From NCBI GenBank assembly GCA_023249635.1, contig JAHFCH010000015.1:1-58374 (forward strand): a stretch of 58,374 nt of DNA, given 5' to 3'. Shown piece after piece: positions 1 through 58,374 of the stretch (position 1 is its first letter; every line of letters starts with the position of its first letter). The notes below the pieces were generated by a model. The model saw only the letters and a list, made by a program, of their open reading frames with translations, did no database searches and was not told the origin of the DNA. The stretch comes from Fibrobacterota bacterium (lineage in GTDB: Bacteria > Fibrobacterota > Fibrobacteria > UBA11236). A program made the position numbers and the translations under genes.

Positions 1-942
1 CAGCAGGCCCGCTTGGGTGTAGTAGTTGTAAGACGGCGAGGCGGGGGCGTCGGCGGAAATCCAGGCGCCCACCGAATCCGCATAACCCTGCCATACCGCG
101 GCCGTGGCCGAATCCCCGATGCGATTGTAGAAGGTGGCATGCTCCTGGTAATAGGGGACGTATCCCGTCCAGACCTTGCCTCCCTTTTCGAAGTAGGCAT
201 TTGCCGGGATATGCGGAGAAGTCCGCGACGGTTGTACCGGGATTAGATGCTTGGCGTACGCGCCCGCGCCGAAGTCGAGCAGCCCGTCCAAGGCCTGGTA
301 CTTGAGGACCGCTCCCAAGGACCAATCGTACAAGGCCGGCAGGGAGGTTTCCGTGGCGAGCAGCACATCCGCGGAAAAGTTCCCGGCGGTGAAAGAGGTC
401 TTAAGCCCTTGCAGATAGGTCGACGTGCTGTTGACCATGGCATAGGTGCCGTTGAGGAGATAGGTGGGGTAGGGGCCGGAGCGGAAAAGGTATTCCCCCA
501 GGTTGGCGGCATCGGGATTGTACCGGTACGGGAAAAGCCCGACCTGGAGGCTGATGCCCGATTGCCCCTGCGGCGCGCTGCGGTAGACGAAGTCGGCGAC
601 GGTGGGTCCCAGGAAAAAATTCTTGTACTGGGTCCCGCCCCATCCGGCCTGGACCACTTCCTTCTTCTGGTATTCGAAGAGGCCGCCCAATCCGATATCG
701 AAATCGATATGCGCGTTCATGGCTACCGATTGGGTCACGAAGGCGCCGAAATGGTCGGTCCAGTCGTCGCGGAAGGCGGGGTTGTTCCCGTAGCGTCCGC
801 TCCGCAAGGATCCGAACTCTTCCAGGGCGCCGATGGACAAAGGCTTGAAAACGGGTTTGGCCTCTCCCCAGGCGGAGGCTCCCCCCATCGCGCCGGAGCC
901 ACAGGCTACCGCCATCACGAAATGCTTCACGCCAGGTTTCAC
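1..942 (-). CDS. Outer-membrane protein, partial (C-terminus beyond the window)
   Basis: The reading frame is open from a GTG at 942 to the window edge, so the C-terminus is missing. The GTG follows an AAGG Shine-Dalgarno by about 7 nt. A second possible start is the ATG nine codons in. The product is clearly paralogous to the protein at 15541-16896. Both share an FKP-[IL]-S block near the N-terminus, a GLGGLF/GVGGLF block, and a segment of the form GLF-x-Y-[KR]-Y-N-x-D-A followed by LGEYL-x-RSG-x-YP. The alternating aromatic/polar strands and the secretion context suggest a beta-barrel outer-membrane protein, but I do not recognise a named family. It lies 49 bp after the DUF1080 gene and probably shares its promoter and the operator at 2180. 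The function is inferred only from context (possible surface sugar handling). Confidence 0.7.
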   Translation of the reverse strand, partial: MKPGVKHFVMAVACGSGAMGGASAWGEAKPVFKPLSIGALEEFGSLRSGRYGNNPAFRDDWTDHFGAFVTQSVAMNAHIDFDIGLGGLFEYQKKEVVQAGWGGTQYKNFFLGPTVADFVYRSAPQGQSGISLQVGLFPYRYNPDAANLGEYLFRSGPYPTYLLNGTYAMVNSTSTYLQGLKTSFTAGNFSADVLLATETSLPALYDWSLGAVLKYQALDGLLDFGAGAYAKHLIPVQPSRTSPHIPANAYFEKGGKVWTGYVPYYQEHATFYNRIGDSATAAVWQGYADSVGAWISADAPASPSYNYYTQAGLL

Positions 943-991
943 TTGCCACCCTTGATATCATGCGCCCGGGTCCCAGGACCTGGGCCGCGAT

Positions 992-2089
992 TCAGAAAAT
1001 CCGGACCTTGCGGACCACTTGGGAGCGCGTGTCCCGCGCTTTCAGCAGGTAGATCCCCGGTGAAAGGGAGGCGAGGAAAACGGCGCGGGTGGAGGCTTCA
1101 GCGAGTACAGCCTGGTATGTCGCCCGACCGTCCAGGCTCACCAGCGTCGCTTCCCGCAAGGGTAGGCGGGCGAAGGAGACGGACACTTCCGAAGGCGTCT
1201 GGTGCACAGCAGGTAGAACGGCAGGCAGGGAATATTTTCCGGTCTGCCCAGCCTTATCCAGGCCGGTGACTGCCGAGCAAGCCGTCGTCGACATTTGCCA
1301 ATCGTTGTTCTTGGGCTCTCCCAGGGCAACCGAGACCGTATCGATGCGCAGGCTGCGGATCCACCAGGCTCCGCCATGATTGGCCTGGAAGCCCCAATAG
1401 CCGTCCGTGATATATCCCTGTCCCAACGCGCCCCGCTGGCCGGAAATCTTGTTGGTCAATTGGTTGCCCGCGTTCCACTTGCTCTGGTTGTACGCGTCCC
1501 AGAAGCGCTGGTTATGGTACTTGTACCCCAATACCTTTTTCCCGTTCATCCAATGCTCCACGCTGTCGCCGACCGCTACGATGCGGGCATCGTTCCATTT
1601 TCCCGTGTTGAAGAGGTTGTAGGTATTGGGCGAGGGCGGGAAGATATCGAAGGCGGCCCCCGGGCTGGCGCTGTTCTCATCGGTGCGGTTGTCGATCGCG
1701 AATTCCACGCCCGTGTTGAATCCATGGGGGCCCGCAACCGTCATCAGGTAAACGACGCCTTCATTGCCAGGGCAGCGGTACGACCAGCGGATATCGAAGC
1801 CGGGGTTGGTGTGGATCTTGAACTTCGAGCGCGTATCATTGGTCACGGGGGTTTGGATGGCTTTGTCCGCCGCGTCCAATTGCCAGCTGGAACTGAGATT
1901 GGTGTTGGTCTCGCTGCCGGACTGGTAATCGACGAAATTATTGCGGAAGGAATCCACGCTGCCGTCGAATATCGGCTTGAAGCCCTGCGCCTCTTCCGAA
2001 GGGCAAGGCTTGTTCGGATCGGCGGCTTGCGCCCGGATCGATGTTTGTCCTAAAAGCAGTACGGCAAGCGCGATCAGTTTATTTTTCAT
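992..2089 (-). CDS. Secreted DUF1080 (3-keto-disaccharide hydrolase family) protein with sorting domain
   Basis: 365 aa. A signal peptide (MKNKLIALAVLLLG, cleavage near AQA) is followed by a concanavalin-like DUF1080 fold at about residues 35-250. Characteristic blocks are FKPIFDGS near the N-terminus, EFAIDNR in the middle, then NDARIVAVGDSVEHWMNGK and the WWIRSLRI end strand. The last ~75 residues form a type IX secretion-like sorting domain ending SPGIYLLKARD...RKVRIF. DUF1080 proteins are known to hydrolyse 3-keto-glycosides, the products of glycoside 3-dehydrogenases. The substrate here is unknown. It is the first gene after the operator at 2180-2195 and is probably co-transcribed with the outer-membrane protein that follows. 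It is paralogous to the gene at 22418, which has a different C-terminal module. Confidence 0.85.
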   Translation of the reverse strand: MKNKLIALAVLLLGQTSIRAQAADPNKPCPSEEAQGFKPIFDGSVDSFRNNFVDYQSGSETNTNLSSSWQLDAADKAIQTPVTNDTRSKFKIHTNPGFDIRWSYRCPGNEGVVYLMTVAGPHGFNTGVEFAIDNRTDENSASPGAAFDIFPPSPNTYNLFNTGKWNDARIVAVGDSVEHWMNGKKVLGYKYHNQRFWDAYNQSKWNAGNQLTNKISGQRGALGQGYITDGYWGFQANHGGAWWIRSLRIDTVSVALGEPKNNDWQMSTTACSAVTGLDKAGQTGKYSLPAVLPAVHQTPSEVSVSFARLPLREATLVSLDGRATYQAVLAEASTRAVFLASLSPGIYLLKARDTRSQVVRKVRIF

Positions 2090-2179
2090 TTTACCCCCAC
2101 GGCAATCATTTCGATAATGGGAATGTAGGCCGCTGGTCCGAAGGCCGCGGTGGCCGCGGGGCCGATAGGGCGGCTTATT

Positions 2180-2195
2180 GTTCTCCCTTGAGAAC
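2180..2195. promoter_or_regulatory. 16-bp palindromic operator GTTCTC-CCTT-GAGAAC
   Basis: Perfect 6-bp arms with a 4-bp spacer, 91 bp upstream of the DUF1080 start at 2089. It is one of seven copies in the carbohydrate island. See the regulon finding. Confidence 0.8.
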
Positions 2196-2245
2196 GCATG
2201 CCCGGCCGCCCCATTGGCATGGGCGGGACCTGGCGAAGGAAAGCT

Positions 2246-4048
2246 TCAGAGCACGAGCTTCCTGGCGAAGGAACGCGAGCCATGCCGGACCTCCAGGACA
2301 TAGAGCCCTGCGCCCGGGGAAAGGGAAATGGAAATCGGACCTTGCTCCCCCGATCTCCAGACAACGGCCCCTGAGAGGGATCGCAAGGTAAGCGAATACG
2401 CGTCGGCGATTTCCGTTACGATCTTCAGCGTTCCCCGGCCAAGCGCTTCGCTGTGCACCAAGGATTGCAAGCGCGAGTCGCCCAGGCGGCCCTGCGCCAG
2501 ATGGACGGCCGGATTCCAATCCTGGCCGGATATGTTATTCAAGGTATACCAGGCTTCGTTGTCCCAGGGGATTTCGCCGGTGGCGGACTTTACGCCCATG
2601 ATCTTGAAGTCGACTGCATAGTCCATGGCTTTCAGCCCGGCTATCGCCAGGAACACCCGTTTACCATCCTGGGAAACCTTCGTTTCCGAAACGGGCCGGG
2701 GCTCATCCGCCTCCTTGCAGCAGCCATAGGTGGGACTACGGGTGTAGTGCCACTGTTTCACCGAAAAGTTCGCCGGAATGATGGTGGTCATGTCTACCGG
2801 TTGGGTGAACTCGATTTCGAAACCGGCCTTGAACGAATGGATGGCCAGCATCTCGAAGGCGCTTTTACCGGGCTTCTGGGTAATCCGGTACATGGGCATG
2901 AGATCGCCCCCGGGCCAGTTGCCTCCCACTTTTTCCATGCTGCCCGTGTATAGGGCCCCGTCCGGGCCCCACGTCAGGCGATTGGTTGCGGCATTGCCCA
3001 TGCCGTTGGTCATGTGGAAGACCGCTCCCTGGTAATCGCCTGCGACCTTTTCCAATGCGAAGCGCAACAAGCCGGGGCCGTTGATGTCCCCGTCGAACCA
3101 TTGGCCGGCAAAGAGGCCTTTATCGACATAGATGGGCTGGCTATTCGATGCGCCGGCGACCTGTGATGGATAGGGAATCCATACCGCGGGGGGTTGATAG
3201 GGGAGGCTTTCCGCCCAGTTCGGTGGATTGTTGGTTTGGCGGTGCCCGTAGAATTTCCCGGGTTTCATATGCATGAAGGCATCGGCCGGGAGGTAGCTCC
3301 CCTGGTTATCGACCACGAACATATCCCCATCCGCGTTGATATTCGCCCCGTTGGGCGAGCGCAGGCCGCCGCAATACTTGACGAAATGGCTGCCGTCGGG
3401 ATCCCACTGGAGAAAGGCGCCGGAATATTCATCGGTAACCGGTACGTCGGAGGGACCTCCGTGCCGGATGCTGCCGGAATACGGAGCGTAGAATTTTCCG
3501 GCGTGGTAAATGGGCGTGAACACCCAGTGGTGCCAGTGGGCCCCGAAAGGCCAATCGATGATCTTGGTTTTGTTGGCGGACGGATTCGCCGTTGAGCTGT
3601 TCTGCGCTATCGAGTAGAACGCGTCCCGGTCGCTCACGTAAATCTTATCGTTGACGATATTGAGGCCGGACGGATCCTTGAAATTATTCGCGATGAGGGT
3701 CATACGGACGTTCTTGGAATCCGTCGCGCCCTCGACGATGAAAACGCAAGAGTTCGGATCCGGATTGGCGGGAAGGCCTCCGCCTCCGCCCCCGATGGAT
3801 CCAGAGGTAAGGATCACCATCCGTCCATCGGAAAGAAAGCCGATGCCCATGTTCCTATACATATCCGGTAGGGGAATGGCTTGGATATCAAAGGCCGGGT
3901 GGACCGCATTGGCCGGTATGGCCGCCGTGCCCGTATTGCAGAGGGCGGCGGCGAAAATCAATCCCATTACCGGAGCCCGCAAAAATTTATTCGAGCGGTT
4001 TACCTTCGGAACGGAATGGACGGTTACCGGCGTTCTTGAGATTTCCAT
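2246..4048 (-). CDS. Secreted beta-propeller (sorbosone dehydrogenase/NHL-like) with sorting domain
   Basis: 600 aa. The N-terminus (MEISRTPV...) has a hydrophobic segment at about residues 28-45 ending in an AIPANA-like cleavage site. Repeated blade-like motifs such as GIGFLSDGRMVILTSG, DPSGLNIVNDKIYVSDRD, SPNGANINADGDMFVVDN and TNRLTWGPDGALYTGSM resemble the glucose/sorbosone dehydrogenase and membrane-bound dehydrogenase propellers often seen beside ThuA and DUF1080 genes. A run of glycines (about residues 84-90) is low complexity. The last ~75 residues are a sorting domain (LSPGAGLYVLEVRHG...KLVL). It is a single-gene transcription unit under the operator at 4147, separated from the DUF1080 gene by 156 bp. 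The specific reaction and cofactor cannot be told from the sequence. Confidence 0.75.
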   Translation of the reverse strand: MEISRTPVTVHSVPKVNRSNKFLRAPVMGLIFAAALCNTGTAAIPANAVHPAFDIQAIPLPDMYRNMGIGFLSDGRMVILTSGSIGGGGGGLPANPDPNSCVFIVEGATDSKNVRMTLIANNFKDPSGLNIVNDKIYVSDRDAFYSIAQNSSTANPSANKTKIIDWPFGAHWHHWVFTPIYHAGKFYAPYSGSIRHGGPSDVPVTDEYSGAFLQWDPDGSHFVKYCGGLRSPNGANINADGDMFVVDNQGSYLPADAFMHMKPGKFYGHRQTNNPPNWAESLPYQPPAVWIPYPSQVAGASNSQPIYVDKGLFAGQWFDGDINGPGLLRFALEKVAGDYQGAVFHMTNGMGNAATNRLTWGPDGALYTGSMEKVGGNWPGGDLMPMYRITQKPGKSAFEMLAIHSFKAGFEIEFTQPVDMTTIIPANFSVKQWHYTRSPTYGCCKEADEPRPVSETKVSQDGKRVFLAIAGLKAMDYAVDFKIMGVKSATGEIPWDNEAWYTLNNISGQDWNPAVHLAQGRLGDSRLQSLVHSEALGRGTLKIVTEIADAYSLTLRSLSGAVVWRSGEQGPISISLSPGAGLYVLEVRHGSRSFARKLVL

Positions 4049-4146
4049 GGATTACCCCGTTAAAGCAAAGATTCCCTACCTGCGCCTCAAGCTAAACCGC
4101 AGGGAGGGTTCCAGCGCGGCGTCCGGGCATGGGGGTCTGGGATTTC

Positions 4147-4162
4147 GTTCTCTAATGAGAAT
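4147..4162. promoter_or_regulatory. 16-bp palindromic operator GTTCTC-TAAT-GAGAAT
   Basis: Same palindrome with one arm mismatch (final T for C), 99 bp upstream of the propeller start at 4048. Confidence 0.8.
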
Positions 4163-4190
4163 GCAGCCTGGGCGCGCGCGCCGTTACCCG

Positions 4191-7049
4191 TCAAGGGATA
4201 GCGATGCGGCGCTGGACCCGTTCGCCGCCGGCGCGGCCTTCCATGAGGAAACTCCCGTGACCCACGCCGGCAAGGAGCATATTCGCGGTATGCGATCCGG
4301 CGGGTTGACGGCCCAACTGCAAGGTCCGCAAGCAGCGGCCATCCAGCGAGGACAAGCGGAACCGGATCCCGGAAGCGACAGACAGGACATAGTTGATATT
4401 CAGCCCGTCAGGCCCCGTTCCGGAAATATCCATGCGGAAGCCGCGCGCGCCCACCGGAGACGGGGTATGAATGGCGGTAAGCAGCCAACTGCCGCCGGCA
4501 AGTTTCAGGGTACGCACGCCAAATCTAGGTATCGACAATTTGAGGGTGGACGACCCAGGTTGGACGCTGGGGATAACGGTTAACGGCGAAATGACCCTGC
4601 CATCAAGTTCGACCAGGTTGGCGCCTGTTGGGATGAATCCGAGTTCTACGGTTTGTTCTTGCGCATCGCCTTCGGCATTGAACAGGCGCAGCAACATATT
4701 CCCGCCATCCATGAGGATGGTAGGGACGTATGTTCCCGTTGCCGTCCTTACCAGGGATTTGGTCATGGCCTGCCCGGCCGGAGGGGCGGTCATCATCCTC
4801 GCGAGCAGGGGTTCGCCCCAACGGTATTGTTCGTTCCACGTATGCGCCTGGTCCCATGTCCCGGCATGGGGAACCAGGGAGTAATGCACGTCCGTAGGTC
4901 CGGTGATGGAATAATTCCTGTCCCATAATCCCGGCCCGCTATAAGCGAGCACCAGTCCCAGCGGATCGTTCGGCCCGAACGCGTAGCTGGTCGTGTGGTC
5001 GCTCATCAGCGTCAAGCCGTACGCTCCCGCTGCGTCATTGATATCCACCCAGTTGACTATGATATTGTGTTTAATCGCTTCCCATGTGTCGAAAAACGTA
5101 TTGTCGTTGGCGCTTTTGCACACATCGAAAGCGGCATTTTTATTCAGCACCACGGGCCCGGTAAGCGCGGAGGGGAAAATGGCCTGCAATTTATAGCGGT
5201 CATTGTAAAAGGGTTTGGCCATGGCCCCTGCGACCGGTCCGCCGCTCCAGGTCTGGCCGATTTGCGGATTGCCGGACCAATCGATATGTACCTTCATCTC
5301 GATGCGTTTCTGCCCCTGAACCAGAGTCAAAGTCGAAACGAACGGATGAATGCCTATTTTTCCGCTTGCCGTTACGGTAACGCGCACCGGTCCATTCTCG
5401 ACGATTTGCAGGGTCGCGGGCGCATCGGCGCTGCTTAGCCACGTACCATTGACTTGTCCCCGGTATTCGTTGAAACGCCGCGGGCTGGACGCATCCACGA
5501 ATTCGCGTTGCAAGGCTTTGTCGTAAAGGCTGCTTATCGTGCCGCCCTTGGAGGGATCAAGGGTGATTTTATACCCATCGGTCTCGAGGATCGCCGCGCC
5601 ATTAGGCTGGATGCCGGCCCGCGCGCCGGACTCTCCCGGCGCCGTTCCGGACGGCTCTACCCGATAAGTGGAATACCCGAGGGACGGGGTCGTCGCGTTG
5701 AAGACGAGTTCTTGCGAAGAGGCGCCGTTCACCTGGCAAGGCACTTCCTGGCCTTGTGCGTTGTACACCTTCGCGTACTTGGTCCCCGAACCCACCCAAT
5801 TGGAAGGCAGCTGTAGGGAAGCGATATCGTTGCGGTCGGCGCTGACCGTGTTTACGATCCGGATATAATGGCTTCCATCAGGGGCTCCGCTTCCCGCAGC
5901 CAGCTTACCTAAGGCCTCGTTTTGGATATTGTCGCATTTCGTTTGCGTGTTCGGGATCCAAACCATAGTCGTCTGTTTGGCCCAGTTGCCGGCGGGATGG
6001 CCGTTATAGGGGACGATCCAGACATCGTGGTGCTGGGAAAGATTAAGCGTTTTCCAGGCATCGCGAAGTTCATGTTCTTGCCATTGCGCGCCGGCCCCGA
6101 ATACCGCCAGCGCCGAAGCCTTTTCCGTGGCGACTATCCTGTTTTCACCTGCCCGGACGCTCTGGGCAAGTCCCTGCACCACCTGTGCGCCCCATACAAG
6201 ACAGACGCGGATATTTTCTTGCGAGAAACGCCAATCCACTGTGGGCTTTATGGCGACCTTTTCGAAATACTCCGTCCATGTCCTATACACGGAGGGCACC
6301 CCAAGCGGCATGGGGCCGGCCTTCCTGCCGGCATCTTGCAAACACTCCCCGACCGGGTGCAGTATCCCGGCATCCCTTGCGCTCTTGATATAAGCTGCCG
6401 TATTAAGACTTGCTATCGTCGCCCGGGTTCCGATCGCGCTCTCGCTGGCATAGCGTGGAACCGCCGTGATTGCCGTCCCGTCAGGCCCGATCCAGTTTAC
6501 CACCTCGGCATCTTTGCCGATACAATATCCGCCCCAAGTGGTGTTCGGGTTTTTAAGCGACGCATAGGGCATTCCAAGCGACTTCAGGATTTGGGGCATC
6601 GCGCTCGTCCAGCAAGGCTCTTCAGGGGAATAGGTCTTTATGACTGCGCTGGGGAATGAATTATGGATAGTTTCGGCACCGTAGAGGAATTGGCGGATCA
6701 GGCTTTCTCCATCGATATTCCAAAAGTACGTTTGGTTAGATGAATTAACGAATTCAAAGCGATCAGGGGCGTCCTTGAACATTTGCTGCAAACTATTGTA
6801 GGCAGAGGGATCTCTTTGCTGTTCCAACGCCCAGGTTGCGGGTTCGATTTCAAAGTTCATTTTCCAATTGGGCTTGCTTCGCATGGTTTTCACGATCCAC
6901 TGGGTAAAATCGCTTGGATACCCCCCTTCAGCGCCGCCATGATAACCTTCGACAAATGAAGGCATTTCCTGACAGAGAGCCATGAATGGCAAAAGCATTA
7001 CCAGTAAGGGGACGCAACGACTTGACCGCTTGAAAATGGAAAAGGACAT
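4191..7049 (-). CDS. Secreted GH38-family alpha-mannosidase-like glycosidase with sorting domain
   Basis: 952 aa with a signal peptide (MSFSIFKRSSRCVPLLVMLL, cleavage near residue 27). The N-terminal half matches the GH38 (beta/alpha)7 domain: GYHGG at 35-39, FEIEPATW at 66-73, YSPEEPCW near 140-147 and SQHHDVW at 338-344, the last matching the metal-binding HHD region. The second half is the beta-sandwich typical of GH38 C-terminal domains (YKITLDPSKGGTISSLYDKAL near the middle). It ends in a ~75-residue sorting domain (LDGRCLRTLQLG...RIAIP). GH38 enzymes cleave terminal alpha-mannose with a bound divalent metal. Linkage specificity is unknown. It is preceded by a GGGGG-containing ribosome site and the operator at 7132. 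Together with the GH92 gene at 24033 it suggests mannoside turnover. Confidence 0.82.
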   Translation of the reverse strand: MSFSIFKRSSRCVPLLVMLLPFMALCQEMPSFVEGYHGGAEGGYPSDFTQWIVKTMRSKPNWKMNFEIEPATWALEQQRDPSAYNSLQQMFKDAPDRFEFVNSSNQTYFWNIDGESLIRQFLYGAETIHNSFPSAVIKTYSPEEPCWTSAMPQILKSLGMPYASLKNPNTTWGGYCIGKDAEVVNWIGPDGTAITAVPRYASESAIGTRATIASLNTAAYIKSARDAGILHPVGECLQDAGRKAGPMPLGVPSVYRTWTEYFEKVAIKPTVDWRFSQENIRVCLVWGAQVVQGLAQSVRAGENRIVATEKASALAVFGAGAQWQEHELRDAWKTLNLSQHHDVWIVPYNGHPAGNWAKQTTMVWIPNTQTKCDNIQNEALGKLAAGSGAPDGSHYIRIVNTVSADRNDIASLQLPSNWVGSGTKYAKVYNAQGQEVPCQVNGASSQELVFNATTPSLGYSTYRVEPSGTAPGESGARAGIQPNGAAILETDGYKITLDPSKGGTISSLYDKALQREFVDASSPRRFNEYRGQVNGTWLSSADAPATLQIVENGPVRVTVTASGKIGIHPFVSTLTLVQGQKRIEMKVHIDWSGNPQIGQTWSGGPVAGAMAKPFYNDRYKLQAIFPSALTGPVVLNKNAAFDVCKSANDNTFFDTWEAIKHNIIVNWVDINDAAGAYGLTLMSDHTTSYAFGPNDPLGLVLAYSGPGLWDRNYSITGPTDVHYSLVPHAGTWDQAHTWNEQYRWGEPLLARMMTAPPAGQAMTKSLVRTATGTYVPTILMDGGNMLLRLFNAEGDAQEQTVELGFIPTGANLVELDGRVISPLTVIPSVQPGSSTLKLSIPRFGVRTLKLAGGSWLLTAIHTPSPVGARGFRMDISGTGPDGLNINYVLSVASGIRFRLSSLDGRCLRTLQLGRQPAGSHTANMLLAGVGHGSFLMEGRAGGERVQRRIAIP

Positions 7050-7105
7050 GTTAACCCCCTGGCTTACTCCACAAGCTAGGGTGCAGGGATGGTTTCGGTG
7101 CGGCG

Positions 7106-8362
7106 TTAGGGGAAGGTGGGACCTAGATCTCGTTCTCTATGGAGAATGAAGGTAGGGGATTTTTTGAAACCGCGGCCTAAAATATCCTTACGCAGCCTCA
7201 TCGAATTCCCATCCACCCGGTTATGTTCTTCCATACCTGAACGAAGGAGCGCTGCGGACGCGGAATAGGAAAGCAGTTTTCCGTCGGTCCGCTGGGATTC
7301 GAACGAGAGCTTGACCCAATCGGCATTCCGGCTCCCCCGGAGGATTTGCACTTCATCCATATACCCGCGGAAATAACCGCCTTGATTATTTTCCCCGAGC
7401 CAGACGGTCTCCCGATTCTTGACGGGCGTCCCGTACGTGGCCGTGTCCCCGTCCTTGAGGCCGTTGATGTAAATCTTGAGTCGGCTTCCCTCATTGACCC
7501 CTACGACAAAGGCCCATGCCGGGGGACCTCCGAAATGGTTCCCCGTCCCCACGCAATCATGGTCCTTGCCGTTGGGGCCTTTTCCGTCCTGGTTCACGCA
7601 GAACTCCAATGTCTGCGCATTCGAACGGTACAACCGCCACGCGCCTTCCCCTTTTCCTACCAAGGGGTACCGCATGACCCCGTCTTTGCTCTCAAGCTTG
7701 ATCCAGCAGGCCAAAGCCATAGGACCGGTGAAATCGAAATCGGATCGGGTCAAGGGTTTTATCATGATTGATTGCCCGCCAGATCGATTCGGGTGGAAGT
7801 AATGGCCGGTTCCCACGATACCCTCCGTTGCATTCGCCGCAGTCAGGTTTTTTCCTTGGCCATTGGCCGCCATCGAGGTCGCATCCCGATATCCATCCGG
7901 ATCCGTATTCCCGGTTTCGCTCAAGTGCCATACGCCTGCATATCCGTCAGCGGTATCGAAAACCTGACTGGGCGCTCCGGCTTCCGGTGCCGAAGCGTTT
8001 CCCCAGTCCATGGAAAAGGCAGGGTATACCCGGTTTCCGAAAACCGTGTCCATTTTGATCCAAATTTCGGCAACCCGCGCGACCTTGTCCCATCTCTCGA
8101 TTTGAAAGGGAATCGGCACCCCACTCAGCTTGAAAAAACGGATGTCCTCGCCGTGGTCACGCGCTTGCGTGAAATCAAAGTTCCCCGCTTTAAGCCGAAC
8201 AACCACGGGAATATGCGTTACGGTACCGGAAACATTGGCTCCGCTTGCGGTGGTATTAATCATCCATAGGCGATTGAACCGCCAATCCGGATGAATAGCC
8301 TGGGAAAAGGCACAACCGATACCCAAGCAAAATAGGCTTAAGCCTCCGGCATTGAACAGCAT
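7106..8362 (-). CDS. Secreted DUF2341/LamG-domain protein
   Basis: 418 aa with a signal peptide (MLFNAGGLSLFCLGIGCAFS). Residues ~25-135 are a DUF2341 domain (VVVRLKAGNFDFTQARDHGEDIRF, then PFQIERWD). Residues ~150-360 are a laminin-G/concanavalin-like jelly roll (GVWHLSE; MALACWIKLES; GYMDEVQILRGSRNADW). The same architecture is present in the lipoprotein at 19760, so the two are paralogs. Such proteins bind or decorate polysaccharides at the cell surface and no catalytic function is known. It follows the ThuA gene by 19 bp and ends an operon with GSDH and ThuA. The last ~45 residues look unlike the family and run through the GH38 operator, so the original stop may have been lost or a frameshift may lie near 7260. 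Confidence 0.75.
   Translation of the reverse strand: MLFNAGGLSLFCLGIGCAFSQAIHPDWRFNRLWMINTTASGANVSGTVTHIPVVVRLKAGNFDFTQARDHGEDIRFFKLSGVPIPFQIERWDKVARVAEIWIKMDTVFGNRVYPAFSMDWGNASAPEAGAPSQVFDTADGYAGVWHLSETGNTDPDGYRDATSMAANGQGKNLTAANATEGIVGTGHYFHPNRSGGQSIMIKPLTRSDFDFTGPMALACWIKLESKDGVMRYPLVGKGEGAWRLYRSNAQTLEFCVNQDGKGPNGKDHDCVGTGNHFGGPPAWAFVVGVNEGSRLKIYINGLKDGDTATYGTPVKNRETVWLGENNQGGYFRGYMDEVQILRGSRNADWVKLSFESQRTDGKLLSYSASAALLRSGMEEHNRVDGNSMRLRKDILGRGFKKSPTFILHRERDLGPTFP
7132..7147. promoter_or_regulatory. 16-bp palindromic operator GTTCTC-TATG-GAGAAT
   Basis: Located 83 bp upstream of the GH38 start. It lies inside the last codons of the upstream LamG reading frame, which suggests that this frame's tail is not real coding sequence. 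Confidence 0.8.
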
Positions 8363-8381
8363 TGAATCCCCCGGTTCCGAT

Positions 8382-9899
8382 TCATTTGGGCCTCACAATT
8401 GGCTCCCCAACCGCTGCCGGCAGAGTCCGCCCTAAAAGGTTTCTTGTAGTGCCATAGAGTGAGGCCGAGTGGACGGATTCCCCGCCTCCGAGGCTCCTGC
8501 TCCGGACCGTGGTTGCGCGAGGTTGGAGCGATCCTGTCGCGCCCCAAAAGGTAAGCACTCCCGGCTTGGTCTTGATGACCTCCATTCGCGTAAGGATCCT
8601 GGCGCGATTGGGAGACAACGACAAGCCGTAAAGATAATGATGATCCGATTCCATTTTCTGGTTGGCCTGGTTCCATTTGGCCAGATCCTGCGCCAGGTTG
8701 TACCGGGTCGTATCGCTGCCGGCGATTTGCGTGTACCAATCCGGAACGACCACGTTTCGGATTTCCATACCGTCCTGGTAGATTAGTTTGATATTGAGCG
8801 AGGAAGGCCCGTTACCGCTCATGCAAAAAACGGAGAGATGCGAATAGTTTCCCGGGACGGCCGGGAGGCTGAAGGTATCCGCGGCCAGGGAGCGGTGCAC
8901 CTGCTTTCCCGTGGCGTCGGAATTGGAGAAATGCAATAGGACCTCCGGATGCCTGTCATTCGCGGGAAAACGCCCGTCGTCAGGAAGTGCTTTGGGGAGA
9001 GCATCTCCCATCAATTTTCCGGCCGCCATGGTCGCTTCGCCGCTGCCGGTCCCATCCAAACTCTCAACCCAGGGGACCAGCTTGCCATTGGAAACCGTCG
9101 TCACCGGGCGGGCGTTCAACAGGCCGCCCATTTCGAATTGGACGGTCGCCCCTTGAGTCCCCTCCATGCATGCGTATCCTTGGCACGGAGCAATCTCCAG
9201 GATGGCTTGCCCCAGCATCCTGCTGAATCCGGGATTGTCAAAAGACCCGGGTCCATGGCCCAACAAGGTCGTGAAAACCTTGGCATTGCGGTATTTCCGG
9301 GTCCAGGACAGCGGCCCATTGGTGCTGGGATGGGAAGTGGAAAGGAGGATTTTGTTTCCCGTTTCGAAAGCGACGTTGCCGTAGATTTCATCATCAAGCT
9401 GGAAAGCAGGCGGGATTCCCTGCATGATCGGATCCTGCGTATCCTCGACCTTCATCGTCACTGGACCCGGAAACGTGAAGGTGGAGAGATTGGTGGTGAA
9501 ATAGGCAGGTGATCTGTAGGTTACCCCGATGATTTTGGCGTACTCGGGCCAGGTTGGATAGGCGTTGGTGGCGTGATGCAGGCAGAGCAAACCTACCCCC
9601 TTATCCAGGAGCGCCAGGAAATTCCGCTTATGTTTTTCCGTCAACGCCTCTCCCGGATTGTGCTTGTTATAAAGGACGAGCACATCGTACTTCCAATCGC
9701 TTACGTCTTCGAATATCTCCACCCCCGACGCCAGTTCCCTGTAGGTTACCTGCATGCCGTGGAACCCCGAGAACATCGCGTCGAAACGGGGTTTATCGTA
9801 CGCATGCCCTCCCGTAACGACCAGGACCCTTATGGGAAGGGACGAGCACATTGCGATTGGGATCAAAGCGGCAAGGATGATTTTTCGGATTATATTCAT
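8382..9899 (-). CDS. Secreted ThuA-domain protein
   Basis: 505 aa with a signal peptide (MNIIRKIILAALIPIAMCSS). Residues ~24-235 are a ThuA domain: IRVLVVTGGHAYD, DVLVLYNKH, GVGLLCLHHATNAYPTWPEY, DDEIYGNVAF and TTLLGHGPGSFDNPGF. ThuA is a class-I-glutamine-amidotransferase-like fold first linked to conversion of trehalose and other disaccharides through 3-keto intermediates. Residues ~270-505 contain a second region with VQFEMGG and SLNIKLIYQDGME segments that may be a carbohydrate-binding or sensor sandwich. No clear sorting tail is seen. The start is supported by an AGGAG ribosome site. It lies 24 bp after the GSDH gene and 19 bp before the LamG gene, so it sits in one operon. Confidence 0.8.
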   Translation of the reverse strand: MNIIRKIILAALIPIAMCSSLPIRVLVVTGGHAYDKPRFDAMFSGFHGMQVTYRELASGVEIFEDVSDWKYDVLVLYNKHNPGEALTEKHKRNFLALLDKGVGLLCLHHATNAYPTWPEYAKIIGVTYRSPAYFTTNLSTFTFPGPVTMKVEDTQDPIMQGIPPAFQLDDEIYGNVAFETGNKILLSTSHPSTNGPLSWTRKYRNAKVFTTLLGHGPGSFDNPGFSRMLGQAILEIAPCQGYACMEGTQGATVQFEMGGLLNARPVTTVSNGKLVPWVESLDGTGSGEATMAAGKLMGDALPKALPDDGRFPANDRHPEVLLHFSNSDATGKQVHRSLAADTFSLPAVPGNYSHLSVFCMSGNGPSSLNIKLIYQDGMEIRNVVVPDWYTQIAGSDTTRYNLAQDLAKWNQANQKMESDHHYLYGLSLSPNRARILTRMEVIKTKPGVLTFWGATGSLQPRATTVRSRSLGGGESVHSASLYGTTRNLLGRTLPAAVGEPIVRPK

Positions 9900-9923
9900 G
9901 GAATGCTCCTCCCGGACGATTGC

Positions 9924-11270
9924 TCAGGGCTGAAGTAAGAAGCGCCCTCTCTTCTCGATGGCGGCACCCTGCATCGGTAACACTCGTAATACGTAGAAGA
10001 ACACGCGGCCGGCGGATGCCTGCGCGGGCCGCCTCCACTCCAGGGTATTTCCGCCCCGACCGGATTCCCCGATCCATACTTGATGGCCCAACCGATCGTA
10101 AATGCGGATGGAACCGGTGAGAGGCGTATTTTTCCCCAGCCTGAAGCGGATGCCTTCCCCGCAGCAGGATCGCAGGGACACGGGATCCGGCCCTAAGCCT
10201 TCCTGATCCCCGGAGGCATGCTGTGAGGGCAGCGACGCGGGTGCAGTCGTATTGCGGATGCGGGTAATGGTGCCCTTCCAGGGATTGGGCGGGGGTTCGC
10301 CGGGAATACGCAGGGCATACAGGTTTCCATCCGGTCCTACGTCCAAATCGATCACGCTTTTCCCGGTGGAGAAATCCTGGATTCTGCCATCGGATGTGCG
10401 CCGCCGGATCCAGCCCTCGGCTTCGTCCCCGAAAAAATAGTTGCCGCGGTATTCGGCCCCGAATTGGCCTCCGTAGTAGAAGGCCCCTCCCGCGATGCAG
10501 CGTCCCTCTGAATGGGGGTATTCGAACCAGGGGTTCGTGAACTTCGGGTTGGCGCAGGATCCTTCGCAGGTGGGGTAACCATAGTTGGCGCCCTTGTGGA
10601 TCAGGTTCGCCTCTTCTTTCCCGCCCTCGCCCACATCGTTCACTACGATAGCCCCCGTTACGGTATCCATGGCCCCGGAAAACGGCTCCCGGAACCCGCT
10701 GGCCCAGGCTGCGGATGGCGCGCCATCGACTTGGGGATTGTCCTTGGGGATGATGTCGGGATACGCGGCAGGATTGATGCGCACCATGTGCTCCGCAGCG
10801 GCGTACAACATGCCGTCCTTTCCGAATCCGAAGGCTCCCCCGTTATGTCCGCCGCCTCCGCCAATGCCGGATTCCAGGATTACCTTCTCGCTGCCGGGGT
10901 CGCAGACATTCTCATTGGTTTTGCTGACGGTGAATCGGCTGATGCGATTGGGCGCGTTTTTCTGATACAGCAGGTAAACGAACCCGTTCTCAGCGAACTT
11001 TGGATCGAATGCCAATCCCAACATCCGCTCGCGATGGGAAGCGTAGGGCTGTACTTGCAGGAAAGGGGCCGGGAGCAACTTTCCCTCCTTGACGATCCGC
11101 ACCGTGCCGTCCGCTTGCACTACGAACAGGCGGCCATCCGGGGCGAAAGTCATGGACATCGGCGATTGATCCAGCCCGTTCGCTACCCAGACGGTTTCCT
11201 CGAAGCCCGCGGGAAGGCACCACGACGAAACCGTCGTGAAGAGTATCATGCAAGCTATGCGTAATATCAT
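9924..11270 (-). CDS. Secreted PQQ-dependent-type sugar (sorbosone/glucose) dehydrogenase with sorting domain
   Basis: 448 aa with a signal peptide (MILRIACMILFTTVSSWCLP). The six-bladed GSDH propeller covers ~20-340. It shows SMTFAPDGRLFVVQADG, RMLGLAFDPKF, the HNGGAFGFGKDGMLYAA block carrying the active-site histidine region, and ANYGYPTCEGSC. The final ~75 residues are a sorting domain (LTGSIRIYDRLGHQVW...RFLLQP). This family oxidises sugars with PQQ and passes electrons to membrane carriers. Whether PQQ is actually used here is inference. It begins 22 bp after the truncated ThuA gene and starts with a GGAGGA ribosome site. No operator lies directly upstream, so its promoter may be the one lost at the 11750 junction. 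Confidence 0.85.
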   Translation of the reverse strand: MILRIACMILFTTVSSWCLPAGFEETVWVANGLDQSPMSMTFAPDGRLFVVQADGTVRIVKEGKLLPAPFLQVQPYASHRERMLGLAFDPKFAENGFVYLLYQKNAPNRISRFTVSKTNENVCDPGSEKVILESGIGGGGGHNGGAFGFGKDGMLYAAAEHMVRINPAAYPDIIPKDNPQVDGAPSAAWASGFREPFSGAMDTVTGAIVVNDVGEGGKEEANLIHKGANYGYPTCEGSCANPKFTNPWFEYPHSEGRCIAGGAFYYGGQFGAEYRGNYFFGDEAEGWIRRRTSDGRIQDFSTGKSVIDLDVGPDGNLYALRIPGEPPPNPWKGTITRIRNTTAPASLPSQHASGDQEGLGPDPVSLRSCCGEGIRFRLGKNTPLTGSIRIYDRLGHQVWIGESGRGGNTLEWRRPAQASAGRVFFYVLRVLPMQGAAIEKRGRFLLQP

Positions 11271-11292
11271 GGATCCTCCAGGGTGAAATCAA

Positions 11293-11754
11293 CTACTTGA
11301 CCAGGAAGCGTTTCGACGTCTCCATACCGGGAAGGCTCACGCGCAAAACGTAGACGCCGCTTTCGGCTCCCCGTAAATCCGAACCGAAGTCGTAGTCGAC
11401 CGGGGAAGCGCCGCTCCGGACTTCTTTGAGCTTTCGAGCATTCATCGCGAGCAGGGAGACCGTATGCATTCCGGGGCGGGTGATCAAAACGCCGGGCGCA
11501 TCGGAAGGATGGAAGGTGATGCCGGATGCCTGCAACCGGAAACCCAAATCGGTCTTGACCGCGGAAATCAGGGGGATGGTATCGTACCCGGCCACGGAGT
11601 AGAGGAATTGCCTGAAGAACCTATCCCAGACAGGCGTGGTCATGCTGTTCATGATATTCAGGTCATGCCCTTCCATGAAATATCCGATCGTGCCTTTGCC
11701 CGCGGGGAAGGACCAGCTGGCGGGATACCCGCCGGGAGGATTGTCATAGCCCAC
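11293..11754 (-). pseudogene. 3' remnant of a ThuA-type gene with sorting domain
   Basis: An open frame of about 153 codons without a proper start (a GTG at 11754 is the first possible). Residues 10-50 match the end of a ThuA domain (WSFPAGKGTIGYFMEGHD, then FRQFLYSVAGYD). The last ~75 residues are a sorting domain (GVYVLRVSLPGMETSKRFLVK). The signal peptide and more than 150 residues of the domain are absent, with no operator or ribosome site in front. The break coincides with the 5' break of an opposite-strand TPR fragment, so a rearrangement or assembly join is likely at ~11750. In its intact form it would have been the first gene of the GSDH-ThuA-LamG operon. Confidence 0.7.
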
Positions 11755-12118
11755 GCCGACGGCGCAACCCGCCTTCGCTGCCGATCAATTCCAGGCGGCA
11801 TTGGCCGCCGATCCGGAAAGTCCCCAATTGAACTTCGGCATGGCCTCGGCCTTGCTGCTGCTGTACAGGTTCACGGATGCCGAAGCCTTCCTGGAAATAA
11901 CCCTGCGGGTTTCGCCGGACCACTCCGGGGCCCTCAATTACTTCGGGATGATCCATGAGGTTAATGGCGATTCCCTCGGGGCGCTGGAATATTACCGGCG
12001 GGCATTGCGGGCCGACTCCGCGAACGCGGCTGCCCGGGAAAATCTTGCTGCGCTATCCAAATCAATGTCGGGTCCTTTGGGAAAGGGGTCAGAACAGGGA
12101 AATGCGATGCGCGAATAA
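11750..12118 (+). pseudogene. 3' fragment of a TPR-repeat gene
   Basis: The frame opens just after a TAG at 11747 and runs to a TAA at 12118 without a credible start (TTG at 11801 only). The translation holds at least two tetratricopeptide units: ESPQLNFGMASALLLLYRFT with DAEAFLEITLRVSPDH, then SGALNYFGMIHEVNGDSLGA with LEYYRRALRADSANA. TPR proteins are protein-interaction scaffolds and the role of the parent gene is unknown. The fragment fills the whole gap between two minus-strand secreted genes and overlaps the end of the GSDH gene by 30 bp in convergent orientation. Its 5' end stops at the junction shared with the ThuA remnant. Confidence 0.65.
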
Positions 12119-13837
12119 TCCCTGCGCCGTCCGCACGCGCACCATATAGATGCCGGGCGGCAATGCCTTCCGCCGCGAGAGCTCGGCGAAACGGTATTCG
12201 GCGCCTTCCGACCCGATCGCCATGAAAACGCGATGGCCGGACAAATCATAGAGATCGAATTGATGGGTCCCCGGTTCGTCCACCTTGAGGGTCGACGGGG
12301 ACAACACGATCTTTCGATTGGCATCGATGACGGGAATCCCGGTGGAGACGGGGACATGGCAGGAACCCTTATAGATGACGCGCATGGCTCCCGGGTTGCT
12401 GGCGTTATTGTATCCGCCCGAGTAGTTGAGGATGTAAAGGGCCCCATCCTTGCCGTACATGGACATGACATGGTTGCGGATTTTGAAGGAGTTGAAAAGC
12501 CCGTTGTCCACCTCCAGGGTGTCGATTGGTTGCAAGGAGTTGGTGTCAAGGGTTATCGCCCACATGCCGCCGCTGAACCCGGCGACCAGCCACTTGTTGT
12601 CGAAATGGGGCGGGAATTTCGTCACCGAGTTCAGGCTGGGGTCGAAATGGTAGATGGGTCCGCTGATGGAAATGTTGACGAGATTGTTGATGGTACCTGG
12701 GATGGCCGGCGGCAACTCCTGCACTCCGCTGTTCAATGGCGAGGTGTTCTTGGGAGCCAGGGGATCGAGGGTGTGGCTCCCGGTCCGGACATTGTTGCCT
12801 TCGAAGTACGGATAGCCGCTGAAGATGGGATGATCGGTGATGTTGAACTCGTCGTAGACGCTCGCGAAATTGACCGTGCCCCAGGCCAGCCACCGCTTGG
12901 TAGGGTGTACGGCTACGGAGAAGTTGCTGCGTTCGCCTTTGACATACACCTCGGGCAGCACCTTGCTGGTGTCCCGGTATTGGGCAGCGAGATCCTTGCG
13001 GCCCATTTTCTCGAAATGATCCGCCCAGTATTCGCCGAAGTTTCCCCGCGGGATGCTGTAGCCCTTGGCGGAGCTGTCCGGATGGATGCGGAAGAACCCG
13101 CCCCGCAGGCTATGGGTGTTGGACGATCCCCATTCCGAGCTCGCGGTGCTATCGGTATGGGACATCACGTTCAAGCTGCCGGGATTCAAATCCTGGCTGT
13201 TGTTGCCCACCGCCACCCATAAGTCGCCATAGGCGTCGAAAGTCATGGGGCCGCCTGAATGCCACCAATCCGTCTTACTGCCTATGATCTCGATGAGGAC
13301 CTTTTCCGTGCCCATGTCCAGGGTATTGTCCGGCCTGGCCGTGATGCGCGAGAGGCGCAGTAGGCGGTTCAGTCCCAGCATCTTTTCGGGCGAATACCAG
13401 AAGTACATCCAGCGGTTGATCGCGAAATCCGGATGCAAGGCCATGCCCATCAGGCCGTTGTCGTCGCCCCGGCCGTAATCGGATTTCCCCGGCGTGGTCA
13501 CGTCCTCCTTTTTGGCGTGGACGGAGATCTTGCCCATCAGGCTTACCTTGCGTGCCGTGCCGTCGTAGTACTTCACGTTGCCGAAGCGCTCTACGAAATA
13601 GATGTCGGAGTGATCGTACACCCCGTCTTTGTTGTTCACAACCCGCACATCCATGCGCGTCGGCTCGGAAAGGCCTGAGTCGGCTACGGCCCCGGCGGAG
13701 CCATTTTTGTTGAACACCTCCGTCGTCTGGAAATCGGCGGAGTTCAGGGCGCCGCAGCCGTTGCCGTTGTAGGTGAGTTGCGCCAAGGCGGGAATCGCGG
13801 CCAGCGCCGCAAGCGGCAGGGTTTTCCAAGTTCTCAT
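12089..13837 (-). CDS. Secreted sorbosone/glucose dehydrogenase-like propeller with sorting domain
   Basis: About 582 aa. I chose the ATG at 13837, preceded by AGGGAG and followed by a clean signal peptide (MRTWKTLPLAALAAIPALA). The frame itself extends a further 27 codons upstream. The GSDH propeller shows DIYFVERFGNVKYYDG, GLMGMALHPDF, WWHSGGPMTFDAYGDLWVAV and LRGGFFRIHPD. The last 70-80 residues are a sorting domain (FDLYDLSGHRVF...LFAHRISLF). It is closely related to the protein at 18034, sharing DAYGDLWVA, the RGGxxRIHPD motif and the xxPRGNFGE/xxPKGNFGE block. It is alone in its transcription unit under the operator at 13956. The substrate is unknown and an oxidoreductase role is inferred from the fold. 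Confidence 0.83.
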   Translation of the reverse strand: MRTWKTLPLAALAAIPALAQLTYNGNGCGALNSADFQTTEVFNKNGSAGAVADSGLSEPTRMDVRVVNNKDGVYDHSDIYFVERFGNVKYYDGTARKVSLMGKISVHAKKEDVTTPGKSDYGRGDDNGLMGMALHPDFAINRWMYFWYSPEKMLGLNRLLRLSRITARPDNTLDMGTEKVLIEIIGSKTDWWHSGGPMTFDAYGDLWVAVGNNSQDLNPGSLNVMSHTDSTASSEWGSSNTHSLRGGFFRIHPDSSAKGYSIPRGNFGEYWADHFEKMGRKDLAAQYRDTSKVLPEVYVKGERSNFSVAVHPTKRWLAWGTVNFASVYDEFNITDHPIFSGYPYFEGNNVRTGSHTLDPLAPKNTSPLNSGVQELPPAIPGTINNLVNISISGPIYHFDPSLNSVTKFPPHFDNKWLVAGFSGGMWAITLDTNSLQPIDTLEVDNGLFNSFKIRNHVMSMYGKDGALYILNYSGGYNNASNPGAMRVIYKGSCHVPVSTGIPVIDANRKIVLSPSTLKVDEPGTHQFDLYDLSGHRVFMAIGSEGAEYRFAELSRRKALPPGIYMVRVRTAQGLFAHRISLF

Positions 13838-13955
13838 GAAGGCTCCCTTCGTGGCGTAATCGGTCCGGAAAGCAGCATGGATCCGGGCTAGACCCGCAAT
13901 ATAGGGCGGCTTCCTCAAGACGACCGAATGGGGGATACGCCGGGAATCCGGTTTC

Positions 13956-13971
13956 GTTCTCTGATGAGAAC
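13956..13971. promoter_or_regulatory. 16-bp palindromic operator GTTCTC-TGAT-GAGAAC
   Basis: Perfect arms, 119 bp upstream of the GSDH start at 13837. It lies in the 151-bp gap between this gene and the end of the PL9 gene. Confidence 0.82.
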
Positions 13972-13988
13972 CCGTTCCCGGTATTCTT

Positions 13989-15527
13989 TCAGGGTGCCGG
14001 CGTCAAGAGGATGAATCGGCCCTGGCCCGTGAGGATCCGCGCTTCCACATCGCGGCCCTGCAAATCATAGGCGCCGGCGATTCCGGGCCTCGAGATTAGC
14101 CGGGTCACGCCCGTGGGGCGCGGCACAGCGGGGTTTTCCAGGCCCATCGATGTCCCATACTCGAAGGCCCCAAGATCCGGGGCGGACCCGGCGAAAGGAA
14201 GCTTGACGTTCAAACCCTTGTCGATCAACGCGCTGCCCGTATTCAGCCTCATGAACCCCAAAACCGGCAAGCTGCCGCCGGCTTGGCGGGGTCCGCTGAC
14301 CCCGGAGGTATCGATGCTCATGAAGTCCGAGGCTTTGCAGGTCCCCGGGATATCCCAGGAGTTGTAGGCCTCGTCCACCGCGCCGCCGGCGCCCCTGGAT
14401 AGGGCGGTCCCCAGGTAGGCTACGTTGTTCCGCAGAATGCCGTAATACGCGTCGGCATGTTTCGCGAGGTCGTATCCCAACATGCTGAAATCGGAGGAAC
14501 GATTGTCGAAGGCCGTGTTGTTGTAGTAGAAATTCGCCACGGGATGATGGTTCTGGTAGAATCCGGCGGCCTTGTTGCGGAACGATAGGCAGAAGCGGAC
14601 CGTATGCTGGGGGAGTTTGGCCGGATATGCGCTGGGGGGCATGCCGTAGCCGCCCACTTTGAAGCCATTCCCGTTACCGGCCGATTCGGTGGTGCCGGGT
14701 TTATACCCGTTGTACCACGACCAGCAGTTTTCCGTCGTCACCCCGGTCGCGGATCCGATGAAGTCCCAGCCGTCGTCGGCATTCCACCATGCCCGGCATC
14801 CGCGGAAAACGGTCCCCGTATCCGCGGGATTGTGGGAATGGAATCCGAATCCATCCGCGTTCTCCCCCGGGGTCAGTTTGCCTTGCGAATAGGAATACAA
14901 ATCGAAATTATCATGGGAGTCGCAATTCAAGACCAGGTTGCCGGCGCCGCCGGAGATGAACATTCCGGGTCCCATGTTATGGTGCAGGTTGAGCAGTTCG
15001 AAAACGTTGTGGCCCCCGCCGTCAGCGCCGCTGGAAACATACAGGCACCAATTCTCATGCGAGGCTCCGTCCCGCAGGTTCTGAAGGATGCCCTTCATCT
15101 CCAGCCCCTTGAGATGCAGCCAGGCCCCGGTAACCAGCACGCCCTTGATCCTTTTCATCGCCGTCATGCCGGAGAAATCCAAGGCGGGGATCTCGCCCGG
15201 ATACGCCAGGTAGTGGATGGGCCTTCCCGGCGAGCCGCTCTTGGAAAGCGTTATCGCTATTTCCCCGGTGGTGCTTTTGAAGTAATACTTTCCGCCGCGC
15301 AGGAACACGGTGTCGCCGGCCTGGACCGCGGCCTGCCCGCGGGCCAGGGACGCGAAGGGCCGGTCCAGGCTGCCCGGATCGCTATCGTTGCCGGCGGGGG
15401 AGACGTAGAAAGCCGCCGCATAGGCTTGCGCCAGGATTCCCGTGGCCAATACCAAAGTGAGACAACGGGCGGCGATTCCGCCGTTGCCGCGGATGAAACT
15501 GTGTTTTACCTGGTTCGCGCTCTCCAT
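13989..15527 (-). CDS. Secreted PL9-type pectate lyase-like parallel beta-helix protein
   Basis: 512 aa with a long signal region (basic residues near 8-22, hydrophobic to ~38). It begins with the PL9/PL1-type opening AFYVSPAGNDSDPGS and LARGQAAVQAGDTVFLRGG, then right-handed beta-helix coils. The block GENADGFGFHSHN followed by FRGCRAWWNADDGWDF matches the calcium-binding DGF...DDGWD motifs of PL9 pectate lyases. SDFSMLGYD and ALIDKGLNVKLPFAGSAPDLGAFEYG close the helix. The last ~45 residues may be a short sorting tail. PL9 enzymes cleave polygalacturonan by calcium-dependent beta-elimination. The exact uronan is not determined. It is the last gene of the GSDH-ThuA-OMP-PL9 operon, 13 bp after the OMP gene. 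Confidence 0.82.
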   Translation of the reverse strand: MESANQVKHSFIRGNGGIAARCLTLVLATGILAQAYAAAFYVSPAGNDSDPGSLDRPFASLARGQAAVQAGDTVFLRGGKYYFKSTTGEIAITLSKSGSPGRPIHYLAYPGEIPALDFSGMTAMKRIKGVLVTGAWLHLKGLEMKGILQNLRDGASHENWCLYVSSGADGGGHNVFELLNLHHNMGPGMFISGGAGNLVLNCDSHDNFDLYSYSQGKLTPGENADGFGFHSHNPADTGTVFRGCRAWWNADDGWDFIGSATGVTTENCWSWYNGYKPGTTESAGNGNGFKVGGYGMPPSAYPAKLPQHTVRFCLSFRNKAAGFYQNHHPVANFYYNNTAFDNRSSDFSMLGYDLAKHADAYYGILRNNVAYLGTALSRGAGGAVDEAYNSWDIPGTCKASDFMSIDTSGVSGPRQAGGSLPVLGFMRLNTGSALIDKGLNVKLPFAGSAPDLGAFEYGTSMGLENPAVPRPTGVTRLISRPGIAGAYDLQGRDVEARILTGQGRFILLTPAP

Positions 15528-15540
15528 GAGAAGCCTCCTT

Positions 15541-16896
15541 TCAGATCCCGAATTCGAAGCGCACCAGGTAATACCATTCCCCCGGCCGGGTGGTGATGGG
15601 GACGGTTACGTTCTTGACGTTGTAATCCACTGGCCGGAAATGATCGCTGGCGGCCTTCGCGTAGATCCGCAGGCCCTTGGTGATGTGCCTGCTCGCGGTG
15701 ACGGACCATTTCCACTTTTCCGCCGCGCCCACCATGCTGGAGTCCGCATTGAAGTTGTTTGCATCGTTGTCCTGCACGTGCCAGATGGGGATCTGATCCT
15801 CGTATGCGTTCACGATATCGTTCTTGAACTTGGTGTTGTAGTACTCGGCTTGAACCGACAGGATATCCAGCAGCTTGAAGGCAGGCAGGTTGATCCCTGC
15901 CATGACGGGGATACGGTTCCGGATATGCTCGTAGAAATAGGGATAATCCTTGACCCCCAACACCGCCGCTTCCGTAAAGATCCGTAAATCCTTGGCGCCG
16001 AGGCCCGGCATCCCACCCAACAGCGGTTTCACATCCAGCGACATCCGCCCCATCAGCTTGACGCCTTGGAAGGTGTAGAACCCGGTACTGTCCTGCACCA
16101 AGGTGTCCCCGGACCTGATCCACTGCCGATTCTCCGGGTCATGCGGCAAGTCGTTGCTGGGCTTTACCGGAATCCCGTGGTTCCAGGAAATGCCGGCCCC
16201 GAGTTCCAGGGCCGGCCCTAATTGCAGGGAGCCGATATAGGTGGGGGAGATGTCGAACATGGGAGGCATGTCCCGTTCCATCGGCATCAGGAAATCGGAA
16301 ACGAAACGTCCGTCCAGCAGCTTAACCCGTAACGCGGCCCCCTGGACCATATAACCGGCGCGGGCCATCCAGTTCCACCCGCCTGTCACCACGTAACCGG
16401 GATAGGTCCCCGAACGCAACAGGTATTCGCCCAGGTCTTCGGCATCTTCGTTGTATTTGTAGGCGAACAAACCCATGGATAATTGCACGGAAGGCGCGGA
16501 GGGCGTTGAAGAGGCGCCCAGATCACCGAAGCGGTAGACGGCGCCGGCCTCGGATATGCCGGGGCCGAACTGGGTCCGTTTGGTATGGATGGATTTCTCC
16601 TGCTCAGGATAGGCATACCAGAACAATCCGCCCACGCCCATTTTCAGATCGAAGCGCTCCTTGATCACCGTCTCCTGGGTCAGCCATACGCCCGTGCGCT
16701 GCAGGAATTGGCCATCGGTATTCGCGCCAGTGAGATCGTATTTGCCATGCACGATTTGCCCCACGTCCAATTGGGTCGTCAGGCTGATGGGCTTGAATCG
16801 CACGTCCGGGTCCCCTTCGTCGGAGGCATGGGCGCCTGTCGTGAAGGATGCGAAACAGGCAGCGGTAGTAAGGGCCGGAAGGCTGATGCGGGACAT
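15541..16896 (-). CDS. Outer-membrane beta-barrel-like protein
   Basis: 451 aa with a signal peptide (MSRISLPALTTAACFASFTTGAHA). The mature chain is rich in alternating aromatic/polar strands and ends in a phenylalanine-containing terminal strand (YYLVRFEFGI), as usual for barrel proteins. It is a paralog of the partial protein at 1-942, sharing FKPISL, GVGGLFW and LGEYLLRSG. I do not recognise a named family. Its place between ThuA and PL9, 41 bp and 13 bp from its neighbours, suggests export to the outer membrane with the secreted enzymes, perhaps as a porin or surface anchor. That role is inference. Confidence 0.75.
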   Translation of the reverse strand: MSRISLPALTTAACFASFTTGAHASDEGDPDVRFKPISLTTQLDVGQIVHGKYDLTGANTDGQFLQRTGVWLTQETVIKERFDLKMGVGGLFWYAYPEQEKSIHTKRTQFGPGISEAGAVYRFGDLGASSTPSAPSVQLSMGLFAYKYNEDAEDLGEYLLRSGTYPGYVVTGGWNWMARAGYMVQGAALRVKLLDGRFVSDFLMPMERDMPPMFDISPTYIGSLQLGPALELGAGISWNHGIPVKPSNDLPHDPENRQWIRSGDTLVQDSTGFYTFQGVKLMGRMSLDVKPLLGGMPGLGAKDLRIFTEAAVLGVKDYPYFYEHIRNRIPVMAGINLPAFKLLDILSVQAEYYNTKFKNDIVNAYEDQIPIWHVQDNDANNFNADSSMVGAAEKWKWSVTASRHITKGLRIYAKAASDHFRPVDYNVKNVTVPITTRPGEWYYLVRFEFGI

Positions 16897-16937
16897 GGAA
16901 AGGCTCCCTATGGGATTTGGGGTAGGCGGGTCGGAAT

Positions 16938-18005
16938 TCAGGGCACCGTAACGAGACGGCGGTCCCGGCCCAGGGGGCTTTGGGTGATAACGGCATAGAC
17001 GGCATGGGTTGCCAGCCCGGTGAAGGCGTAGCTCCGCGCTCCCGTGCCCTGGCGCGAGGCCATGCGCTTTCCGGATAGGCTCAGTACTTCCACGGTATGC
17101 CCGCCGCGGGTGGAGAAGGAAACCGTCAGGCCCGAGGTGGCTGCTTTGATTTCCGGCGCTTTTCCGGAGTAGGCGGCGTCCGCATCATCCGCTTTGCCGG
17201 AGCGATCCTTCACTCCGACGATTCCGGACTGGGAGGCCCACAGGATGGCATTATAGACCTGGGTGGCGAACATTCCCGGCGTGTTGAAGAAGCTGCCGCT
17301 ATGGCCGATGATGCTGTAGTAATAGCGTCCGCCTCCCGCGAACTGCCGGTAATAGCTGACGGGATGATCTCCGCCCATCTTGACGCAACTGGGGCAAGTC
17401 GCTTCATTCAAGGTGTAAAGCACGTGCACGCCCGCCACCTTGCGGGGATCCGAATTGAACGCGTACCATTCTTCGCGGTAATTGTAGGTCGCCTCCAGCC
17501 CGGCGTTGATCGGGTGGTTCTTTTCGGCGGCCTCGATGTTCAGGTCCGCATGATCGACGCCATGGGAGCTGAAGGTGCCGCCGATTGCGTCATCGTAATC
17601 CTTCCACGTGGCGTGGGTATCGTTGGCCCCGTGGAGGCCTATCACGCCCTTGGTGTTCATGAATTCCAGGAAGGCGGCGCGCTGATCGGCGGAATTGAGC
17701 AGGCCCCCGAAGTTGGTATTGTTGTTGAGGATAATCACGGAGTACTTGGCGAGGTTGGCCTTGGTGAAGACCGTAGCATCGTTGGCCGTATCGGCGGTAT
17801 ATGTGCCCTTGTCCGCCCCCCATTTCATGAGGAAGGGCGTACCCTGGTTGATGGTCCCGTGCACGTAACCCCCCGTGCCGCAGGCCTTGACGATGAGGAC
17901 CTTGAAGGGCGCGGCTTGCGGGGTCTCCAGGAGGCCGGAAAGCATGAGAATTCCGTAGATGGCTCTTCGGCCATGCGCGGTAATGGATTTCAATATCGTT
18001 TTCAA
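16938..18005 (-). CDS. Secreted ThuA-domain protein with sorting domain
   Basis: 355 aa with a signal peptide ending near residue 31 (LSGLLETPQAA). ThuA blocks are FKVLIVKACGTGGYVHG, YSVIILNNNTNFGG, GVIGLHGANDTHATWKDYDD, EEWYAFN and YSIIGHSGSFFNTPG. The final ~80 residues are a sorting domain (HTVEVLSLSGKRMAS...GRDRRLVTVP). The histidine in GLHGA and the glutamate-rich EEWY segment are conserved in the family. The reaction is not established for secreted members, but an involvement in 3-keto-sugar processing is known for the Agrobacterium prototype. It lies 28 bp after the GSDH gene at 18034 in the same operon. Confidence 0.82.
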   Translation of the reverse strand: MKTILKSITAHGRRAIYGILMLSGLLETPQAAPFKVLIVKACGTGGYVHGTINQGTPFLMKWGADKGTYTADTANDATVFTKANLAKYSVIILNNNTNFGGLLNSADQRAAFLEFMNTKGVIGLHGANDTHATWKDYDDAIGGTFSSHGVDHADLNIEAAEKNHPINAGLEATYNYREEWYAFNSDPRKVAGVHVLYTLNEATCPSCVKMGGDHPVSYYRQFAGGGRYYYSIIGHSGSFFNTPGMFATQVYNAILWASQSGIVGVKDRSGKADDADAAYSGKAPEIKAATSGLTVSFSTRGGHTVEVLSLSGKRMASRQGTGARSYAFTGLATHAVYAVITQSPLGRDRRLVTVP

Positions 18006-18033
18006 TTTGTCTCCTGCGTTTATAAGCTGGAAG

Positions 18034-19650
18034 CTAGAAGCGAACCATTTCAGCGGAGGCGCTTCCCGATTCCGTACGGATCAGGATGCGGAACACGCCC
18101 TTGGCGGAAAGCGCCGGTAGAGCATAACTCGTAGGACCGGAACCCCGGAACGACACGGCTTCCCGACCTTGCAGATCCAGGATGCGGACCTCATGGGGGC
18201 CTTCGGTCAGGACGGAGAGCGATTGCCGGTCCAGGGTCATCAGTTCCTTTAGCGGCCGTATGCGCGCATCAGGCGCAGCGATCGCCGTAGGCATCTCCGG
18301 GAGCAGGGAGGGGTCTTTGCAGGTTCCTGTGTAGCGGATGACATCGATCCCGGCATTGTAGTTGGCGATATACACCGCCCCATCCGGCCCCTGTTTCATA
18401 TCGACCATGGTATTCGTCGCGTTCCCGGAGAAGATCTTCACTTCGCTGGTGACGGAATCCCCCGCTTCATTCAAGGTCAGCAGGTGGAATCCATAGTTGT
18501 CGCAACCGGATACCAACCATTTGCGGTTGAACTGGGGCGGGAATTGCGATGCGGACGGATTGGAGCCGTCATAGCGGAAGATGGGTCCCGTCATGGCGCA
18601 GCCTTCAAGGCGCTTGAAGATCGGCTCGCGTATGGGCGGCAGTTGTTTCACCCCGCGGGTGGAATCGTTTTTATTGATGGGAGCGAGGCGCGTGGAGCCG
18701 GCGGAAATCGGGTTACGGCCTAGATGATAATTATAGGGGTCGACCCCGGCCATATCCTCTTCGCCGGCGAAGTACGGCCAGCCCATGTAGTAAGGTTCCT
18801 TGACCAGGTTGTATTCTTCGGAGATCTTGTGCTGGTCCGGCCCCACATCGCCCCAAGCCAGCCAGCGCCGCACGGGATCAAGCGTAAGGGTATACGCATT
18901 ACGGGTCCCTTTCACGTAGATCTCGGGACGGACCTTGGACGTATCCGAATACAGGGCCGCCATGGCGCCCATGCCTTGCTTCTGAAAGCGCGCGGCTATG
19001 GCTTCCCCGAAATTGCCCTTGGGGATGGTGTAACCGCGCGGTGACCCATCGGGATGGATGCGTATGATGCCGCCCCGCAGATCCGAGGTGTTCGCGGGTC
19101 CCCAATCGAGCGACTCATTATCGCCTATGGCGACCCAGAGATCCCCATAGGCGTCGAATTGCATGGACCCGGCGGTATGGTACAGATTGCGGCGGCTGGG
19201 GATCTTGATGAGAACCTTCTCCGTTGCCAGGTCCAAATTCCCGTTCACGCCCAGCGGGATGCGGGAGATACGGAAGGTGGATTCGGTGGTCTTATCCTCG
19301 CTCAGAAAGGAGTACATGAAGAAAACGTTGCGGTTGGATTTGAAGTTGGGATCCAGCGCCACTCCGACCAGCCCGTCTTCCACGCCGGTGGGCACCGTGA
19401 TCTTCCCCAGTGTCAGTACTTTCCGGGCGGAGGCATCGTATTTCTTGAAGTTGCCGCCCTTCTCGATGAAGTAGACGTCGGTGAGGCCGCCGCCCTTATC
19501 GTCGAAAGCCAGCTTCAACACCCCGGAAGTCGCGGTCAAAGGGCTCATCTCGAAATCGGCATCGGTGGCGGCGCAGCCCTTATAGGTGCCCAAATCGACC
19601 GCCCAAATCCGACCCAGCATGGCCGCGATGATGACAACATGAAGCCGCAT
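18034..19650 (-). CDS. Secreted sorbosone/glucose dehydrogenase-like propeller with sorting domain
   Basis: About 538 aa from the ATG at 19650 (MRLHVVIIAAMLGRIWA signal). The frame extends eight codons further to 19674. GSDH blocks are DVYFIEKGGNFKKYD, GLVGVALDPNF, YHTAGSMQFDAYGDLWVAIG, LRGGIIRIHPDGSPRGY and WLAWGDVGPDQ. The last ~70 residues are a sorting domain (HEVRILDLQGREAV...SASAEMVRF). It is the first gene of an operon with ThuA, an outer-membrane protein and PL9, behind the operator at 19732. It shares long stretches with the gene at 12089 and is probably a duplicate that diverged. Confidence 0.83.
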   Translation of the reverse strand: MRLHVVIIAAMLGRIWAVDLGTYKGCAATDADFEMSPLTATSGVLKLAFDDKGGGLTDVYFIEKGGNFKKYDASARKVLTLGKITVPTGVEDGLVGVALDPNFKSNRNVFFMYSFLSEDKTTESTFRISRIPLGVNGNLDLATEKVLIKIPSRRNLYHTAGSMQFDAYGDLWVAIGDNESLDWGPANTSDLRGGIIRIHPDGSPRGYTIPKGNFGEAIAARFQKQGMGAMAALYSDTSKVRPEIYVKGTRNAYTLTLDPVRRWLAWGDVGPDQHKISEEYNLVKEPYYMGWPYFAGEEDMAGVDPYNYHLGRNPISAGSTRLAPINKNDSTRGVKQLPPIREPIFKRLEGCAMTGPIFRYDGSNPSASQFPPQFNRKWLVSGCDNYGFHLLTLNEAGDSVTSEVKIFSGNATNTMVDMKQGPDGAVYIANYNAGIDVIRYTGTCKDPSLLPEMPTAIAAPDARIRPLKELMTLDRQSLSVLTEGPHEVRILDLQGREAVSFRGSGPTSYALPALSAKGVFRILIRTESGSASAEMVRF

Positions 19651-19731
19651 AGCCCCCCTGCGCGTTTCCAGCAAAGCTATCCGGAAACCCGCGCGGATAA
19701 TGGGCGTGGGGGAGGGATCGCGGGCGGTTTC

Positions 19732-19747
19732 GTTCTCGTTAGAGAAC
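19732..19747. promoter_or_regulatory. 16-bp palindromic operator GTTCTC-GTTA-GAGAAC
   Basis: Perfect arms, 82 bp upstream of the start at 19650 and 13 bp beyond the end of the lipoprotein gene. Confidence 0.82.
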
Positions 19748-19759
19748 CCGGGAGGGACG

Positions 19760-21424
19760 CTATTCGGCGGGAGCGACCAAAACGATTGCGGAGGCGGGCT
19801 TTTGCGTCGCGTAGATCAGCTTGAGCCAATCTTCGCTACGCGCCGTCCGCGAGAATTCGACCTCGTCGATTTTGCCGCGGAAGCCTTCCACGCCCGGCTT
19901 GGCGGGATCGTCGCCGAAGCTAAGTTCCGCAGGGGTGTCGGCGTTCTGCGGCGCATCGACGGGCCCGGCTTCCAGGGCGCCATTCAGGTAAAGCATGGCT
20001 TGACCTGCTGCTCTGACGAACGCCACATGGTACCAGACGCCTTTCCGGAGAGCCGTGGCGCCATGCAAGGCGAGGCCGGGGGTGCCACCCTGATCCAGGG
20101 CCGCCAATAGGGTGCCTCCGGAGCGCAACTGGACTTCATAGTTGCCTTCCGCGCTGCGCTTGGCGAAGACCTGGTTGTTGGCGGCAATGGAGTCGACGAA
20201 TATCCAGGCGGACAGGCAGAAATCACCCGTGCCGAAGCGGAGGCTGGCGTTATCGCGGACGCCGACGTGCCTCCCCGTTCCGTCGAACTGGCGGGCCTTG
20301 GCCACCAGGCCGGCCGCAGGCGTCGCGCCGGAATCCATTCCGTGGTTCCCGATTCCCGTGGCATCCTTGAGGCTAATCCCCAGATGCCATGCTCCGACGA
20401 AACCGGATGCGGTATCGAAGACGGCGCCCGGGTTGGAGGCCACGGCCGCTTCCGGAAGCCCGGAATAAAGCAAGAAAGTCTGGGTAGGATTGTTCGCTGC
20501 GACCGTGTCCAGACCCACCCAGATTTCCGCGCGCTTGTTCAATGCGTCCCAACTTTCGATTTCGAAAGGCAGCGGCGTAATGCCATCGGATTTGGAGAAG
20601 CGGATGTCTTCGCCGTTGGACTTCGCGGTGGTGAAATCGAAGTTGGCGGAAGTCAGGCGGACCAATAAGGGGAAGCGTCCCAGGCCGGCCTTGAGGCCCG
20701 CTCCCGTAGGGCCCGCATTCACGGTGACCGCGCGCAGGAATCTCCAGGCATGGTACGGGCCCAGCATCAATTCCGTTCCCGCCTTGGTTGATATCGGCCT
20801 GCCCAGCAGGTTGCGCGCGGATATGCCGGGAACCATGTGGATCAAGGCGGCATAGCGCGCCGCCGGCACCCCGAGGAGGGTTACCTTGCGTGTTACCTGG
20901 GAAACGGAGTCCGGTACCGTGAAGACGCGGGTGCCGGGCAGGTAGAAATAGCCTTCCCCGGATTCGCCGTCCATGGCGAAGGAGATGCTGCCGGCTTCCG
21001 CCAACTTCGCGACCGGCTGGGGCAACGCCTGGCCTTCCGCCAAACCGGAAGCTTTCACTCCGGTCAGCAACGCCAGCGTCCCCCCCAGGGAATCGCGGAT
21101 CTCTATATTGTAGGCGCCGGCCACCACGTCCGATATCTCATACTTGCCTTCGGCATCCGTGCTCACCGACCAGGCGGAGGGCAGCGAATCGGCCAAGAAG
21201 GGATCATACGAATCCGGCAGCAACCGCACGCGCGCGTTGGCGGCCGCGGTCCCGTCCAAGGTCAGGACCTGGCCGGTAACCTTTCCCGAATTGCCGATCT
21301 CGATGCTTCCCCCTGCCAGCCTGTCCGTGCAACCCCAAATGCAAATGCATACGGCGGCCAAGGCGGGCAAAGCCCAGCGCCATGGGAAACGATCATGAAA
21401 TCCCTTGGCTGCCCCGGTCATCAT
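19760..21424 (-). CDS. Lipoprotein with carboxypeptidase-regulatory-like, DUF2341 and LamG domains
   Basis: 554 aa. The N-terminus has a basic stretch, a hydrophobic core and a cysteine at residue 32 (CICIWGC), giving a lipoprotein signal. Residues ~45-110 are a carboxypeptidase-regulatory-like beta-sandwich (GKVTGQVLTLDGTAAANARV, then YEISDVVAGAYNIEIRDS). Residues ~245-335 are DUF2341 (FPLLVRLTSANFDFTTAKSN, GEDIRFSK), and ~340-545 are LamG (GAWHLGISLKDATGIGNHG; LSAWIFVDS; KIDEVEFSRTARSEDWLKL). It overlaps the regulator gene by 4 nt (ATGA), so the two are translationally coupled. A cell-surface sensing or glycan-binding role together with the regulator is an attractive but unproven reading. 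Confidence 0.82.
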   Translation of the reverse strand: MMTGAAKGFHDRFPWRWALPALAAVCICIWGCTDRLAGGSIEIGNSGKVTGQVLTLDGTAAANARVRLLPDSYDPFLADSLPSAWSVSTDAEGKYEISDVVAGAYNIEIRDSLGGTLALLTGVKASGLAEGQALPQPVAKLAEAGSISFAMDGESGEGYFYLPGTRVFTVPDSVSQVTRKVTLLGVPAARYAALIHMVPGISARNLLGRPISTKAGTELMLGPYHAWRFLRAVTVNAGPTGAGLKAGLGRFPLLVRLTSANFDFTTAKSNGEDIRFSKSDGITPLPFEIESWDALNKRAEIWVGLDTVAANNPTQTFLLYSGLPEAAVASNPGAVFDTASGFVGAWHLGISLKDATGIGNHGMDSGATPAAGLVAKARQFDGTGRHVGVRDNASLRFGTGDFCLSAWIFVDSIAANNQVFAKRSAEGNYEVQLRSGGTLLAALDQGGTPGLALHGATALRKGVWYHVAFVRAAGQAMLYLNGALEAGPVDAPQNADTPAELSFGDDPAKPGVEGFRGKIDEVEFSRTARSEDWLKLIYATQKPASAIVLVAPAE

Positions 21425-22266
21425 GGCGCTTTACCATCATAACGGGTCGTGGGGAATACCTGGAAGTTGATGTGATACACGTTTTCGGACCGGGTATCCT
21501 GCGCCATGACGTCGGCCAATTCCTTGCGGAAGATCTGGATTTTCCTTTTTATCGTTTCGAACCCGGCCTTGGAAAGGCCCGCTACCACGCAGGATATTTC
21601 CCGGTCGGCGGGATCGATCTTATCCAAGGCGATCTCGGCCAGCCGCAGGTTCTGGGAGTGGAACTTCTGCACCGTCTGGGAACGCACCTCGTCCCCGGTG
21701 GTGAGCCTGCGATCGGATTGCACGTAGCCTTGCTTCTCCTTGCGGATCATCCCCAACTCCAGCAGCAATGTTACGGATTCCTCGGCATGGGCCGCGGAAA
21801 TGCGGGGGTGCACGGCCTTTCCCAAAGCCGCGAAGTCTTCCTTGAAATCATAGATGGTAACCAATTCCCAGATCGTGGAATGATACCAATTGGACAAGAA
21901 CTTCAATTCGGATCTGAGGATATGCCTCGCCTTGGTGGCTTTCTTGTGCGAGGTCAGGCGCCGGAAGAAATGCGCCCGTTGGTCCGCATCCTTGGATTGG
22001 TTGAAGGCCACCAAATCCTCGAAGTAGGCCATGCACATGGGATCAAGTTCCAATCCATGGCCGATCCGGAAAATCGAATCCTGGGTCAGGTCCCTTTTGC
22101 CTTCGATCACGTGCGGGAGAAAGCTTTTCGATCCGAATCCCACTTTGCGCGCGAAAAGCAGATAGGAAAAGGAAGGAGAGGTCTTCTTCCGCGAGAGATA
22201 GTAATCCCTAAGGAAATCCCGGTAATTCATGTAGTCGAAAATCGTCGGCATGGGTTCGGACATCAC
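21421..22266 (-). CDS. TIGR02147-family (Fibrobacter-type) regulator
   Basis: 281 aa, cytoplasmic with no signal. It starts with the family signature TIFDYMNYRDFLRDYYLSRK, then FSYLLFARKVGFGSKSFL, an HTH-like segment with AxKxGxxSxS spacing. It continues with DQRAHFFRRL, LSNWYHSTIWELV and the ISCVVAGLSKAGFETIKRKI end block (DUF4423-like). Its length is typical for the family. The biochemical role of TIGR02147 proteins is little studied and regulation is inferred from the HTH-like N-terminus. Here the case is stronger because a copy of the island palindrome lies 51 bp upstream (22317) and it is coupled to a surface lipoprotein. It is the best candidate in the window for the protein that binds GTTCTC-N4-GAGAAC. 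Confidence 0.82.
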   Translation of the reverse strand: MMSEPMPTIFDYMNYRDFLRDYYLSRKKTSPSFSYLLFARKVGFGSKSFLPHVIEGKRDLTQDSIFRIGHGLELDPMCMAYFEDLVAFNQSKDADQRAHFFRRLTSHKKATKARHILRSELKFLSNWYHSTIWELVTIYDFKEDFAALGKAVHPRISAAHAEESVTLLLELGMIRKEKQGYVQSDRRLTTGDEVRSQTVQKFHSQNLRLAEIALDKIDPADREISCVVAGLSKAGFETIKRKIQIFRKELADVMAQDTRSENVYHINFQVFPTTRYDGKAP

Positions 22267-22316
22267 CCAATTCTAATGCCCGGCGGGGTTTGATGCTTTC
22301 GGCCCGGAGGAAAATC

Positions 22317-22332
22317 GTCCTCCACTGAGAAC
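22317..22332. promoter_or_regulatory. 16-bp palindromic operator GTCCTC-CACT-GAGAAC
   Basis: One mismatch in the left arm, 51 bp upstream of the TIGR02147 start. It suggests autoregulation and is the closest to its gene of the seven sites. Confidence 0.7.
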
Positions 22333-22417
22333 GAATTCGGCAGTGCCTGGCGTACTTTCGCGAAAAAGCAGGCAAGTTTTGGTTATTGGAGGTCCGCCCG
22401 CCGGAGAGGCGCTGATA

Positions 22418-23698
22418 TCAAGGCAAGGCCACTGGTTGCATCCGCATCCAATTCCCGCGGCGCAAGGCCATGAGGCACAGTCCATGCAGGCTGGACATCT
22501 CGATGTCATTCACGCCGGGGCCGATGGCGAAGGAAGCCATTTCCTTTCCCTCCACGTTGCGGAAGGCCGCGGTTATTGACCGATCGGACGGATTCGTGAA
22601 ACGCATCCAGCTGCCAATCTGCCGCCAGGAGGGTTCTTCAGCCGGGAGGTCGGCGGGCCGGAATCCGGTACTGTTCGTGGAGAAGACGGCTGTGGCGACG
22701 TCGCTGGACGGGAAACCATTGCGATAGGTCCGGGCTTTCAGGGTAGCGGCCGATTTCAGGACGAGGGAATCCCGGTAGAGCGCCGAAGACGGCGTGGGAT
22801 CGGAACCATCCAAGGTGTAGCGGAGCGCCGAACCGATCACGGCCGCGTCCAGGGTAACCTTGGTACTACTGTTGAATTTCCCGCCCGCGGGCGCTATCAA
22901 GGGGGCGGGAAGCTTCGCGCCGGCAGCGAAAGGGCGTACCTTGATATCGCGGAACCAGACGCGCATCGCGTCCCCGTGATCCTGCATGCCGATGGAACCG
23001 GCGGGGTGCCGACCCCAGGTATCCCGATCGTTGGGGCAGAGGCCGTAATACTTGCTCAGCTTGAAACGTTGCAGCCAATCCGGGGAACCCAGCTCATACG
23101 CGTTAACCTCCTTCCCGTTGAGCCAGTGTTCAATCTGGTTTCCGTTGGCCCAAATGGTCCCTTGATTCCATTGGTCAAAGGGTTTGGCCAGCTCTACGTA
23201 AGGCTGTCCGATTACGCCGTCCTGCACGGTGGGGTGCAGATCGTAGTTCGCGCCTGTGCGCTTGATCGGCATGGCGGTTTCCCCGGGTAAATGCCCCATC
23301 TCGTTCCGATCGCTTGCGTTGGCGTCGTCGAGGATGGCGTATTCCTCCCCGCTGCATTGCCGGTTGCCGCCCGATACGCGGATGAAGATCCCGCTGTTTC
23401 CCTTGGCGTTAAGCTTCCATTCCATCGACAATTCGAAATCCGCGTACGAGTCATTGCTGAGGAGATCGCTGAAAGGGGAGCCGGGCGCGCTGGCCAGTGC
23501 CTGATCCTCGATGATCCAGGATCCAGGCGTACCGCCGGGCCCCGGGTGGAAGTGGGATTTCCAATCAATTCCATCAAAGAGGAGGACCCAGCCGGCCGCC
23601 TTCTCGGCCTCGGAAAGCCTGTTGAGCGGGGTATCCTGGGCGTGCCCGCGGGAGATGAAAAGCATGAAGATGAGCGGGAGTAACCTTAGAGGCCGCAT
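22418..23698 (-). CDS. Secreted DUF1080 protein with chitobiase-type C-terminal domain
   Basis: About 426 aa from the ATG at 23698 (MRPLRLLPLIFMLFISRGHA signal). The frame reaches 23800 but the upstream part is not signal-like. The DUF1080 domain spans ~25-240 (GWVLLFDGIDWKSHF, ELSMEWKLNAKGNSGIFIRV, YAILDDANASDRN, HWLNGKEVNAYE, RVWFRDIKVRP). Residues ~255-325 are a chitobiase/beta-hexosaminidase C-terminal-like domain (ALRYTLDGSDPTPSSALYRD). The end lacks the typical sorting motif. DUF1080 proteins are known to hydrolyse 3-keto-glycosides. It is divergent from the GH92 gene and shares a ~335-bp intergenic region with it. The operator at 23953 is 255 bp upstream of this gene, so its control is less clear. 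Confidence 0.8.
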   Translation of the reverse strand: MRPLRLLPLIFMLFISRGHAQDTPLNRLSEAEKAAGWVLLFDGIDWKSHFHPGPGGTPGSWIIEDQALASAPGSPFSDLLSNDSYADFELSMEWKLNAKGNSGIFIRVSGGNRQCSGEEYAILDDANASDRNEMGHLPGETAMPIKRTGANYDLHPTVQDGVIGQPYVELAKPFDQWNQGTIWANGNQIEHWLNGKEVNAYELGSPDWLQRFKLSKYYGLCPNDRDTWGRHPAGSIGMQDHGDAMRVWFRDIKVRPFAAGAKLPAPLIAPAGGKFNSSTKVTLDAAVIGSALRYTLDGSDPTPSSALYRDSLVLKSAATLKARTYRNGFPSSDVATAVFSTNSTGFRPADLPAEEPSWRQIGSWMRFTNPSDRSITAAFRNVEGKEMASFAIGPGVNDIEMSSLHGLCLMALRRGNWMRMQPVALP

Positions 23699-23952
23699 AT
23701 AGAGTCGACTGTTTTCCACGTGACTTCGCCTTCCCGGAGCTGGGGTCTTATTGGGGATGCCGCCCGTCCTCCCGCCATGCGCCTGGGGGGAGGCAAGCAC
23801 GGTGGGGCTTTCCAGCTAGGGGAGGACGGGGCGGCAAGCCTTGAGTTTTCAGCACCAGCCATTCCTTGCGGCAAACGGAAACACCTACGGAATACGATAT
23901 TCCCGATTACGCTTCCGCGCAGCCGGATGGATTGATGAAAAGCAGTGATCAC

Positions 23953-23968
23953 GTTCTCGGCGGAGAAC
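23953..23968. promoter_or_regulatory. 16-bp palindromic operator GTTCTC-GGCG-GAGAAC
   Basis: Perfect arms, 64 bp upstream of the GH92 start on the plus strand. It is the only copy serving a plus-strand gene. The rest of the 335-bp divergent region (23699-24032) shows no other clear signal. Confidence 0.8.
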
Positions 23969-24032
23969 GAATTGCCCCTGCGCAATCTTTGTCTCAGCAA
24001 CAAGCATTCCCCGTACGCCCTACTTTGGTTCC

Positions 24033-26390
24033 ATGCGGTGGCTATCCTTGGTTCTTCTCATCGGTTGCTCCTTCGCCAACGCGGTCGAAGACTATGTCGA
24101 CCTGGTGGATCCCTGGATCGAAACGAACGTAGGCCGATGGTTTTTCAGCACACCGGCGGCCATGCCGTTCGGCATGGTGAAGCTGACGCCGCATACCAAA
24201 AACGGCGAACAGGGCGGGGGCGGGTACAACTACAGCCTGACCGAGGCCTTGGGATTTTGCCACCTGCATGATTGGATGACCACGGGGATGTGCGTCATGC
24301 CGACCACGGGCGGTAACTTCGATGTTAACCAAGGCGAGGCCGGTTGGAAATCCGGTTTCAGCCACGCCACCGAAGTCGTGGATCCGGGTTACCATCGGCT
24401 TTTCCTGGACAAATACGGGATCGGGGTGGAGCTCACGACCACCAAACGGGTAGGGTTCCACCGCCTCACCTTCCGGGATCGGGGCCGGGCGGACATCATT
24501 CTCAACTTGAGCGGATTGGTCGGTCCGGCGAACATGCGCAACGGCTCGATAACGCGCGTCGGTGCCGCGGAGATCGAAGGGTACTTTGATCGAACCGATG
24601 GGAAATGGGGCGGACCCAAGTCCGTCCGGATATTTTTCGTGATCCAACTGGATAAGCCGTTTTCCCGGCTTGTCTCTTATCCCACCGCCTTCGGGAACTC
24701 CGGCTACATTTCTTACGACAGCGTGGCCGCGGGAGAGGTGGTGCAGATGAAAGCGGCACTCTCCTTCACGAGCATAGCCAATGCCCGCAAGAACTTGGCG
24801 GCCGAGGTGGTACATTGGGATTTCGATTTGGTGAAAATTGCGGCGCGCGCGGAATGGAACCGCATGCTGGGGAAGATTCAGGTCTCAGGCGGAACGCATG
24901 AGCAAAGAGTCAAGTTCTATACGGACCTGTGGCATGTGCTGCTGGGGCGGCAAATGGTCGATGACGTCGATGGTTCCATACCGGACTATACCAATGGCCA
25001 GGGCGGAAATGACAATGTCCTCAAGGTGCGGACCTTGCCGATGGGTCCGGACGGCAAGGCTAAATCCCATTATTACAATTCGGACGCCTTTTGGCTGACC
25101 CAATGGAACCTGAATACCCTTTGGGGCCTGGCATGGCCAGGGGTGCTGGACGATTTCGCCAACGCGATGCTGGAGTTCGGCAAGCTGGGCGGCACCATGG
25201 ACCGGGGACCCAATGCCGGCGGTTTCACCAAGATCATGCGGGGCGCCCCCGTGAGCATGCTCGTGGCGGCGGCCTATCAGAAGGGCGCATATACATTCGA
25301 CCCCATGTCCGCCTTCCAACAGATCAAAAAGGATGCTTCCGTGGGTTGGATCATGGGCATCAACGACTTCTACGTGCGGAACGGATGGCTTCCCGGCCAA
25401 GCGGGCATGACGTTGGAGGATAACTTCGAGGATTGGTGCGCGGCGCAGATGGCCAAGAAGCTGGGGCTGACTGCCGACTACGCGGAGTTCATGCGGCGAT
25501 CCAAAGGCTGGCAGAACCTGTATTACGCCAAGGACAAATTCATCTTCCCCCGCAATGCCGATGGCACCTGGCTGGATACCAACCCTGGGTCCGGAATCGG
25601 GTATATAGAATCCAACTCGTGGCAAGCGACCTGGTTCACTTCCCATGACGTCAATCGCCTGGCGGAGTTGATGGGCGGCCCGGATATTTTTGCCGACAAA
25701 CTGGATTCCGCCTTCCGTTTGGCGGTCCCGGGCAATTTCGTTTCCAGGACCATCAACTATTCCAACCAGCCCAGTTGCTCCAACGCCCATCTTTTCAACT
25801 ATGTCGGTAAACCCTGGCTGACCCAGTACTGGGTGCGGCAGGTCAAGGAAAAGACCTACGAAGGCGTAACGCCCGACCTGGGTTATGGGGGACACGATGA
25901 GGACCAGGGCCAGATGGGAGGCATCAGCGCCTTGATGGCTATCGGATTGTTCGCGGTGCAGGGCACTTGCGGAAGCGATCCCATCTACGATATCAGCAGC
26001 CCCATCTTCGATACCGTCCGCATCGCCTTGGACAAGAAATATTATCCCGGAGGGGAATTCCTGATCGTCACCCAAAACAATTCCGCGGCCAACATGTACA
26101 TCCAATCCGCCACGCTGAACGGTCAGCCGCTCGATAACAGTTGGTTCTACCATCGGCAATTCATGGCGGGCGGGAAATTGGAACTGATGCTCGGGCCTCA
26201 GCCCAACAAGGCTTGGGGCCTACGGCAACTCCCGCCTTCCGATTCCAGACCGGTCGCCGTCAATTCGCCGCCCATACCCGGGGGAGCAGCCGCGCGGAAC
26301 CGCCTGTCGCCCTTCGACGTGCCGTTCTACGATATCGAAGGGAGGCGGCTGCGAGGAAAAGCGGGAAGGAAATCCAGGGTCTTTCGCTGA
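24033..26390 (+). CDS. Secreted GH92 alpha-mannosidase
   Basis: 785 aa with a signal peptide (MRWLSLVLLIGCSFANA). It shows the GH92 layout: an N-terminal beta-sandwich with DYVDLVDPWIET, FFSTPAAMPFGMVKLTPHT and GFCHLHD, and an (alpha/alpha)6 domain with WHVLLGRQM, YYNSDAFWLTQWNLNTLW, GYIESNSWQATWF and LGYGGHDEDQGQMGGISAL. That last block carries the conserved acidic residues and calcium-linked region. GH92 enzymes are calcium-dependent exo-alpha-mannosidases that act by inversion. Specificity among 1,2-, 1,3-, 1,4- and 1,6-linkages cannot be called. The last ~35 residues look like a degraded sorting tail (YDIEGRRLRGKAGRKSRVFR). It starts a plus-strand unit under the operator at 23953, with the alginate-lyase-family gene 179 bp downstream. 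Confidence 0.9.
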   Translation: MRWLSLVLLIGCSFANAVEDYVDLVDPWIETNVGRWFFSTPAAMPFGMVKLTPHTKNGEQGGGGYNYSLTEALGFCHLHDWMTTGMCVMPTTGGNFDVNQGEAGWKSGFSHATEVVDPGYHRLFLDKYGIGVELTTTKRVGFHRLTFRDRGRADIILNLSGLVGPANMRNGSITRVGAAEIEGYFDRTDGKWGGPKSVRIFFVIQLDKPFSRLVSYPTAFGNSGYISYDSVAAGEVVQMKAALSFTSIANARKNLAAEVVHWDFDLVKIAARAEWNRMLGKIQVSGGTHEQRVKFYTDLWHVLLGRQMVDDVDGSIPDYTNGQGGNDNVLKVRTLPMGPDGKAKSHYYNSDAFWLTQWNLNTLWGLAWPGVLDDFANAMLEFGKLGGTMDRGPNAGGFTKIMRGAPVSMLVAAAYQKGAYTFDPMSAFQQIKKDASVGWIMGINDFYVRNGWLPGQAGMTLEDNFEDWCAAQMAKKLGLTADYAEFMRRSKGWQNLYYAKDKFIFPRNADGTWLDTNPGSGIGYIESNSWQATWFTSHDVNRLAELMGGPDIFADKLDSAFRLAVPGNFVSRTINYSNQPSCSNAHLFNYVGKPWLTQYWVRQVKEKTYEGVTPDLGYGGHDEDQGQMGGISALMAIGLFAVQGTCGSDPIYDISSPIFDTVRIALDKKYYPGGEFLIVTQNNSAANMYIQSATLNGQPLDNSWFYHRQFMAGGKLELMLGPQPNKAWGLRQLPPSDSRPVAVNSPPIPGGAAARNRLSPFDVPFYDIEGRRLRGKAGRKSRVFR

Positions 26391-26473
26391 AAATGAGGGG
26401 TTAGGATCCTTCCACCAGGTAATTCCTGAAATCAGTGGAATCCGGGAATCCATCCTCGTCCGGAAAAAGGGCG

Positions 26474-26489
26474 ATCCGCAATCGCGGAT
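26474..26489. promoter_or_regulatory. 16-bp palindrome ATCCGC-AATC-GCGGAT
   Basis: Perfect 6-bp arms with a 4-bp spacer, 80 bp upstream of the start at 26570. It has the same geometry as the GTTCTC operators but a different arm sequence. It may be the site of a second regulator of the same class, or chance. Confidence 0.4.
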
Positions 26490-26569
26490 GTTCCCCTGGT
26501 CCACCCTATTATCACGGTATCGGTGGCATTCCGGGGGGAATACATAGCGCACACCGGGGAGTTCCGCCT

Positions 26570-27850
26570 ATGCGCCTGCAAATCATACTCACGGTTATCG
26601 CGGCGATACTGGTTCCTACGGCGGCGGAGGCCGCCTTCGCCCATCCGGGCTTGCTCAACGACAAGTTCGAACTGGACTTCATGAAACGTCAGGTAGCGGC
26701 CGGGTTACAGCCCTGGAAAGGCGCCTTCGATAAGATGAAAGCCTCCGGCTACGGGTCTCTCAACTACAAAGCGTCCCCGCGCGCGGTAATCTCCTGCGGA
26801 TCGGGCGGATCGGCCGATCTTGGCTGCGCCCAGGAAACCGAGGATTCGCATGCGGCATACACGCAGGCCTTGCTGTGGGCCATTTCCGGCGACGTCCGTT
26901 ACGCGCAGAAATGCGCCGGGATTCTCGATGCCTACGCCAATACCGTGACCGGCCACGCCGGATCGAATGCGCCCTTGCAAATCGGTTGGACCGGCGGCGG
27001 CTTCATCCGCGCGGCGGAAATCCTGCGCTATACCTACCCGCAGTGGGACAAGAGCCAAATCGACAAGTTCTCCCGTACCATGAATACGGCCTACCTCCCG
27101 CTCATTGAAAGCTTCGCGAAGTACGGATTCAACGGCAATTGGGACGCGGTCATGATCGAAGTCATGATCTGCCTCGCGGTCTTCGATGACAACCAGAGGC
27201 TTTTCGACGCGTCCGTGGCGCGCTACAAGAAGCGGACTCCGGCCTACATCTACGACGCTTCGGATGGTCCGGTTCCCGTGAAACCGGATCCTTCCTTGGC
27301 GAAGGACATCGTGACTTTCTGGTACGGCCAAAAGGTCTACCGGAATGGCCTATCCCAGGAGACCTGCCGCGACTTGCGCCATGTGCAGCATGGATTCGGG
27401 GGCCTGATCCAAACCGCCGAAGTCGCATGGCACCAGGGCGTCGATCTCTACTCCCTTTTCGGCAACCGCCTGCTGGAAGGACTGGAATTCCACGCCCAAT
27501 ACGTGCTCGGGGCCAAGGCCCCGGCGGATCTATGCGGCGGCAACGTGACGGGAACCGAGGCGATGCCCACCTGGGAAATCGCGTACAATCATTACCACAA
27601 CCGGAAGAGGCTTGAAATGCCGCGCAGCGGGCAGGTCATCGCGAAGAATTCTCCCGAAGACGTCGTGCAGCATATGATGTGGGGGACGGTGACGCATCAT
27701 GGTGTGGGCCTGGAGGAGACCACCGCCTTAATCGCCCCGGGCAGGGTCGGGGAGCCCCTCCAGGCGATGTCGCGCGCGCGCGCGATACCCGGCCTTTACC
27801 GGGCAGGGGAGAAAATAGTCGATCTCCGTGGAAGGATTTTCAGGCGGTGA
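26570..27850 (+). CDS. Secreted alginate-lyase-family protein (PL5/PL38-like)
   Basis: About 426 aa from the ATG at 26570 (MRLQIILTVIAAILVPTAAEA signal). The frame opens upstream at 26435 but without a signal. It has the alpha/alpha-toroid pattern of the alginate lyase family: HPGLLNDKFELDFMKRQVAA, CAQETEDSHAAYTQALLWAI, NWDAVMIEVMICLAVF, RDLRHVQHGFGGLIQTAEVA and QGVDLYSLFGNRLLEGLE. NWD, HxxH and the tyrosine-rich ANYNHYHNR-like end fit the catalytic region of PL5/PL38 relatives, which cleave uronate polymers such as alginate or glucuronan by beta-elimination. The substrate is not determinable here. A short sorting-like tail (GLYRAGEKIVDLRGRIFRR) ends the protein. It is probably part of the same utilisation programme as PL9. 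Confidence 0.78.
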   Translation: MRLQIILTVIAAILVPTAAEAAFAHPGLLNDKFELDFMKRQVAAGLQPWKGAFDKMKASGYGSLNYKASPRAVISCGSGGSADLGCAQETEDSHAAYTQALLWAISGDVRYAQKCAGILDAYANTVTGHAGSNAPLQIGWTGGGFIRAAEILRYTYPQWDKSQIDKFSRTMNTAYLPLIESFAKYGFNGNWDAVMIEVMICLAVFDDNQRLFDASVARYKKRTPAYIYDASDGPVPVKPDPSLAKDIVTFWYGQKVYRNGLSQETCRDLRHVQHGFGGLIQTAEVAWHQGVDLYSLFGNRLLEGLEFHAQYVLGAKAPADLCGGNVTGTEAMPTWEIAYNHYHNRKRLEMPRSGQVIAKNSPEDVVQHMMWGTVTHHGVGLEETTALIAPGRVGEPLQAMSRARAIPGLYRAGEKIVDLRGRIFRR

Positions 27851-27904
27851 ACCCCTCCTGACATTTGGTCCTCACGCGACTGCCGTCAAGCACAACGGAG
27901 GATT

Positions 27905-29149
27905 CTATCCGGGAAACATCCACCCCCACGGCAGCGCCCAACACTCGTCCCCCAGCCCGCGCGCTTCCTGTCCCCCGTACAACACCACCGATCGCACCAA
28001 CGTCTTCTTCTTCCCTAAAGCTTCACGGAATGCCGTCAGTCCTTCCATATCCCGAGGCCCTACGGTATTCGCGCTTTTGATTTCCAGCGCCACGAGCTTC
28101 CCCTGTTGCTCCAGCACGAAGTCCACCTCCCGTCCCTGGCGATTGCGCCAGTAGTAAATATGCCGCTTGATCGGATCCAGGCTTTTCCAGGTTTGCAAAG
28201 TTTGAAACACCGCCTGTTCCAACCAATGGCCGTTGTCGAATCTTTCGGTTACTCCCCGCTCCGATCCGATTTGCGCCAGCCAGGCGGCCAATCCGCAATC
28301 GTTCCAGAAAAGTTTCTTGGCCTTGACCAGCGAGTTCACGGGGTTGGTGGCGTAAACCGGAATCCGGGTGATTTGGTAGCCGGTCTCCAACAAGTTGAAA
28401 TACCGGTGGGCTGTCGGTTGGGGCAAATCCATGTCCCTGGCCAGATCGCTTTGGTTCAGGAGCTTGCCCGTACGTTGTGCGGCTAGTCGCATCATCCTCT
28501 GAAAGGGGGCCAGATCCGTAATGTTGGCCAGATCGCGGAGATCCCTTTCGAGATAGGTTTGCACGTATCCGGAAAACCAAAGGTCCCGATCCTCGGGTGA
28601 ATCCATATTGAGCGCCGGAGGGAACCCGCCCCGCAACAACCAGGACCGCCAATTTCCCTTGTCCGTCGGCCAATCCTTGCTCCGAAAATCGGCCTGGAAT
28701 AGCTTGTCCAAGGGCGCGAGTACGTCCGGTGCTTCCGATTCCCATTCCACCGGGCAAAATGCGGGTAACTCCAGATAGAGCGCTCTTCCTGCCAAGGACT
28801 CGGAAACCGTATGCATCAAGCTGAGATTGGCCGAACCCGTGACCAGGAACATTCCCGCCTTGCGGTTTTCATCCACCTTGCGTTTGATGGCCAGCAACAG
28901 TTTCGGTTCACGCTGTACTTTGTCCAAGGTCAGCGGGGTTTCCTGGACCAGCGAATCGGGATGCGCACGCGCCTGTTCCAGGATTTCCATCCGGTCCAGG
29001 GTGAGGTAACGACGCGTGGGACCTTGCAAGAGATCCCGCACCAAGGTGGTTTTGCCGGTTTGCCGGGCTCCGGTCACCAGCACCACGGGCATGGCTTTCA
29101 TGCCGCGGATCAACAGATTGGATTGGAGCCGTTTTCTAGAATTATCCAT
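27905..29149 (-). CDS. AAA-type ATPase with DUF4143 C-terminal domain
   Basis: 414 aa, cytoplasmic. The Walker A motif GARQTGKTTLVRDLL lies near residues 27-41, and an FLVTGSANLSLM sensor-like segment follows. A GYVQTYLERDLRDLANITDL stretch opens the C-terminal DUF4143 part, with VEWES and LEIKSANTV nuclease-like core residues and YYWRNRQGREVDFVLEQ. Such proteins are widespread, often in mobile or toxin-linked islands, and their function is unsettled. It stands alone and is convergent with the alginate-lyase-family gene (54 bp gap). The following broken gene is divergent. It marks the edge of the carbohydrate island. Confidence 0.8.
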   Translation of the reverse strand: MDNSRKRLQSNLLIRGMKAMPVVLVTGARQTGKTTLVRDLLQGPTRRYLTLDRMEILEQARAHPDSLVQETPLTLDKVQREPKLLLAIKRKVDENRKAGMFLVTGSANLSLMHTVSESLAGRALYLELPAFCPVEWESEAPDVLAPLDKLFQADFRSKDWPTDKGNWRSWLLRGGFPPALNMDSPEDRDLWFSGYVQTYLERDLRDLANITDLAPFQRMMRLAAQRTGKLLNQSDLARDMDLPQPTAHRYFNLLETGYQITRIPVYATNPVNSLVKAKKLFWNDCGLAAWLAQIGSERGVTERFDNGHWLEQAVFQTLQTWKSLDPIKRHIYYWRNRQGREVDFVLEQQGKLVALEIKSANTVGPRDMEGLTAFREALGKKKTLVRSVVLYGGQEARGLGDECWALPWGWMFPG

Positions 29150-29188
29150 TCTATGAATGAATTTAATTCACGGCATGGGTAAAAGTGA

Positions 29189-30301
29189 ATAATTTGGCAA
29201 AATCCTGGTCGCCGGCGCCGGATTCGGAACCACTTTGGGTTTTTCCCTGGTGCGGTACAATAAGGACGGCACGGTGGACAGCGGTTTCGCCACCCATGGC
29301 ATCGCGGTCAGAACCATTGGAACCGCTATCTCGGGCGCCGGGTCCATGGCTCTCCAGCCTAATGGAAAAATCCTCCTGGGAGGGACTTCCACCTCCGGTA
29401 CCGTGAAATGTTTCACCTTGGCGCGATTCGACAGCACCGGCGGCATCGATACCGGCTTCGGAACGGGCGGGGTGGTAACCACCGTTTTCAGCGGCGGCGC
29501 TTCCGAGCTCACTTCACTCGCATTGCAAGCCGACGGCAAAATCGTGGCAGGGGGAAAAGCACCAGTTGGCATCGCTTTGGCGCGCTATACGGCGAATGGA
29601 GCGATCGACTCCACTTTCGGCACGGCGGGCATGGTCACCGTGAATCAGGGATTGCAAAACGGCACCGGCCTCTCGATTCAAACCGGCGGAAAAATCATCA
29701 TGCTGGCCGAAGCGTCGCCCAATCCTTATAACTTCGCGATCTTGCGTTTCAACTCCCACGGCGTTTTGGGCAGCAGCTTCAGCATGGATGGGATCGACAC
29801 CACCGACATCCTGGGCAAATCCCGGGACAAACCGGCTTCGTCGCTCATCCAGTCGGACGGAAAATCCTCGTATGCGGATTCACCGGCCAGGTCGCCTCCA
29901 GCCCATTACTGGGATACGGCCTGGTGCGTTACCTTGCGGACGGCGGATTGGACTCCAGTTTCGGAATCGGCGGCAAAATATTCACCAATTTCGGCGCGGG
30001 CGATAACACGCCCACGGATTTGGCTCTGCAAAAAGGCGGGGAAATCGTAGTCGTCGGTGGATACGCCAGCGGCACTGCGGGGTTCACCCTGGCTCGTTAT
30101 ACCAACGGCTCCGTCGTGAATATGGGTTATCCAAAAGCCGGATATTCAAAATCGATGACCCTGAACAAGGTGAATGGGAATGCCATCCTTCACTACGGAA
30201 TTGAAAAAACGGGAAGGGTTTCCCTTGAGCTCTACGACGCCAAAGGGAAAATCCTCAGGTCCTCGCCTTCCCTGAAAGCGAGCGTTGAGGTCTTGAAGTA
30301 A
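29189..30301 (+). pseudogene. Broken delta-60-repeat (beta-propeller) protein gene
   Basis: The frame begins without a start directly after a TAA at 29186-29188 (FGKILVAGAGFGTTLGFSLV), so the 5' end is missing. It carries repeated delta-60-type units: FSLVRYNKDGTVDSGFATHG, SMALQPNGKILLGG, FTLARFDSTGGIDTGFGTGG and LALQADGKIVAGG. At 29861-29864 the run AAAA is one A short compared with the AAAAA of the sister repeats, and the frame shifts by one. After it, YGLVRYLADGGLDSSFGIGG continues in the second frame to 30301. The C-terminus is a sorting-like domain (RVSLELYDAKGKILRSSPSL). It is either a pseudogene or a homopolymer sequencing error. Confidence 0.7.
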
Positions 30302-30558
30302 ACCATTCATGAACCATCGCGGTTGATTCCGTGCAGGGTGTTGATATGCCCTGCCTTCATGATGGGGCATACGCGCGTGATCGCGGTTTTCAGGAAAAAG
30401 GGAACCGATTTCAGGCCTGATTACCCAAATGACGAGCGGACAGGAGGATACCCGACATTTTCCGGAAGAAATTAGGTTTAAAGTGTCCAATCCGACCTTC
30501 CTGGCGCGTCTTTAGGGTGCCAGCCAAGCGGCCGGCGTTTAAACAAAGGAATAGAACC

Positions 30559-30903
30559 ATGCCTATCCAGAAGTACATGTGCATCCAACGCAGCCAGCCC
30601 GGTGGGGAAAAACGCCAGCCTTCTCCCGCGCAAATGCAGGAAATGTTCGCCGTTTTCAATGCCTGGAAGGACAAGTTCAAAGAAAATATCCTGGATATCG
30701 GAGGCGGCTTGAAACCCGGGGGCAAGATCCTGACGGCCTCGGGGGTTACCGACGGCCCGTTCGTTGAAGCGAAGGAGATCGTGGGCGGGTACATGATTAT
30801 CACGGCCGAGAGTTATGAAAAGGCGCTTCAGGTTGCGAAGGAGAGCCCCGGTTTGATGATGCCGGGATCGAGCATCGAGATCCGGGAGATGGCCACCCAC
30901 TGA
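30559..30903 (+). CDS. DGPF-domain (YCII-related) protein
   Basis: 114 aa, cytoplasmic. It contains the family hallmark DGPFVEAKEIVGGYMII in the middle, a KYMCIQRS opening and an IEIREM ending. DGPF/YCII proteins form small ferredoxin-like dimers of unknown reaction. Members next to ECF42 sigma factors are a known conserved pair. The start ATG at 30559 follows an AAAGGA ribosome site by 7 nt. The next gene, an ECF42-type sigma factor, begins right after or overlaps the stop, which supports a single transcript. The 257 bp upstream of it (30302-30558) showed no clear promoter. Confidence 0.85.
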   Translation: MPIQKYMCIQRSQPGGEKRQPSPAQMQEMFAVFNAWKDKFKENILDIGGGLKPGGKILTASGVTDGPFVEAKEIVGGYMIITAESYEKALQVAKESPGLMMPGSSIEIREMATH

Positions 30904-30950
30904 CCGCTCCCGGCCTGGTAGAGCATTTTTTCCGCCATGAATATGGTCGC

Positions 30951-32141
30951 TTGGTAGCCATACTCACGCGAAAGGCCGGGGTACGGCACATCGAGTTGGT
31001 GGAAGATGCCGTACAGGCATCCCTCATGGCCGCGCTCCGGGTCTGGACCGCCGAAGGGCTTCCCGGGGATCCCGGAGCGTGGCTATACACGGTGGCGCAC
31101 AATCAGATGCTGGGCGATTTGCGCAAGCAAGGCGGCCGATCCCGGATCCTCGAAAATGCGGCCGATGGTTTCGATGGGGGAGGGATCCCTCCGGCGACGG
31201 CCCATTTCTCAGGTGAAGTCAAAGATGACATGCTGCGGATGCTCTTCATCTGCTGCAACGAAACCATTCCCAGGGAATCCCAACTCGTCCTGGCGCTGAA
31301 AACGCTTTGCGGATTCAGTACAGCTGAAATCGGATTCAGGTTGTTCGCCACGGAGGCGAATGTGCACAAGCGCCTGGCACGCGCACGCGAACGGCTGAGC
31401 GAGGGTTCAGCGGAATTGCAAACGCCGCCTTTGGAAACGCTAGGGAACAGGCTGTCGGGAGTCCTGGATGTGCTGTACCTGCTTTTCAACGAGGGGTATC
31501 TTTCTTCGCATCCGGAACAGGCCGTCCGGAACGAGCTCTGCGAAGAAGCTATCCGTTTGACCGCTCTGCTGGCGGAACATCCGGTTGGGGCGCGGTCCGA
31601 GACCTTCGCCCTGCTGGCCCTTATGCATTTGCATACCGCGCGCTTGCCGGGGCGCATGGATGGAGCCGGAGGGCTACTGCTGCTGGAGGAGCAGGATCGC
31701 TCCCTGTGGGATGAAGGTAGGATCCGCATCGGATTGGAGTGGCTGGCCCGCGGAGCGGTAGGGGAGACCTTCTCGCGCTTCCATGCGGAGGCGGGTATCG
31801 CCGCCGAACATTGCCTGGCTCCTTCGTTCGGTGAAACCCGCTGGAAGGAAATCGTCGACCTCTATGCAATGTTGGAACGCATCTCGCCATCCCCATTGCA
31901 CACTTTGAACAAAGCGGTGGCGATGGCGGAATGGCAGGGCGCAGAGGCTGGACTCTCCGTGTTGGAAGGGCTTTTGCCGACTTCCCGGATGTCAGGGTTT
32001 TATTTGTGGGAAGCCGTGTTCAGTGATCTGAATCGGCGGGCGGGGAATATCGAAATAGCGAGGCAACACCAGGTCAAGGCACTGGAGAGCGCGCCTACGG
32101 AAGCGTTGCGAGCCTTGCTTCGGCGACGGCTGGACTTGTAG
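30951..32141 (+). CDS. ECF42-type RNA polymerase sigma factor
   Basis: About 396 aa from the TTG at 30951. Similarity to the family (LVEHFFRHEYGR) continues about 12 codons further upstream, where no ATG/GTG/TTG exists, so the true start may be a CTG at 30900-30902 overlapping the DGPF stop. Sigma2 spans ~10-70 (VEDAVQASLMAALRVW, GDPGAWLYTVAHNQMLGDLR). Sigma4 shows RMLFICCNETIPRESQLVLA, LCGFSTAEIGFRLFATEANV and HKRLARARERL. The long C-terminal extension (about 200 aa) includes NRLSGVLDVLYLLFNEGYLS, SETFALLALMHLHTAR and the SPLHTLNKAVAMAEWQG TPR-like part, as in ECF42. This group lacks a usual anti-sigma factor and is thought to use its C-terminal domain for control. The partner is the DGPF gene. 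Confidence 0.85.
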   Translation: MVAILTRKAGVRHIELVEDAVQASLMAALRVWTAEGLPGDPGAWLYTVAHNQMLGDLRKQGGRSRILENAADGFDGGGIPPATAHFSGEVKDDMLRMLFICCNETIPRESQLVLALKTLCGFSTAEIGFRLFATEANVHKRLARARERLSEGSAELQTPPLETLGNRLSGVLDVLYLLFNEGYLSSHPEQAVRNELCEEAIRLTALLAEHPVGARSETFALLALMHLHTARLPGRMDGAGGLLLLEEQDRSLWDEGRIRIGLEWLARGAVGETFSRFHAEAGIAAEHCLAPSFGETRWKEIVDLYAMLERISPSPLHTLNKAVAMAEWQGAEAGLSVLEGLLPTSRMSGFYLWEAVFSDLNRRAGNIEIARQHQVKALESAPTEALRALLRRRLDL

Positions 32142-32165
32142 TGTGGGTCATTCCCGGGGCCGTCC

Positions 32166-32180
32166 GGCGCATTATGCGCC
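32166..32180. terminator. Hairpin GGCGCA-TTA-TGCGCC between convergent genes
   Basis: A perfect 6-bp stem with a 3-nt loop in the 30-bp gap between the sigma factor (ends 32141) and the zinc-ribbon gene (stop at 32172). It has no clear U-tract on either side, so termination is only possible. Confidence 0.4.
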
Positions 32181-32561
32181 GTCGCCTCGTTTACGGAAAT
32201 ACCACGAGAGATCCTTAAAGAAGTCCAACACGCTCTCCTTCTTGAAGTCGCGGAACTCGCCCGCATCAAAGAAGAACCCATCATGGGAGGGGCAGGCTTC
32301 GTAATGGAGATGCGGTTTGAAGGTGTCGGCGACGCGCTGCATCGTCTTACCGCATTCCGGGCAGGCGACTCCCTTCAGTCTGTCCAATACCCGGCTGTTT
32401 TCTTCGTAGCCGATGTCGATGGCCTCGGAGCCGTGGATTTTCTTGAGCTCCTTATGGGAAATCCCGTGGAACCAGATACCGTAGCATTGGGTGCAGCGCT
32501 GCACGATGATGTCGTTTACGTTCAGCGGTTCCATCGCCTGGGAGCATTTCGGGCACTTCAT
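32172..32561 (-). CDS. Zinc-ribbon (TFIIB-type) protein
   Basis: 129 aa, cytoplasmic. It has two zinc-binding pairs in the first 30 residues (CPKC near residue 3 and CTQCYGIWF near residue 23) and a second set after residue 65 (CPECGKTMQRV, then CPSHDGFFFDAGEFRDF). This layout matches the zf-TFIIB/DUF family of small zinc-ribbon proteins, whose function is unknown. It ends the cbb3 oxidase operon and overlaps the ccoI gene by 4 nt (32558-32561), so it is translated as part of that transcript. A role in metal handling or assembly is suggested only by this position. Confidence 0.7.
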   Translation of the reverse strand: MKCPKCSQAMEPLNVNDIIVQRCTQCYGIWFHGISHKELKKIHGSEAIDIGYEENSRVLDRLKGVACPECGKTMQRVADTFKPHLHYEACPSHDGFFFDAGEFRDFKKESVLDFFKDLSWYFRKRGDGA

Positions 32562-35119
32562 AAGGATCCTCCTTTGTTATGCAAACTCGCGGCATCGGCT
32601 TTCCACTTGTCTTCGGCTTCTGCGGGTATGGAAAGATAGGCGATCAAGCAAAGGGACAGGCCGCTCAACGGCATCAGCACGGCGGCGAACAAAGGGGTTA
32701 CCCAGCCTGCCAGGGCCGCGGCAATGGCGGCGGCATTGTAGATCCCCGAAGCCCAATACCCGAGGCGGACGCCGCGCGCAACCCCGTCGGCAATCCGGAA
32801 CAAGCCCGCCAAGGCGGCCGGTTTATCCCCCGCGGAGAGGATATCCACGCCTTCGAGCCGATCGGCGGCGCCGCCGGCTACGGCCATGGCCATGTCGCTG
32901 GCGCCGAACAGCAGGCTATCGTTGAACCCATCTCCAACGGACAGGGTCATGCCGTACCGTTTCCGGTAGCCATCGGCGAGGGCGCGCTTGGCTTCCGGAG
33001 CAAGGGAGGCATGCCAATCCTGGATACCGCAAGCCGTTGCGAAACTTCCCACCTTATCCGAATTGTCTCCCGACAACAGCGCAACCTGAATGCCCCGCTT
33101 TTCCAGCGCCGCCACCAAACCGGAGGCATCCGGTTTCATCTCTTCGGTGAAGCGTATCAAGGCGGCAAGCCGTCCTGATACGAATAGGCATGCGTCGGCA
33201 GCAGGCAGACCTTCCGCGTTTTCAGGTACTGGGTAACCGGTGTCTGAAAAAGGACCTTCGCCCTGGTTCCAGGCGCCGTAGCGGCAAAGCAGGAATTCCC
33301 CACGTGCGCCGTTCCCATCCGGAACGCGGCCGAGGATTCCGAAATGTGGAATCTCGCGGATGCCTTCGGCTGCGAGCCCGGAAGCTGATAGGGTTTCCAG
33401 GGCCGTATAGACCGAAAGGCTGATGGGATGAAGTGAGCCTGCCGTCAGCGACTTTAACCCCAGCAAGGATGCGGCCTGCAGGGAAGGGTTTTCGCGCCAT
33501 TGTCCTTGCCAGTCCCAGCCGGCCACCGACCGGCGCGTAAAGGTCAGCGTCCCGGTTTTATCGAAGAGAACGCACTTAACGCCGCGCAGCGCTTCCAATG
33601 CGGCCTGCGACCGGAAGTGGAATCCGAGGGCGCGCGCACGCTTGAGGCCTAAACCCCGGTTTATCGGCGTCGCCAAGGCCAAAGCGCAAGCGCAGGAGAT
33701 GATGAACACGCTGGCGGAGATCTCCAAGGCGGCCGCCAATCCGCCGTGAAGGTGAAACAGGAATGCCGTTGCAGCGCAAGCGGCTACCACCAGGGTAAAG
33801 TACTTTGCGACAATACCGGATCCGTCGGGTACGGGGCCGCGGCCCGCGGCCAAGGCGGCCAAGTCGCGCCGCAATCCGGCAATCCGGGTGTTACCGCCGG
33901 GCCCGTTGAGGCGGATCGCAGTTTTTCCTTTCAGGTTCTGATACCCGGCGAAGATGCGATCGCCGAAGCGAAAACGCCTGGCGCGGCTTTCGCCCGTAAG
34001 CAGGCTGGTATCCATCCAGGCCTCGTCGGTCTCCAGGATGCCGTCCACGGGTGCATATTCTCCCGAACCCACTTCCACGCTATCCCCTGCTTGGGTTTCC
34101 GCCAGGGAAAGACGCAGGCTTTCACCCGCGCGGCGGAGGGAAACCCGGTTCGGGGCCAAGCGTTCGAACCAACGGCCTTCCAGAGCCAGGCCCGCTTCGA
34201 ATCGCCGTACCGCCCATCGGCCGGCCAGCAGGAAGAAAATCAATCCGGCGAGGGAATCTGAAAAATTCCCCCCGCCTCCGGTCCATGCGGAATGCAGGGT
34301 CGAAGCCAAGGAAACCAGTATCCCCAAGGTTACGGTCGAATCGACATTGAAGCGCCGCGCGCGCCAGGCGCGCCATGCCCCCGCGTAGAAGGGCTGGGCG
34401 CTGTAGAGAATGGCAGGCAGGGCGGCTCCCAGCCCCGCCAGTCCGAAACCGCGTACCCATGTTGCGGGCATGTTACGAAGCCATCCCAGGTAAACGGCGG
34501 CGGAGAATGCCATCGTATTCGCAAAGCCGAAGGCGGCCACGGCGATGCGATAAAGGGTAGCGCGATCGGTGACGGGTCTCACCCCGGACTCTCCCTCCAG
34601 GGGCTCCATGGGATACCCGAAGCGCGCAAGCTTTTCCAGGATTACGACCAAGCCGGTCTCTTCGGCAGCATACTCGAGATAAACTTCGCCGTGGATGAAA
34701 TCGACTTCGAAGGCGTGGAGCCCCGGAATTTCCCGGAGGAGGGCTTCCACCAGGAAGCCGCAACCCGCGCAGGTGACATCGCGGGCGCGTAACGTCACGG
34801 CATGCTTGCGTCCGTGCCAGCGACCCAGACCTTCCAGAACTTTTGCATCCGAGAGTCCGGCGAGGGCCCTCCGGTAGGCTTCCCCGATAAAGGCGCGGGG
34901 AGCATTGCGGCCTTCCTGTTGCATCAGGCCGCGGTACGGTTCCCAACGCGGGCCGGAAAGGAAAGCATGCACTTCGCGGCAGCCTTCGCAGCAGAATGCG
35001 GCTTCGTCGGCATCGCGGATGGCGCCGTGCAACAGGAGCTGGCCGCAATGACCGCACGATTGCGCGGCAGGGACGGGGAGCTTGTTGTCCTGGCCGGATT
35101 GGGATACCACCATGCTCAT
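32558..35119 (-). CDS. ccoI: CcoI/FixI-type copper P-type ATPase
   Basis: About 853 aa from the ATG at 35119, which overlaps the ccoH stop (ATGA). The frame extends to 35194 but the upstream part has no support. The N-terminal metal-binding region is CGHCGQLLLHG, CCEGCREVHAFL and then CAGCGFLVEALL. The ATPase core has TGES in the actuator, DKTGTLTF (phosphorylated Asp) and GDGFNDSLLFGASDMAMA. CcoI delivers copper for cbb3 oxidase assembly. The transmembrane signature that is normally CPC reads SCACALALATP here: the proline between the two cysteines is alanine. I checked this on the nucleotides (TGC-GCT-TGC). It is therefore odd, though both cysteine ligands are kept. Confidence 0.9.
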   Translation of the reverse strand: MSMVVSQSGQDNKLPVPAAQSCGHCGQLLLHGAIRDADEAAFCCEGCREVHAFLSGPRWEPYRGLMQQEGRNAPRAFIGEAYRRALAGLSDAKVLEGLGRWHGRKHAVTLRARDVTCAGCGFLVEALLREIPGLHAFEVDFIHGEVYLEYAAEETGLVVILEKLARFGYPMEPLEGESGVRPVTDRATLYRIAVAAFGFANTMAFSAAVYLGWLRNMPATWVRGFGLAGLGAALPAILYSAQPFYAGAWRAWRARRFNVDSTVTLGILVSLASTLHSAWTGGGGNFSDSLAGLIFFLLAGRWAVRRFEAGLALEGRWFERLAPNRVSLRRAGESLRLSLAETQAGDSVEVGSGEYAPVDGILETDEAWMDTSLLTGESRARRFRFGDRIFAGYQNLKGKTAIRLNGPGGNTRIAGLRRDLAALAAGRGPVPDGSGIVAKYFTLVVAACAATAFLFHLHGGLAAALEISASVFIISCACALALATPINRGLGLKRARALGFHFRSQAALEALRGVKCVLFDKTGTLTFTRRSVAGWDWQGQWRENPSLQAASLLGLKSLTAGSLHPISLSVYTALETLSASGLAAEGIREIPHFGILGRVPDGNGARGEFLLCRYGAWNQGEGPFSDTGYPVPENAEGLPAADACLFVSGRLAALIRFTEEMKPDASGLVAALEKRGIQVALLSGDNSDKVGSFATACGIQDWHASLAPEAKRALADGYRKRYGMTLSVGDGFNDSLLFGASDMAMAVAGGAADRLEGVDILSAGDKPAALAGLFRIADGVARGVRLGYWASGIYNAAAIAAALAGWVTPLFAAVLMPLSGLSLCLIAYLSIPAEAEDKWKADAASLHNKGGSL

Positions 35120-35589
35120 TCTCCGGCGAAGTATTCGCTCGAGGATTCGCGCACGATGGCCCCTTTGCTCTCCCATACCGCGGTAACGATCCACTTACCG
35201 CGCTTGGCGTCCGGTGCGGTGGCGCGCCAGGAGAATTGATCGCCCGCTCCGGGCCGCAGGTGGATTTCCATATCGGCGCGGCCGTCGTCGGGCCGGTAGA
35301 AATGCAATTTGCAGGCGGTGGCTTCGATCGCTTTCCCTTCCGCGTCCACGACCCAATCCCCGTTTTCCCGCCGCAAACCCATCGATCCCGCAGGTGCGGA
35401 GCGCGCGATGAGGCTGTCCTGTTGCAGCCCCGCATCGTAGTAGTCGGCCCGCACCAAATCGTGGCGTCCGTGCGAGGAGAGCCAAATCAGGATCCCGTTG
35501 GCGCCGAATACGATGGCCATGAAGGCTCCCAGGGCGATAATCCACGGAGGTAACCCGCGAGGTGCGGAAGGAGAGGCTATAACGGACAT
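35116..35589 (-). CDS. ccoH: CcoH/FixH cytochrome cbb3 assembly protein
   Basis: About 157 aa from the ATG at 35589, preceded by AAAGGA at about 8 nt. The frame reaches 35613, but the start there would overlap ccoG. One N-terminal membrane segment (PPWIIALGAFMAIVFGANGI) leads to a periplasmic domain with DLVRADYYDAGLQQD and ACKLHFYRPDDGRADMEIHL, the FixH pattern. FixH stabilises the CcoN-CuB assembly with CcoI. It overlaps the ccoI start by ATGA and sits 11 bp after the ccoG stop. Confidence 0.85.
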   Translation of the reverse strand: MSVIASPSAPRGLPPWIIALGAFMAIVFGANGILIWLSSHGRHDLVRADYYDAGLQQDSLIARSAPAGSMGLRRENGDWVVDAEGKAIEATACKLHFYRPDDGRADMEIHLRPGAGDQFSWRATAPDAKRGKWIVTAVWESKGAIVRESSSEYFAGE

Positions 35590-35600
35590 CCTGAATCCTT

Positions 35601-37034
35601 TCACCGCCCCCATGGGCCTGCGAGGCCGATGGGGAGGGTTTCGGATAGTCCCGGTCCGGTCAGGGACAGGGCCGCATCATACCTGCCCCGGGCGAATCCC
35701 GCCGCGGGCACGGTAATGTCCACCGGCACCGTTGAGGTGGCGCCGCCGGCCAGGGCGAATTCCCGGCCGTCCCAATTCGTGGATCCGGCAGCGCCCACGC
35801 CCAAAGCGAGGCGCATGACCCGGCGATGCGAACCATTGTTCCGGAGCACCAAGGTGTAAGTGTTTTTCACGGAATCGCCCGCGACCGTTTCATAGGGACT
35901 TTGGCCCCGGCGCATGAGATCGACCGAGATCGCGGGTCGAGCGGCAAGCAATCCGGCGGAGACGGTCGCCATCGAGCAAGCCAGTCCCGCGTAAGCCAGG
36001 ATTCTCCAGGGCTTACCGTCCAAGGGTTTCCCCTGCAGCTCGCTCAGGGACGCGTAGCGGATCAATCCGGCCGGCTTCTTCCAGGCCGTCATGGTGCGAT
36101 CGCAGGCGTCGATGCAGCGGGCGCACCCGATGCATTCCATTTGCTGGCCCATGCGGATGTCGATGCCGGTGGGGCAGACCAGTACGCATTGACGGCAATC
36201 GGTGCAATCCCCCAGGCCCGTACGGTCGCCCTTGGGTCCTTTGCCCCTGGCCTCGCCGCGTTTTTCGTCATAGGCAATCAGGGAAGTGCGTTCGTCGAAG
36301 AGGACGGACTGGAAACGCGCGTAGGGGCAGAGCATGATGCAAGCCTGCTCGCGGAAGAAGGCGAAGATGTAATAGAACGCTCCGGTGAAAGCCAGCACCA
36401 GCAGGAGGCCGGGCAGATTGCGGGCCGAGGGGTGCCCGATCGCGTAGATCATATTATCGATGCCCCAGAAATAGGCGAGAGCGGTATTCGCGATCCACCA
36501 GGAGATGGACAAGAACACGGCATGCTTTAACGCCTTGCGCCAAATCCATGGAAAGTCGACAGGGGCCGCGTCGCGATTTTTCCTTTGCGAGGCCTTGCCT
36601 TCGATAAGGCGTTCGATGGGCGCGAAAAGGAATTGCAGGAAAACGGTTTGCGGGCAGGCCCAGCCGCACCAGATGCGGCCGAGGCGCGCCGTCGCGAGGA
36701 TGGCCACGAGCACCACTGCGAAAAAGCCCGGGATGAAGAGCGGGATGTCTTTGGCCCAGAAGAAATACCCCGCCAAGGAAAGCTTACGGCCGAACCAGTC
36801 GACTTCCATGAGCGGTTCGCCGCGCCAATGGATCCAGGGCACTCCCAGGTAAACCGCCAATAGGAACCAGGCCACCCATCGGCGCGCGCGCGTAAACCTT
36901 CCTCCGATTTCCCGGGGATACAGCCACACCCGTCCGCCTTCAGCGGAAATCGTGCCCTGTATTTCCCCGGTACGGGAGGATCCAGTGGGCTCGGGCTCAG
37001 GTTTCATCCACCCGGCCGGAATGGGGGCGATCAC
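35601..37034 (-). CDS. ccoG: CcoG/FixG/RdxA iron-sulfur membrane protein of cbb3 assembly
   Basis: 477 aa. The core is YPREIGGRFTRARRWVAWFL, the membrane-embedded LGRIWCGWACPQTVFLQF, and two ferredoxin-like clusters CTDCRQCVLVCPTGIDIRMG and CIGCARCIDACDRT. A C-terminal immunoglobulin-like domain (~residues 350-470) is typical. CcoG is thought to reduce copper for the oxidase. It overlaps ccoP by ATGA (37031-37034). It is the usual length, with all eight cluster cysteines present. A possible start at an internal Met ten codons in (MKPEPEP) cannot be excluded. Confidence 0.92.
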   Translation of the reverse strand: MIAPIPAGWMKPEPEPTGSSRTGEIQGTISAEGGRVWLYPREIGGRFTRARRWVAWFLLAVYLGVPWIHWRGEPLMEVDWFGRKLSLAGYFFWAKDIPLFIPGFFAVVLVAILATARLGRIWCGWACPQTVFLQFLFAPIERLIEGKASQRKNRDAAPVDFPWIWRKALKHAVFLSISWWIANTALAYFWGIDNMIYAIGHPSARNLPGLLLVLAFTGAFYYIFAFFREQACIMLCPYARFQSVLFDERTSLIAYDEKRGEARGKGPKGDRTGLGDCTDCRQCVLVCPTGIDIRMGQQMECIGCARCIDACDRTMTAWKKPAGLIRYASLSELQGKPLDGKPWRILAYAGLACSMATVSAGLLAARPAISVDLMRRGQSPYETVAGDSVKNTYTLVLRNNGSHRRVMRLALGVGAAGSTNWDGREFALAGGATSTVPVDITVPAAGFARGRYDAALSLTGPGLSETLPIGLAGPWGR

Positions 37035-37624
37035 GGCTCTTTATCCCCCTGCGGCGCTTTGGGGCTGGAGACGGTGCGGCCCTTGAGGCTGATGACGTAA
37101 GCGGCGGCCATGCGCGCTTTCTCGGAACCCAGCACGTTCTTCCAGGCCGGCATGCCTTTATCCGGATAGCCATGGGAAACCGAAGCCAGAACCGCTTGGG
37201 GGCTACCGCCGTGAAGCCAGAACGGATCCGTCAGGTTGGGGCCCACGACACCCTGGCCCTGGTCACCATGGCATGCCACGCAATTCGCCTTGAATACCGT
37301 CTCACCTCCGGAAACGGATGCCGGGGATTTGAGATAGCCGATAAGGTCGGCGCCCTTGAGCTCAACCGTGGGCGCGGCCGCGCGGGCAGCCTCTTCCAAC
37401 CGGACGGAAGCCAGGTAATCGCCGCCGCTCGCGCTCAGGTTCGCGCCGCCGCCGCCGGCCGTGGCCATGGCGTGGGAATAACCGACATAATACGGGGCGT
37501 ATAGCCCTGCGAACAGAACGCACCCGTAGAACAGGTACAGGAACCATCCGGGCAGGGGATTATCGTACTCCTGGATGCCGTCGTTGTCCTGGTGGGTTTC
37601 CAGGATCTTGTCTTTCTCTTCCAT
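37031..37624 (-). CDS. ccoP: CcoP, single-haem cytochrome c subunit of cbb3 oxidase
   Basis: 197 aa. It opens with the CcoP signature QDNDGIQEYDNPLPGWFLYL, then one membrane segment. A single c-haem site, CVACHGDQGQG, follows, with the axial methionine near GMPAWKN. Canonical CcoP has two haem domains and about 300 residues, and only one is present here. The separate cytochrome c at 40219 in the same operon may supply the missing electron path. It begins 3 bp after ccoQ and overlaps ccoG by ATGA. Confidence 0.88.
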   Translation of the reverse strand: MEEKDKILETHQDNDGIQEYDNPLPGWFLYLFYGCVLFAGLYAPYYVGYSHAMATAGGGGANLSASGGDYLASVRLEEAARAAAPTVELKGADLIGYLKSPASVSGGETVFKANCVACHGDQGQGVVGPNLTDPFWLHGGSPQAVLASVSHGYPDKGMPAWKNVLGSEKARMAAAYVISLKGRTVSSPKAPQGDKEP

Positions 37625-37627
37625 GGT

Positions 37628-37813
37628 TCAGCCCTCCTTTTCCGCATCGGTGCGGTCTTCGCCCAAGGCCATGCGGGCGAGGCGCCCGTAAAACGGAGCG
37701 GCACCGGGACGGTAGAGCCACGCCAACATCAATGCGCAAGAGACAAGGAAGATGACGAACGAGAGCACGGGCCAGAGGGTGAGTCCGGACCGCTCCATGA
37801 CGAGGCGGATCAT
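37628..37813 (-). CDS. ccoQ: CcoQ small subunit of cbb3 oxidase
   Basis: 61 aa with one membrane helix ([20 protein letters not shown]) followed by a short acidic tail. The ATG at 37813 overlaps the ccoNO stop by ATGA and has an AGGAG ribosome site about 7 nt upstream. It lies between ccoNO and ccoP, as CcoQ does in other cbb3 clusters. Sequence conservation is low in this family, so the call rests on size, position and topology. Confidence 0.78.
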
Positions 37814-40023
37814 ATGCCCGCTCCTTTCGAGGGATGGGTGGAGGTTGTGGCTGTCGCGGCCACGGCTGGGGCAGGGGCTGGGGCTTGGATGGAGGCGGCC
37901 GCGGGGCCGGTTTCGCGCCACTTGATATCGGTGCCCAAGCGTTGCAGGTACGCGATGAGGGCGATGACTTCCTTATCCGCCATGCCTTTCACTCCGTCTT
38001 TTTCCAAATCCGCCGCAATGCTGCGGGCTTGGGTCTGGGCTTGGGTCCGGCATTCCGTTTCGACTTCTTTCGCATAGGGCACGCCCAATTGGCGCATCAC
38101 GCGAATCTTGTTGGGGGTAAGGGACAGATCGAGTTTGCTTTCCAACAGGAACCTATAGGCGGGCATGATCGAGCCGGGCGAAGTGAGACGGGGATCGTCC
38201 AGGTGGCGCAAGTGCCACAGGTTATTGTACTTGCCGCCGATGCGATGCAAATCCGGACCAGTGCGTTTGGATCCCCACTGGAAAGGGTGATCGTACACGA
38301 ACTCCCCCGGCTTGGAATAGTCGCCGTAGCGGGCCACCTCGTCGCGGAAGGGCCGGACCATCTGGGAGTGGCAGTTGTAACAGCCTTCGCGTACGTAGAT
38401 GTCGCGTCCTTCCAGCTCCAGCGGGGTATAGGGCTTCACGGCAGTAATGGTCGGGACGTTGGATTCGATCAGGAAAGTCGGGACCATTTCCACGATGCCG
38501 CCGATGGCGATGACCACGGTGGTCAGGATGGCGAGGGCGAACGGGCGCCCTTCCAATACTGCGTGCCAATACTGGGCCACCGGGGCGGCATGTGCCGGAA
38601 CGGCGGGGGCCTCGGGTACCATGGCTTCTTCGTCCTGGAAGGCCGGCGCGGAACGGATGGTGCGGGCGACGTTATAGACCATGACCAGCAGGCCGCCCAG
38701 GTAGAGGCTTCCCCCGAAGGCGCGGAGCCAATACAGCGGGATAATCTTGGTGACGATCTCGAGAAAGTTGGGATATGCGAGCACCCCTTCGTTCGTGAAT
38801 TCCTTCCACATCAGTCCTTGCGTGATGCCGGCGATCCACATGGATACGACGTAGAATAGGATGCCCACCAAGGCCGTCCAGAAGTGCGCGTTGGCGAGGG
38901 CTTGGCTGTGCAGAGGCGTACGCCACATGCGCGGCACCAGCCAGTAGATCATCCCGAATACGAGCAGGCCGACCCATCCGATGGCGCCGGAGTGCACGTG
39001 GCCGATGGTCCATTCGGTGTAATGGGAAAGCGCGTTCACGGACTTGATCGACATCAAGGGTCCTTCGAAGGTGGCCATGCCGTAAAAGGTGATGGATGCC
39101 GCGAAGAATTTGAGGATGGGATCAGTACGCAGCTTATGCCAAGCCCCGCGCAAGGTAAGCAGACCGTTCAGCATACCGCCCCAGGAAGGCGCGAGCAACA
39201 TTACGGAGAAGACCATGCCCAGGTCCTGCGCCCAATCGGGAAGGGCGGTGTAATGGAGATGGTGCGGACCCGCCCAGATGTACAAGAACACCAAGGCCCA
39301 GAAATGCATGACGGAAAGGCGGTAGGAATAAACCGGGCGCTCGGCGGCCTTGGGCACGAAGTAATACATGAGCCCCAGAAAGGGGGTGGTGAGGAAAAAG
39401 CCTACCGCATTATGGCCATACCACCATTGCACCAAAGCATCCTGGACCCCGGCGTAAACGGGATAGCTTTTGGTGAGCGATACCGGGATGGCCAGCCCGT
39501 TCACGATATGCAGTACCGCGATGGTGATGATGGTGCCGATGTAGAACCAAAGGGCTACGTACAAATGCTTCTCGCGGCGGCGGGCCACGGTTCCGAAGAA
39601 GTTGATGGCGAAAACGACCCAAACCAGCGCCAGCACCAGGTCCAAGGACCATTCCAATTCCGCATATTCCTTTCCTTGCGTGATGCCGAAAAGGAACCCG
39701 ATGCCGCCGACCAGGATTATCGCCTGCCAGGCCCAGAAGTGGATGCGCGAAAGCACGTCGCTGAACATGCGCGCCTTGAGCAGGCGCTGCGTCGAATAAT
39801 AGACGCCGCAGAAGATGGCGTTCCCCCCGAACGCGAAGATCACCGCGTTGGTATGCAGCGGGCGCAACCGTCCGAAGCTGATATAGGGCAGGCCCAGGTT
39901 GAATTTCCAACTGGCGAGTTCCAAAGCCAGCCATAGGCCGGCCGACATGCCCAGCACGCCCCAGACCAGGCATGCGATCAGGAACATGCGCGTTATCTTG
40001 TCGTCGTATTTAATGCGGAGCAT
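37810..40023 (-). CDS. ccoNO: CcoN-CcoO fusion, catalytic and monohaem subunits of cbb3 oxidase
   Basis: 737 aa. Residues ~1-470 are the CcoN haem-copper oxidase, with [20 protein letters not shown] (haem b ligand), [18 protein letters not shown] (CuB region), [14 protein letters not shown] and the [13 protein letters not shown] stretch. Residues ~505-720 are CcoO, a membrane-anchored cytochrome c with [20 protein letters not shown] proline/alanine-rich linker ([16 protein letters not shown]) joins them. Such N-O fusions are known in Bacteroidetes and some other phyla, so this is not an assembly error. The enzyme reduces oxygen at very low concentration and pumps protons. The ccoS gene overlaps its start by 14 bp and ccoQ overlaps its end by 4. 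Confidence 0.95.
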
Positions 40024-40219
40024 CGGAATTCCTCGCTACGGGTGCAGTGATCGGGAACGCTGACAGGACTTGGGTTTCTTCGGGACGATCGAAAAGGACG
40101 CGCCAGCGCGGGCTTTCCAGGTCGTCGAATTGGCCGCCCCGGATGGAGAGCAGGCAGAGCCAGGTGAACCCGGCGGCCAATCCCAGGGATACGGCGATGA
40201 GTACGATCAGGACCGACAT
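40010..40219 (-). CDS. ccoS: CcoS, cbb3 oxidase assembly protein
   Basis: 69 aa from the ATG at 40219, which overlaps the cytochrome c stop by one base (TGATG). One membrane segment ([20 protein letters not shown]) is followed by the CcoS signature [17 protein letters not shown]. CcoS is needed for cofactor insertion into CcoN. It overlaps the ccoNO start by 14 bp and is placed before ccoN, whereas many clusters have it after ccoI. Confidence 0.9.
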
Positions 40220-40743
40220 CAGAGCTTCTTTTCCGGGCGCCAAGCCGAAGCCATGGCTTCATCGACGGGATGGAATTTGCCCTGCACGCCCGGCAGGCTT
40301 CCCAGGTAATGCACGAGGGCCCAGCGATCCTGTACGCTGAGCATGGCCGAGAAAGCCACCATGGCCGTGCCTGGGCTGCCTTCGCTCAGGGTCTGGTAGA
40401 TGTCCTTGGGTTCGCGGCTGCGCGTCCAGCGCGCGTCCGGGTCCAGGAAATTCCTCGGGGGAGGGGTGAGCGCCGAAGCCGCGGGTCCCTTTCCGTCCGC
40501 CATCGCGCCATGGCATGCCATACAGTTGTTTTGGAACAGGGTCTTGCCGTGCTCCTCGTCTTCGGGCGAGCCCATGACGATGGATTTGTAATCCACCGTG
40601 AAGACCTCTTCCGTCTTCACTTTCGGGTAGGCGATCGCCCCGGTCCGCTCTCCATGGAGAACCCCCATCAATACCGCACACGGCGCGCCGATGCCGAGAA
40701 TTCCGCCGATAATGAAAAGCTCCAGTGTTCTTTGGTTGTTCAT
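40219..40743 (-). CDS. Membrane-anchored cytochrome c
   Basis: 174 aa from the ATG at 40743, which follows a GAGGAAGAG ribosome site. The frame reaches 40833 but the upstream part does not look like coding sequence. A hydrophobic segment (LFIIGGILGIGAPCAVLMG) leads to a single haem-c domain with CMACHGAMADGKGPAA and a methionine ligand near MVAFSAML. It is a class-I-type cytochrome with a periplasmic domain. Because ccoP has only one haem, this protein is the likely additional electron carrier of the complex. It lies 17 bp after the SafE-like gene and overlaps ccoS. Confidence 0.82.
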   Translation of the reverse strand: MNNQRTLELFIIGGILGIGAPCAVLMGVLHGERTGAIAYPKVKTEEVFTVDYKSIVMGSPEDEEHGKTLFQNNCMACHGAMADGKGPAASALTPPPRNFLDPDARWTRSREPKDIYQTLSEGSPGTAMVAFSAMLSVQDRWALVHYLGSLPGVQGKFHPVDEAMASAWRPEKKL

Positions 40744-40759
40744 CTCTTCCTCCTGCGAA

Positions 40760-41512
40760 TCAATGGCATGCCGCGCTGCCGACGGCGAATAAAGCGAAAA
40801 GCCTCCAGGCCGATATGCCAAGAAATACCGCACCCAGCCCGTGGCGGTACCCTGCGCGTACCCGTCCGGGAAAGGAAAGCGAACCGCGTGCCATCCCGGG
40901 CGAGCCTCCCGTTAGCGCGCGATTACCTCGTGAGAGGACGCCGAATACCGGCAAGGTCGAAATTCCCAATGCCAACATACCGGCCCCCGAAGCCACGGGA
41001 TTGGCCAGTCCCATTCCCCAAAGCAGGACGGCATGTGTGCTCGGGCAAGGGAGCAGGCTCGCCATCAATCCCGCGGAAAAGAGTACCGGACGTGTTACCC
41101 CATCCGCGGAAAGTTTCCCGAAGGCCCGGGAAGGGAACGCTTTGGCGAGGAGTTTTTCCGCAGTGAACTTGGCGGGTACCCAGCCCAGCAATCCCAACCC
41201 GAAGGCCGCGTAAACGAGTATTAGGGCGATGCCTGCGCCGTCGCGGAAGGCCTTTGCCGATACCATTCCCATCGCGCTTCCCAGCAGGCCTACCGTAACG
41301 CCCAAGATACCGTAGCCGAGGATCCTGCCCGCATGATAGGCCCATGGCCCGCCCCCTCCCGGCGCCTTGGCCGCGAGGAAGAGGTGGATGGGTCCGCACA
41401 TGCCTGCGCAATGCGTAAAGGAGCTTCCCAACCCGACCGCGATGGGGAAAAGGATTCCGCCGAAAAGGGCGGCATTGAAGAAGGTGATATGGGGGATTTG
41501 AGGAAAAACCAT
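40760..41512 (-). CDS. SafE/TauE-like (cytochrome c biogenesis-type) membrane protein
   Basis: 250 aa with about six to seven membrane segments. It has the HCAGMCGPIHLFLA motif near residues 34-47 that is typical of the SafE-like proteins in cbb3 clusters, and a second half-repeat SLLPCPSTHAVLLWG. In cbb3 clusters related proteins are linked to copper transport or haem-thiol handling. It is the first gene of the operon. The promoter region (41513-41681) is shared with divergent hemN and holds the tandem boxes, but I could find only a weak sigma-54-like element on this strand (41552-41567). The start ATG at 41512 is the first in frame. Confidence 0.8.
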   Translation of the reverse strand: MVFPQIPHITFFNAALFGGILFPIAVGLGSSFTHCAGMCGPIHLFLAAKAPGGGGPWAYHAGRILGYGILGVTVGLLGSAMGMVSAKAFRDGAGIALILVYAAFGLGLLGWVPAKFTAEKLLAKAFPSRAFGKLSADGVTRPVLFSAGLMASLLPCPSTHAVLLWGMGLANPVASGAGMLALGISTLPVFGVLSRGNRALTGGSPGMARGSLSFPGRVRAGYRHGLGAVFLGISAWRLFALFAVGSAACH

Positions 41513-41577
41513 GAGCTGCTCCGTGCTTTCACGAAAAAGATACGGTCAGGAGGCGTATGGGATCCCGTTTGCAGATC

Positions 41578-41611
41578 TGCCATTTTGCCGTATTGCCTTG
41601 CCATTTTGGCG
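41578..41611. promoter_or_regulatory. Tandem 13-bp enhancer boxes upstream of hemN
   Basis: TGCCATTTTGCCG (41578-41590) and TGCCATTTTGGCG (41599-41611) start exactly 21 bp apart, two helical turns. They match the boxes at five other promoters in the window. The second box ends 41 bp before the -24 element at 41653. Confidence 0.75.
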
Positions 41612-41652
41612 CGGAGCAGACCTCTTGATCCGCTCCGTTTGGCGCCACCGAC

Positions 41653-41668
41653 AGGCACATACTTTGCA
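41653..41668 (+). promoter_or_regulatory. Sigma-54 promoter of hemN (AGGCAC-N5-TTGCA)
   Basis: AGGCAC (41653-41658), 5-bp spacer, TTGCA (41664-41668), giving the GG-N10-GC spacing. The predicted start (~41679) lies only about 3 bp before the hemN ATG. Confidence 0.75.
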
Positions 41669-41681
41669 TATGCATGCGGGC

Positions 41682-43073
41682 ATGCCGAATAACCAATCCC
41701 TGTCCGCAGACCGGCTCGCCTGGTATGAACGCCCCGCCCCCCGGTATACCTCCTATCCACCCGCGACCGCATTCATCCCCTACGATTCCCCCTCGCGCTA
41801 TGCGGCCCTGCTGGCCGACGCCGATGGCACCGAGCCCTCCAACATCTCCCTCTACTTCCACATTCCCTTCTGCCCCCACCGCTGCCTGTTCTGCGGATGC
41901 CATACGGAAATCGGCACCCCCGGCAGCCGCGTGCTGGCGTATATGGATGGGATCGGAAAGGAGATGGAAGCGATGGCGAAGTGCGTCGATCCGCGACGTC
42001 AGGTGACCCAGATCCATTTCGGCGGGGGAACCCCCAATGCCATTCCCATGCCTGTGCTGCGCAAATTCCTGGGACGGGTACGCCGCCAGTGGTTCATCGC
42101 CCCGAATGCCGAAATCGCCATCGAATGCGATCCAAGCTTATTGGATCCGGATCGCGTGATAGCCCTCGCCGGCATGGGGTTCAATCGGATTTCCTTGGGA
42201 ATCCAGGACTTCCGCCCGCAGGTGCTGGCCGCGGTGGAACGCAGGCTGCCGGCCCATCCCATAGCGGAGCTGGTTTCGGCAGCGCATGGATCCGGAATCG
42301 GCAGCGTCAACCTGGATTTGATTTACGGTCTGCCGCTGCAAACCCCGGAATCGTTCGAAGCGACCCTGGAAACCGCCATCGAAACCGGAGCCGACCGCAT
42401 CTCCGCTTTCGGTTACGCGCATGTTCCCTGGGTCAAGGGGCACCAATCGGCACTGGAGCGGTATCCCATGCCCGATGCCGCTACGCGGTTGAATATCGCC
42501 AGGGCCTCGCGCCGGTTTTTCCGCGAGAACGGATTCGAGCCCATCGGCATGGATCATTTCGTCCGCAAAGAGGATGAATTGGCCAGGGCCAAGGCGGCTT
42601 CGGAGCTTCACCGGAATTTCCAGGGGTATTGTTCGCTCCGCCATACCGGCCAAGTCTATGCCTTCGGGGCCTCGGCCATTTCCCAGTTCACGCACGGATA
42701 CGGCCAGAACCGGAAGGATCTGGACGGATACCTGGAGGCCGTCGACAAAGGCGAATCGCCTTTATCCAAAGTCTATTACATGAATGCCCGCGACATCATG
42801 GTCCGTGCGGCCATCGATTCCCTGATGTGCTACGGCCGGCTCGACTTCGCGGAATTGCTCGAGGATACGGAAGGAAATCCCGGAGCCCTGGGAGACTATA
42901 TCCGCTACTCCCGCTCGCAGATGGAACCCCTGATCGAGGATGGCTGGGTGGAATGGGAAAACGGAATCCTTAGGCTCACCGAAGAGGGTTGGCCTTTCGT
43001 CCGCCATGCCGCGGCAGCGCTTGATCCCGTCTCCGCCGGGACGGTAGGCCAGCGATTTTCAAAAGCGATCTGA
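41682..43073 (+). CDS. hemN: HemN, oxygen-independent coproporphyrinogen III oxidase
   Basis: About 463 aa from the ATG at 41682. The frame is open from 41511, but the family N-terminus (YERPAPRYTSYPPA) begins right after this ATG. The radical SAM site FHIPFCPHRCLFCGCH has CxxxCxxC cysteines. GGGTPNAI, SLGIQDFRPQVL and LDLIYGLPLQTPESF are HemN blocks, and FGYAHVPWVKGHQ and GMDHFV are the substrate region. The enzyme decarboxylates coproporphyrinogen III anaerobically to make haem for the adjacent cbb3 oxidase. The predicted sigma-54 start leaves almost no 5' leader. An ATG at 41670 would lie before that start, so 41682 is preferred. Confidence 0.92.
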   Translation: MPNNQSLSADRLAWYERPAPRYTSYPPATAFIPYDSPSRYAALLADADGTEPSNISLYFHIPFCPHRCLFCGCHTEIGTPGSRVLAYMDGIGKEMEAMAKCVDPRRQVTQIHFGGGTPNAIPMPVLRKFLGRVRRQWFIAPNAEIAIECDPSLLDPDRVIALAGMGFNRISLGIQDFRPQVLAAVERRLPAHPIAELVSAAHGSGIGSVNLDLIYGLPLQTPESFEATLETAIETGADRISAFGYAHVPWVKGHQSALERYPMPDAATRLNIARASRRFFRENGFEPIGMDHFVRKEDELARAKAASELHRNFQGYCSLRHTGQVYAFGASAISQFTHGYGQNRKDLDGYLEAVDKGESPLSKVYYMNARDIMVRAAIDSLMCYGRLDFAELLEDTEGNPGALGDYIRYSRSQMEPLIEDGWVEWENGILRLTEEGWPFVRHAAAALDPVSAGTVGQRFSKAI

Positions 43074-43093
43074 ATTTACGGGAGCCTCGCGAG

Positions 43094-43798
43094 ATGGACG
43101 AATCCGAAAAGCATGTATTCAATCACCATCCCGATCGGGTGAAAACCTTGCGTGCCATCAGTCCGCTCTCTTTCTTCATTGAGCGGGGTTTCCATTTACT
43201 CTCTCATCTGACGCCGGAGCGGCTGATAGGGCCCACCCGCGTGCGCATCCAATCGGCGCATACCAGTGTTGAGGCCCGGCTAGAGGCCGCGCGCAGACGG
43301 GGAAGGCGGGTGGAAGGCTACCTGGTAGCCTGGTTCAGCATCGAAGCCCTCGCCATCGTATTCGGAACCACCTGCACGAACCCATGGGTCACGGGCGTCT
43401 TCGTCGCCCTGATGGCCGGGAGGATCCTGGATATCATCCAGATCACGGGGAACATCAGCCTATTCGATCGTTTGAAGATCAATTGGCGGTACTACTACAT
43501 CGAGAATACGGTGCGTACCATCCTCCTCTCCATGATCAACTACCTCGAGTTCATCGTCTGCTTCGGCTTCATGTATTGCGTGGCGGGGCGGAGCGGCCGG
43601 ATGCTCGCGTTCAAGGAATCCCCTTTCGACGGTTATTACTTCAGCGGCACGACGCAGCTGACCATCGGCTACGGCGATATCGTCCCTTTCGGATGGATCA
43701 AGTATCTCGCCTTGTTCCAGGGCTTTTTGGGGTTCCTCTTCACGATCCTGATCTTGGGCCGATTCATCGCATTGCTCCCCGAAATCGCCGACGAATAG
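43094..43798 (+). CDS. Two-pore-helix potassium-channel-like ion channel
   Basis: 234 aa. It is mainly hydrophobic, with membrane segments near residues 75-115, 140-165 and 205-228. The pore region reads GTTQLTIGYGDIVPFGW and carries the TIGYGD selectivity signature typical of K+ channels. The N-terminal ~70 residues are cytoplasmic with a charged helix. It lies 20 bp after hemN and probably shares its transcript. A physiological link to hemN or cbb3 oxidase is not obvious, though membrane-potential control under low oxygen would fit. Confidence 0.8.
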   Translation: MDESEKHVFNHHPDRVKTLRAISPLSFFIERGFHLLSHLTPERLIGPTRVRIQSAHTSVEARLEAARRRGRRVEGYLVAWFSIEALAIVFGTTCTNPWVTGVFVALMAGRILDIIQITGNISLFDRLKINWRYYYIENTVRTILLSMINYLEFIVCFGFMYCVAGRSGRMLAFKESPFDGYYFSGTTQLTIGYGDIVPFGWIKYLALFQGFLGFLFTILILGRFIALLPEIADE

Positions 43799-43825
43799 CC
43801 CTCCTCATTGGCTGCAGTGAAAAAA

Positions 43826-43841
43826 TGGCACAACAAATGCC
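43826..43841 (+). promoter_or_regulatory. Candidate sigma-54 promoter (TGGCAC-N5-ATGCC)
   Basis: TGGCAC (43826-43831), 5-bp spacer, ATGCC (43837-43841). A perfect -24 but an A at the first -12 base. No matching tandem box lies upstream, so it is less certain than the others. It would serve the cytochrome at 43930. Confidence 0.45.
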
Positions 43842-43929
43842 GATGCCCGGTGCCCGCTAACGGATAATTTCTGGGCTACACCGCGTCTCCGAGGATCCCA
43901 AAGCAAGGGTCCGGTACGCATTCCGGAGG

Positions 43930-45309
43930 ATGATGATGACCATTCGCAAGGTCGCCTTTTACGGTACCCTGATTTTCACGGCTTACGCGGCCTCGGGCAA
44001 GGCGGTGGGCTACCGCTTCTTCGACCCCTCGATTTCCGATTCCATCCCTAAGCTTATTTCCGGAACCGGATTTTATTCCGACCTTCCCAAGAAGGAAATC
44101 AGCGCGGATGTGGTTCCCTTCAACGTGAATGCCCCCCTTTGGACCGACGGGGCCGTCAAGCAACGTTATATCGCGGTACCCCAGGGGGCCCATGTCATCT
44201 ACAACGACACCGCCGATACTTATGCTTATCCGGAACGGGCCATGGTAATCAAGAATTTCTCGGTGGATACCATTCCCGGAAATCCCGCATCGCGTATCCT
44301 GGTGGAAACGCGATTCTCGGGAATGAAAAAGGTGGGAGGGAAAGAGAAATGGTTCCTGTGGGCCTATCGTTGGCGCCTCGATCAAACCGATGCGGATTTG
44401 GTGACCGATACCGGGGCCAACGCCACGGTTAGGGTTTACGATAAGGGCGTGGGCCAGGCCCCGCGCCTCAAGAAATGGCGCTATCCGGATAAGACCCAAT
44501 GTGCGGCCTGCCATCGCGTGGCGGGCACGGGTGGACGCACGGTACTGGCTTTTTTCACGGCGCAAATCAATCGCCCCATGGACGGGAATCCCGCCGTCAA
44601 TCAAATCCAGCATTTTTTCGACCTGGGGGTTTTGGCGCTCGCTCCCGGCTCGACGGCTCCGGACCTGGCCAAGTCGCCGCGTTGGGCCCGCTGGGACGAT
44701 ACCACGGCAAGCTTGGAATTGCGCTCCCGTTCCTACATAGCCGCCAATTGCTCCGGATGCCATGGTAGCCGAGGGATCGGGACGCAAGCCACTTTGGATG
44801 TCACCCTCGATTATGATTTCCATGATATGCAGGCGCATATGGATCTCACAAAGCAGAAACTCAAGGGCACCTTTCCCATCGATAGCGCCGGCCTGCTCAT
44901 TCCCGGGAGGCCGGATCGTTCCGTGCTCCTTTACCGCCAGAAGATGCGCAACCAGAAGGATCTTGATTTCACTTCCGAACGCATGGCCATGCCCCCGCTG
45001 GGCTCATTCGAGCCGGATACCAATGCCATCAAAGTCATCACGGCATGGATAGCCGGCATGCCCGGATCCGGGATCGCCGTTCGTCCCGCGTTGCATCCGG
45101 CCATGGGAAGGGTTCTGGCCGGCAACGGGATTATCTCACTGCCCCGGGGATTGGATAGGGGAGAGGGCGAATTGATCCTGGTGGATATGCATGGTAAGGC
45201 CACCAAGCTATCGCGCTCGCAGTACGGGAACTGGCGCTATGGAACCGAATCCCAGGGCATCCGGTTCGTACTTTGGAACGGGGTGGTTCTCGGTCGGGTA
45301 CTGCTTTAA
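43930..45309 (+). CDS. SO2930/TIGR03806-type dihaem cytochrome with sorting-like C-terminus
   Basis: 459 aa with a signal peptide (KVAFYGTLIFTAYAASGKA). It holds the SGTGFYSDLPKKEISADVVP opening and NAPLWTDGAVKQRYI of the TIGR03806 family. Two c-haem sites follow: TQCAACHRVAG and AANCSGCHGSRG. The last ~70 residues (GIAVRPALHPAMGRVLAGNG onward) have a sorting-domain-like pattern ending GVVLGRVLL. Family members are exported dihaem cytochromes of uncertain electron partner. It lies alone between convergent and tandem genes. The start Met is followed by two more Mets, so the start could be shifted by up to two codons. Confidence 0.78.
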   Translation: MMMTIRKVAFYGTLIFTAYAASGKAVGYRFFDPSISDSIPKLISGTGFYSDLPKKEISADVVPFNVNAPLWTDGAVKQRYIAVPQGAHVIYNDTADTYAYPERAMVIKNFSVDTIPGNPASRILVETRFSGMKKVGGKEKWFLWAYRWRLDQTDADLVTDTGANATVRVYDKGVGQAPRLKKWRYPDKTQCAACHRVAGTGGRTVLAFFTAQINRPMDGNPAVNQIQHFFDLGVLALAPGSTAPDLAKSPRWARWDDTTASLELRSRSYIAANCSGCHGSRGIGTQATLDVTLDYDFHDMQAHMDLTKQKLKGTFPIDSAGLLIPGRPDRSVLLYRQKMRNQKDLDFTSERMAMPPLGSFEPDTNAIKVITAWIAGMPGSGIAVRPALHPAMGRVLAGNGIISLPRGLDRGEGELILVDMHGKATKLSRSQYGNWRYGTESQGIRFVLWNGVVLGRVLL

Positions 45310-45318
45310 GCCCGCAGG

Positions 45319-45352
45319 GCCCGATCCGGACCGCTTACGGTTTGGACCGGGC
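45319..45352. terminator. Bidirectional hairpin between convergent genes
   Basis: GCCCGATCC (45319-45327) pairs with GGACCGGGC (45344-45352) with a single mismatch. It lies just after the cytochrome stop and overlaps the end of the MBL gene, so it may end both transcripts. No long U-tract is seen. Confidence 0.5.
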
Positions 45353-46744
45353 TTCAGCCATTGATACGGGAAGCGCGGATGCCGCTGAGGCCAATTCAAC
45401 CGCCTCGCCTAAGCGCGGGACATAGGCATCCCAACCCAATTCGGACTGGATTCGATCGCGTAGGGCTGCGGCTGCGACCGCCTCCCCATGCGTTACGAAC
45501 ACCCGGCGGGGGGCAACGGCGGCAGACCCGAGCCAGGTCAGGATTTCCCCCGCATCGGCATGGGCCGAAGCGTTGGGCAGCATGGCTACCTTCGCTTTGA
45601 CGGGAACATAGCTTCCGAAGATTTTGATCGACTCCGCGCCGGCAGCCAATTGCGCTCCACGGGTGCCCTCGGCTTGGAACCCGGCCAACAGGATGGCGTT
45701 ATCCGGATTGGGGGCGAAGGCTTTCATATGATGGAGGATGCGGCCCCCGGTAACCATGCCGCTGGCGCTAATCAAGATCATGGGACCTTTGCGCGCGGAC
45801 AACTGTTTCGATTCTTCCGGGGTTTGCACATAGTGCGCGAGGTCGAATACCTTATGCGCCAAGGCGGTTCCCAATTTATGGTCCGCCGCGTACTTCAGGT
45901 AAAGCCTGGTCACATCGGCGGCCATGGGGCTGTCGACGAAAATGGGAATAGCAGGAAGACGACCGGCTTCTTTCAGGCTCCAAAGCATATGCAAAACGCT
46001 CTGGGTACGGCCTACGGCGAAGGAGGGGATTATGACGACGCTTTTCAGGGACAGTGCCCGTTCCAGCACGCCCAGCAATGCTTCGGACGGGTCTATGTCC
46101 TCATGCTTGCGATTACCGTAAGTCGATTCCACGACGATATGGTTAGCGACGGGGCAAACGTCCGGCGATGTGAGCATTGGGTCCATGGGACGTCCCAAGT
46201 CTCCCGAAAATAGGATGGATTCACTCCCGCTTTTGATCAAAAGCGAAGCTGCGCCAAGGATATGCCCGGCTTTACGGAATTCGATTTCCCAACCTCCTTC
46301 GATGCGATGGGGTTTGCGCCAAGGTACGCTCCGGAACCGGCCGAAGCAGGCAAGGGCTTCATCGGAAGTATACAGGGGCTTGGGAGGGTTATGTCTGGAG
46401 TACCCGTGCTTGGCGGCATGCCGGGCCTCTTCTTCCTGCAAGGCGGCGCTGTCCAGCAAAAGAATCCTGCTAAGGTCCCGGGTCGCAGCCGTGCAATAGA
46501 CCGGTCCCGCGAACCCGTCCGCGACGAGCCGCGGCAGATAACCCGTATGATCCAAGTGCGCATGGGTCAAAATCACCGCATCCAAAGTGGAGGGATCGAC
46601 AGATAATGGCTCACGGTTCAGGAGCCTCAAGGCCTTCAAGCCTTGGAACAAACCGCAGTCGATCAGGATTCTGCTCCCATGGCTTTCCAGGAGATATTTC
46701 GAACCCGTTACGGTCGACGCCGCTCCCAGGAATGTCAAACGCAT
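45335..46744 (-). CDS. MBL-fold beta-CASP RNA exonuclease-like protein
   Basis: 469 aa from the ATG at 46744. The frame stays open to 47092 but that part lies inside the RIC gene. It starts with MRLTFLGAASTVTGSKYLLE and ILIDCGLFQG, then the metal motif HAHLDHTGYLPRL. AGHILGAASL, FSGDLGRPMDPML, ESTYGN, IPSFAVGRTQSVLHML and SASGMVTGGRILHHM are the beta-CASP core blocks of the YsxB/RNase J-like exonuclease group. A HxHxDH zinc site is complete. It overlaps the RIC gene by 10 bp, so it is co-translated. RNA turnover under stress is the likely role and the substrate is unknown. Confidence 0.87.
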   Translation of the reverse strand: MRLTFLGAASTVTGSKYLLESHGSRILIDCGLFQGLKALRLLNREPLSVDPSTLDAVILTHAHLDHTGYLPRLVADGFAGPVYCTAATRDLSRILLLDSAALQEEEARHAAKHGYSRHNPPKPLYTSDEALACFGRFRSVPWRKPHRIEGGWEIEFRKAGHILGAASLLIKSGSESILFSGDLGRPMDPMLTSPDVCPVANHIVVESTYGNRKHEDIDPSEALLGVLERALSLKSVVIIPSFAVGRTQSVLHMLWSLKEAGRLPAIPIFVDSPMAADVTRLYLKYAADHKLGTALAHKVFDLAHYVQTPEESKQLSARKGPMILISASGMVTGGRILHHMKAFAPNPDNAILLAGFQAEGTRGAQLAAGAESIKIFGSYVPVKAKVAMLPNASAHADAGEILTWLGSAAVAPRRVFVTHGEAVAAAALRDRIQSELGWDAYVPRLGEAVELASAASALPVSMAEARSKP

Positions 46745-47484
46745 TGGGCGGCCCTTTGCAACAATAGGGTTTCCATGGCGGTCGCACGGGGAAAGAGAAT
46801 CTCGGATTCGACATAGGTATGCGCGCGCAACCTGGCCTCGAACGATTGGATACCGCCAAGGGTTTCCTGGATGAGCGGAATTTGACTGATGTCCGAGACC
46901 GCATTCTTCAACCGCACGAAGATGGAGGCCACCAATGCGTGGAATGAGTCTTCCGGTGCATGGATTTGGACTTTGGTGAACATGGTTACTGATCCCTTGA
47001 AGATTTCCGGGTATAGGTCCGGATGCCTCATGCTGGCTTCGGTCCGAAGGATTTTCGGATAGAGGAACTCCTCTTCTTCTTCCATATGCCACGAGAATTC
47101 CTGCCGGAAGGACGTCAATTCCGATATCAACTCGGATAGGGTCGCCTGGGCCGAAGGGATTTCCAAGCGGAGGGCTTCGAGCATACGATGGATGTTTGGT
47201 AAATCGCGACGGCGGAATTCGCGATGATTCGCAGTCAAATGATCGACGAGAAAGTAGAGTGGCAGGCCTTTCCAGTCCTGGCGTTCCAGATTCACCGGCA
47301 GGGAAGAGATCCTGGCATGCAATTCGTTCAAATTAACTTTGGCGTTCCGGCAGAATTCGCCCATGGGAGTATCCAGCCGGTTCCAAAAGCTGCCGCCGGA
47401 AATTTCTTCCAGAACTCCCACGGCCAACGGCCGGCTACGGATCGCTTCGCGAACGGTTAATGAATCGATTGGGTTCGAGGTCAT
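46735..47484 (-). CDS. RIC/YtfE/ScdA-like di-iron protein
   Basis: 249 aa. The N-terminal ScdA/DUF542 domain (TVREAIRSRPLAVGVLEEI) is followed by a hemerythrin-like four-helix bundle. Putative iron ligands are His in VDHLTANHREF, HMEEEEEFLYPKI, and DSFHALVAS near the end. RIC proteins repair iron-sulfur clusters damaged by nitric oxide or oxidants. It starts 14 bp after the sigma-factor gene and overlaps the MBL gene by 10 bp. The three form one operon controlled by the sigma-54 promoter at 48428. Confidence 0.85.
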   Translation of the reverse strand: MTSNPIDSLTVREAIRSRPLAVGVLEEISGGSFWNRLDTPMGEFCRNAKVNLNELHARISSLPVNLERQDWKGLPLYFLVDHLTANHREFRRRDLPNIHRMLEALRLEIPSAQATLSELISELTSFRQEFSWHMEEEEEFLYPKILRTEASMRHPDLYPEIFKGSVTMFTKVQIHAPEDSFHALVASIFVRLKNAVSDISQIPLIQETLGGIQSFEARLRAHTYVESEILFPRATAMETLLLQRAAQCV

Positions 47485-47498
47485 GGCTATGCTCCGGT

Positions 47499-48395
47499 TT
47501 AAGGTTTGGCCCAGGCGGGGATATGCCCCGGGGGGACGCAGGGGTATTTGGCGGTGAGCGTCATCAGGACTTTGAGTTTGGCGATGGCCTTTGCCTTGAT
47601 CTGGCGAACGCGTTCTTTCGAAAGCCCCATGCGCTTGGCCATTTCGGGCAGGTTCCAGGTCATTCCGTACTTCAACCCGTAGTACATGTCGAGCACTTCG
47701 CGCTCGCGGGAATCCAAGCCCATGAGCAACTGGTTCATCGCGCGCTTGGCATGGAAGCGTTCCACCTCGGCCTGGGTGCCCGATTCGGAATCCACCGCGA
47801 GGCCATCGACGAAATCCCCGGATCCTTCGCCATCGGCTTTACGATCCAGGGAGAGAGGAGCGGCCATCAAGTCAAGGTAGGCGCGGATCCGGTTGGCTTG
47901 CATGCCGGTTTCCAGTTCCAATTCTTCCACCGAAGGATCGCGACCCAAACTTTGGCCCAGCTTTTTTGAAGCCTGGTTCAACTTGTGCATTTTGCCGGTG
48001 GTCGATGTGGAAAGGCGTACGACCCGGGTCTGGTCGGCCAAGGCCACCATCAGCGCCTGGCGGATCCACCATACGCCGTACGAAATGAAACGGCAATCGT
48101 GGTGCAAGCTGAAGCGTTCCGCGGCGCGCATCAGGCCGAGATTGCCTTCGTTGATGAGGTCCACCAAAGGCAGGCCCCGGTTCTCATACTGGCGGCAGAC
48201 TGCGACGACGAATTTCAGGTTGGCTTGCACCAATGCATTGACCGCCCAACGATCGCCGAGCTGGATGCGAACCGCCAAATCCCTTTCCTGGCGGGAGGTC
48301 AGTTTTTGCGTTGACCGGATGTCCTGGAGATAGGCGGTTAGCGGATCCGCCTCATGGAAGATTCTTGCGTGCTGATTCGAGTTTCCCTGGCTCAT
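47499..48395 (-). CDS. Group-2 (RpoS/RpoD-like) sigma-70 factor
   Basis: About 298 aa from the ATG at 48395, which follows an AAAGGA site. The frame reaches 48443. Region 1.2 is DPLTAYLQDIRSTQKLTSRQ and region 2 is NLKFVVAVCRQYENRGLPLV, DLINEGNLGLMRAAERF and FISYGVWWIRQAL. Region 3 lies near SLGRDPSVEELE and region 4 ends with GLSKERVRQIKAKAIAKLK. It lacks the long region 1.1 of RpoD and resembles RpoS-type factors. It is the first gene of a sigma-RIC-MBL operon and is itself placed under a sigma-54 promoter, which suggests a two-step cascade. Confidence 0.88.
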   Translation of the reverse strand: MSQGNSNQHARIFHEADPLTAYLQDIRSTQKLTSRQERDLAVRIQLGDRWAVNALVQANLKFVVAVCRQYENRGLPLVDLINEGNLGLMRAAERFSLHHDCRFISYGVWWIRQALMVALADQTRVVRLSTSTTGKMHKLNQASKKLGQSLGRDPSVEELELETGMQANRIRAYLDLMAAPLSLDRKADGEGSGDFVDGLAVDSESGTQAEVERFHAKRAMNQLLMGLDSREREVLDMYYGLKYGMTWNLPEMAKRMGLSKERVRQIKAKAIAKLKVLMTLTAKYPCVPPGHIPAWAKP

Positions 48396-48427
48396 GGCGA
48401 TGGTTCCTTTCCTCACCATATTCTTAA

Positions 48428-48443
48428 GCAACCCCTGAGCCAA
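48428..48443 (-). promoter_or_regulatory. Sigma-54 promoter of the sigma-RIC-MBL operon (TGGCTC-N5-TTGCT)
   Basis: On the minus strand TGGCTC, a 5-bp spacer and TTGCT. The predicted start is about 22 nt before the ATG at 48395, leaving room for the AAAGGA site. The -24 element is 60 bp from the nearest box. Confidence 0.8.
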
Positions 48444-48503
48444 ATGTGGTTTCGGCTGGAATGGCGATTCCGGGGATTCTGATTCGATCCTCCTCCGTTT
48501 TCT

Positions 48504-48536
48504 TGTCCTTATGGCAAGTTTCCTGCCAGGTTGGCA
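48504..48536. promoter_or_regulatory. Tandem enhancer boxes upstream of the sigma factor
   Basis: TGTCCTTATGGCA (48504-48516, degenerate) and TGCCAGGTTGGCA (48524-48536, perfect 5-bp arms), starting exactly 20 bp apart. Confidence 0.7.
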
Positions 48537-48570
48537 AAAGCTTTAGGCGCCCTTTAGAGGTAGGTCAGGT

Positions 48571-48693
48571 TCATTCCTTCCCCGCCGCGAGGCGGGGGAA
48601 GAATACGATGGCCCAAATCAGAAGCGGTAGCAGGGCAAGGGCCGCGGCAATCGGCAACAAGATGTATTCGGCTTCGGTCCAAGACACGGCCAC
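48571..48693 (-). CDS. Small one-helix membrane protein, 40 aa
   Basis: The GTG at 48693 (a second GTG at 48687) opens a frame of about 40 codons. A short acidic start (SWTEAEYILL) leads into one membrane helix (PIAAALALLPLLIWAIVFF) and a positively charged end (PRLAAGKE). It overlaps the end of NnrS by 76 bp in another frame. The last codons form a strong hairpin (48576-48602, stem about 10 bp) that could be a terminator. I do not recognise it. It could instead be a by-product of that hairpin, but the helix and charge pattern are protein-like. Confidence 0.45.
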   Translation of the reverse strand: MAVSWTEAEYILLPIAAALALLPLLIWAIVFFPRLAAGKE

Positions 48694-49700
48694 CTACGTA
48701 TCCCTACGGCTGCCCCAAGGGCCAAGCCCGCAGCCCCCGCCATCCAGGCGCCGGAGCGACGGCGTTCCGGGTCCAGCCTGCGCGCAATTACCGCGGTCGC
48801 CGCCGTGACCGCGATCCATCCGAATCCCGCCAGGAAGGAAATGTGGTTGAACAACAGGCTGCGGTCGGGAAAAATCGCGGCCAGCACGGGCCCGGCGAGG
48901 ATGAAAAGGGAACCGAAGCGGATTAACGACTGGTACCTGGGCAGATCTGCGAACAAGGATTCGTGCCCATCCGGGCGCCTCAGATACAGGAGAATCCAAG
49001 CCGCCCTGAGTACATATGCCAGCCGCAACCACAGGTTGGAATCCTGGGCCCAGAGGGACATCGCTTCCCAGAACAGACTTAAGGAAAGCAGGGCCACCGC
49101 GGTCCCCGTCCGCATTAGCACCGAAGGAGAACCGGATACTCGGTTCCAACGGAAGCACAGCATGCAAAAGAGCAGGGCGAACCCCTGCAACCCGGCCAGG
49201 GCGGCCGACCTTCCCAGAATGGTGGGAAGCGCGATCAATTCGGATACCCAACCGAACGTTGTCCAAGCAAGCGAAAACAGGGCTGCGGCGAATGCAATGC
49301 GGAGACCAGGGTGATTTGCTCCCGTATCCAACCGCGCTCGGTTGCCGAGGAACACGCTCAAACCGATGGCCGATGCGGTATGGAAGGCGTAGGCCGCCTT
49401 TAAATGCCCGGAAAGCCCCGCCACCCCCATGCCGGCAAGGCAAAGGCAGAAGAAGGCTATCATGCCGGCTTGGGCGGGCTGGGCATCGACGGCCCTGGGG
49501 CTTTCGGAAAGGAGGATGCCCAGGGCGAAAGCATAGAGAAACCCGTTGCCCAACAGCAAGGCATGCAGGGTTTCCTTATGCGGGAATCCGCCCAGCAAAT
49601 CCACGGACCAAACCCCCAGGCCCAAGGTCAGAAAGCAATAACCGATGGGGAAGAGGATGCGATAAGGGTCCGTCCGCCAATTCGAGATTCCAGCTTGCAT
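48618..49700 (-). CDS. nnrS: NnrS-family membrane protein
   Basis: About 360 aa from the ATG at 49700 with a GGAGG ribosome site. The frame reaches 49811. It has about ten to twelve membrane segments. Landmarks are NWRTDPYRILFPIGYCFLTL, WSVDLLGGFPHKETLHALLL, NGFLYAFALGILLSESPRA, HTASAIGLSVFLGNRAR and FNHISFLAGFGWIAVTAA. NnrS is linked to nitric-oxide and denitrification responses through its haem-copper binding. The last ~25 residues (WPCLGPKPNTSCCRLPRPLP) overlap the 40-aa frame and look unlike the family, so the end may be frameshifted. It is preceded by a sigma-54 promoter and two boxes of its own. Confidence 0.82.
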   Translation of the reverse strand: MQAGISNWRTDPYRILFPIGYCFLTLGLGVWSVDLLGGFPHKETLHALLLGNGFLYAFALGILLSESPRAVDAQPAQAGMIAFFCLCLAGMGVAGLSGHLKAAYAFHTASAIGLSVFLGNRARLDTGANHPGLRIAFAAALFSLAWTTFGWVSELIALPTILGRSAALAGLQGFALLFCMLCFRWNRVSGSPSVLMRTGTAVALLSLSLFWEAMSLWAQDSNLWLRLAYVLRAAWILLYLRRPDGHESLFADLPRYQSLIRFGSLFILAGPVLAAIFPDRSLLFNHISFLAGFGWIAVTAATAVIARRLDPERRRSGAWMAGAAGLALGAAVGIRRWPCLGPKPNTSCCRLPRPLPCYRF

Positions 49701-49740
49701 ACGTATTCCTCCGGGCGCGGATGCGCCTGGATGGGGTAAA

Positions 49741-49756
49741 CGCAAAACCCATTCCA
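49741..49756 (-). promoter_or_regulatory. Sigma-54 promoter of nnrS (TGGAAT-N5-TTGCG)
   Basis: On the minus strand TGGAAT, a 5-bp spacer and TTGCG, giving the GG-N10-GC spacing. The predicted start is about 28 nt before the ATG. The nearest box starts 61 bp further upstream. Confidence 0.7.
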
Positions 49757-49816
49757 TTATTTTGGTCGCAACAGAAGGCGATTGCCGTGGAATCCATGCG
49801 GATATCTCCAAGGCCG

Positions 49817-49849
49817 TGACATTTTGGCGCTGGGCGTGCCATTTCGGCC
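49817..49849. promoter_or_regulatory. Tandem enhancer boxes upstream of nnrS
   Basis: TGACATTTTGGCG (49817-49829) and TGCCATTTCGGCC (49837-49849) start 20 bp apart. The first differs by one base from the hemN box TGCCATTTTGGCG. Confidence 0.75.
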
Positions 49850-49874
49850 GAAGTTTGATCGGGGGCTGGATTTC

Positions 49875-51008
49875 TCAGGATTCAGCTCGCCCGCTAAGGC
49901 GGGGCAGGGTAGAGGAACGCGTTTCATTTTCCACGGCTACCGGAAGCAGAATCCCGAAAATCGTCTCACCCTTGGCGGAGGAGCATTCGATTTGACCGCC
50001 GTGGGCGGCCAGGATGTGCCGGCAGAGGGAAAGCCCCAACCCTGAACCGCCCCCGCCCTTGGTCGTGTAAAAGGGTTCGAAGATATGGGGTAATACATCC
50101 GAGGGAATCCCTCCCGCCGTGTCCTGGTATTCAATCCGCAATAAGTGGGTATTGCGATCCACGGTCGCGCTTATCGAAATCTTCTTCTCCTGCTTTCCGG
50201 CAATCCCTGCGAAGGCGTCCATGGAATTCGAAAGGAGCACGTGGATGACCGATTCCAATTCCATCCGGTTGCCGATTACGAACAGGCCCGGCGTAGCCTT
50301 GATCTCTACCTCGATCCCCAACCCCGAGAGATGGCGTTCCACGAATAGGAAGCAGTCTTCCAGGAAAGGCCCCAGGGAGATGGTGGACCGCGACTGCGGC
50401 GATTCCGGTTTGGCATATAGCAGCAGGTGCTCCAGAACCCTTCGCATTTTTTCCGCGCAACGAATGATGGAACGTGCGGCCTGTTCGCCTTGCTCCGCCG
50501 CAGGGCTTGCGATGATCTCGGCGCACTCATCCCGTAAGTATTCCGCATCGAGAAGGATGCTGGCCAGGGGATTGTTCAATTCATGGGCCAACCCGCTTCC
50601 CAGCGTGCCGATGGCCATCAGTTTGTTGGCCTGCATCAATTGGTTTTCGATGATGACTTGCTGCGACCGATCCAGCGAAATCCCGAGGTACCCGACGATG
50701 CGTCCCTCGGAACGGATTGGTGAAATGGTGAGATGGATATGGACCTCGCTTCCGTCATGGGCGCGATTATTCATCTGTCCGCGCCATACGTTTCCGGCCG
50801 ATATCGTTTTCCACATCTCCTGATGGATGGATTCAGGAGTAAGCGGCGACCGGATGATCGAAACGGGCTTGCCCACCAGGCTTTCCAAATCCGGAAACTT
50901 GTAGAGGTTCCGGTAGGCATGGTTGACTTTCAGGAGGATGCCCCTGGGATCGGTGATGCATGTCGCGAGATCCGACTGTTCCACCGCGGCTTCACAGAGA
51001 TTATCCAT
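49875..51008 (-). CDS. PAS-domain sensor histidine kinase (NtrB-type)
   Basis: About 377 aa from the ATG at 51008, preceded by GGAAGGAAGAAGG. The frame reaches 51065. A PAS domain spans ~5-120 (ATCITDPRGILLKVNHAYRN, IRSEGRIVGYLGISLDRS). The HisKA phospho-acceptor is in GLAHELNNPLASIL, and the HATPase has NSMDAFAGIAG, DTAGGIPSDVLPHIFEPFYT and GGGGSGLGLSLCRHI. There is no signal or membrane segment, so it is a cytoplasmic sensor. It ends the operon with the lipoprotein, GyrI-like protein and DUF2892 protein. No response regulator is visible in the window, and the cognate NtrC-type activator of the sigma-54 promoters is a plausible partner. Confidence 0.85.
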   Translation of the reverse strand: MDNLCEAAVEQSDLATCITDPRGILLKVNHAYRNLYKFPDLESLVGKPVSIIRSPLTPESIHQEMWKTISAGNVWRGQMNNRAHDGSEVHIHLTISPIRSEGRIVGYLGISLDRSQQVIIENQLMQANKLMAIGTLGSGLAHELNNPLASILLDAEYLRDECAEIIASPAAEQGEQAARSIIRCAEKMRRVLEHLLLYAKPESPQSRSTISLGPFLEDCFLFVERHLSGLGIEVEIKATPGLFVIGNRMELESVIHVLLSNSMDAFAGIAGKQEKKISISATVDRNTHLLRIEYQDTAGGIPSDVLPHIFEPFYTTKGGGGSGLGLSLCRHILAAHGGQIECSSAKGETIFGILLPVAVENETRSSTLPRLSGRAES

Positions 51009-51033
51009 ACCTTCTTCCTTCCGTGATTCCATA

Positions 51034-51243
51034 TCAATGCGCTTGCTTACCCGATCCCGGGCCACAGGTGCGTAAGCCCAGCATGACGTAGATAGGGCAA
51101 TGCCCCAGCATGGACGTAGCCAGCAAGATAGCGCCCAACCAGCCCCATTGGGTCTTGGGTCCCCAGAAGGCCAGGGAGACCAATCCGGCTCCTAAAACTA
51201 CGCGCGTGATTCGATCCCAACTCGCCAGGTTTCTCTTAAACAT
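51034..51243 (-). CDS. DUF2892 small membrane protein
   Basis: 69 aa with two membrane segments (RVVLGAGLVSLAFWG and GWLGAILLATSMLG). The ending GHCPIYVMLGLRTCG is the DUF2892 hallmark. Members are inner-membrane proteins found beside sulfur- and redox-linked genes (YgaP-like) and their role is unknown. It lies 25 bp before the histidine kinase and 40 bp after the GyrI-like gene. Confidence 0.83.
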   Translation of the reverse strand: MFKRNLASWDRITRVVLGAGLVSLAFWGPKTQWGWLGAILLATSMLGHCPIYVMLGLRTCGPGSGKQAH

Positions 51244-51283
51244 CGCTCACTCCTTCTTTGTGCTGCTCCCGGGTAGGGCTTGT

Positions 51284-51904
51284 TCAGTTCTTCTCAGGGC
51301 TCTTTGCGGCAATGGGCGGGGCGGCCTCGCCGACCCGTTCCACTCTGTACCGGATGAGGGTTTGGTACTTCCCGGGGCGCCCTTTGAAAAGCATGCCGGG
51401 TCCTATCAGGTACACTTCTTCGTGACTCCCGTGGATGGCGAATCCATTGCGCGCGATGAAGGATTTCAGATTATCGATATCCAAGCCTTCGTTGGAATAG
51501 GGGCCGGTGTGCAAGACCTCGGCGACCATGCCGTACTCCCAGATCTCGATGCGGAATTTTCCGGCAGGCGGTTCCGGGAACCCTGATTAGACAGGCAGCG
51601 CATAGATGCCCTTCCATAAGGCCTTGGAGCTGTCCAACTGCGAGATATCCCAGCGGGCAAGGGGCGCGCCGAGGTGGCGTTTTTCCGCTTTGTCGGCGTT
51701 GGCGTAGAAGGTGCGGTAGAGGCTCTTGAACGCGGGCCCCGCGACCGCTTTGGGGTCGCCGTGGGCTTCCAGGACCAATACGCGCTGAGGCGGCAGCACC
51801 ACGATGCGGGGCACGCCGGGTTCGGCGGATTCCGACTCGGGACCGGACCAGACGATCAGAGGCGCTGAAAAAACCAGAGCGGAAATCAGAAATGCCATCT
51901 TCAT
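51284..51904 (-). pseudogene. Exported GyrI-like-domain protein interrupted by an in-frame TAA
   Basis: The ATG at 51904 follows a GGGAGG site. A signal peptide (MKMAFLISALVFSAPLIVWS) opens an exported protein with a GyrI-like small-molecule-binding domain: VLPPQRVLVLEAHGDP, PLARWDISQLDSSKA, then YALPV, a TAA at 51587-51589, and SGFPEPPAGKFRIEIWEYG continuing in the same frame to YQTLIRYRVERVG. The stop splits one domain exactly in frame (19 codons separate it from the next ATG, MVAEVLHTGPYSNEGLDIDN). So it is a nonsense mutation or a base-call error, not a frameshift. GyrI-like domains bind ligands or modulate redox proteins, but the role here is unknown. Confidence 0.8.
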
Positions 51905-51917
51905 AATCGTATCCTCC

Positions 51918-52838
51918 CTAAAGGTTTTCATACCCAATCGCGGCTTCCGCGGCGCCAAGCAGTACATCGTGGTAGAGGTAAAGCTTACGCCACTGGTCGC
52001 GGTCGAGCGCCCGCAGTTTCGCGATTCGATCCGGCCGGGGATTGCCGTGGGTATCGAGGAAAAATTTCTTCTCGCTTTCCAACAGCATTCCGATAGCCTC
52101 ATCGATTTGGTTCGATTCCAGGAAATCGAAGAATATGCCGGCGCGAAGATAAAGCTCCGAAACCGGCGGTTCGAGCAGGACAACGAGCCCCGTCAGGAGC
52201 CCGTCTTTCAGGACCAGCGCATCCAAGTCGCATTTTTCAATGGCTTGCATACGGCGCTCGTTCAGGTCGGTGAGATTCTGCTCGTCATCCAGGAATACCG
52301 CCCATTCGTCGGGATGGATCAAGCCCGATGCTTCCTGCCATTCCCCTAATTGGATCTTGCGGTAGAATTTTTCGGCCATCTCCTTGCGAGCCTTCTCCAA
52401 TCCTCGGGGAGACGCGGGTTCCGAAGGCAACTTGGGCTTCTGGAGATCCTTCTCGAGCGCGACCGCGGGCCCTTGATCCAGGCAAGGAAGGCAATCGAAA
52501 ATCCCTTGCAAGCGGCCCCGCACCAGATCAATGCGGCGATCAGTGGCTAGCGACTTGAAATCAAGGGCGTCTAACTTTTTCTTCGTATCCTCCGGGACCT
52601 TTCCGTCCTTGCCGACCATGCGGGCCTGGTCTTCCGGGGTCAGGAGCGCTATGGCGCCATGGTAACGATGCGCTTGCACGGCGGTGGAGAACCGGGTCAA
52701 CACATCAAGCAGCTCATCCGGTTCTTTGCAGGAACGCCCGGCGACTTCCTTTGTGGAGGGAACCGCCTTCGAAGTAGGCGCGCAGCCCATCGCCAGGAAC
52801 CAAGCCACCACGGCGAGGACTAAGGATTTGGTACGCAT
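51918..52838 (-). CDS. Lipoprotein of unknown function
   Basis: About 306 aa from the ATG at 52838 with a CGGAG ribosome site. The frame reaches 52877. The signal MRTKSLVLAVVAWFLAMGC ends in a lipobox cysteine. The mature part is charged and helical (KEPDELLDVLTRFSTAVQAH, GKVPEDTKKKLDAL, EKARKEMAEKFYRKIQLGEW). I see two related halves (ALLTPEDQARM/LIHPDEWAVFL) that suggest an internal repeat of a helical domain. No family is recognised. It is the first gene of a four-gene operon behind the sigma-54 promoter at 52883 and ends 13 bp before the GyrI-like gene. Confidence 0.72.
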   Translation of the reverse strand: MRTKSLVLAVVAWFLAMGCAPTSKAVPSTKEVAGRSCKEPDELLDVLTRFSTAVQAHRYHGAIALLTPEDQARMVGKDGKVPEDTKKKLDALDFKSLATDRRIDLVRGRLQGIFDCLPCLDQGPAVALEKDLQKPKLPSEPASPRGLEKARKEMAEKFYRKIQLGEWQEASGLIHPDEWAVFLDDEQNLTDLNERRMQAIEKCDLDALVLKDGLLTGLVVLLEPPVSELYLRAGIFFDFLESNQIDEAIGMLLESEKKFFLDTHGNPRPDRIAKLRALDRDQWRKLYLYHDVLLGAAEAAIGYENL

Positions 52839-52882
52839 GCGGACTCCGATTTTAGTTTTCCCGAACTGTCCCGCCATCCTAT

Positions 52883-52898
52883 TGCAACCTCCGTGCCG
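52883..52898 (-). promoter_or_regulatory. Sigma-54 promoter of the lipoprotein operon (CGGCAC-N5-TTGCA)
   Basis: On the minus strand CGGCAC, a 5-bp spacer and TTGCA. The predicted start is about 34 nt before the ATG. Confidence 0.75.
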
Positions 52899-52949
52899 AA
52901 AACAAAGCCCCTGATTTCAGTTAACTTGCGGTTGTCCGGGAGCGCCTCC

Positions 52950-52982
52950 GGCCAATCTGGCAATCCGCATGCCCCTATGACA
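52950..52982. promoter_or_regulatory. Tandem enhancer boxes shared by two divergent sigma-54 promoters
   Basis: GGCCAATCTGGCA (52950-52962) and TGCCCCTATGACA (52970-52982) start 20 bp apart. They lie between the minus-strand promoter at 52883 and the plus-strand promoter at 53037, 51 and 54 bp from each. Confidence 0.7.
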
Positions 52983-53036
52983 GCAGTACCACAAGCCTGT
53001 GGCCCTTCGCGGGGTTGAAATCCCCGCTTCCGCAAA

Positions 53037-53052
53037 TGGCATGGCGCTTGCG
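53037..53052 (+). promoter_or_regulatory. Sigma-54 promoter of the 67-aa gene (TGGCAT-N5-TTGCG)
   Basis: TGGCAT (53037-53042), 5-bp spacer, TTGCG (53048-53052). A strong match. The small gene starts 71 bp beyond it. Confidence 0.72.
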
Positions 53053-53122
53053 ATTGACGCCTGGATCCAACTGAATGAGTGCTTAGGCATTTAATCGACC
53101 ACGTCTATCCAAGGAGCACGGC

Positions 53123-53326
53123 ATGACCGGAAAAACGAAACACAAGGACGATTTAGATCAGATGCGGCAAGACATGGACAGGCTCGGAAAAGCGTTCGGG
53201 ATCTACGGCTCAGGCGAGCGGAAGTCCGTTCGTCTCAAGAAAAGCTTGGATGGTTTCCTTGCGACAAATCCGAACCAGGATGTGGCGAAAATGCGGGAAA
53301 AATTCCTGAAGGTGAATCGGGAGTAG
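53123..53326 (+). CDS. Small charged protein, 67 aa
   Basis: The start ATG follows an AAGGAG site at 7 nt. The product is highly charged with no signal or membrane segment (KTKHKDDLDQMRQDMDRLGK; ERKSVRLKKSLDGFL; NPNQDVAKMREKFLKVNRE) and is probably helical. I do not recognise it. It has its own sigma-54 promoter at 53037 and is divergent from the lipoprotein operon, which makes it a credible regulated gene and not a chance frame. Its stop lies 39 bp from the end of the convergent LOG gene. Confidence 0.65.
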   Translation: MTGKTKHKDDLDQMRQDMDRLGKAFGIYGSGERKSVRLKKSLDGFLATNPNQDVAKMREKFLKVNRE

Positions 53327-53364
53327 GTCTTTCCCCTGCAACGCGGAGGTCGTTAAGGTTTCCT

Positions 53365-54102
53365 TCAGGTCCTGACCGACTGTGCGAAGCAGGGCATACC
53401 GGGTTCGCAACTGATGGGGAGTGCGGATTGCAGCATCGAGATCGCCGTACCTGGGTCATCTGCGAAGTGGAACAGGCCGGCGTCTTTGGCCGAGATCATA
53501 CCGTGTTTCAGCAAGGCATCGAGATTTAGGATTTCCTGCCAGTATGATTTTCCATAAAGGAGGATATAAATCTCACGGTCCAGTTTCCCCGTTTGAGAAA
53601 GCGTCAATATTTCGAAAAGCTCGTCCAGCGTTCCGAACCCGCCCGGGAATACGATAACGGCCTTGGCCAGGTGGGCGAACCACAATTTGCGCATGAAGAA
53701 GTAGTGGAATTCGAACCCGAGCCCTTTCGAGATGTAGGGGTTGGGCTGCTGCTCACGGGGCAGGCCGATATTCAAGCCGATGGATCGGCCACCGGCATCC
53801 GCCGCGCCGCGGTTTGCGGCCTCCATGATTCCACCGCCGCCGCCTGAACATACGAGAAAACGTTCTCCGCCGTTTGATACCGAGAGCGACCATTGGGTGA
53901 CCAATCGCGCAAGCTCCCGAGCATCGCGATAATAGTTTGCGAAGGGGCCGGCTTCACCTTGACGGGCGGAACCGAAGAACACGATGGTGTCCTGGATGCG
54001 TTGCTTGTGGAAGGCCGCCAGGGGCGCGAGGTATTCCGACAGGATTCGCAAGGAGCGCGCGTCGTCGCTCTCGAGGAAATCCGGATCCCGATAAGGTTTC
54101 AT
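53365..54102 (-). CDS. LOG-family (TIGR00730) Rossmann-fold protein
   Basis: About 245 aa from the ATG at 54102. The frame reaches 54276 but the upstream part holds the promoter. The family motifs are all present: IVFFGSARQGEAGPFANYYR, the nucleotide-binding LVCSGGGGGIMEAANRGAAD, GGRSIGLNIGLPREQQPN and the AKAVIVFPGGFGTLDELFEI end with SQTG. LOG proteins hydrolyse cytokinin or AMP-like nucleotides. Which one is not known here. It has a sigma-54 promoter at 54152 and the boxes at 54228, the same regulatory set as its stress-related neighbours. Confidence 0.87.
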   Translation of the reverse strand: MKPYRDPDFLESDDARSLRILSEYLAPLAAFHKQRIQDTIVFFGSARQGEAGPFANYYRDARELARLVTQWSLSVSNGGERFLVCSGGGGGIMEAANRGAADAGGRSIGLNIGLPREQQPNPYISKGLGFEFHYFFMRKLWFAHLAKAVIVFPGGFGTLDELFEILTLSQTGKLDREIYILLYGKSYWQEILNLDALLKHGMISAKDAGLFHFADDPGTAISMLQSALPISCEPGMPCFAQSVRT

Positions 54103-54151
54103 GGTTTTTATACAACGCGGGAATGCGCGCCCTTTCCGGAAGCGTATCAAA

Positions 54152-54167
54152 AGCAAGCCTTGAGCCA
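54152..54167 (-). promoter_or_regulatory. Sigma-54 promoter of the LOG gene (TGGCTC-N5-TTGCT)
   Basis: On the minus strand TGGCTC, a 5-bp spacer and TTGCT, identical at all core bases to the sigma-factor promoter at 48428. The 309-bp gap 54103-54411 otherwise holds only the boxes and the divergent promoter. Confidence 0.78.
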
Positions 54168-54227
54168 ATTTCGAGCGCCTGCTTTGCGGTGCAAACGGGG
54201 CGAAATCCGAAAATTCGCGCAAGCTTC

Positions 54228-54260
54228 TGCCGGAACGGCAGTCCACGGGACAAATTGGCA
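54228..54260. promoter_or_regulatory. Tandem enhancer boxes between the LOG and ABC genes
   Basis: TGCCGGAACGGCA (54228-54240, perfect 5-bp arms) and GGACAAATTGGCA (54248-54260) start 20 bp apart. They serve the minus-strand promoter at 54152 and, 96 bp away, the plus-strand promoter at 54357. Confidence 0.72.
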
Positions 54261-54356
54261 GGCAGCCGACCGGCATCTCATAGCGAACCTTTCCCGCTCT
54301 TTTGCGTTTTCCCGGCGAATATGCCTACGGTCCCCACCCAGAGGGCTCCGGCGGCA

Positions 54357-54372
54357 TGGCATCCGCATTGCT
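54357..54372 (+). promoter_or_regulatory. Sigma-54 promoter of the ABC gene (TGGCAT-N5-TTGCT)
   Basis: TGGCAT (54357-54362), 5-bp spacer, TTGCT (54368-54372). A full match, 39 bp before the ATG at 54412. Confidence 0.75.
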
Positions 54373-54411
54373 TAACGGTAGTGCTGGACGGATTGATCGG
54401 GAAAGGTTCGC

Positions 54412-54570
54412 ATGGACATTATCGCCATCAAGGGATTGACCAAGGACTACGCGCTCGGGAATACCCTGGTGCCCGCCTTGCGCGGAATCGACCTCACCAT
54501 CGCCAAGGGCGATCTGGTCAGCATCATGGGCCCGTCGGGAAGCGGCAAGACGACTTTGCTGAACGTGATG
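54412..54570 (+). pseudogene. 5' fragment of a LolD/MacB-type ABC ATPase gene
   Basis: The ATG at 54412 opens a LolD/MacB-like ATPase start: [38 protein letters not shown] and the Walker [14 protein letters not shown]. The rest (Q-loop, signature, Walker B) is missing. After about residue 50 the frame runs into unrelated sequence and stops at 54690. Only about 50 of the usual ~220 residues are present. A gene for an outer-membrane-like protein continues in another frame right at the break. Its promoter is intact. Confidence 0.75.
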
Positions 54571-55088
54571 TGGTCGTCGAAGGGGGTTTCCCCCGCATCA
54601 TTTCCGATCGCCGGGAGTGGCAGCCGCGTGTTTCCGTGGGTGCCGGCCGCGGTTTTTCCGTCTCGGGCATCCCGGATCGGCTGCTCGTGAACGCGGAGTA
54701 CTACTACAACCGGCCGGGCGACGAGGCGCGCCGGAAGCCTTTCGCGGGCCTGCTGGAACAGGCCGTGAACGCCGGCATCCCGCCGGAACAGGCGATGGCC
54801 GCGGCCTCGTCGTTCGGAGCCTATGAACCCAATTCCTACTCGCGGCAGTACGCGGCTTTCTTCGCCGTCTGGAACCGGTTTCTACGCTCGTATCTGACTT
54901 TATCCTGCAATGCCGTCGCCAATCTGGATCAAAGCAGCGCGCTGCTGGCGGCGGTATTGGCTTACCGCGATCTGAACGATTTCGGATTGAGCTTCACGGT
55001 ATACGGTTTCGCGGGCCCCAAGGGTACGGAATACACCCTGGCGGGAGATACCGGAACCGGGCAGTTGCTGGCGCAAGTCGCGTTTTGA
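54571..55088 (+). pseudogene. 3' fragment of an outer-membrane/lipid-asymmetry-like protein gene
   Basis: From 54573 a frame of about 172 codons has no start. It reads [40 protein letters not shown] and ends in DTGTGQLLAQVAF. The alternating strands (YYYNRPGDEARRK; SLTVYGFAGPKGTEYTLAGD-like pattern) suggest a beta-barrel protein end. It is fused at about 54570 to the ABC ATPase fragment in a different frame. A deletion between the two genes, or an assembly join, would explain it. The family is not recognised. Confidence 0.6.
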
Positions 55089-55115
55089 GGATCTATCTTG
55101 CATAAGGAGAAAACC

Positions 55116-55562
55116 ATGAGAGCATTGAATTATTTAGTGATATTGGTATCGATCGCTGCGATTTCCGCCTGCGCGGGGACGAAGCCGGCGGGCAACCCGC
55201 CTCCGACGGCGAAGGAGGACATGGCCGCGATGGATATGGGCGCCAAGCCTTGCGCGAAGTGCAAGAAGAGCGCCGATTCCCTCGACGCGCTGCTCAAAGC
55301 CGTCCAGGAGGCCCGGAAATCCGATGACAAGGCCAAGATGGCGGCGGCGCTGCAACGGGTCGAAGACCGCATCACCGCCATGAAAGCGGAAATGAAGGAG
55401 TGCGAGGGCAAGATGGCCAAGATGATGGGCGGCATGGGAAAGGAAGGCGGGATGAAATGCGAAAAAATGCCCGAGGACGGAATGGGGAAGCCGGATTCTA
55501 CGGGTGCTGGTTCCATGCCGGATAAAGGCGGAGCTTCGGAGCATGAGCAGCACCATCACTAA
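55116..55562 (+). CDS. Metal-related lipoprotein, Met/Lys/His-rich
   Basis: About 148 aa from the ATG at 55116, after an AAGGAG site. The frame begins at a TTG six codons earlier. The signal NYLVILVSIAAISAC ends in a lipobox cysteine. The mature chain has a CAKCKKS cysteine pair, a helical charged middle and a Met- and His-rich tail (KMAKMMGGMGKEGGMKCEKM; EHEQHHH). This composition fits a periplasmic copper or other metal binder. That is inference, but its position directly before a copper ATPase supports it. It is on the opposite strand from copA, converging with it (34 bp). Confidence 0.7.
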   Translation: MRALNYLVILVSIAAISACAGTKPAGNPPPTAKEDMAAMDMGAKPCAKCKKSADSLDALLKAVQEARKSDDKAKMAAALQRVEDRITAMKAEMKECEGKMAKMMGGMGKEGGMKCEKMPEDGMGKPDSTGAGSMPDKGGASEHEQHHH

Positions 55563-55595
55563 CAGGAGCAGGATACTGCTTTGCCCGTCGGGCAT

Positions 55596-57702
55596 TCAGA
55601 TATTGACCCGCCGCAGCCTCAGGGCATTTCCGATCACGGACACCGAACTGAAGCTCATCGCCGCAGCGGCGATGATAGGACTCAAGAGCCACCCGAAAAA
55701 CGGGTATAGCGCGCCTGCTGCCAGGGGGATTCCCGCCGCATTGTAGACGAAGGCGAAAAACAGGTTCTGCCGGATATTCCCCATGGTCTTGTCCGACAAT
55801 TTCCGTGCGCGCACGATCCCGCGCAAATCCCCTTTGACCAAAGTGATCCCTGCGCTTTCCATGGCCACGTCGGTGCCCGTGCCCATGGCGATGCCGACTT
55901 GGGCCTGCCCCAGGGCAGGCGCGTCCTTGACGCCGTCACCGGCCATGGCCACGAAGCAACCTTCGGCTTGCAGGCTTTTCACCTTGGCCGCCTTCTGATC
56001 GGGCAGCACTTCCGCCACCACCTCGTCGATGCCCAGTTTCGCAGCGACGCTGTGGGCTGTGGTTTTCCCGTCGCCGGTGAGCATGACGATGCGGATGCCT
56101 TCGCGATGCAAGGCCGCGATCGCCTCCGGCGTGGACCGTTTGACGGGATCGGCAACGCCGACCAGGCCCGCGGCTTCGCCATCCACGGCGGCGAACATCA
56201 CGGTTTGGGCTTCGCTCCGCAAGGATTCCGCCCGGGAAGCAAGTGAGGCCAAGTCAATGTTCAAATCCCGCATCAGAGCCGGATTGCCCACGGCAATTTT
56301 GCGGCCCGCAATCGTCCCCTGGACGCCTTTGCCGGTCAAGGATGCGAAATTTTCAACAAGCGAAAAGGTGGCGCCACGCGACTCCGCGCCGCGCACAATG
56401 GCCTGGGCTAAGGGGTGCTCGCTGCTTCTCTCCAGGGACGCGATCAATCCCAGGAATTCCGGTTCCTCCATCCCCAGCGTTTCCACGGTCGCCAATTCCG
56501 GCTTCCCTTCCGTCAAGGTTCCGGTCTTGTCCACGACCAAGGTATCGACCTTGCGCATCTGCTCGATGGCTTCGGCATCGCGGAACAGGATCCCCATGCC
56601 GGCGCCCTTGCCCGTGGCCACCATGATGGACATGGGCGTTGCCAGGCCCAACGCGCAGGGGCATGCAATGATCAGCACGGCTACCGCATTGATCAACGCG
56701 TAAGCCAGGCGCGGCTCCGGACCCGCCCAGGACCAGATCCCGAAAGTGAGGACGGCGATGAGGATGACGACAGGTACGAAATAGCCGGAGACCACGTCGG
56801 CCAGCTTCTGGATCGGGGCGCGGCTGCGCTGCGCTTCGGCGACGAGGGCCACGATACGGGAAAGCAAGGTTTCGGAGCCTACCTTCTCCGCCTTGATCAC
56901 CAGCGCGCCGGTGCCGTTCAGCGTGGACCCCACTACCTTGTCGCCCGGCCGTTTCTCCGAGGGCATGGGTTCGCCGGTCACCATGCTTTCGTCCACGTGG
57001 CTGGAGCCTGCCAAGACCACGCCATCCACGGGCACTTTCTCCCCCGGGCGCACGCGCAGGCGAACGCCTTTTCGCACCGACTCCAGGAGCACATCTTCTT
57101 CGGAACCGTCCGCATGCAGCAGGCGGGCCGTCTTCGCCGCCAACCCGAGGAGCTTTTTGATCGCGGCCCCGGTACGGCTGCGCGCCTTGAGTTCCAGCAC
57201 CTGCCCCAGCAGGATCAAAGTGACGATGACGCCGGCGGCCTCGTAATAGACCGCCACAGGCCCGCCGTCCATCCGGAACGAAGCCGGAAAAAGGTTCGGG
57301 AACAAGGTTGCCGCCACGCTATAGGAAAAGGCCACGCCCACGCCGAGACCGATCAAAGTGAACATATTGAGGCTGCGACGCCGGAGCGAATTCAGGAACC
57401 GCACGTAGAAAGGCCAAGCCGACCACAGGCAAACCGGCGCGGCCAAAACCTATTCCAGCCAAACCCGCAAGCCCATGGGAATCACGACCGAGACCGGCCG
57501 GCCCGGCAGCATATCGCCCATGGAGAGAGGGACCAAGGGCACGGTCAGGAAGGCCGCAAAGCAGACAAAGCCCCGGGCCGTCCTGGACGATTTCCGGGTG
57601 CATGGGGCAGGTATACCGCTGGCCGGAAGAACCGGTCTTATGGGCGACGGCGGGAAGCGGAGTTTCCTCCGTCGGTTCGGGGGCATGATGGTGCATTTTC
57701 AT
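55596..57702 (-). pseudogene. copA: CopA-type copper P-type ATPase, broken by deletion and a stop
   Basis: The ATG at 57702 follows AGGGAG and opens KMHHHAPEPTEETPLPAV and the metal-binding YTCPMHPEIVQDGPG. About 40-50 residues that normally follow are missing. The next segment (FLTVPLVPLSMGDMLPGRPV) is in another frame, then reaches a TAG at 57450-57452 directly before [17 protein letters not shown]. From 57446 (TTG) the remaining 616 codons are intact, with [24 protein letters not shown] and the hinge. The hinge reads [12 protein letters not shown] where GDGxNDAP is expected, so a conserved Asn is Lys (AAG). The gene is copper-linked by family and may be non-functional as written. Confidence 0.82.
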
Positions 57703-57736
57703 GAAGGCACTCCCTAGGAAAGCCGGTGGACGATTG

Positions 57737-57752
57737 CGCAAGGTTCATGCCG
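57737..57752 (-). promoter_or_regulatory. Sigma-54 promoter of copA (CGGCAT-N5-TTGCG)
   Basis: On the minus strand CGGCAT, a 5-bp spacer and TTGCG. The predicted start is about 24 nt before the copA ATG. Confidence 0.68.
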
Positions 57753-57794
57753 CATCTGATGAACCGCAATGGAATCAATAATGCATTACCCGCG

Positions 57795-57827
57795 CGCCAA
57801 TCTGGCATTCGTTGAGACAAAAAAGCA
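57795..57827. promoter_or_regulatory. Tandem enhancer boxes shared by copA and the DUF2933 gene
   Basis: CGCCAATCTGGCA (57795-57807) and AGACAAAAAAGCA (57815-57827, degenerate) start 20 bp apart. The first is identical to the 52950 box over its last twelve bases. Confidence 0.6.
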
Positions 57828-57890
57828 GGCTGCCCCTACCGCTCAAAAGAAAAGTTTTTGAATTCCGGTCCCGATCCCAAGGTAATGAAC

Positions 57891-57906
57891 TGGCCCAATG
57901 TTCGCT
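57891..57906 (+). promoter_or_regulatory. Candidate sigma-54 promoter of the DUF2933 gene (TGGCCC-N5-TCGCT)
   Basis: TGGCCC (57891-57896), 5-bp spacer, TCGCT (57902-57906). The -12 has a C where T is usual. The ATG follows 50 bp later. Confidence 0.5.
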
Positions 57907-57955
57907 TGACCCAGCCAGGTACAGGTGTCTTCAGGCATCGGAAAGTGAGTCAAGC

Positions 57956-58156
57956 ATGAGCGATAACGAACCCCTTCGGCACTCTATCTTTTTCTGGCTC
58001 TACCTTTGCGTGGGATTGGGGATACTCTCCTTTTACCTGTGGACCGAACACAGGGCCCATACGCTGGGCGCGCTGCCCTACGTGCTTTTATTAGCCTGCC
58101 CCCTGCTTCATGTCCTGATGCATCGAGGCCATGGCGGCCACCGAGGTGAAAAATGA
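57956..58156 (+). CDS. DUF2933 small membrane protein
   Basis: 66 aa from the ATG at 57956. The frame is open earlier but lacks similarity there. One or two membrane segments ([37 protein letters not shown]) and a His/Gly-rich end ([12 protein letters not shown]) are the DUF2933 hallmark. Members are found beside copper-resistance genes and are of unknown role. It overlaps the next gene by ATGA (58153-58156). Confidence 0.8.
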
Positions 58157-58374
58157 ATCACGGTCAAGGCGGGTCTTATGGCCTTTGGAGCTTGGTCCTC
58201 ATCAACTCGGCGATCTTCATCTTTTTCGCGTTCAGCTTCTTCAAGCCGCGCACTCAACGGGATTGGCGCACCTTCAGCACCTTTTCCGCTTTTATCGTGG
58301 CGCTGTTCGTGGAAATGTACGGTTTTCCCCTCACCATCTACCTGCTCTCCGGTTGGCTCACGAAACGGTTTCCC
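58153..58374 (+). CDS. Isoprenylcysteine carboxylmethyltransferase-like membrane protein, partial
   Basis: The ATG at 58153 overlaps the DUF2933 stop. The visible N-terminus ([56 protein letters not shown]) is the start of the ICMT/methyltransferase-like family that often follows DUF2933 genes. Two to three membrane segments are visible. The catalytic C-terminal half lies beyond the window. The pair is a conserved arrangement, but its substrate is unknown. Confidence 0.78.

Follow-up and report, generated by a model that had tools for sequence, protein, structure and literature searches.

Seven copies of a short palindrome, GTTCTC-N4-GAGAAC, stand before the genes of a carbohydrate island in this member of the Fibrobacterota, and the explanation we favor, and consider likely, is that they are operators of a TIGR02147 protein, the product of the gene at 21421-22263, which would activate the island locally, in a class I manner, and regulate its own gene as well. 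The sequence-only reading of the window (the whole stretch of 58,374 nucleotides that was analyzed) had proposed that the sites control the island and had left activation or repression unstated. Control of the island is supported here by the confinement of the sites, by their phase relative to a promoter box, and by the match between half-site and recognition helix; binding, dimerization, and activation are inferred.

All seven sites were found where they had been reported, four of them perfect (2180, 13956, 19732, and 23953) and three with one mismatch each, which falls in the right arm at 4147 and 7132 (GAGAAT) and in the left arm at 22317 (GTCCTC). Their four-base spacers are indeed unlike one another. 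From 2180 to 23953, the measured distances from site to start are 90, 98, 82, 118, 81, 53, and 64 bp, in agreement with the 51-119 bp given earlier provided that translation is taken to begin at the signal-peptide ATGs, 13837 and 19650. Pfam and NCBIfam assignments likewise uphold the statement that the palindromes precede units encoding GH38, GH92, GSDH-type proteins, DUF1080, and the TIGR02147 regulator. The putative operators, with the genes they are proposed to serve and the inferred promoter boxes, are as follows.

2180..2195, minus strand: operator, perfect, for the DUF1080 gene 992-2089; box TACATTCC at 2127-2120, 60 bp from the centre
4147..4162, minus strand: operator, one mismatch, for the gene 2246-4048; box TAGCTTGA at 4094-4087
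7132..7147, minus strand: operator, one mismatch, for GH38 (4191-7049); box TAGCTTGT at 7078-7071, 61 bp from the centre
13956..13971, minus strand: operator, perfect, for a GSDH-led unit (ATG 13837); box TATATTGC at 13903-13896
19732..19747, minus strand: operator, perfect, for a GSDH-led unit (ATG 19650); box TAGCTTTG at 19679-19672
22317..22332, minus strand: operator, one mismatch, at the regulator's own promoter; box TAGAATTG at 22275-22268, 49 bp from the centre
23953..23968, plus strand: operator, perfect, for GH92 (24033-26390); box TACTTTGG at 24021-24028

By Pfam, the island encodes two 3-keto-disaccharide hydrolases (DUF1080), a GH38 and a GH92 protein, three GSDH-type proteins, two ThuA proteins, a Pel9-like lyase, an alginate-lyase-like protein, and two DUF2341-LamG proteins, and the TIGR02147/DUF4423 protein is the sole regulator among the island proteins scanned. 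The gene at 2246-4048 has weak PVC-type heme-binding/beta-propeller similarity (NCBIfam match below the cut-off). The unit led by the GSDH protein with ATG 13837 probably extends to 7106, and the one behind the operator at 19732 consists of a GSDH protein, a ThuA protein, an outer-membrane-like protein, and the Pel9-like lyase. The ATG of a DUF2341-LamG gene overlaps the stop of the regulator gene by 4 bp. The regulator and the genes around which the argument turns are these.

992..2089, minus strand: 3-keto-disaccharide hydrolase (DUF1080), proposed target (Pfam)
4191..7049, minus strand: GH38 alpha-mannosidase-like protein, proposed target (Pfam)
12089..13837, minus strand: GSDH-type secreted protein, leads its unit (Pfam)
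18034..19650, minus strand: GSDH-type secreted protein, leads its unit (Pfam)
19760..21424, minus strand: DUF2341-LamG lipoprotein-like protein, translationally overlapped with the regulator (sequence)
21421..22263, minus strand: TIGR02147/DUF4423 regulator, proposed cognate activator (family profiles and predicted structure)
24033..26390, plus strand: GH92 alpha-mannosidase-like protein, proposed target (Pfam)

The regulator is a clear family member by score, with 263.7 bits against TIGR02147 (Fsuc_second; cut-off 50, profile positions 1-271 of 272) and 116.7 against Pfam PF14394 DUF4423 (cut-off 30). This genome contains 85 matches to TIGR02147, and 14 control genomes contain none. Neither NCBIfam nor Pfam assigns a function or an operator to TIGR02147 or DUF4423; in the open-access literature searched, TIGR02147 is unmentioned and DUF4423 occurs once, as an entry in a Bdellovibrio table. 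An AlphaFold model (mean pLDDT 82, global pTM only 0.51) predicts a HigA/Xre-like helix–turn–helix (HTH) at residues 12-95, with the recognition helix at residues 48-53. The best structural matches to the N-terminal part are HigA-type proteins, several of them operator-bound (Z up to 8.6, residues 12-121), and the middle part matches winged-helix regulators. Foldseek E-values for the model were above 0.01, a Pfam HTH match was absent, and sequence and fold searches found no full-length relative among solved structures. Since HigA-like and winged-helix folds are common, these matches are supporting evidence only.

The position of the sites favors an activator, without proving one. From the start of a TAnnTT box to the operator centre we measured 60 bp at five island promoters and 61 bp at one, while the regulator's own promoter, whose box TAGAATTG has one mismatch to TAnnTT, lies one helical turn closer, at 49 bp. 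Six of the seven sites share the 60-61 bp phasing; among 20,000 random sets of seven positions, none had more than three in phase. The same spacing recurs elsewhere in the phylum. In 40 loci with a perfect palindrome taken from other genomes, a few of which are mutual orthologs, TAnnTT offsets peak at 59 (11 sites) and 49 (6 sites), with a mean of 0.68 per offset. In a sequence-blind test on 198 unique TIGR02147 genes, perfect dyads numbered 10 at 49 bp, 9 at 50 bp, and 6 at 59 bp over a background of 0.28; their concentration at 49-51 and 59-60, observed with 137 and then with 198 unique genes, survives clustering to 110 groups. In AT-rich genomes, scoring TAnnTTTG on all six of its specified bases produced too much noise; clear peaks came from the four-base TAnnTT core. 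No phased box was found on the side of the second DUF1080 gene (22418 to about 23698), and hence the divergent half of site 23953 is unproven.

That TAnnTT is a Fibrobacterota promoter box is inferred from Flavobacterium, a TAnnTTTG box being placed at -12 to -5 in flavobacteria (PMC9723704), and from the phasing found here. If it is read as an FCB-type -7 element, the operators would centre at -72.5/-73.5 and -61.5, transcription starts being inferred as well. CRP sites of class I are centred at -61.5, at -71.5, and at whole turns beyond (PMC10882989), and the island operators, upstream of the box at positions that differ by whole helical turns, meet this class I criterion as far as the inferred starts allow. 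As in CRP class I activation in Escherichia coli, they are palindromes whose centres, at about -61.5 and -72.5, are separated by one turn of the helix (PMC10882989, PMC5957442). Unlike CRP, the regulator has not been shown to be a CRP homolog or to contact the RNA polymerase alpha subunit, and its box is TAnnTT.

The same geometry bears on the possibility that the TIGR02147 protein binds the sites yet represses the island until an inducer frees it. We regard this as unlikely but the most serious of the alternatives, since autorepression is common among HTH proteins of the HigA/Xre type and the structures most similar to the model are HigA/GraA-operator complexes. A repressor site, however, would be expected to overlap the box or to follow it, with no set phase, whereas every operator here lies well upstream of it, its centre 49-61 bp distant at one of two positions a helical turn from each other, and is placed for activation rather than for repression of the HigA/GraA kind. 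The likeness to HigA/GraA-type (Xre) antitoxin-repressors is in the predicted N-terminal domain (Z about 8.6). Unlike them, the regulator has an extra C-terminal winged-helix-like DUF4423 part and no toxin partner was seen: no toxin gene was found adjoining it, its neighbors encoding a DUF2341-LamG protein and a DUF1080 protein.

The operator proposal would have been refuted by a comparable density of palindromes elsewhere in the chromosome, which a genome-wide count did not find. Perfect GTTCTC-N4-GAGAAC occurs four times in 6,751,321 bases, each time inside the island (about 22 kb), where about 0.4 would be expected genome-wide; a reversed-pattern control gave 0 perfect matches across the same 6.75-Mb genome. 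With two mismatches allowed, 330 matches compare with 185 in the control over the whole genome, an excess of only about 1.8-fold, as is to be expected if a small set of genuine sites is diluted by chance matches. Elsewhere in the genome there are some 25-30 dispersed sites with one mismatch. As regulon members these were mostly rejected as background: 2 of the 11 examined keep promoter phase, and both resemble sites that a GTTTTC-type sister would use. At 40647, beyond the island, there is an eighth match, with one mismatch and without promoter phase.

In 9 of the 40 foreign loci, a TIGR02147 gene starts 98-268 bp downstream of the perfect palindrome, where genome size and gene count would lead one to expect well under one, and all nine come from families other than that of the source genome. 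Closer to home, a relative of the same genus (G159) has a truncated ortholog, and 67 bp upstream of it a site with one mismatch is retained; a 61% ortholog in another genome (G158) has a GTCCTC-N5-GAGGAC palindrome in place of the N4 operator, which rules out retention of the latter there.

Operators of TIGR02147 genes often share GTT-NN-C arms (GTTCTC, GTTCAC, GTTTAC, GTTTCC, GTTACC, GTTATC, and others). We also searched with a pattern that specified only GTT..C, G..AAC, and the phased box. Of the 115 listed matches examined, 56 proved fully complementary at the unspecified middle positions, with about 7 expected; in the source genome, there were 15 such phased-box matches vs. 2 in the control. 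We observed that these letters correlate with residues 47-48, which lie at the N-terminal end of the predicted recognition helix. The GTTCTC operator is found at 21 of 45 genes with an SF helix vs. 1 of 153 without, GTTCAC at 4 of 12 with an AF helix vs. 1 of 186 without, and PF/PY/SY and HAHL helices go with GTTTAC. The remaining 24 of the 45 SF-type genes have no GTTCTC-N4 site; some of them use N6, and one TIGR02147 subgroup has the same arms at N6 spacing. Nine sampled genes entered the set for their site, so the counts are inflated and do not represent a random sample; the direction of the association is unaffected. In the source genome, GTTTAC sites form another local array on C319, adjoining another TIGR02147 gene; encoded close by are a GSDH protein and two proteins with weak likeness to GH99. 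A multi-site array at every paralog was not borne out, most loci having no repeated dyad above the control level.

These observations also limit the case for a different reader of the palindrome, either another TIGR02147 paralog or an unlinked regulator, with the adjacent TIGR02147 gene merely one of its targets. Several of the 85 matches in the genome have SF-type helices and binding data are absent, which keeps this idea alive, but it appears improbable: the perfect sites are restricted to the regulator's own island, no GTTCTC-N4 site was found upstream of any other paralog sampled in this genome, and the regulator's helix residues are those of TIGR02147 proteins beside identical sites in distant genomes. 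Far less credible is a dispersed repeat, hairpin, or terminator family that lies upstream of genes by accident; inverted repeats are frequent between bacterial genes, but here spacers and flanks vary, the arms are only 6 bp, perfect copies are found in one island, and their distance from the promoter box is fixed. Chance clustering, to which the merely mild enrichment in the window at three mismatches (30 matches vs. 17.6) might point, is equally hard to credit with four of four perfect genome matches within 22 kb and promoter phasing besides.

Under the favored explanation, a dimer of a two-domain protein (N-terminal HigA/Xre-like HTH, C-terminal winged-helix-like part) would bind the palindrome, with the N terminus of the recognition helix reading both GTTCTC arms. 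The bound dimer may then recruit RNA polymerase from the upstream face in a class I manner, which we propose because the distance from operator centre to box is fixed, at 60-61 bp in the other units and at 49 bp for the regulator's own promoter. Expression of the regulator's own gene would thereby be turned on in concert with that of six other units, made up mostly of secreted sugar-processing genes; the inducing carbohydrate is inferred. Other TIGR02147 paralogs appear to share this geometry but to differ in the central letters of the half-site, and we propose that their regulons are therefore kept separate. Going beyond the original claim, the regulon, which is local, autoregulated, and probably activating, exemplifies an arrangement shared across the family. 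Like the polysaccharide utilization loci of Bacteroidota, the island has a local regulator beside secreted glycoside hydrolases and lyases; unlike in those loci, the regulator is of an unrelated type. SusC and SusD had no Pfam match among the 20 window proteins scanned.

We wondered what such operators precede in Fibrobacter. At 18 places with family-type operators and phased boxes, chosen by half-site before the genes were read, the first genes encode PL11 rhamnogalacturonan lyases (three), pectate/pectic lyases (three), GH5 cellulases (five), GH9 cellulases (two), and related DUF4859/DUF6055 proteins (three), with no family for the other two. GTTGTC pairs with pectin enzymes, and GTTTAC and GTTTTC-like sites with cellulases. 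Because several of these genes are orthologs and there was no matched control, the enrichment is a strong lead and not a result.

The genome paper on Fibrobacter succinogenes S85 left cellulase regulation unanswered, with few regulators near cellulases (PMC3079729). This question is now testable because the operator rule puts sites before Fibrobacter cellulases and lyases. It is somewhat more probable than its converse, in our judgment, that, throughout the Fibrobacterota, polysaccharide-degrading regulons have TIGR02147 proteins as their main local activators, each reading a GTT-NN-C / N4 / G-NN-AAC operator 49-50 or 59-60 bp from a TAnnTT box, with helix-start residues setting both variable letters. 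If so, the cellulase and pectinase regulons of Fibrobacter could be read straight from sequence. A family with up to 85 copies in one genome and a function so far unassigned can now be given an operator, a promoter geometry, and a predicted role, and the association of helix with half-site provides a natural series in which to study how paralogous regulators are kept apart. The TIGR02147 family seems to control plant-polymer digestion across the phylum Fibrobacterota.

Predicted transcription starts coincide with the start codons of the regulator, the TIGR02147 gene (22263), and of the GH92 gene (24033), so that the messages of both would be leaderless. Two other promoter regions in the window, 4048–4162 and 7049–7147, resemble each other beyond the operator and the TAnnTT box, a sequence likeness that suggests promoter duplication.

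Elsewhere in the same genome, we found a second local array, GTTTAC-N4-GTAAAC, on contig C319 (L134, positions 1–20000; sites at 1343, 7831, 14910, and 15026), which has an identical promoter phase and adjoins another TIGR02147 gene. A further motif, GGTAAC-N6-GTTACC, reaches up to 8 copies per 20 kb on contigs of this genome (e.g., L132, L144, L114, and L116) and looks like a distinct palindrome spread genome-wide. Its copies are not limited to TIGR02147 neighborhoods, being also present in control loci (L163, L165, L171, and L174).

In the same-genus relative G159, the regulator ortholog (contig C96, L078/L079) ends after ~160 residues and is followed by remnants of DUF1080 and 2246–4048-type genes (the latter named after the window gene with weak PVC-type heme-binding/beta-propeller similarity); the cluster there looks like a product of decay or misassembly. 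Another TIGR02147 gene, on a contig labeled Sedimentisphaerales (L258), may reflect either misbinning or transfer.

In Fibrobacter genomes (L360–L377), cellulases (GH5 and GH9) and pectin lyases are encoded downstream of family-type operators, and these two classes of target enzymes apparently sort by operator half-site.

Finally, 59 of 183 loci carry a DUF2341-LamG gene (19760–21424 in the window, and relatives) downstream of, and on the same strand as, the TIGR02147 gene; the two proteins may act jointly.
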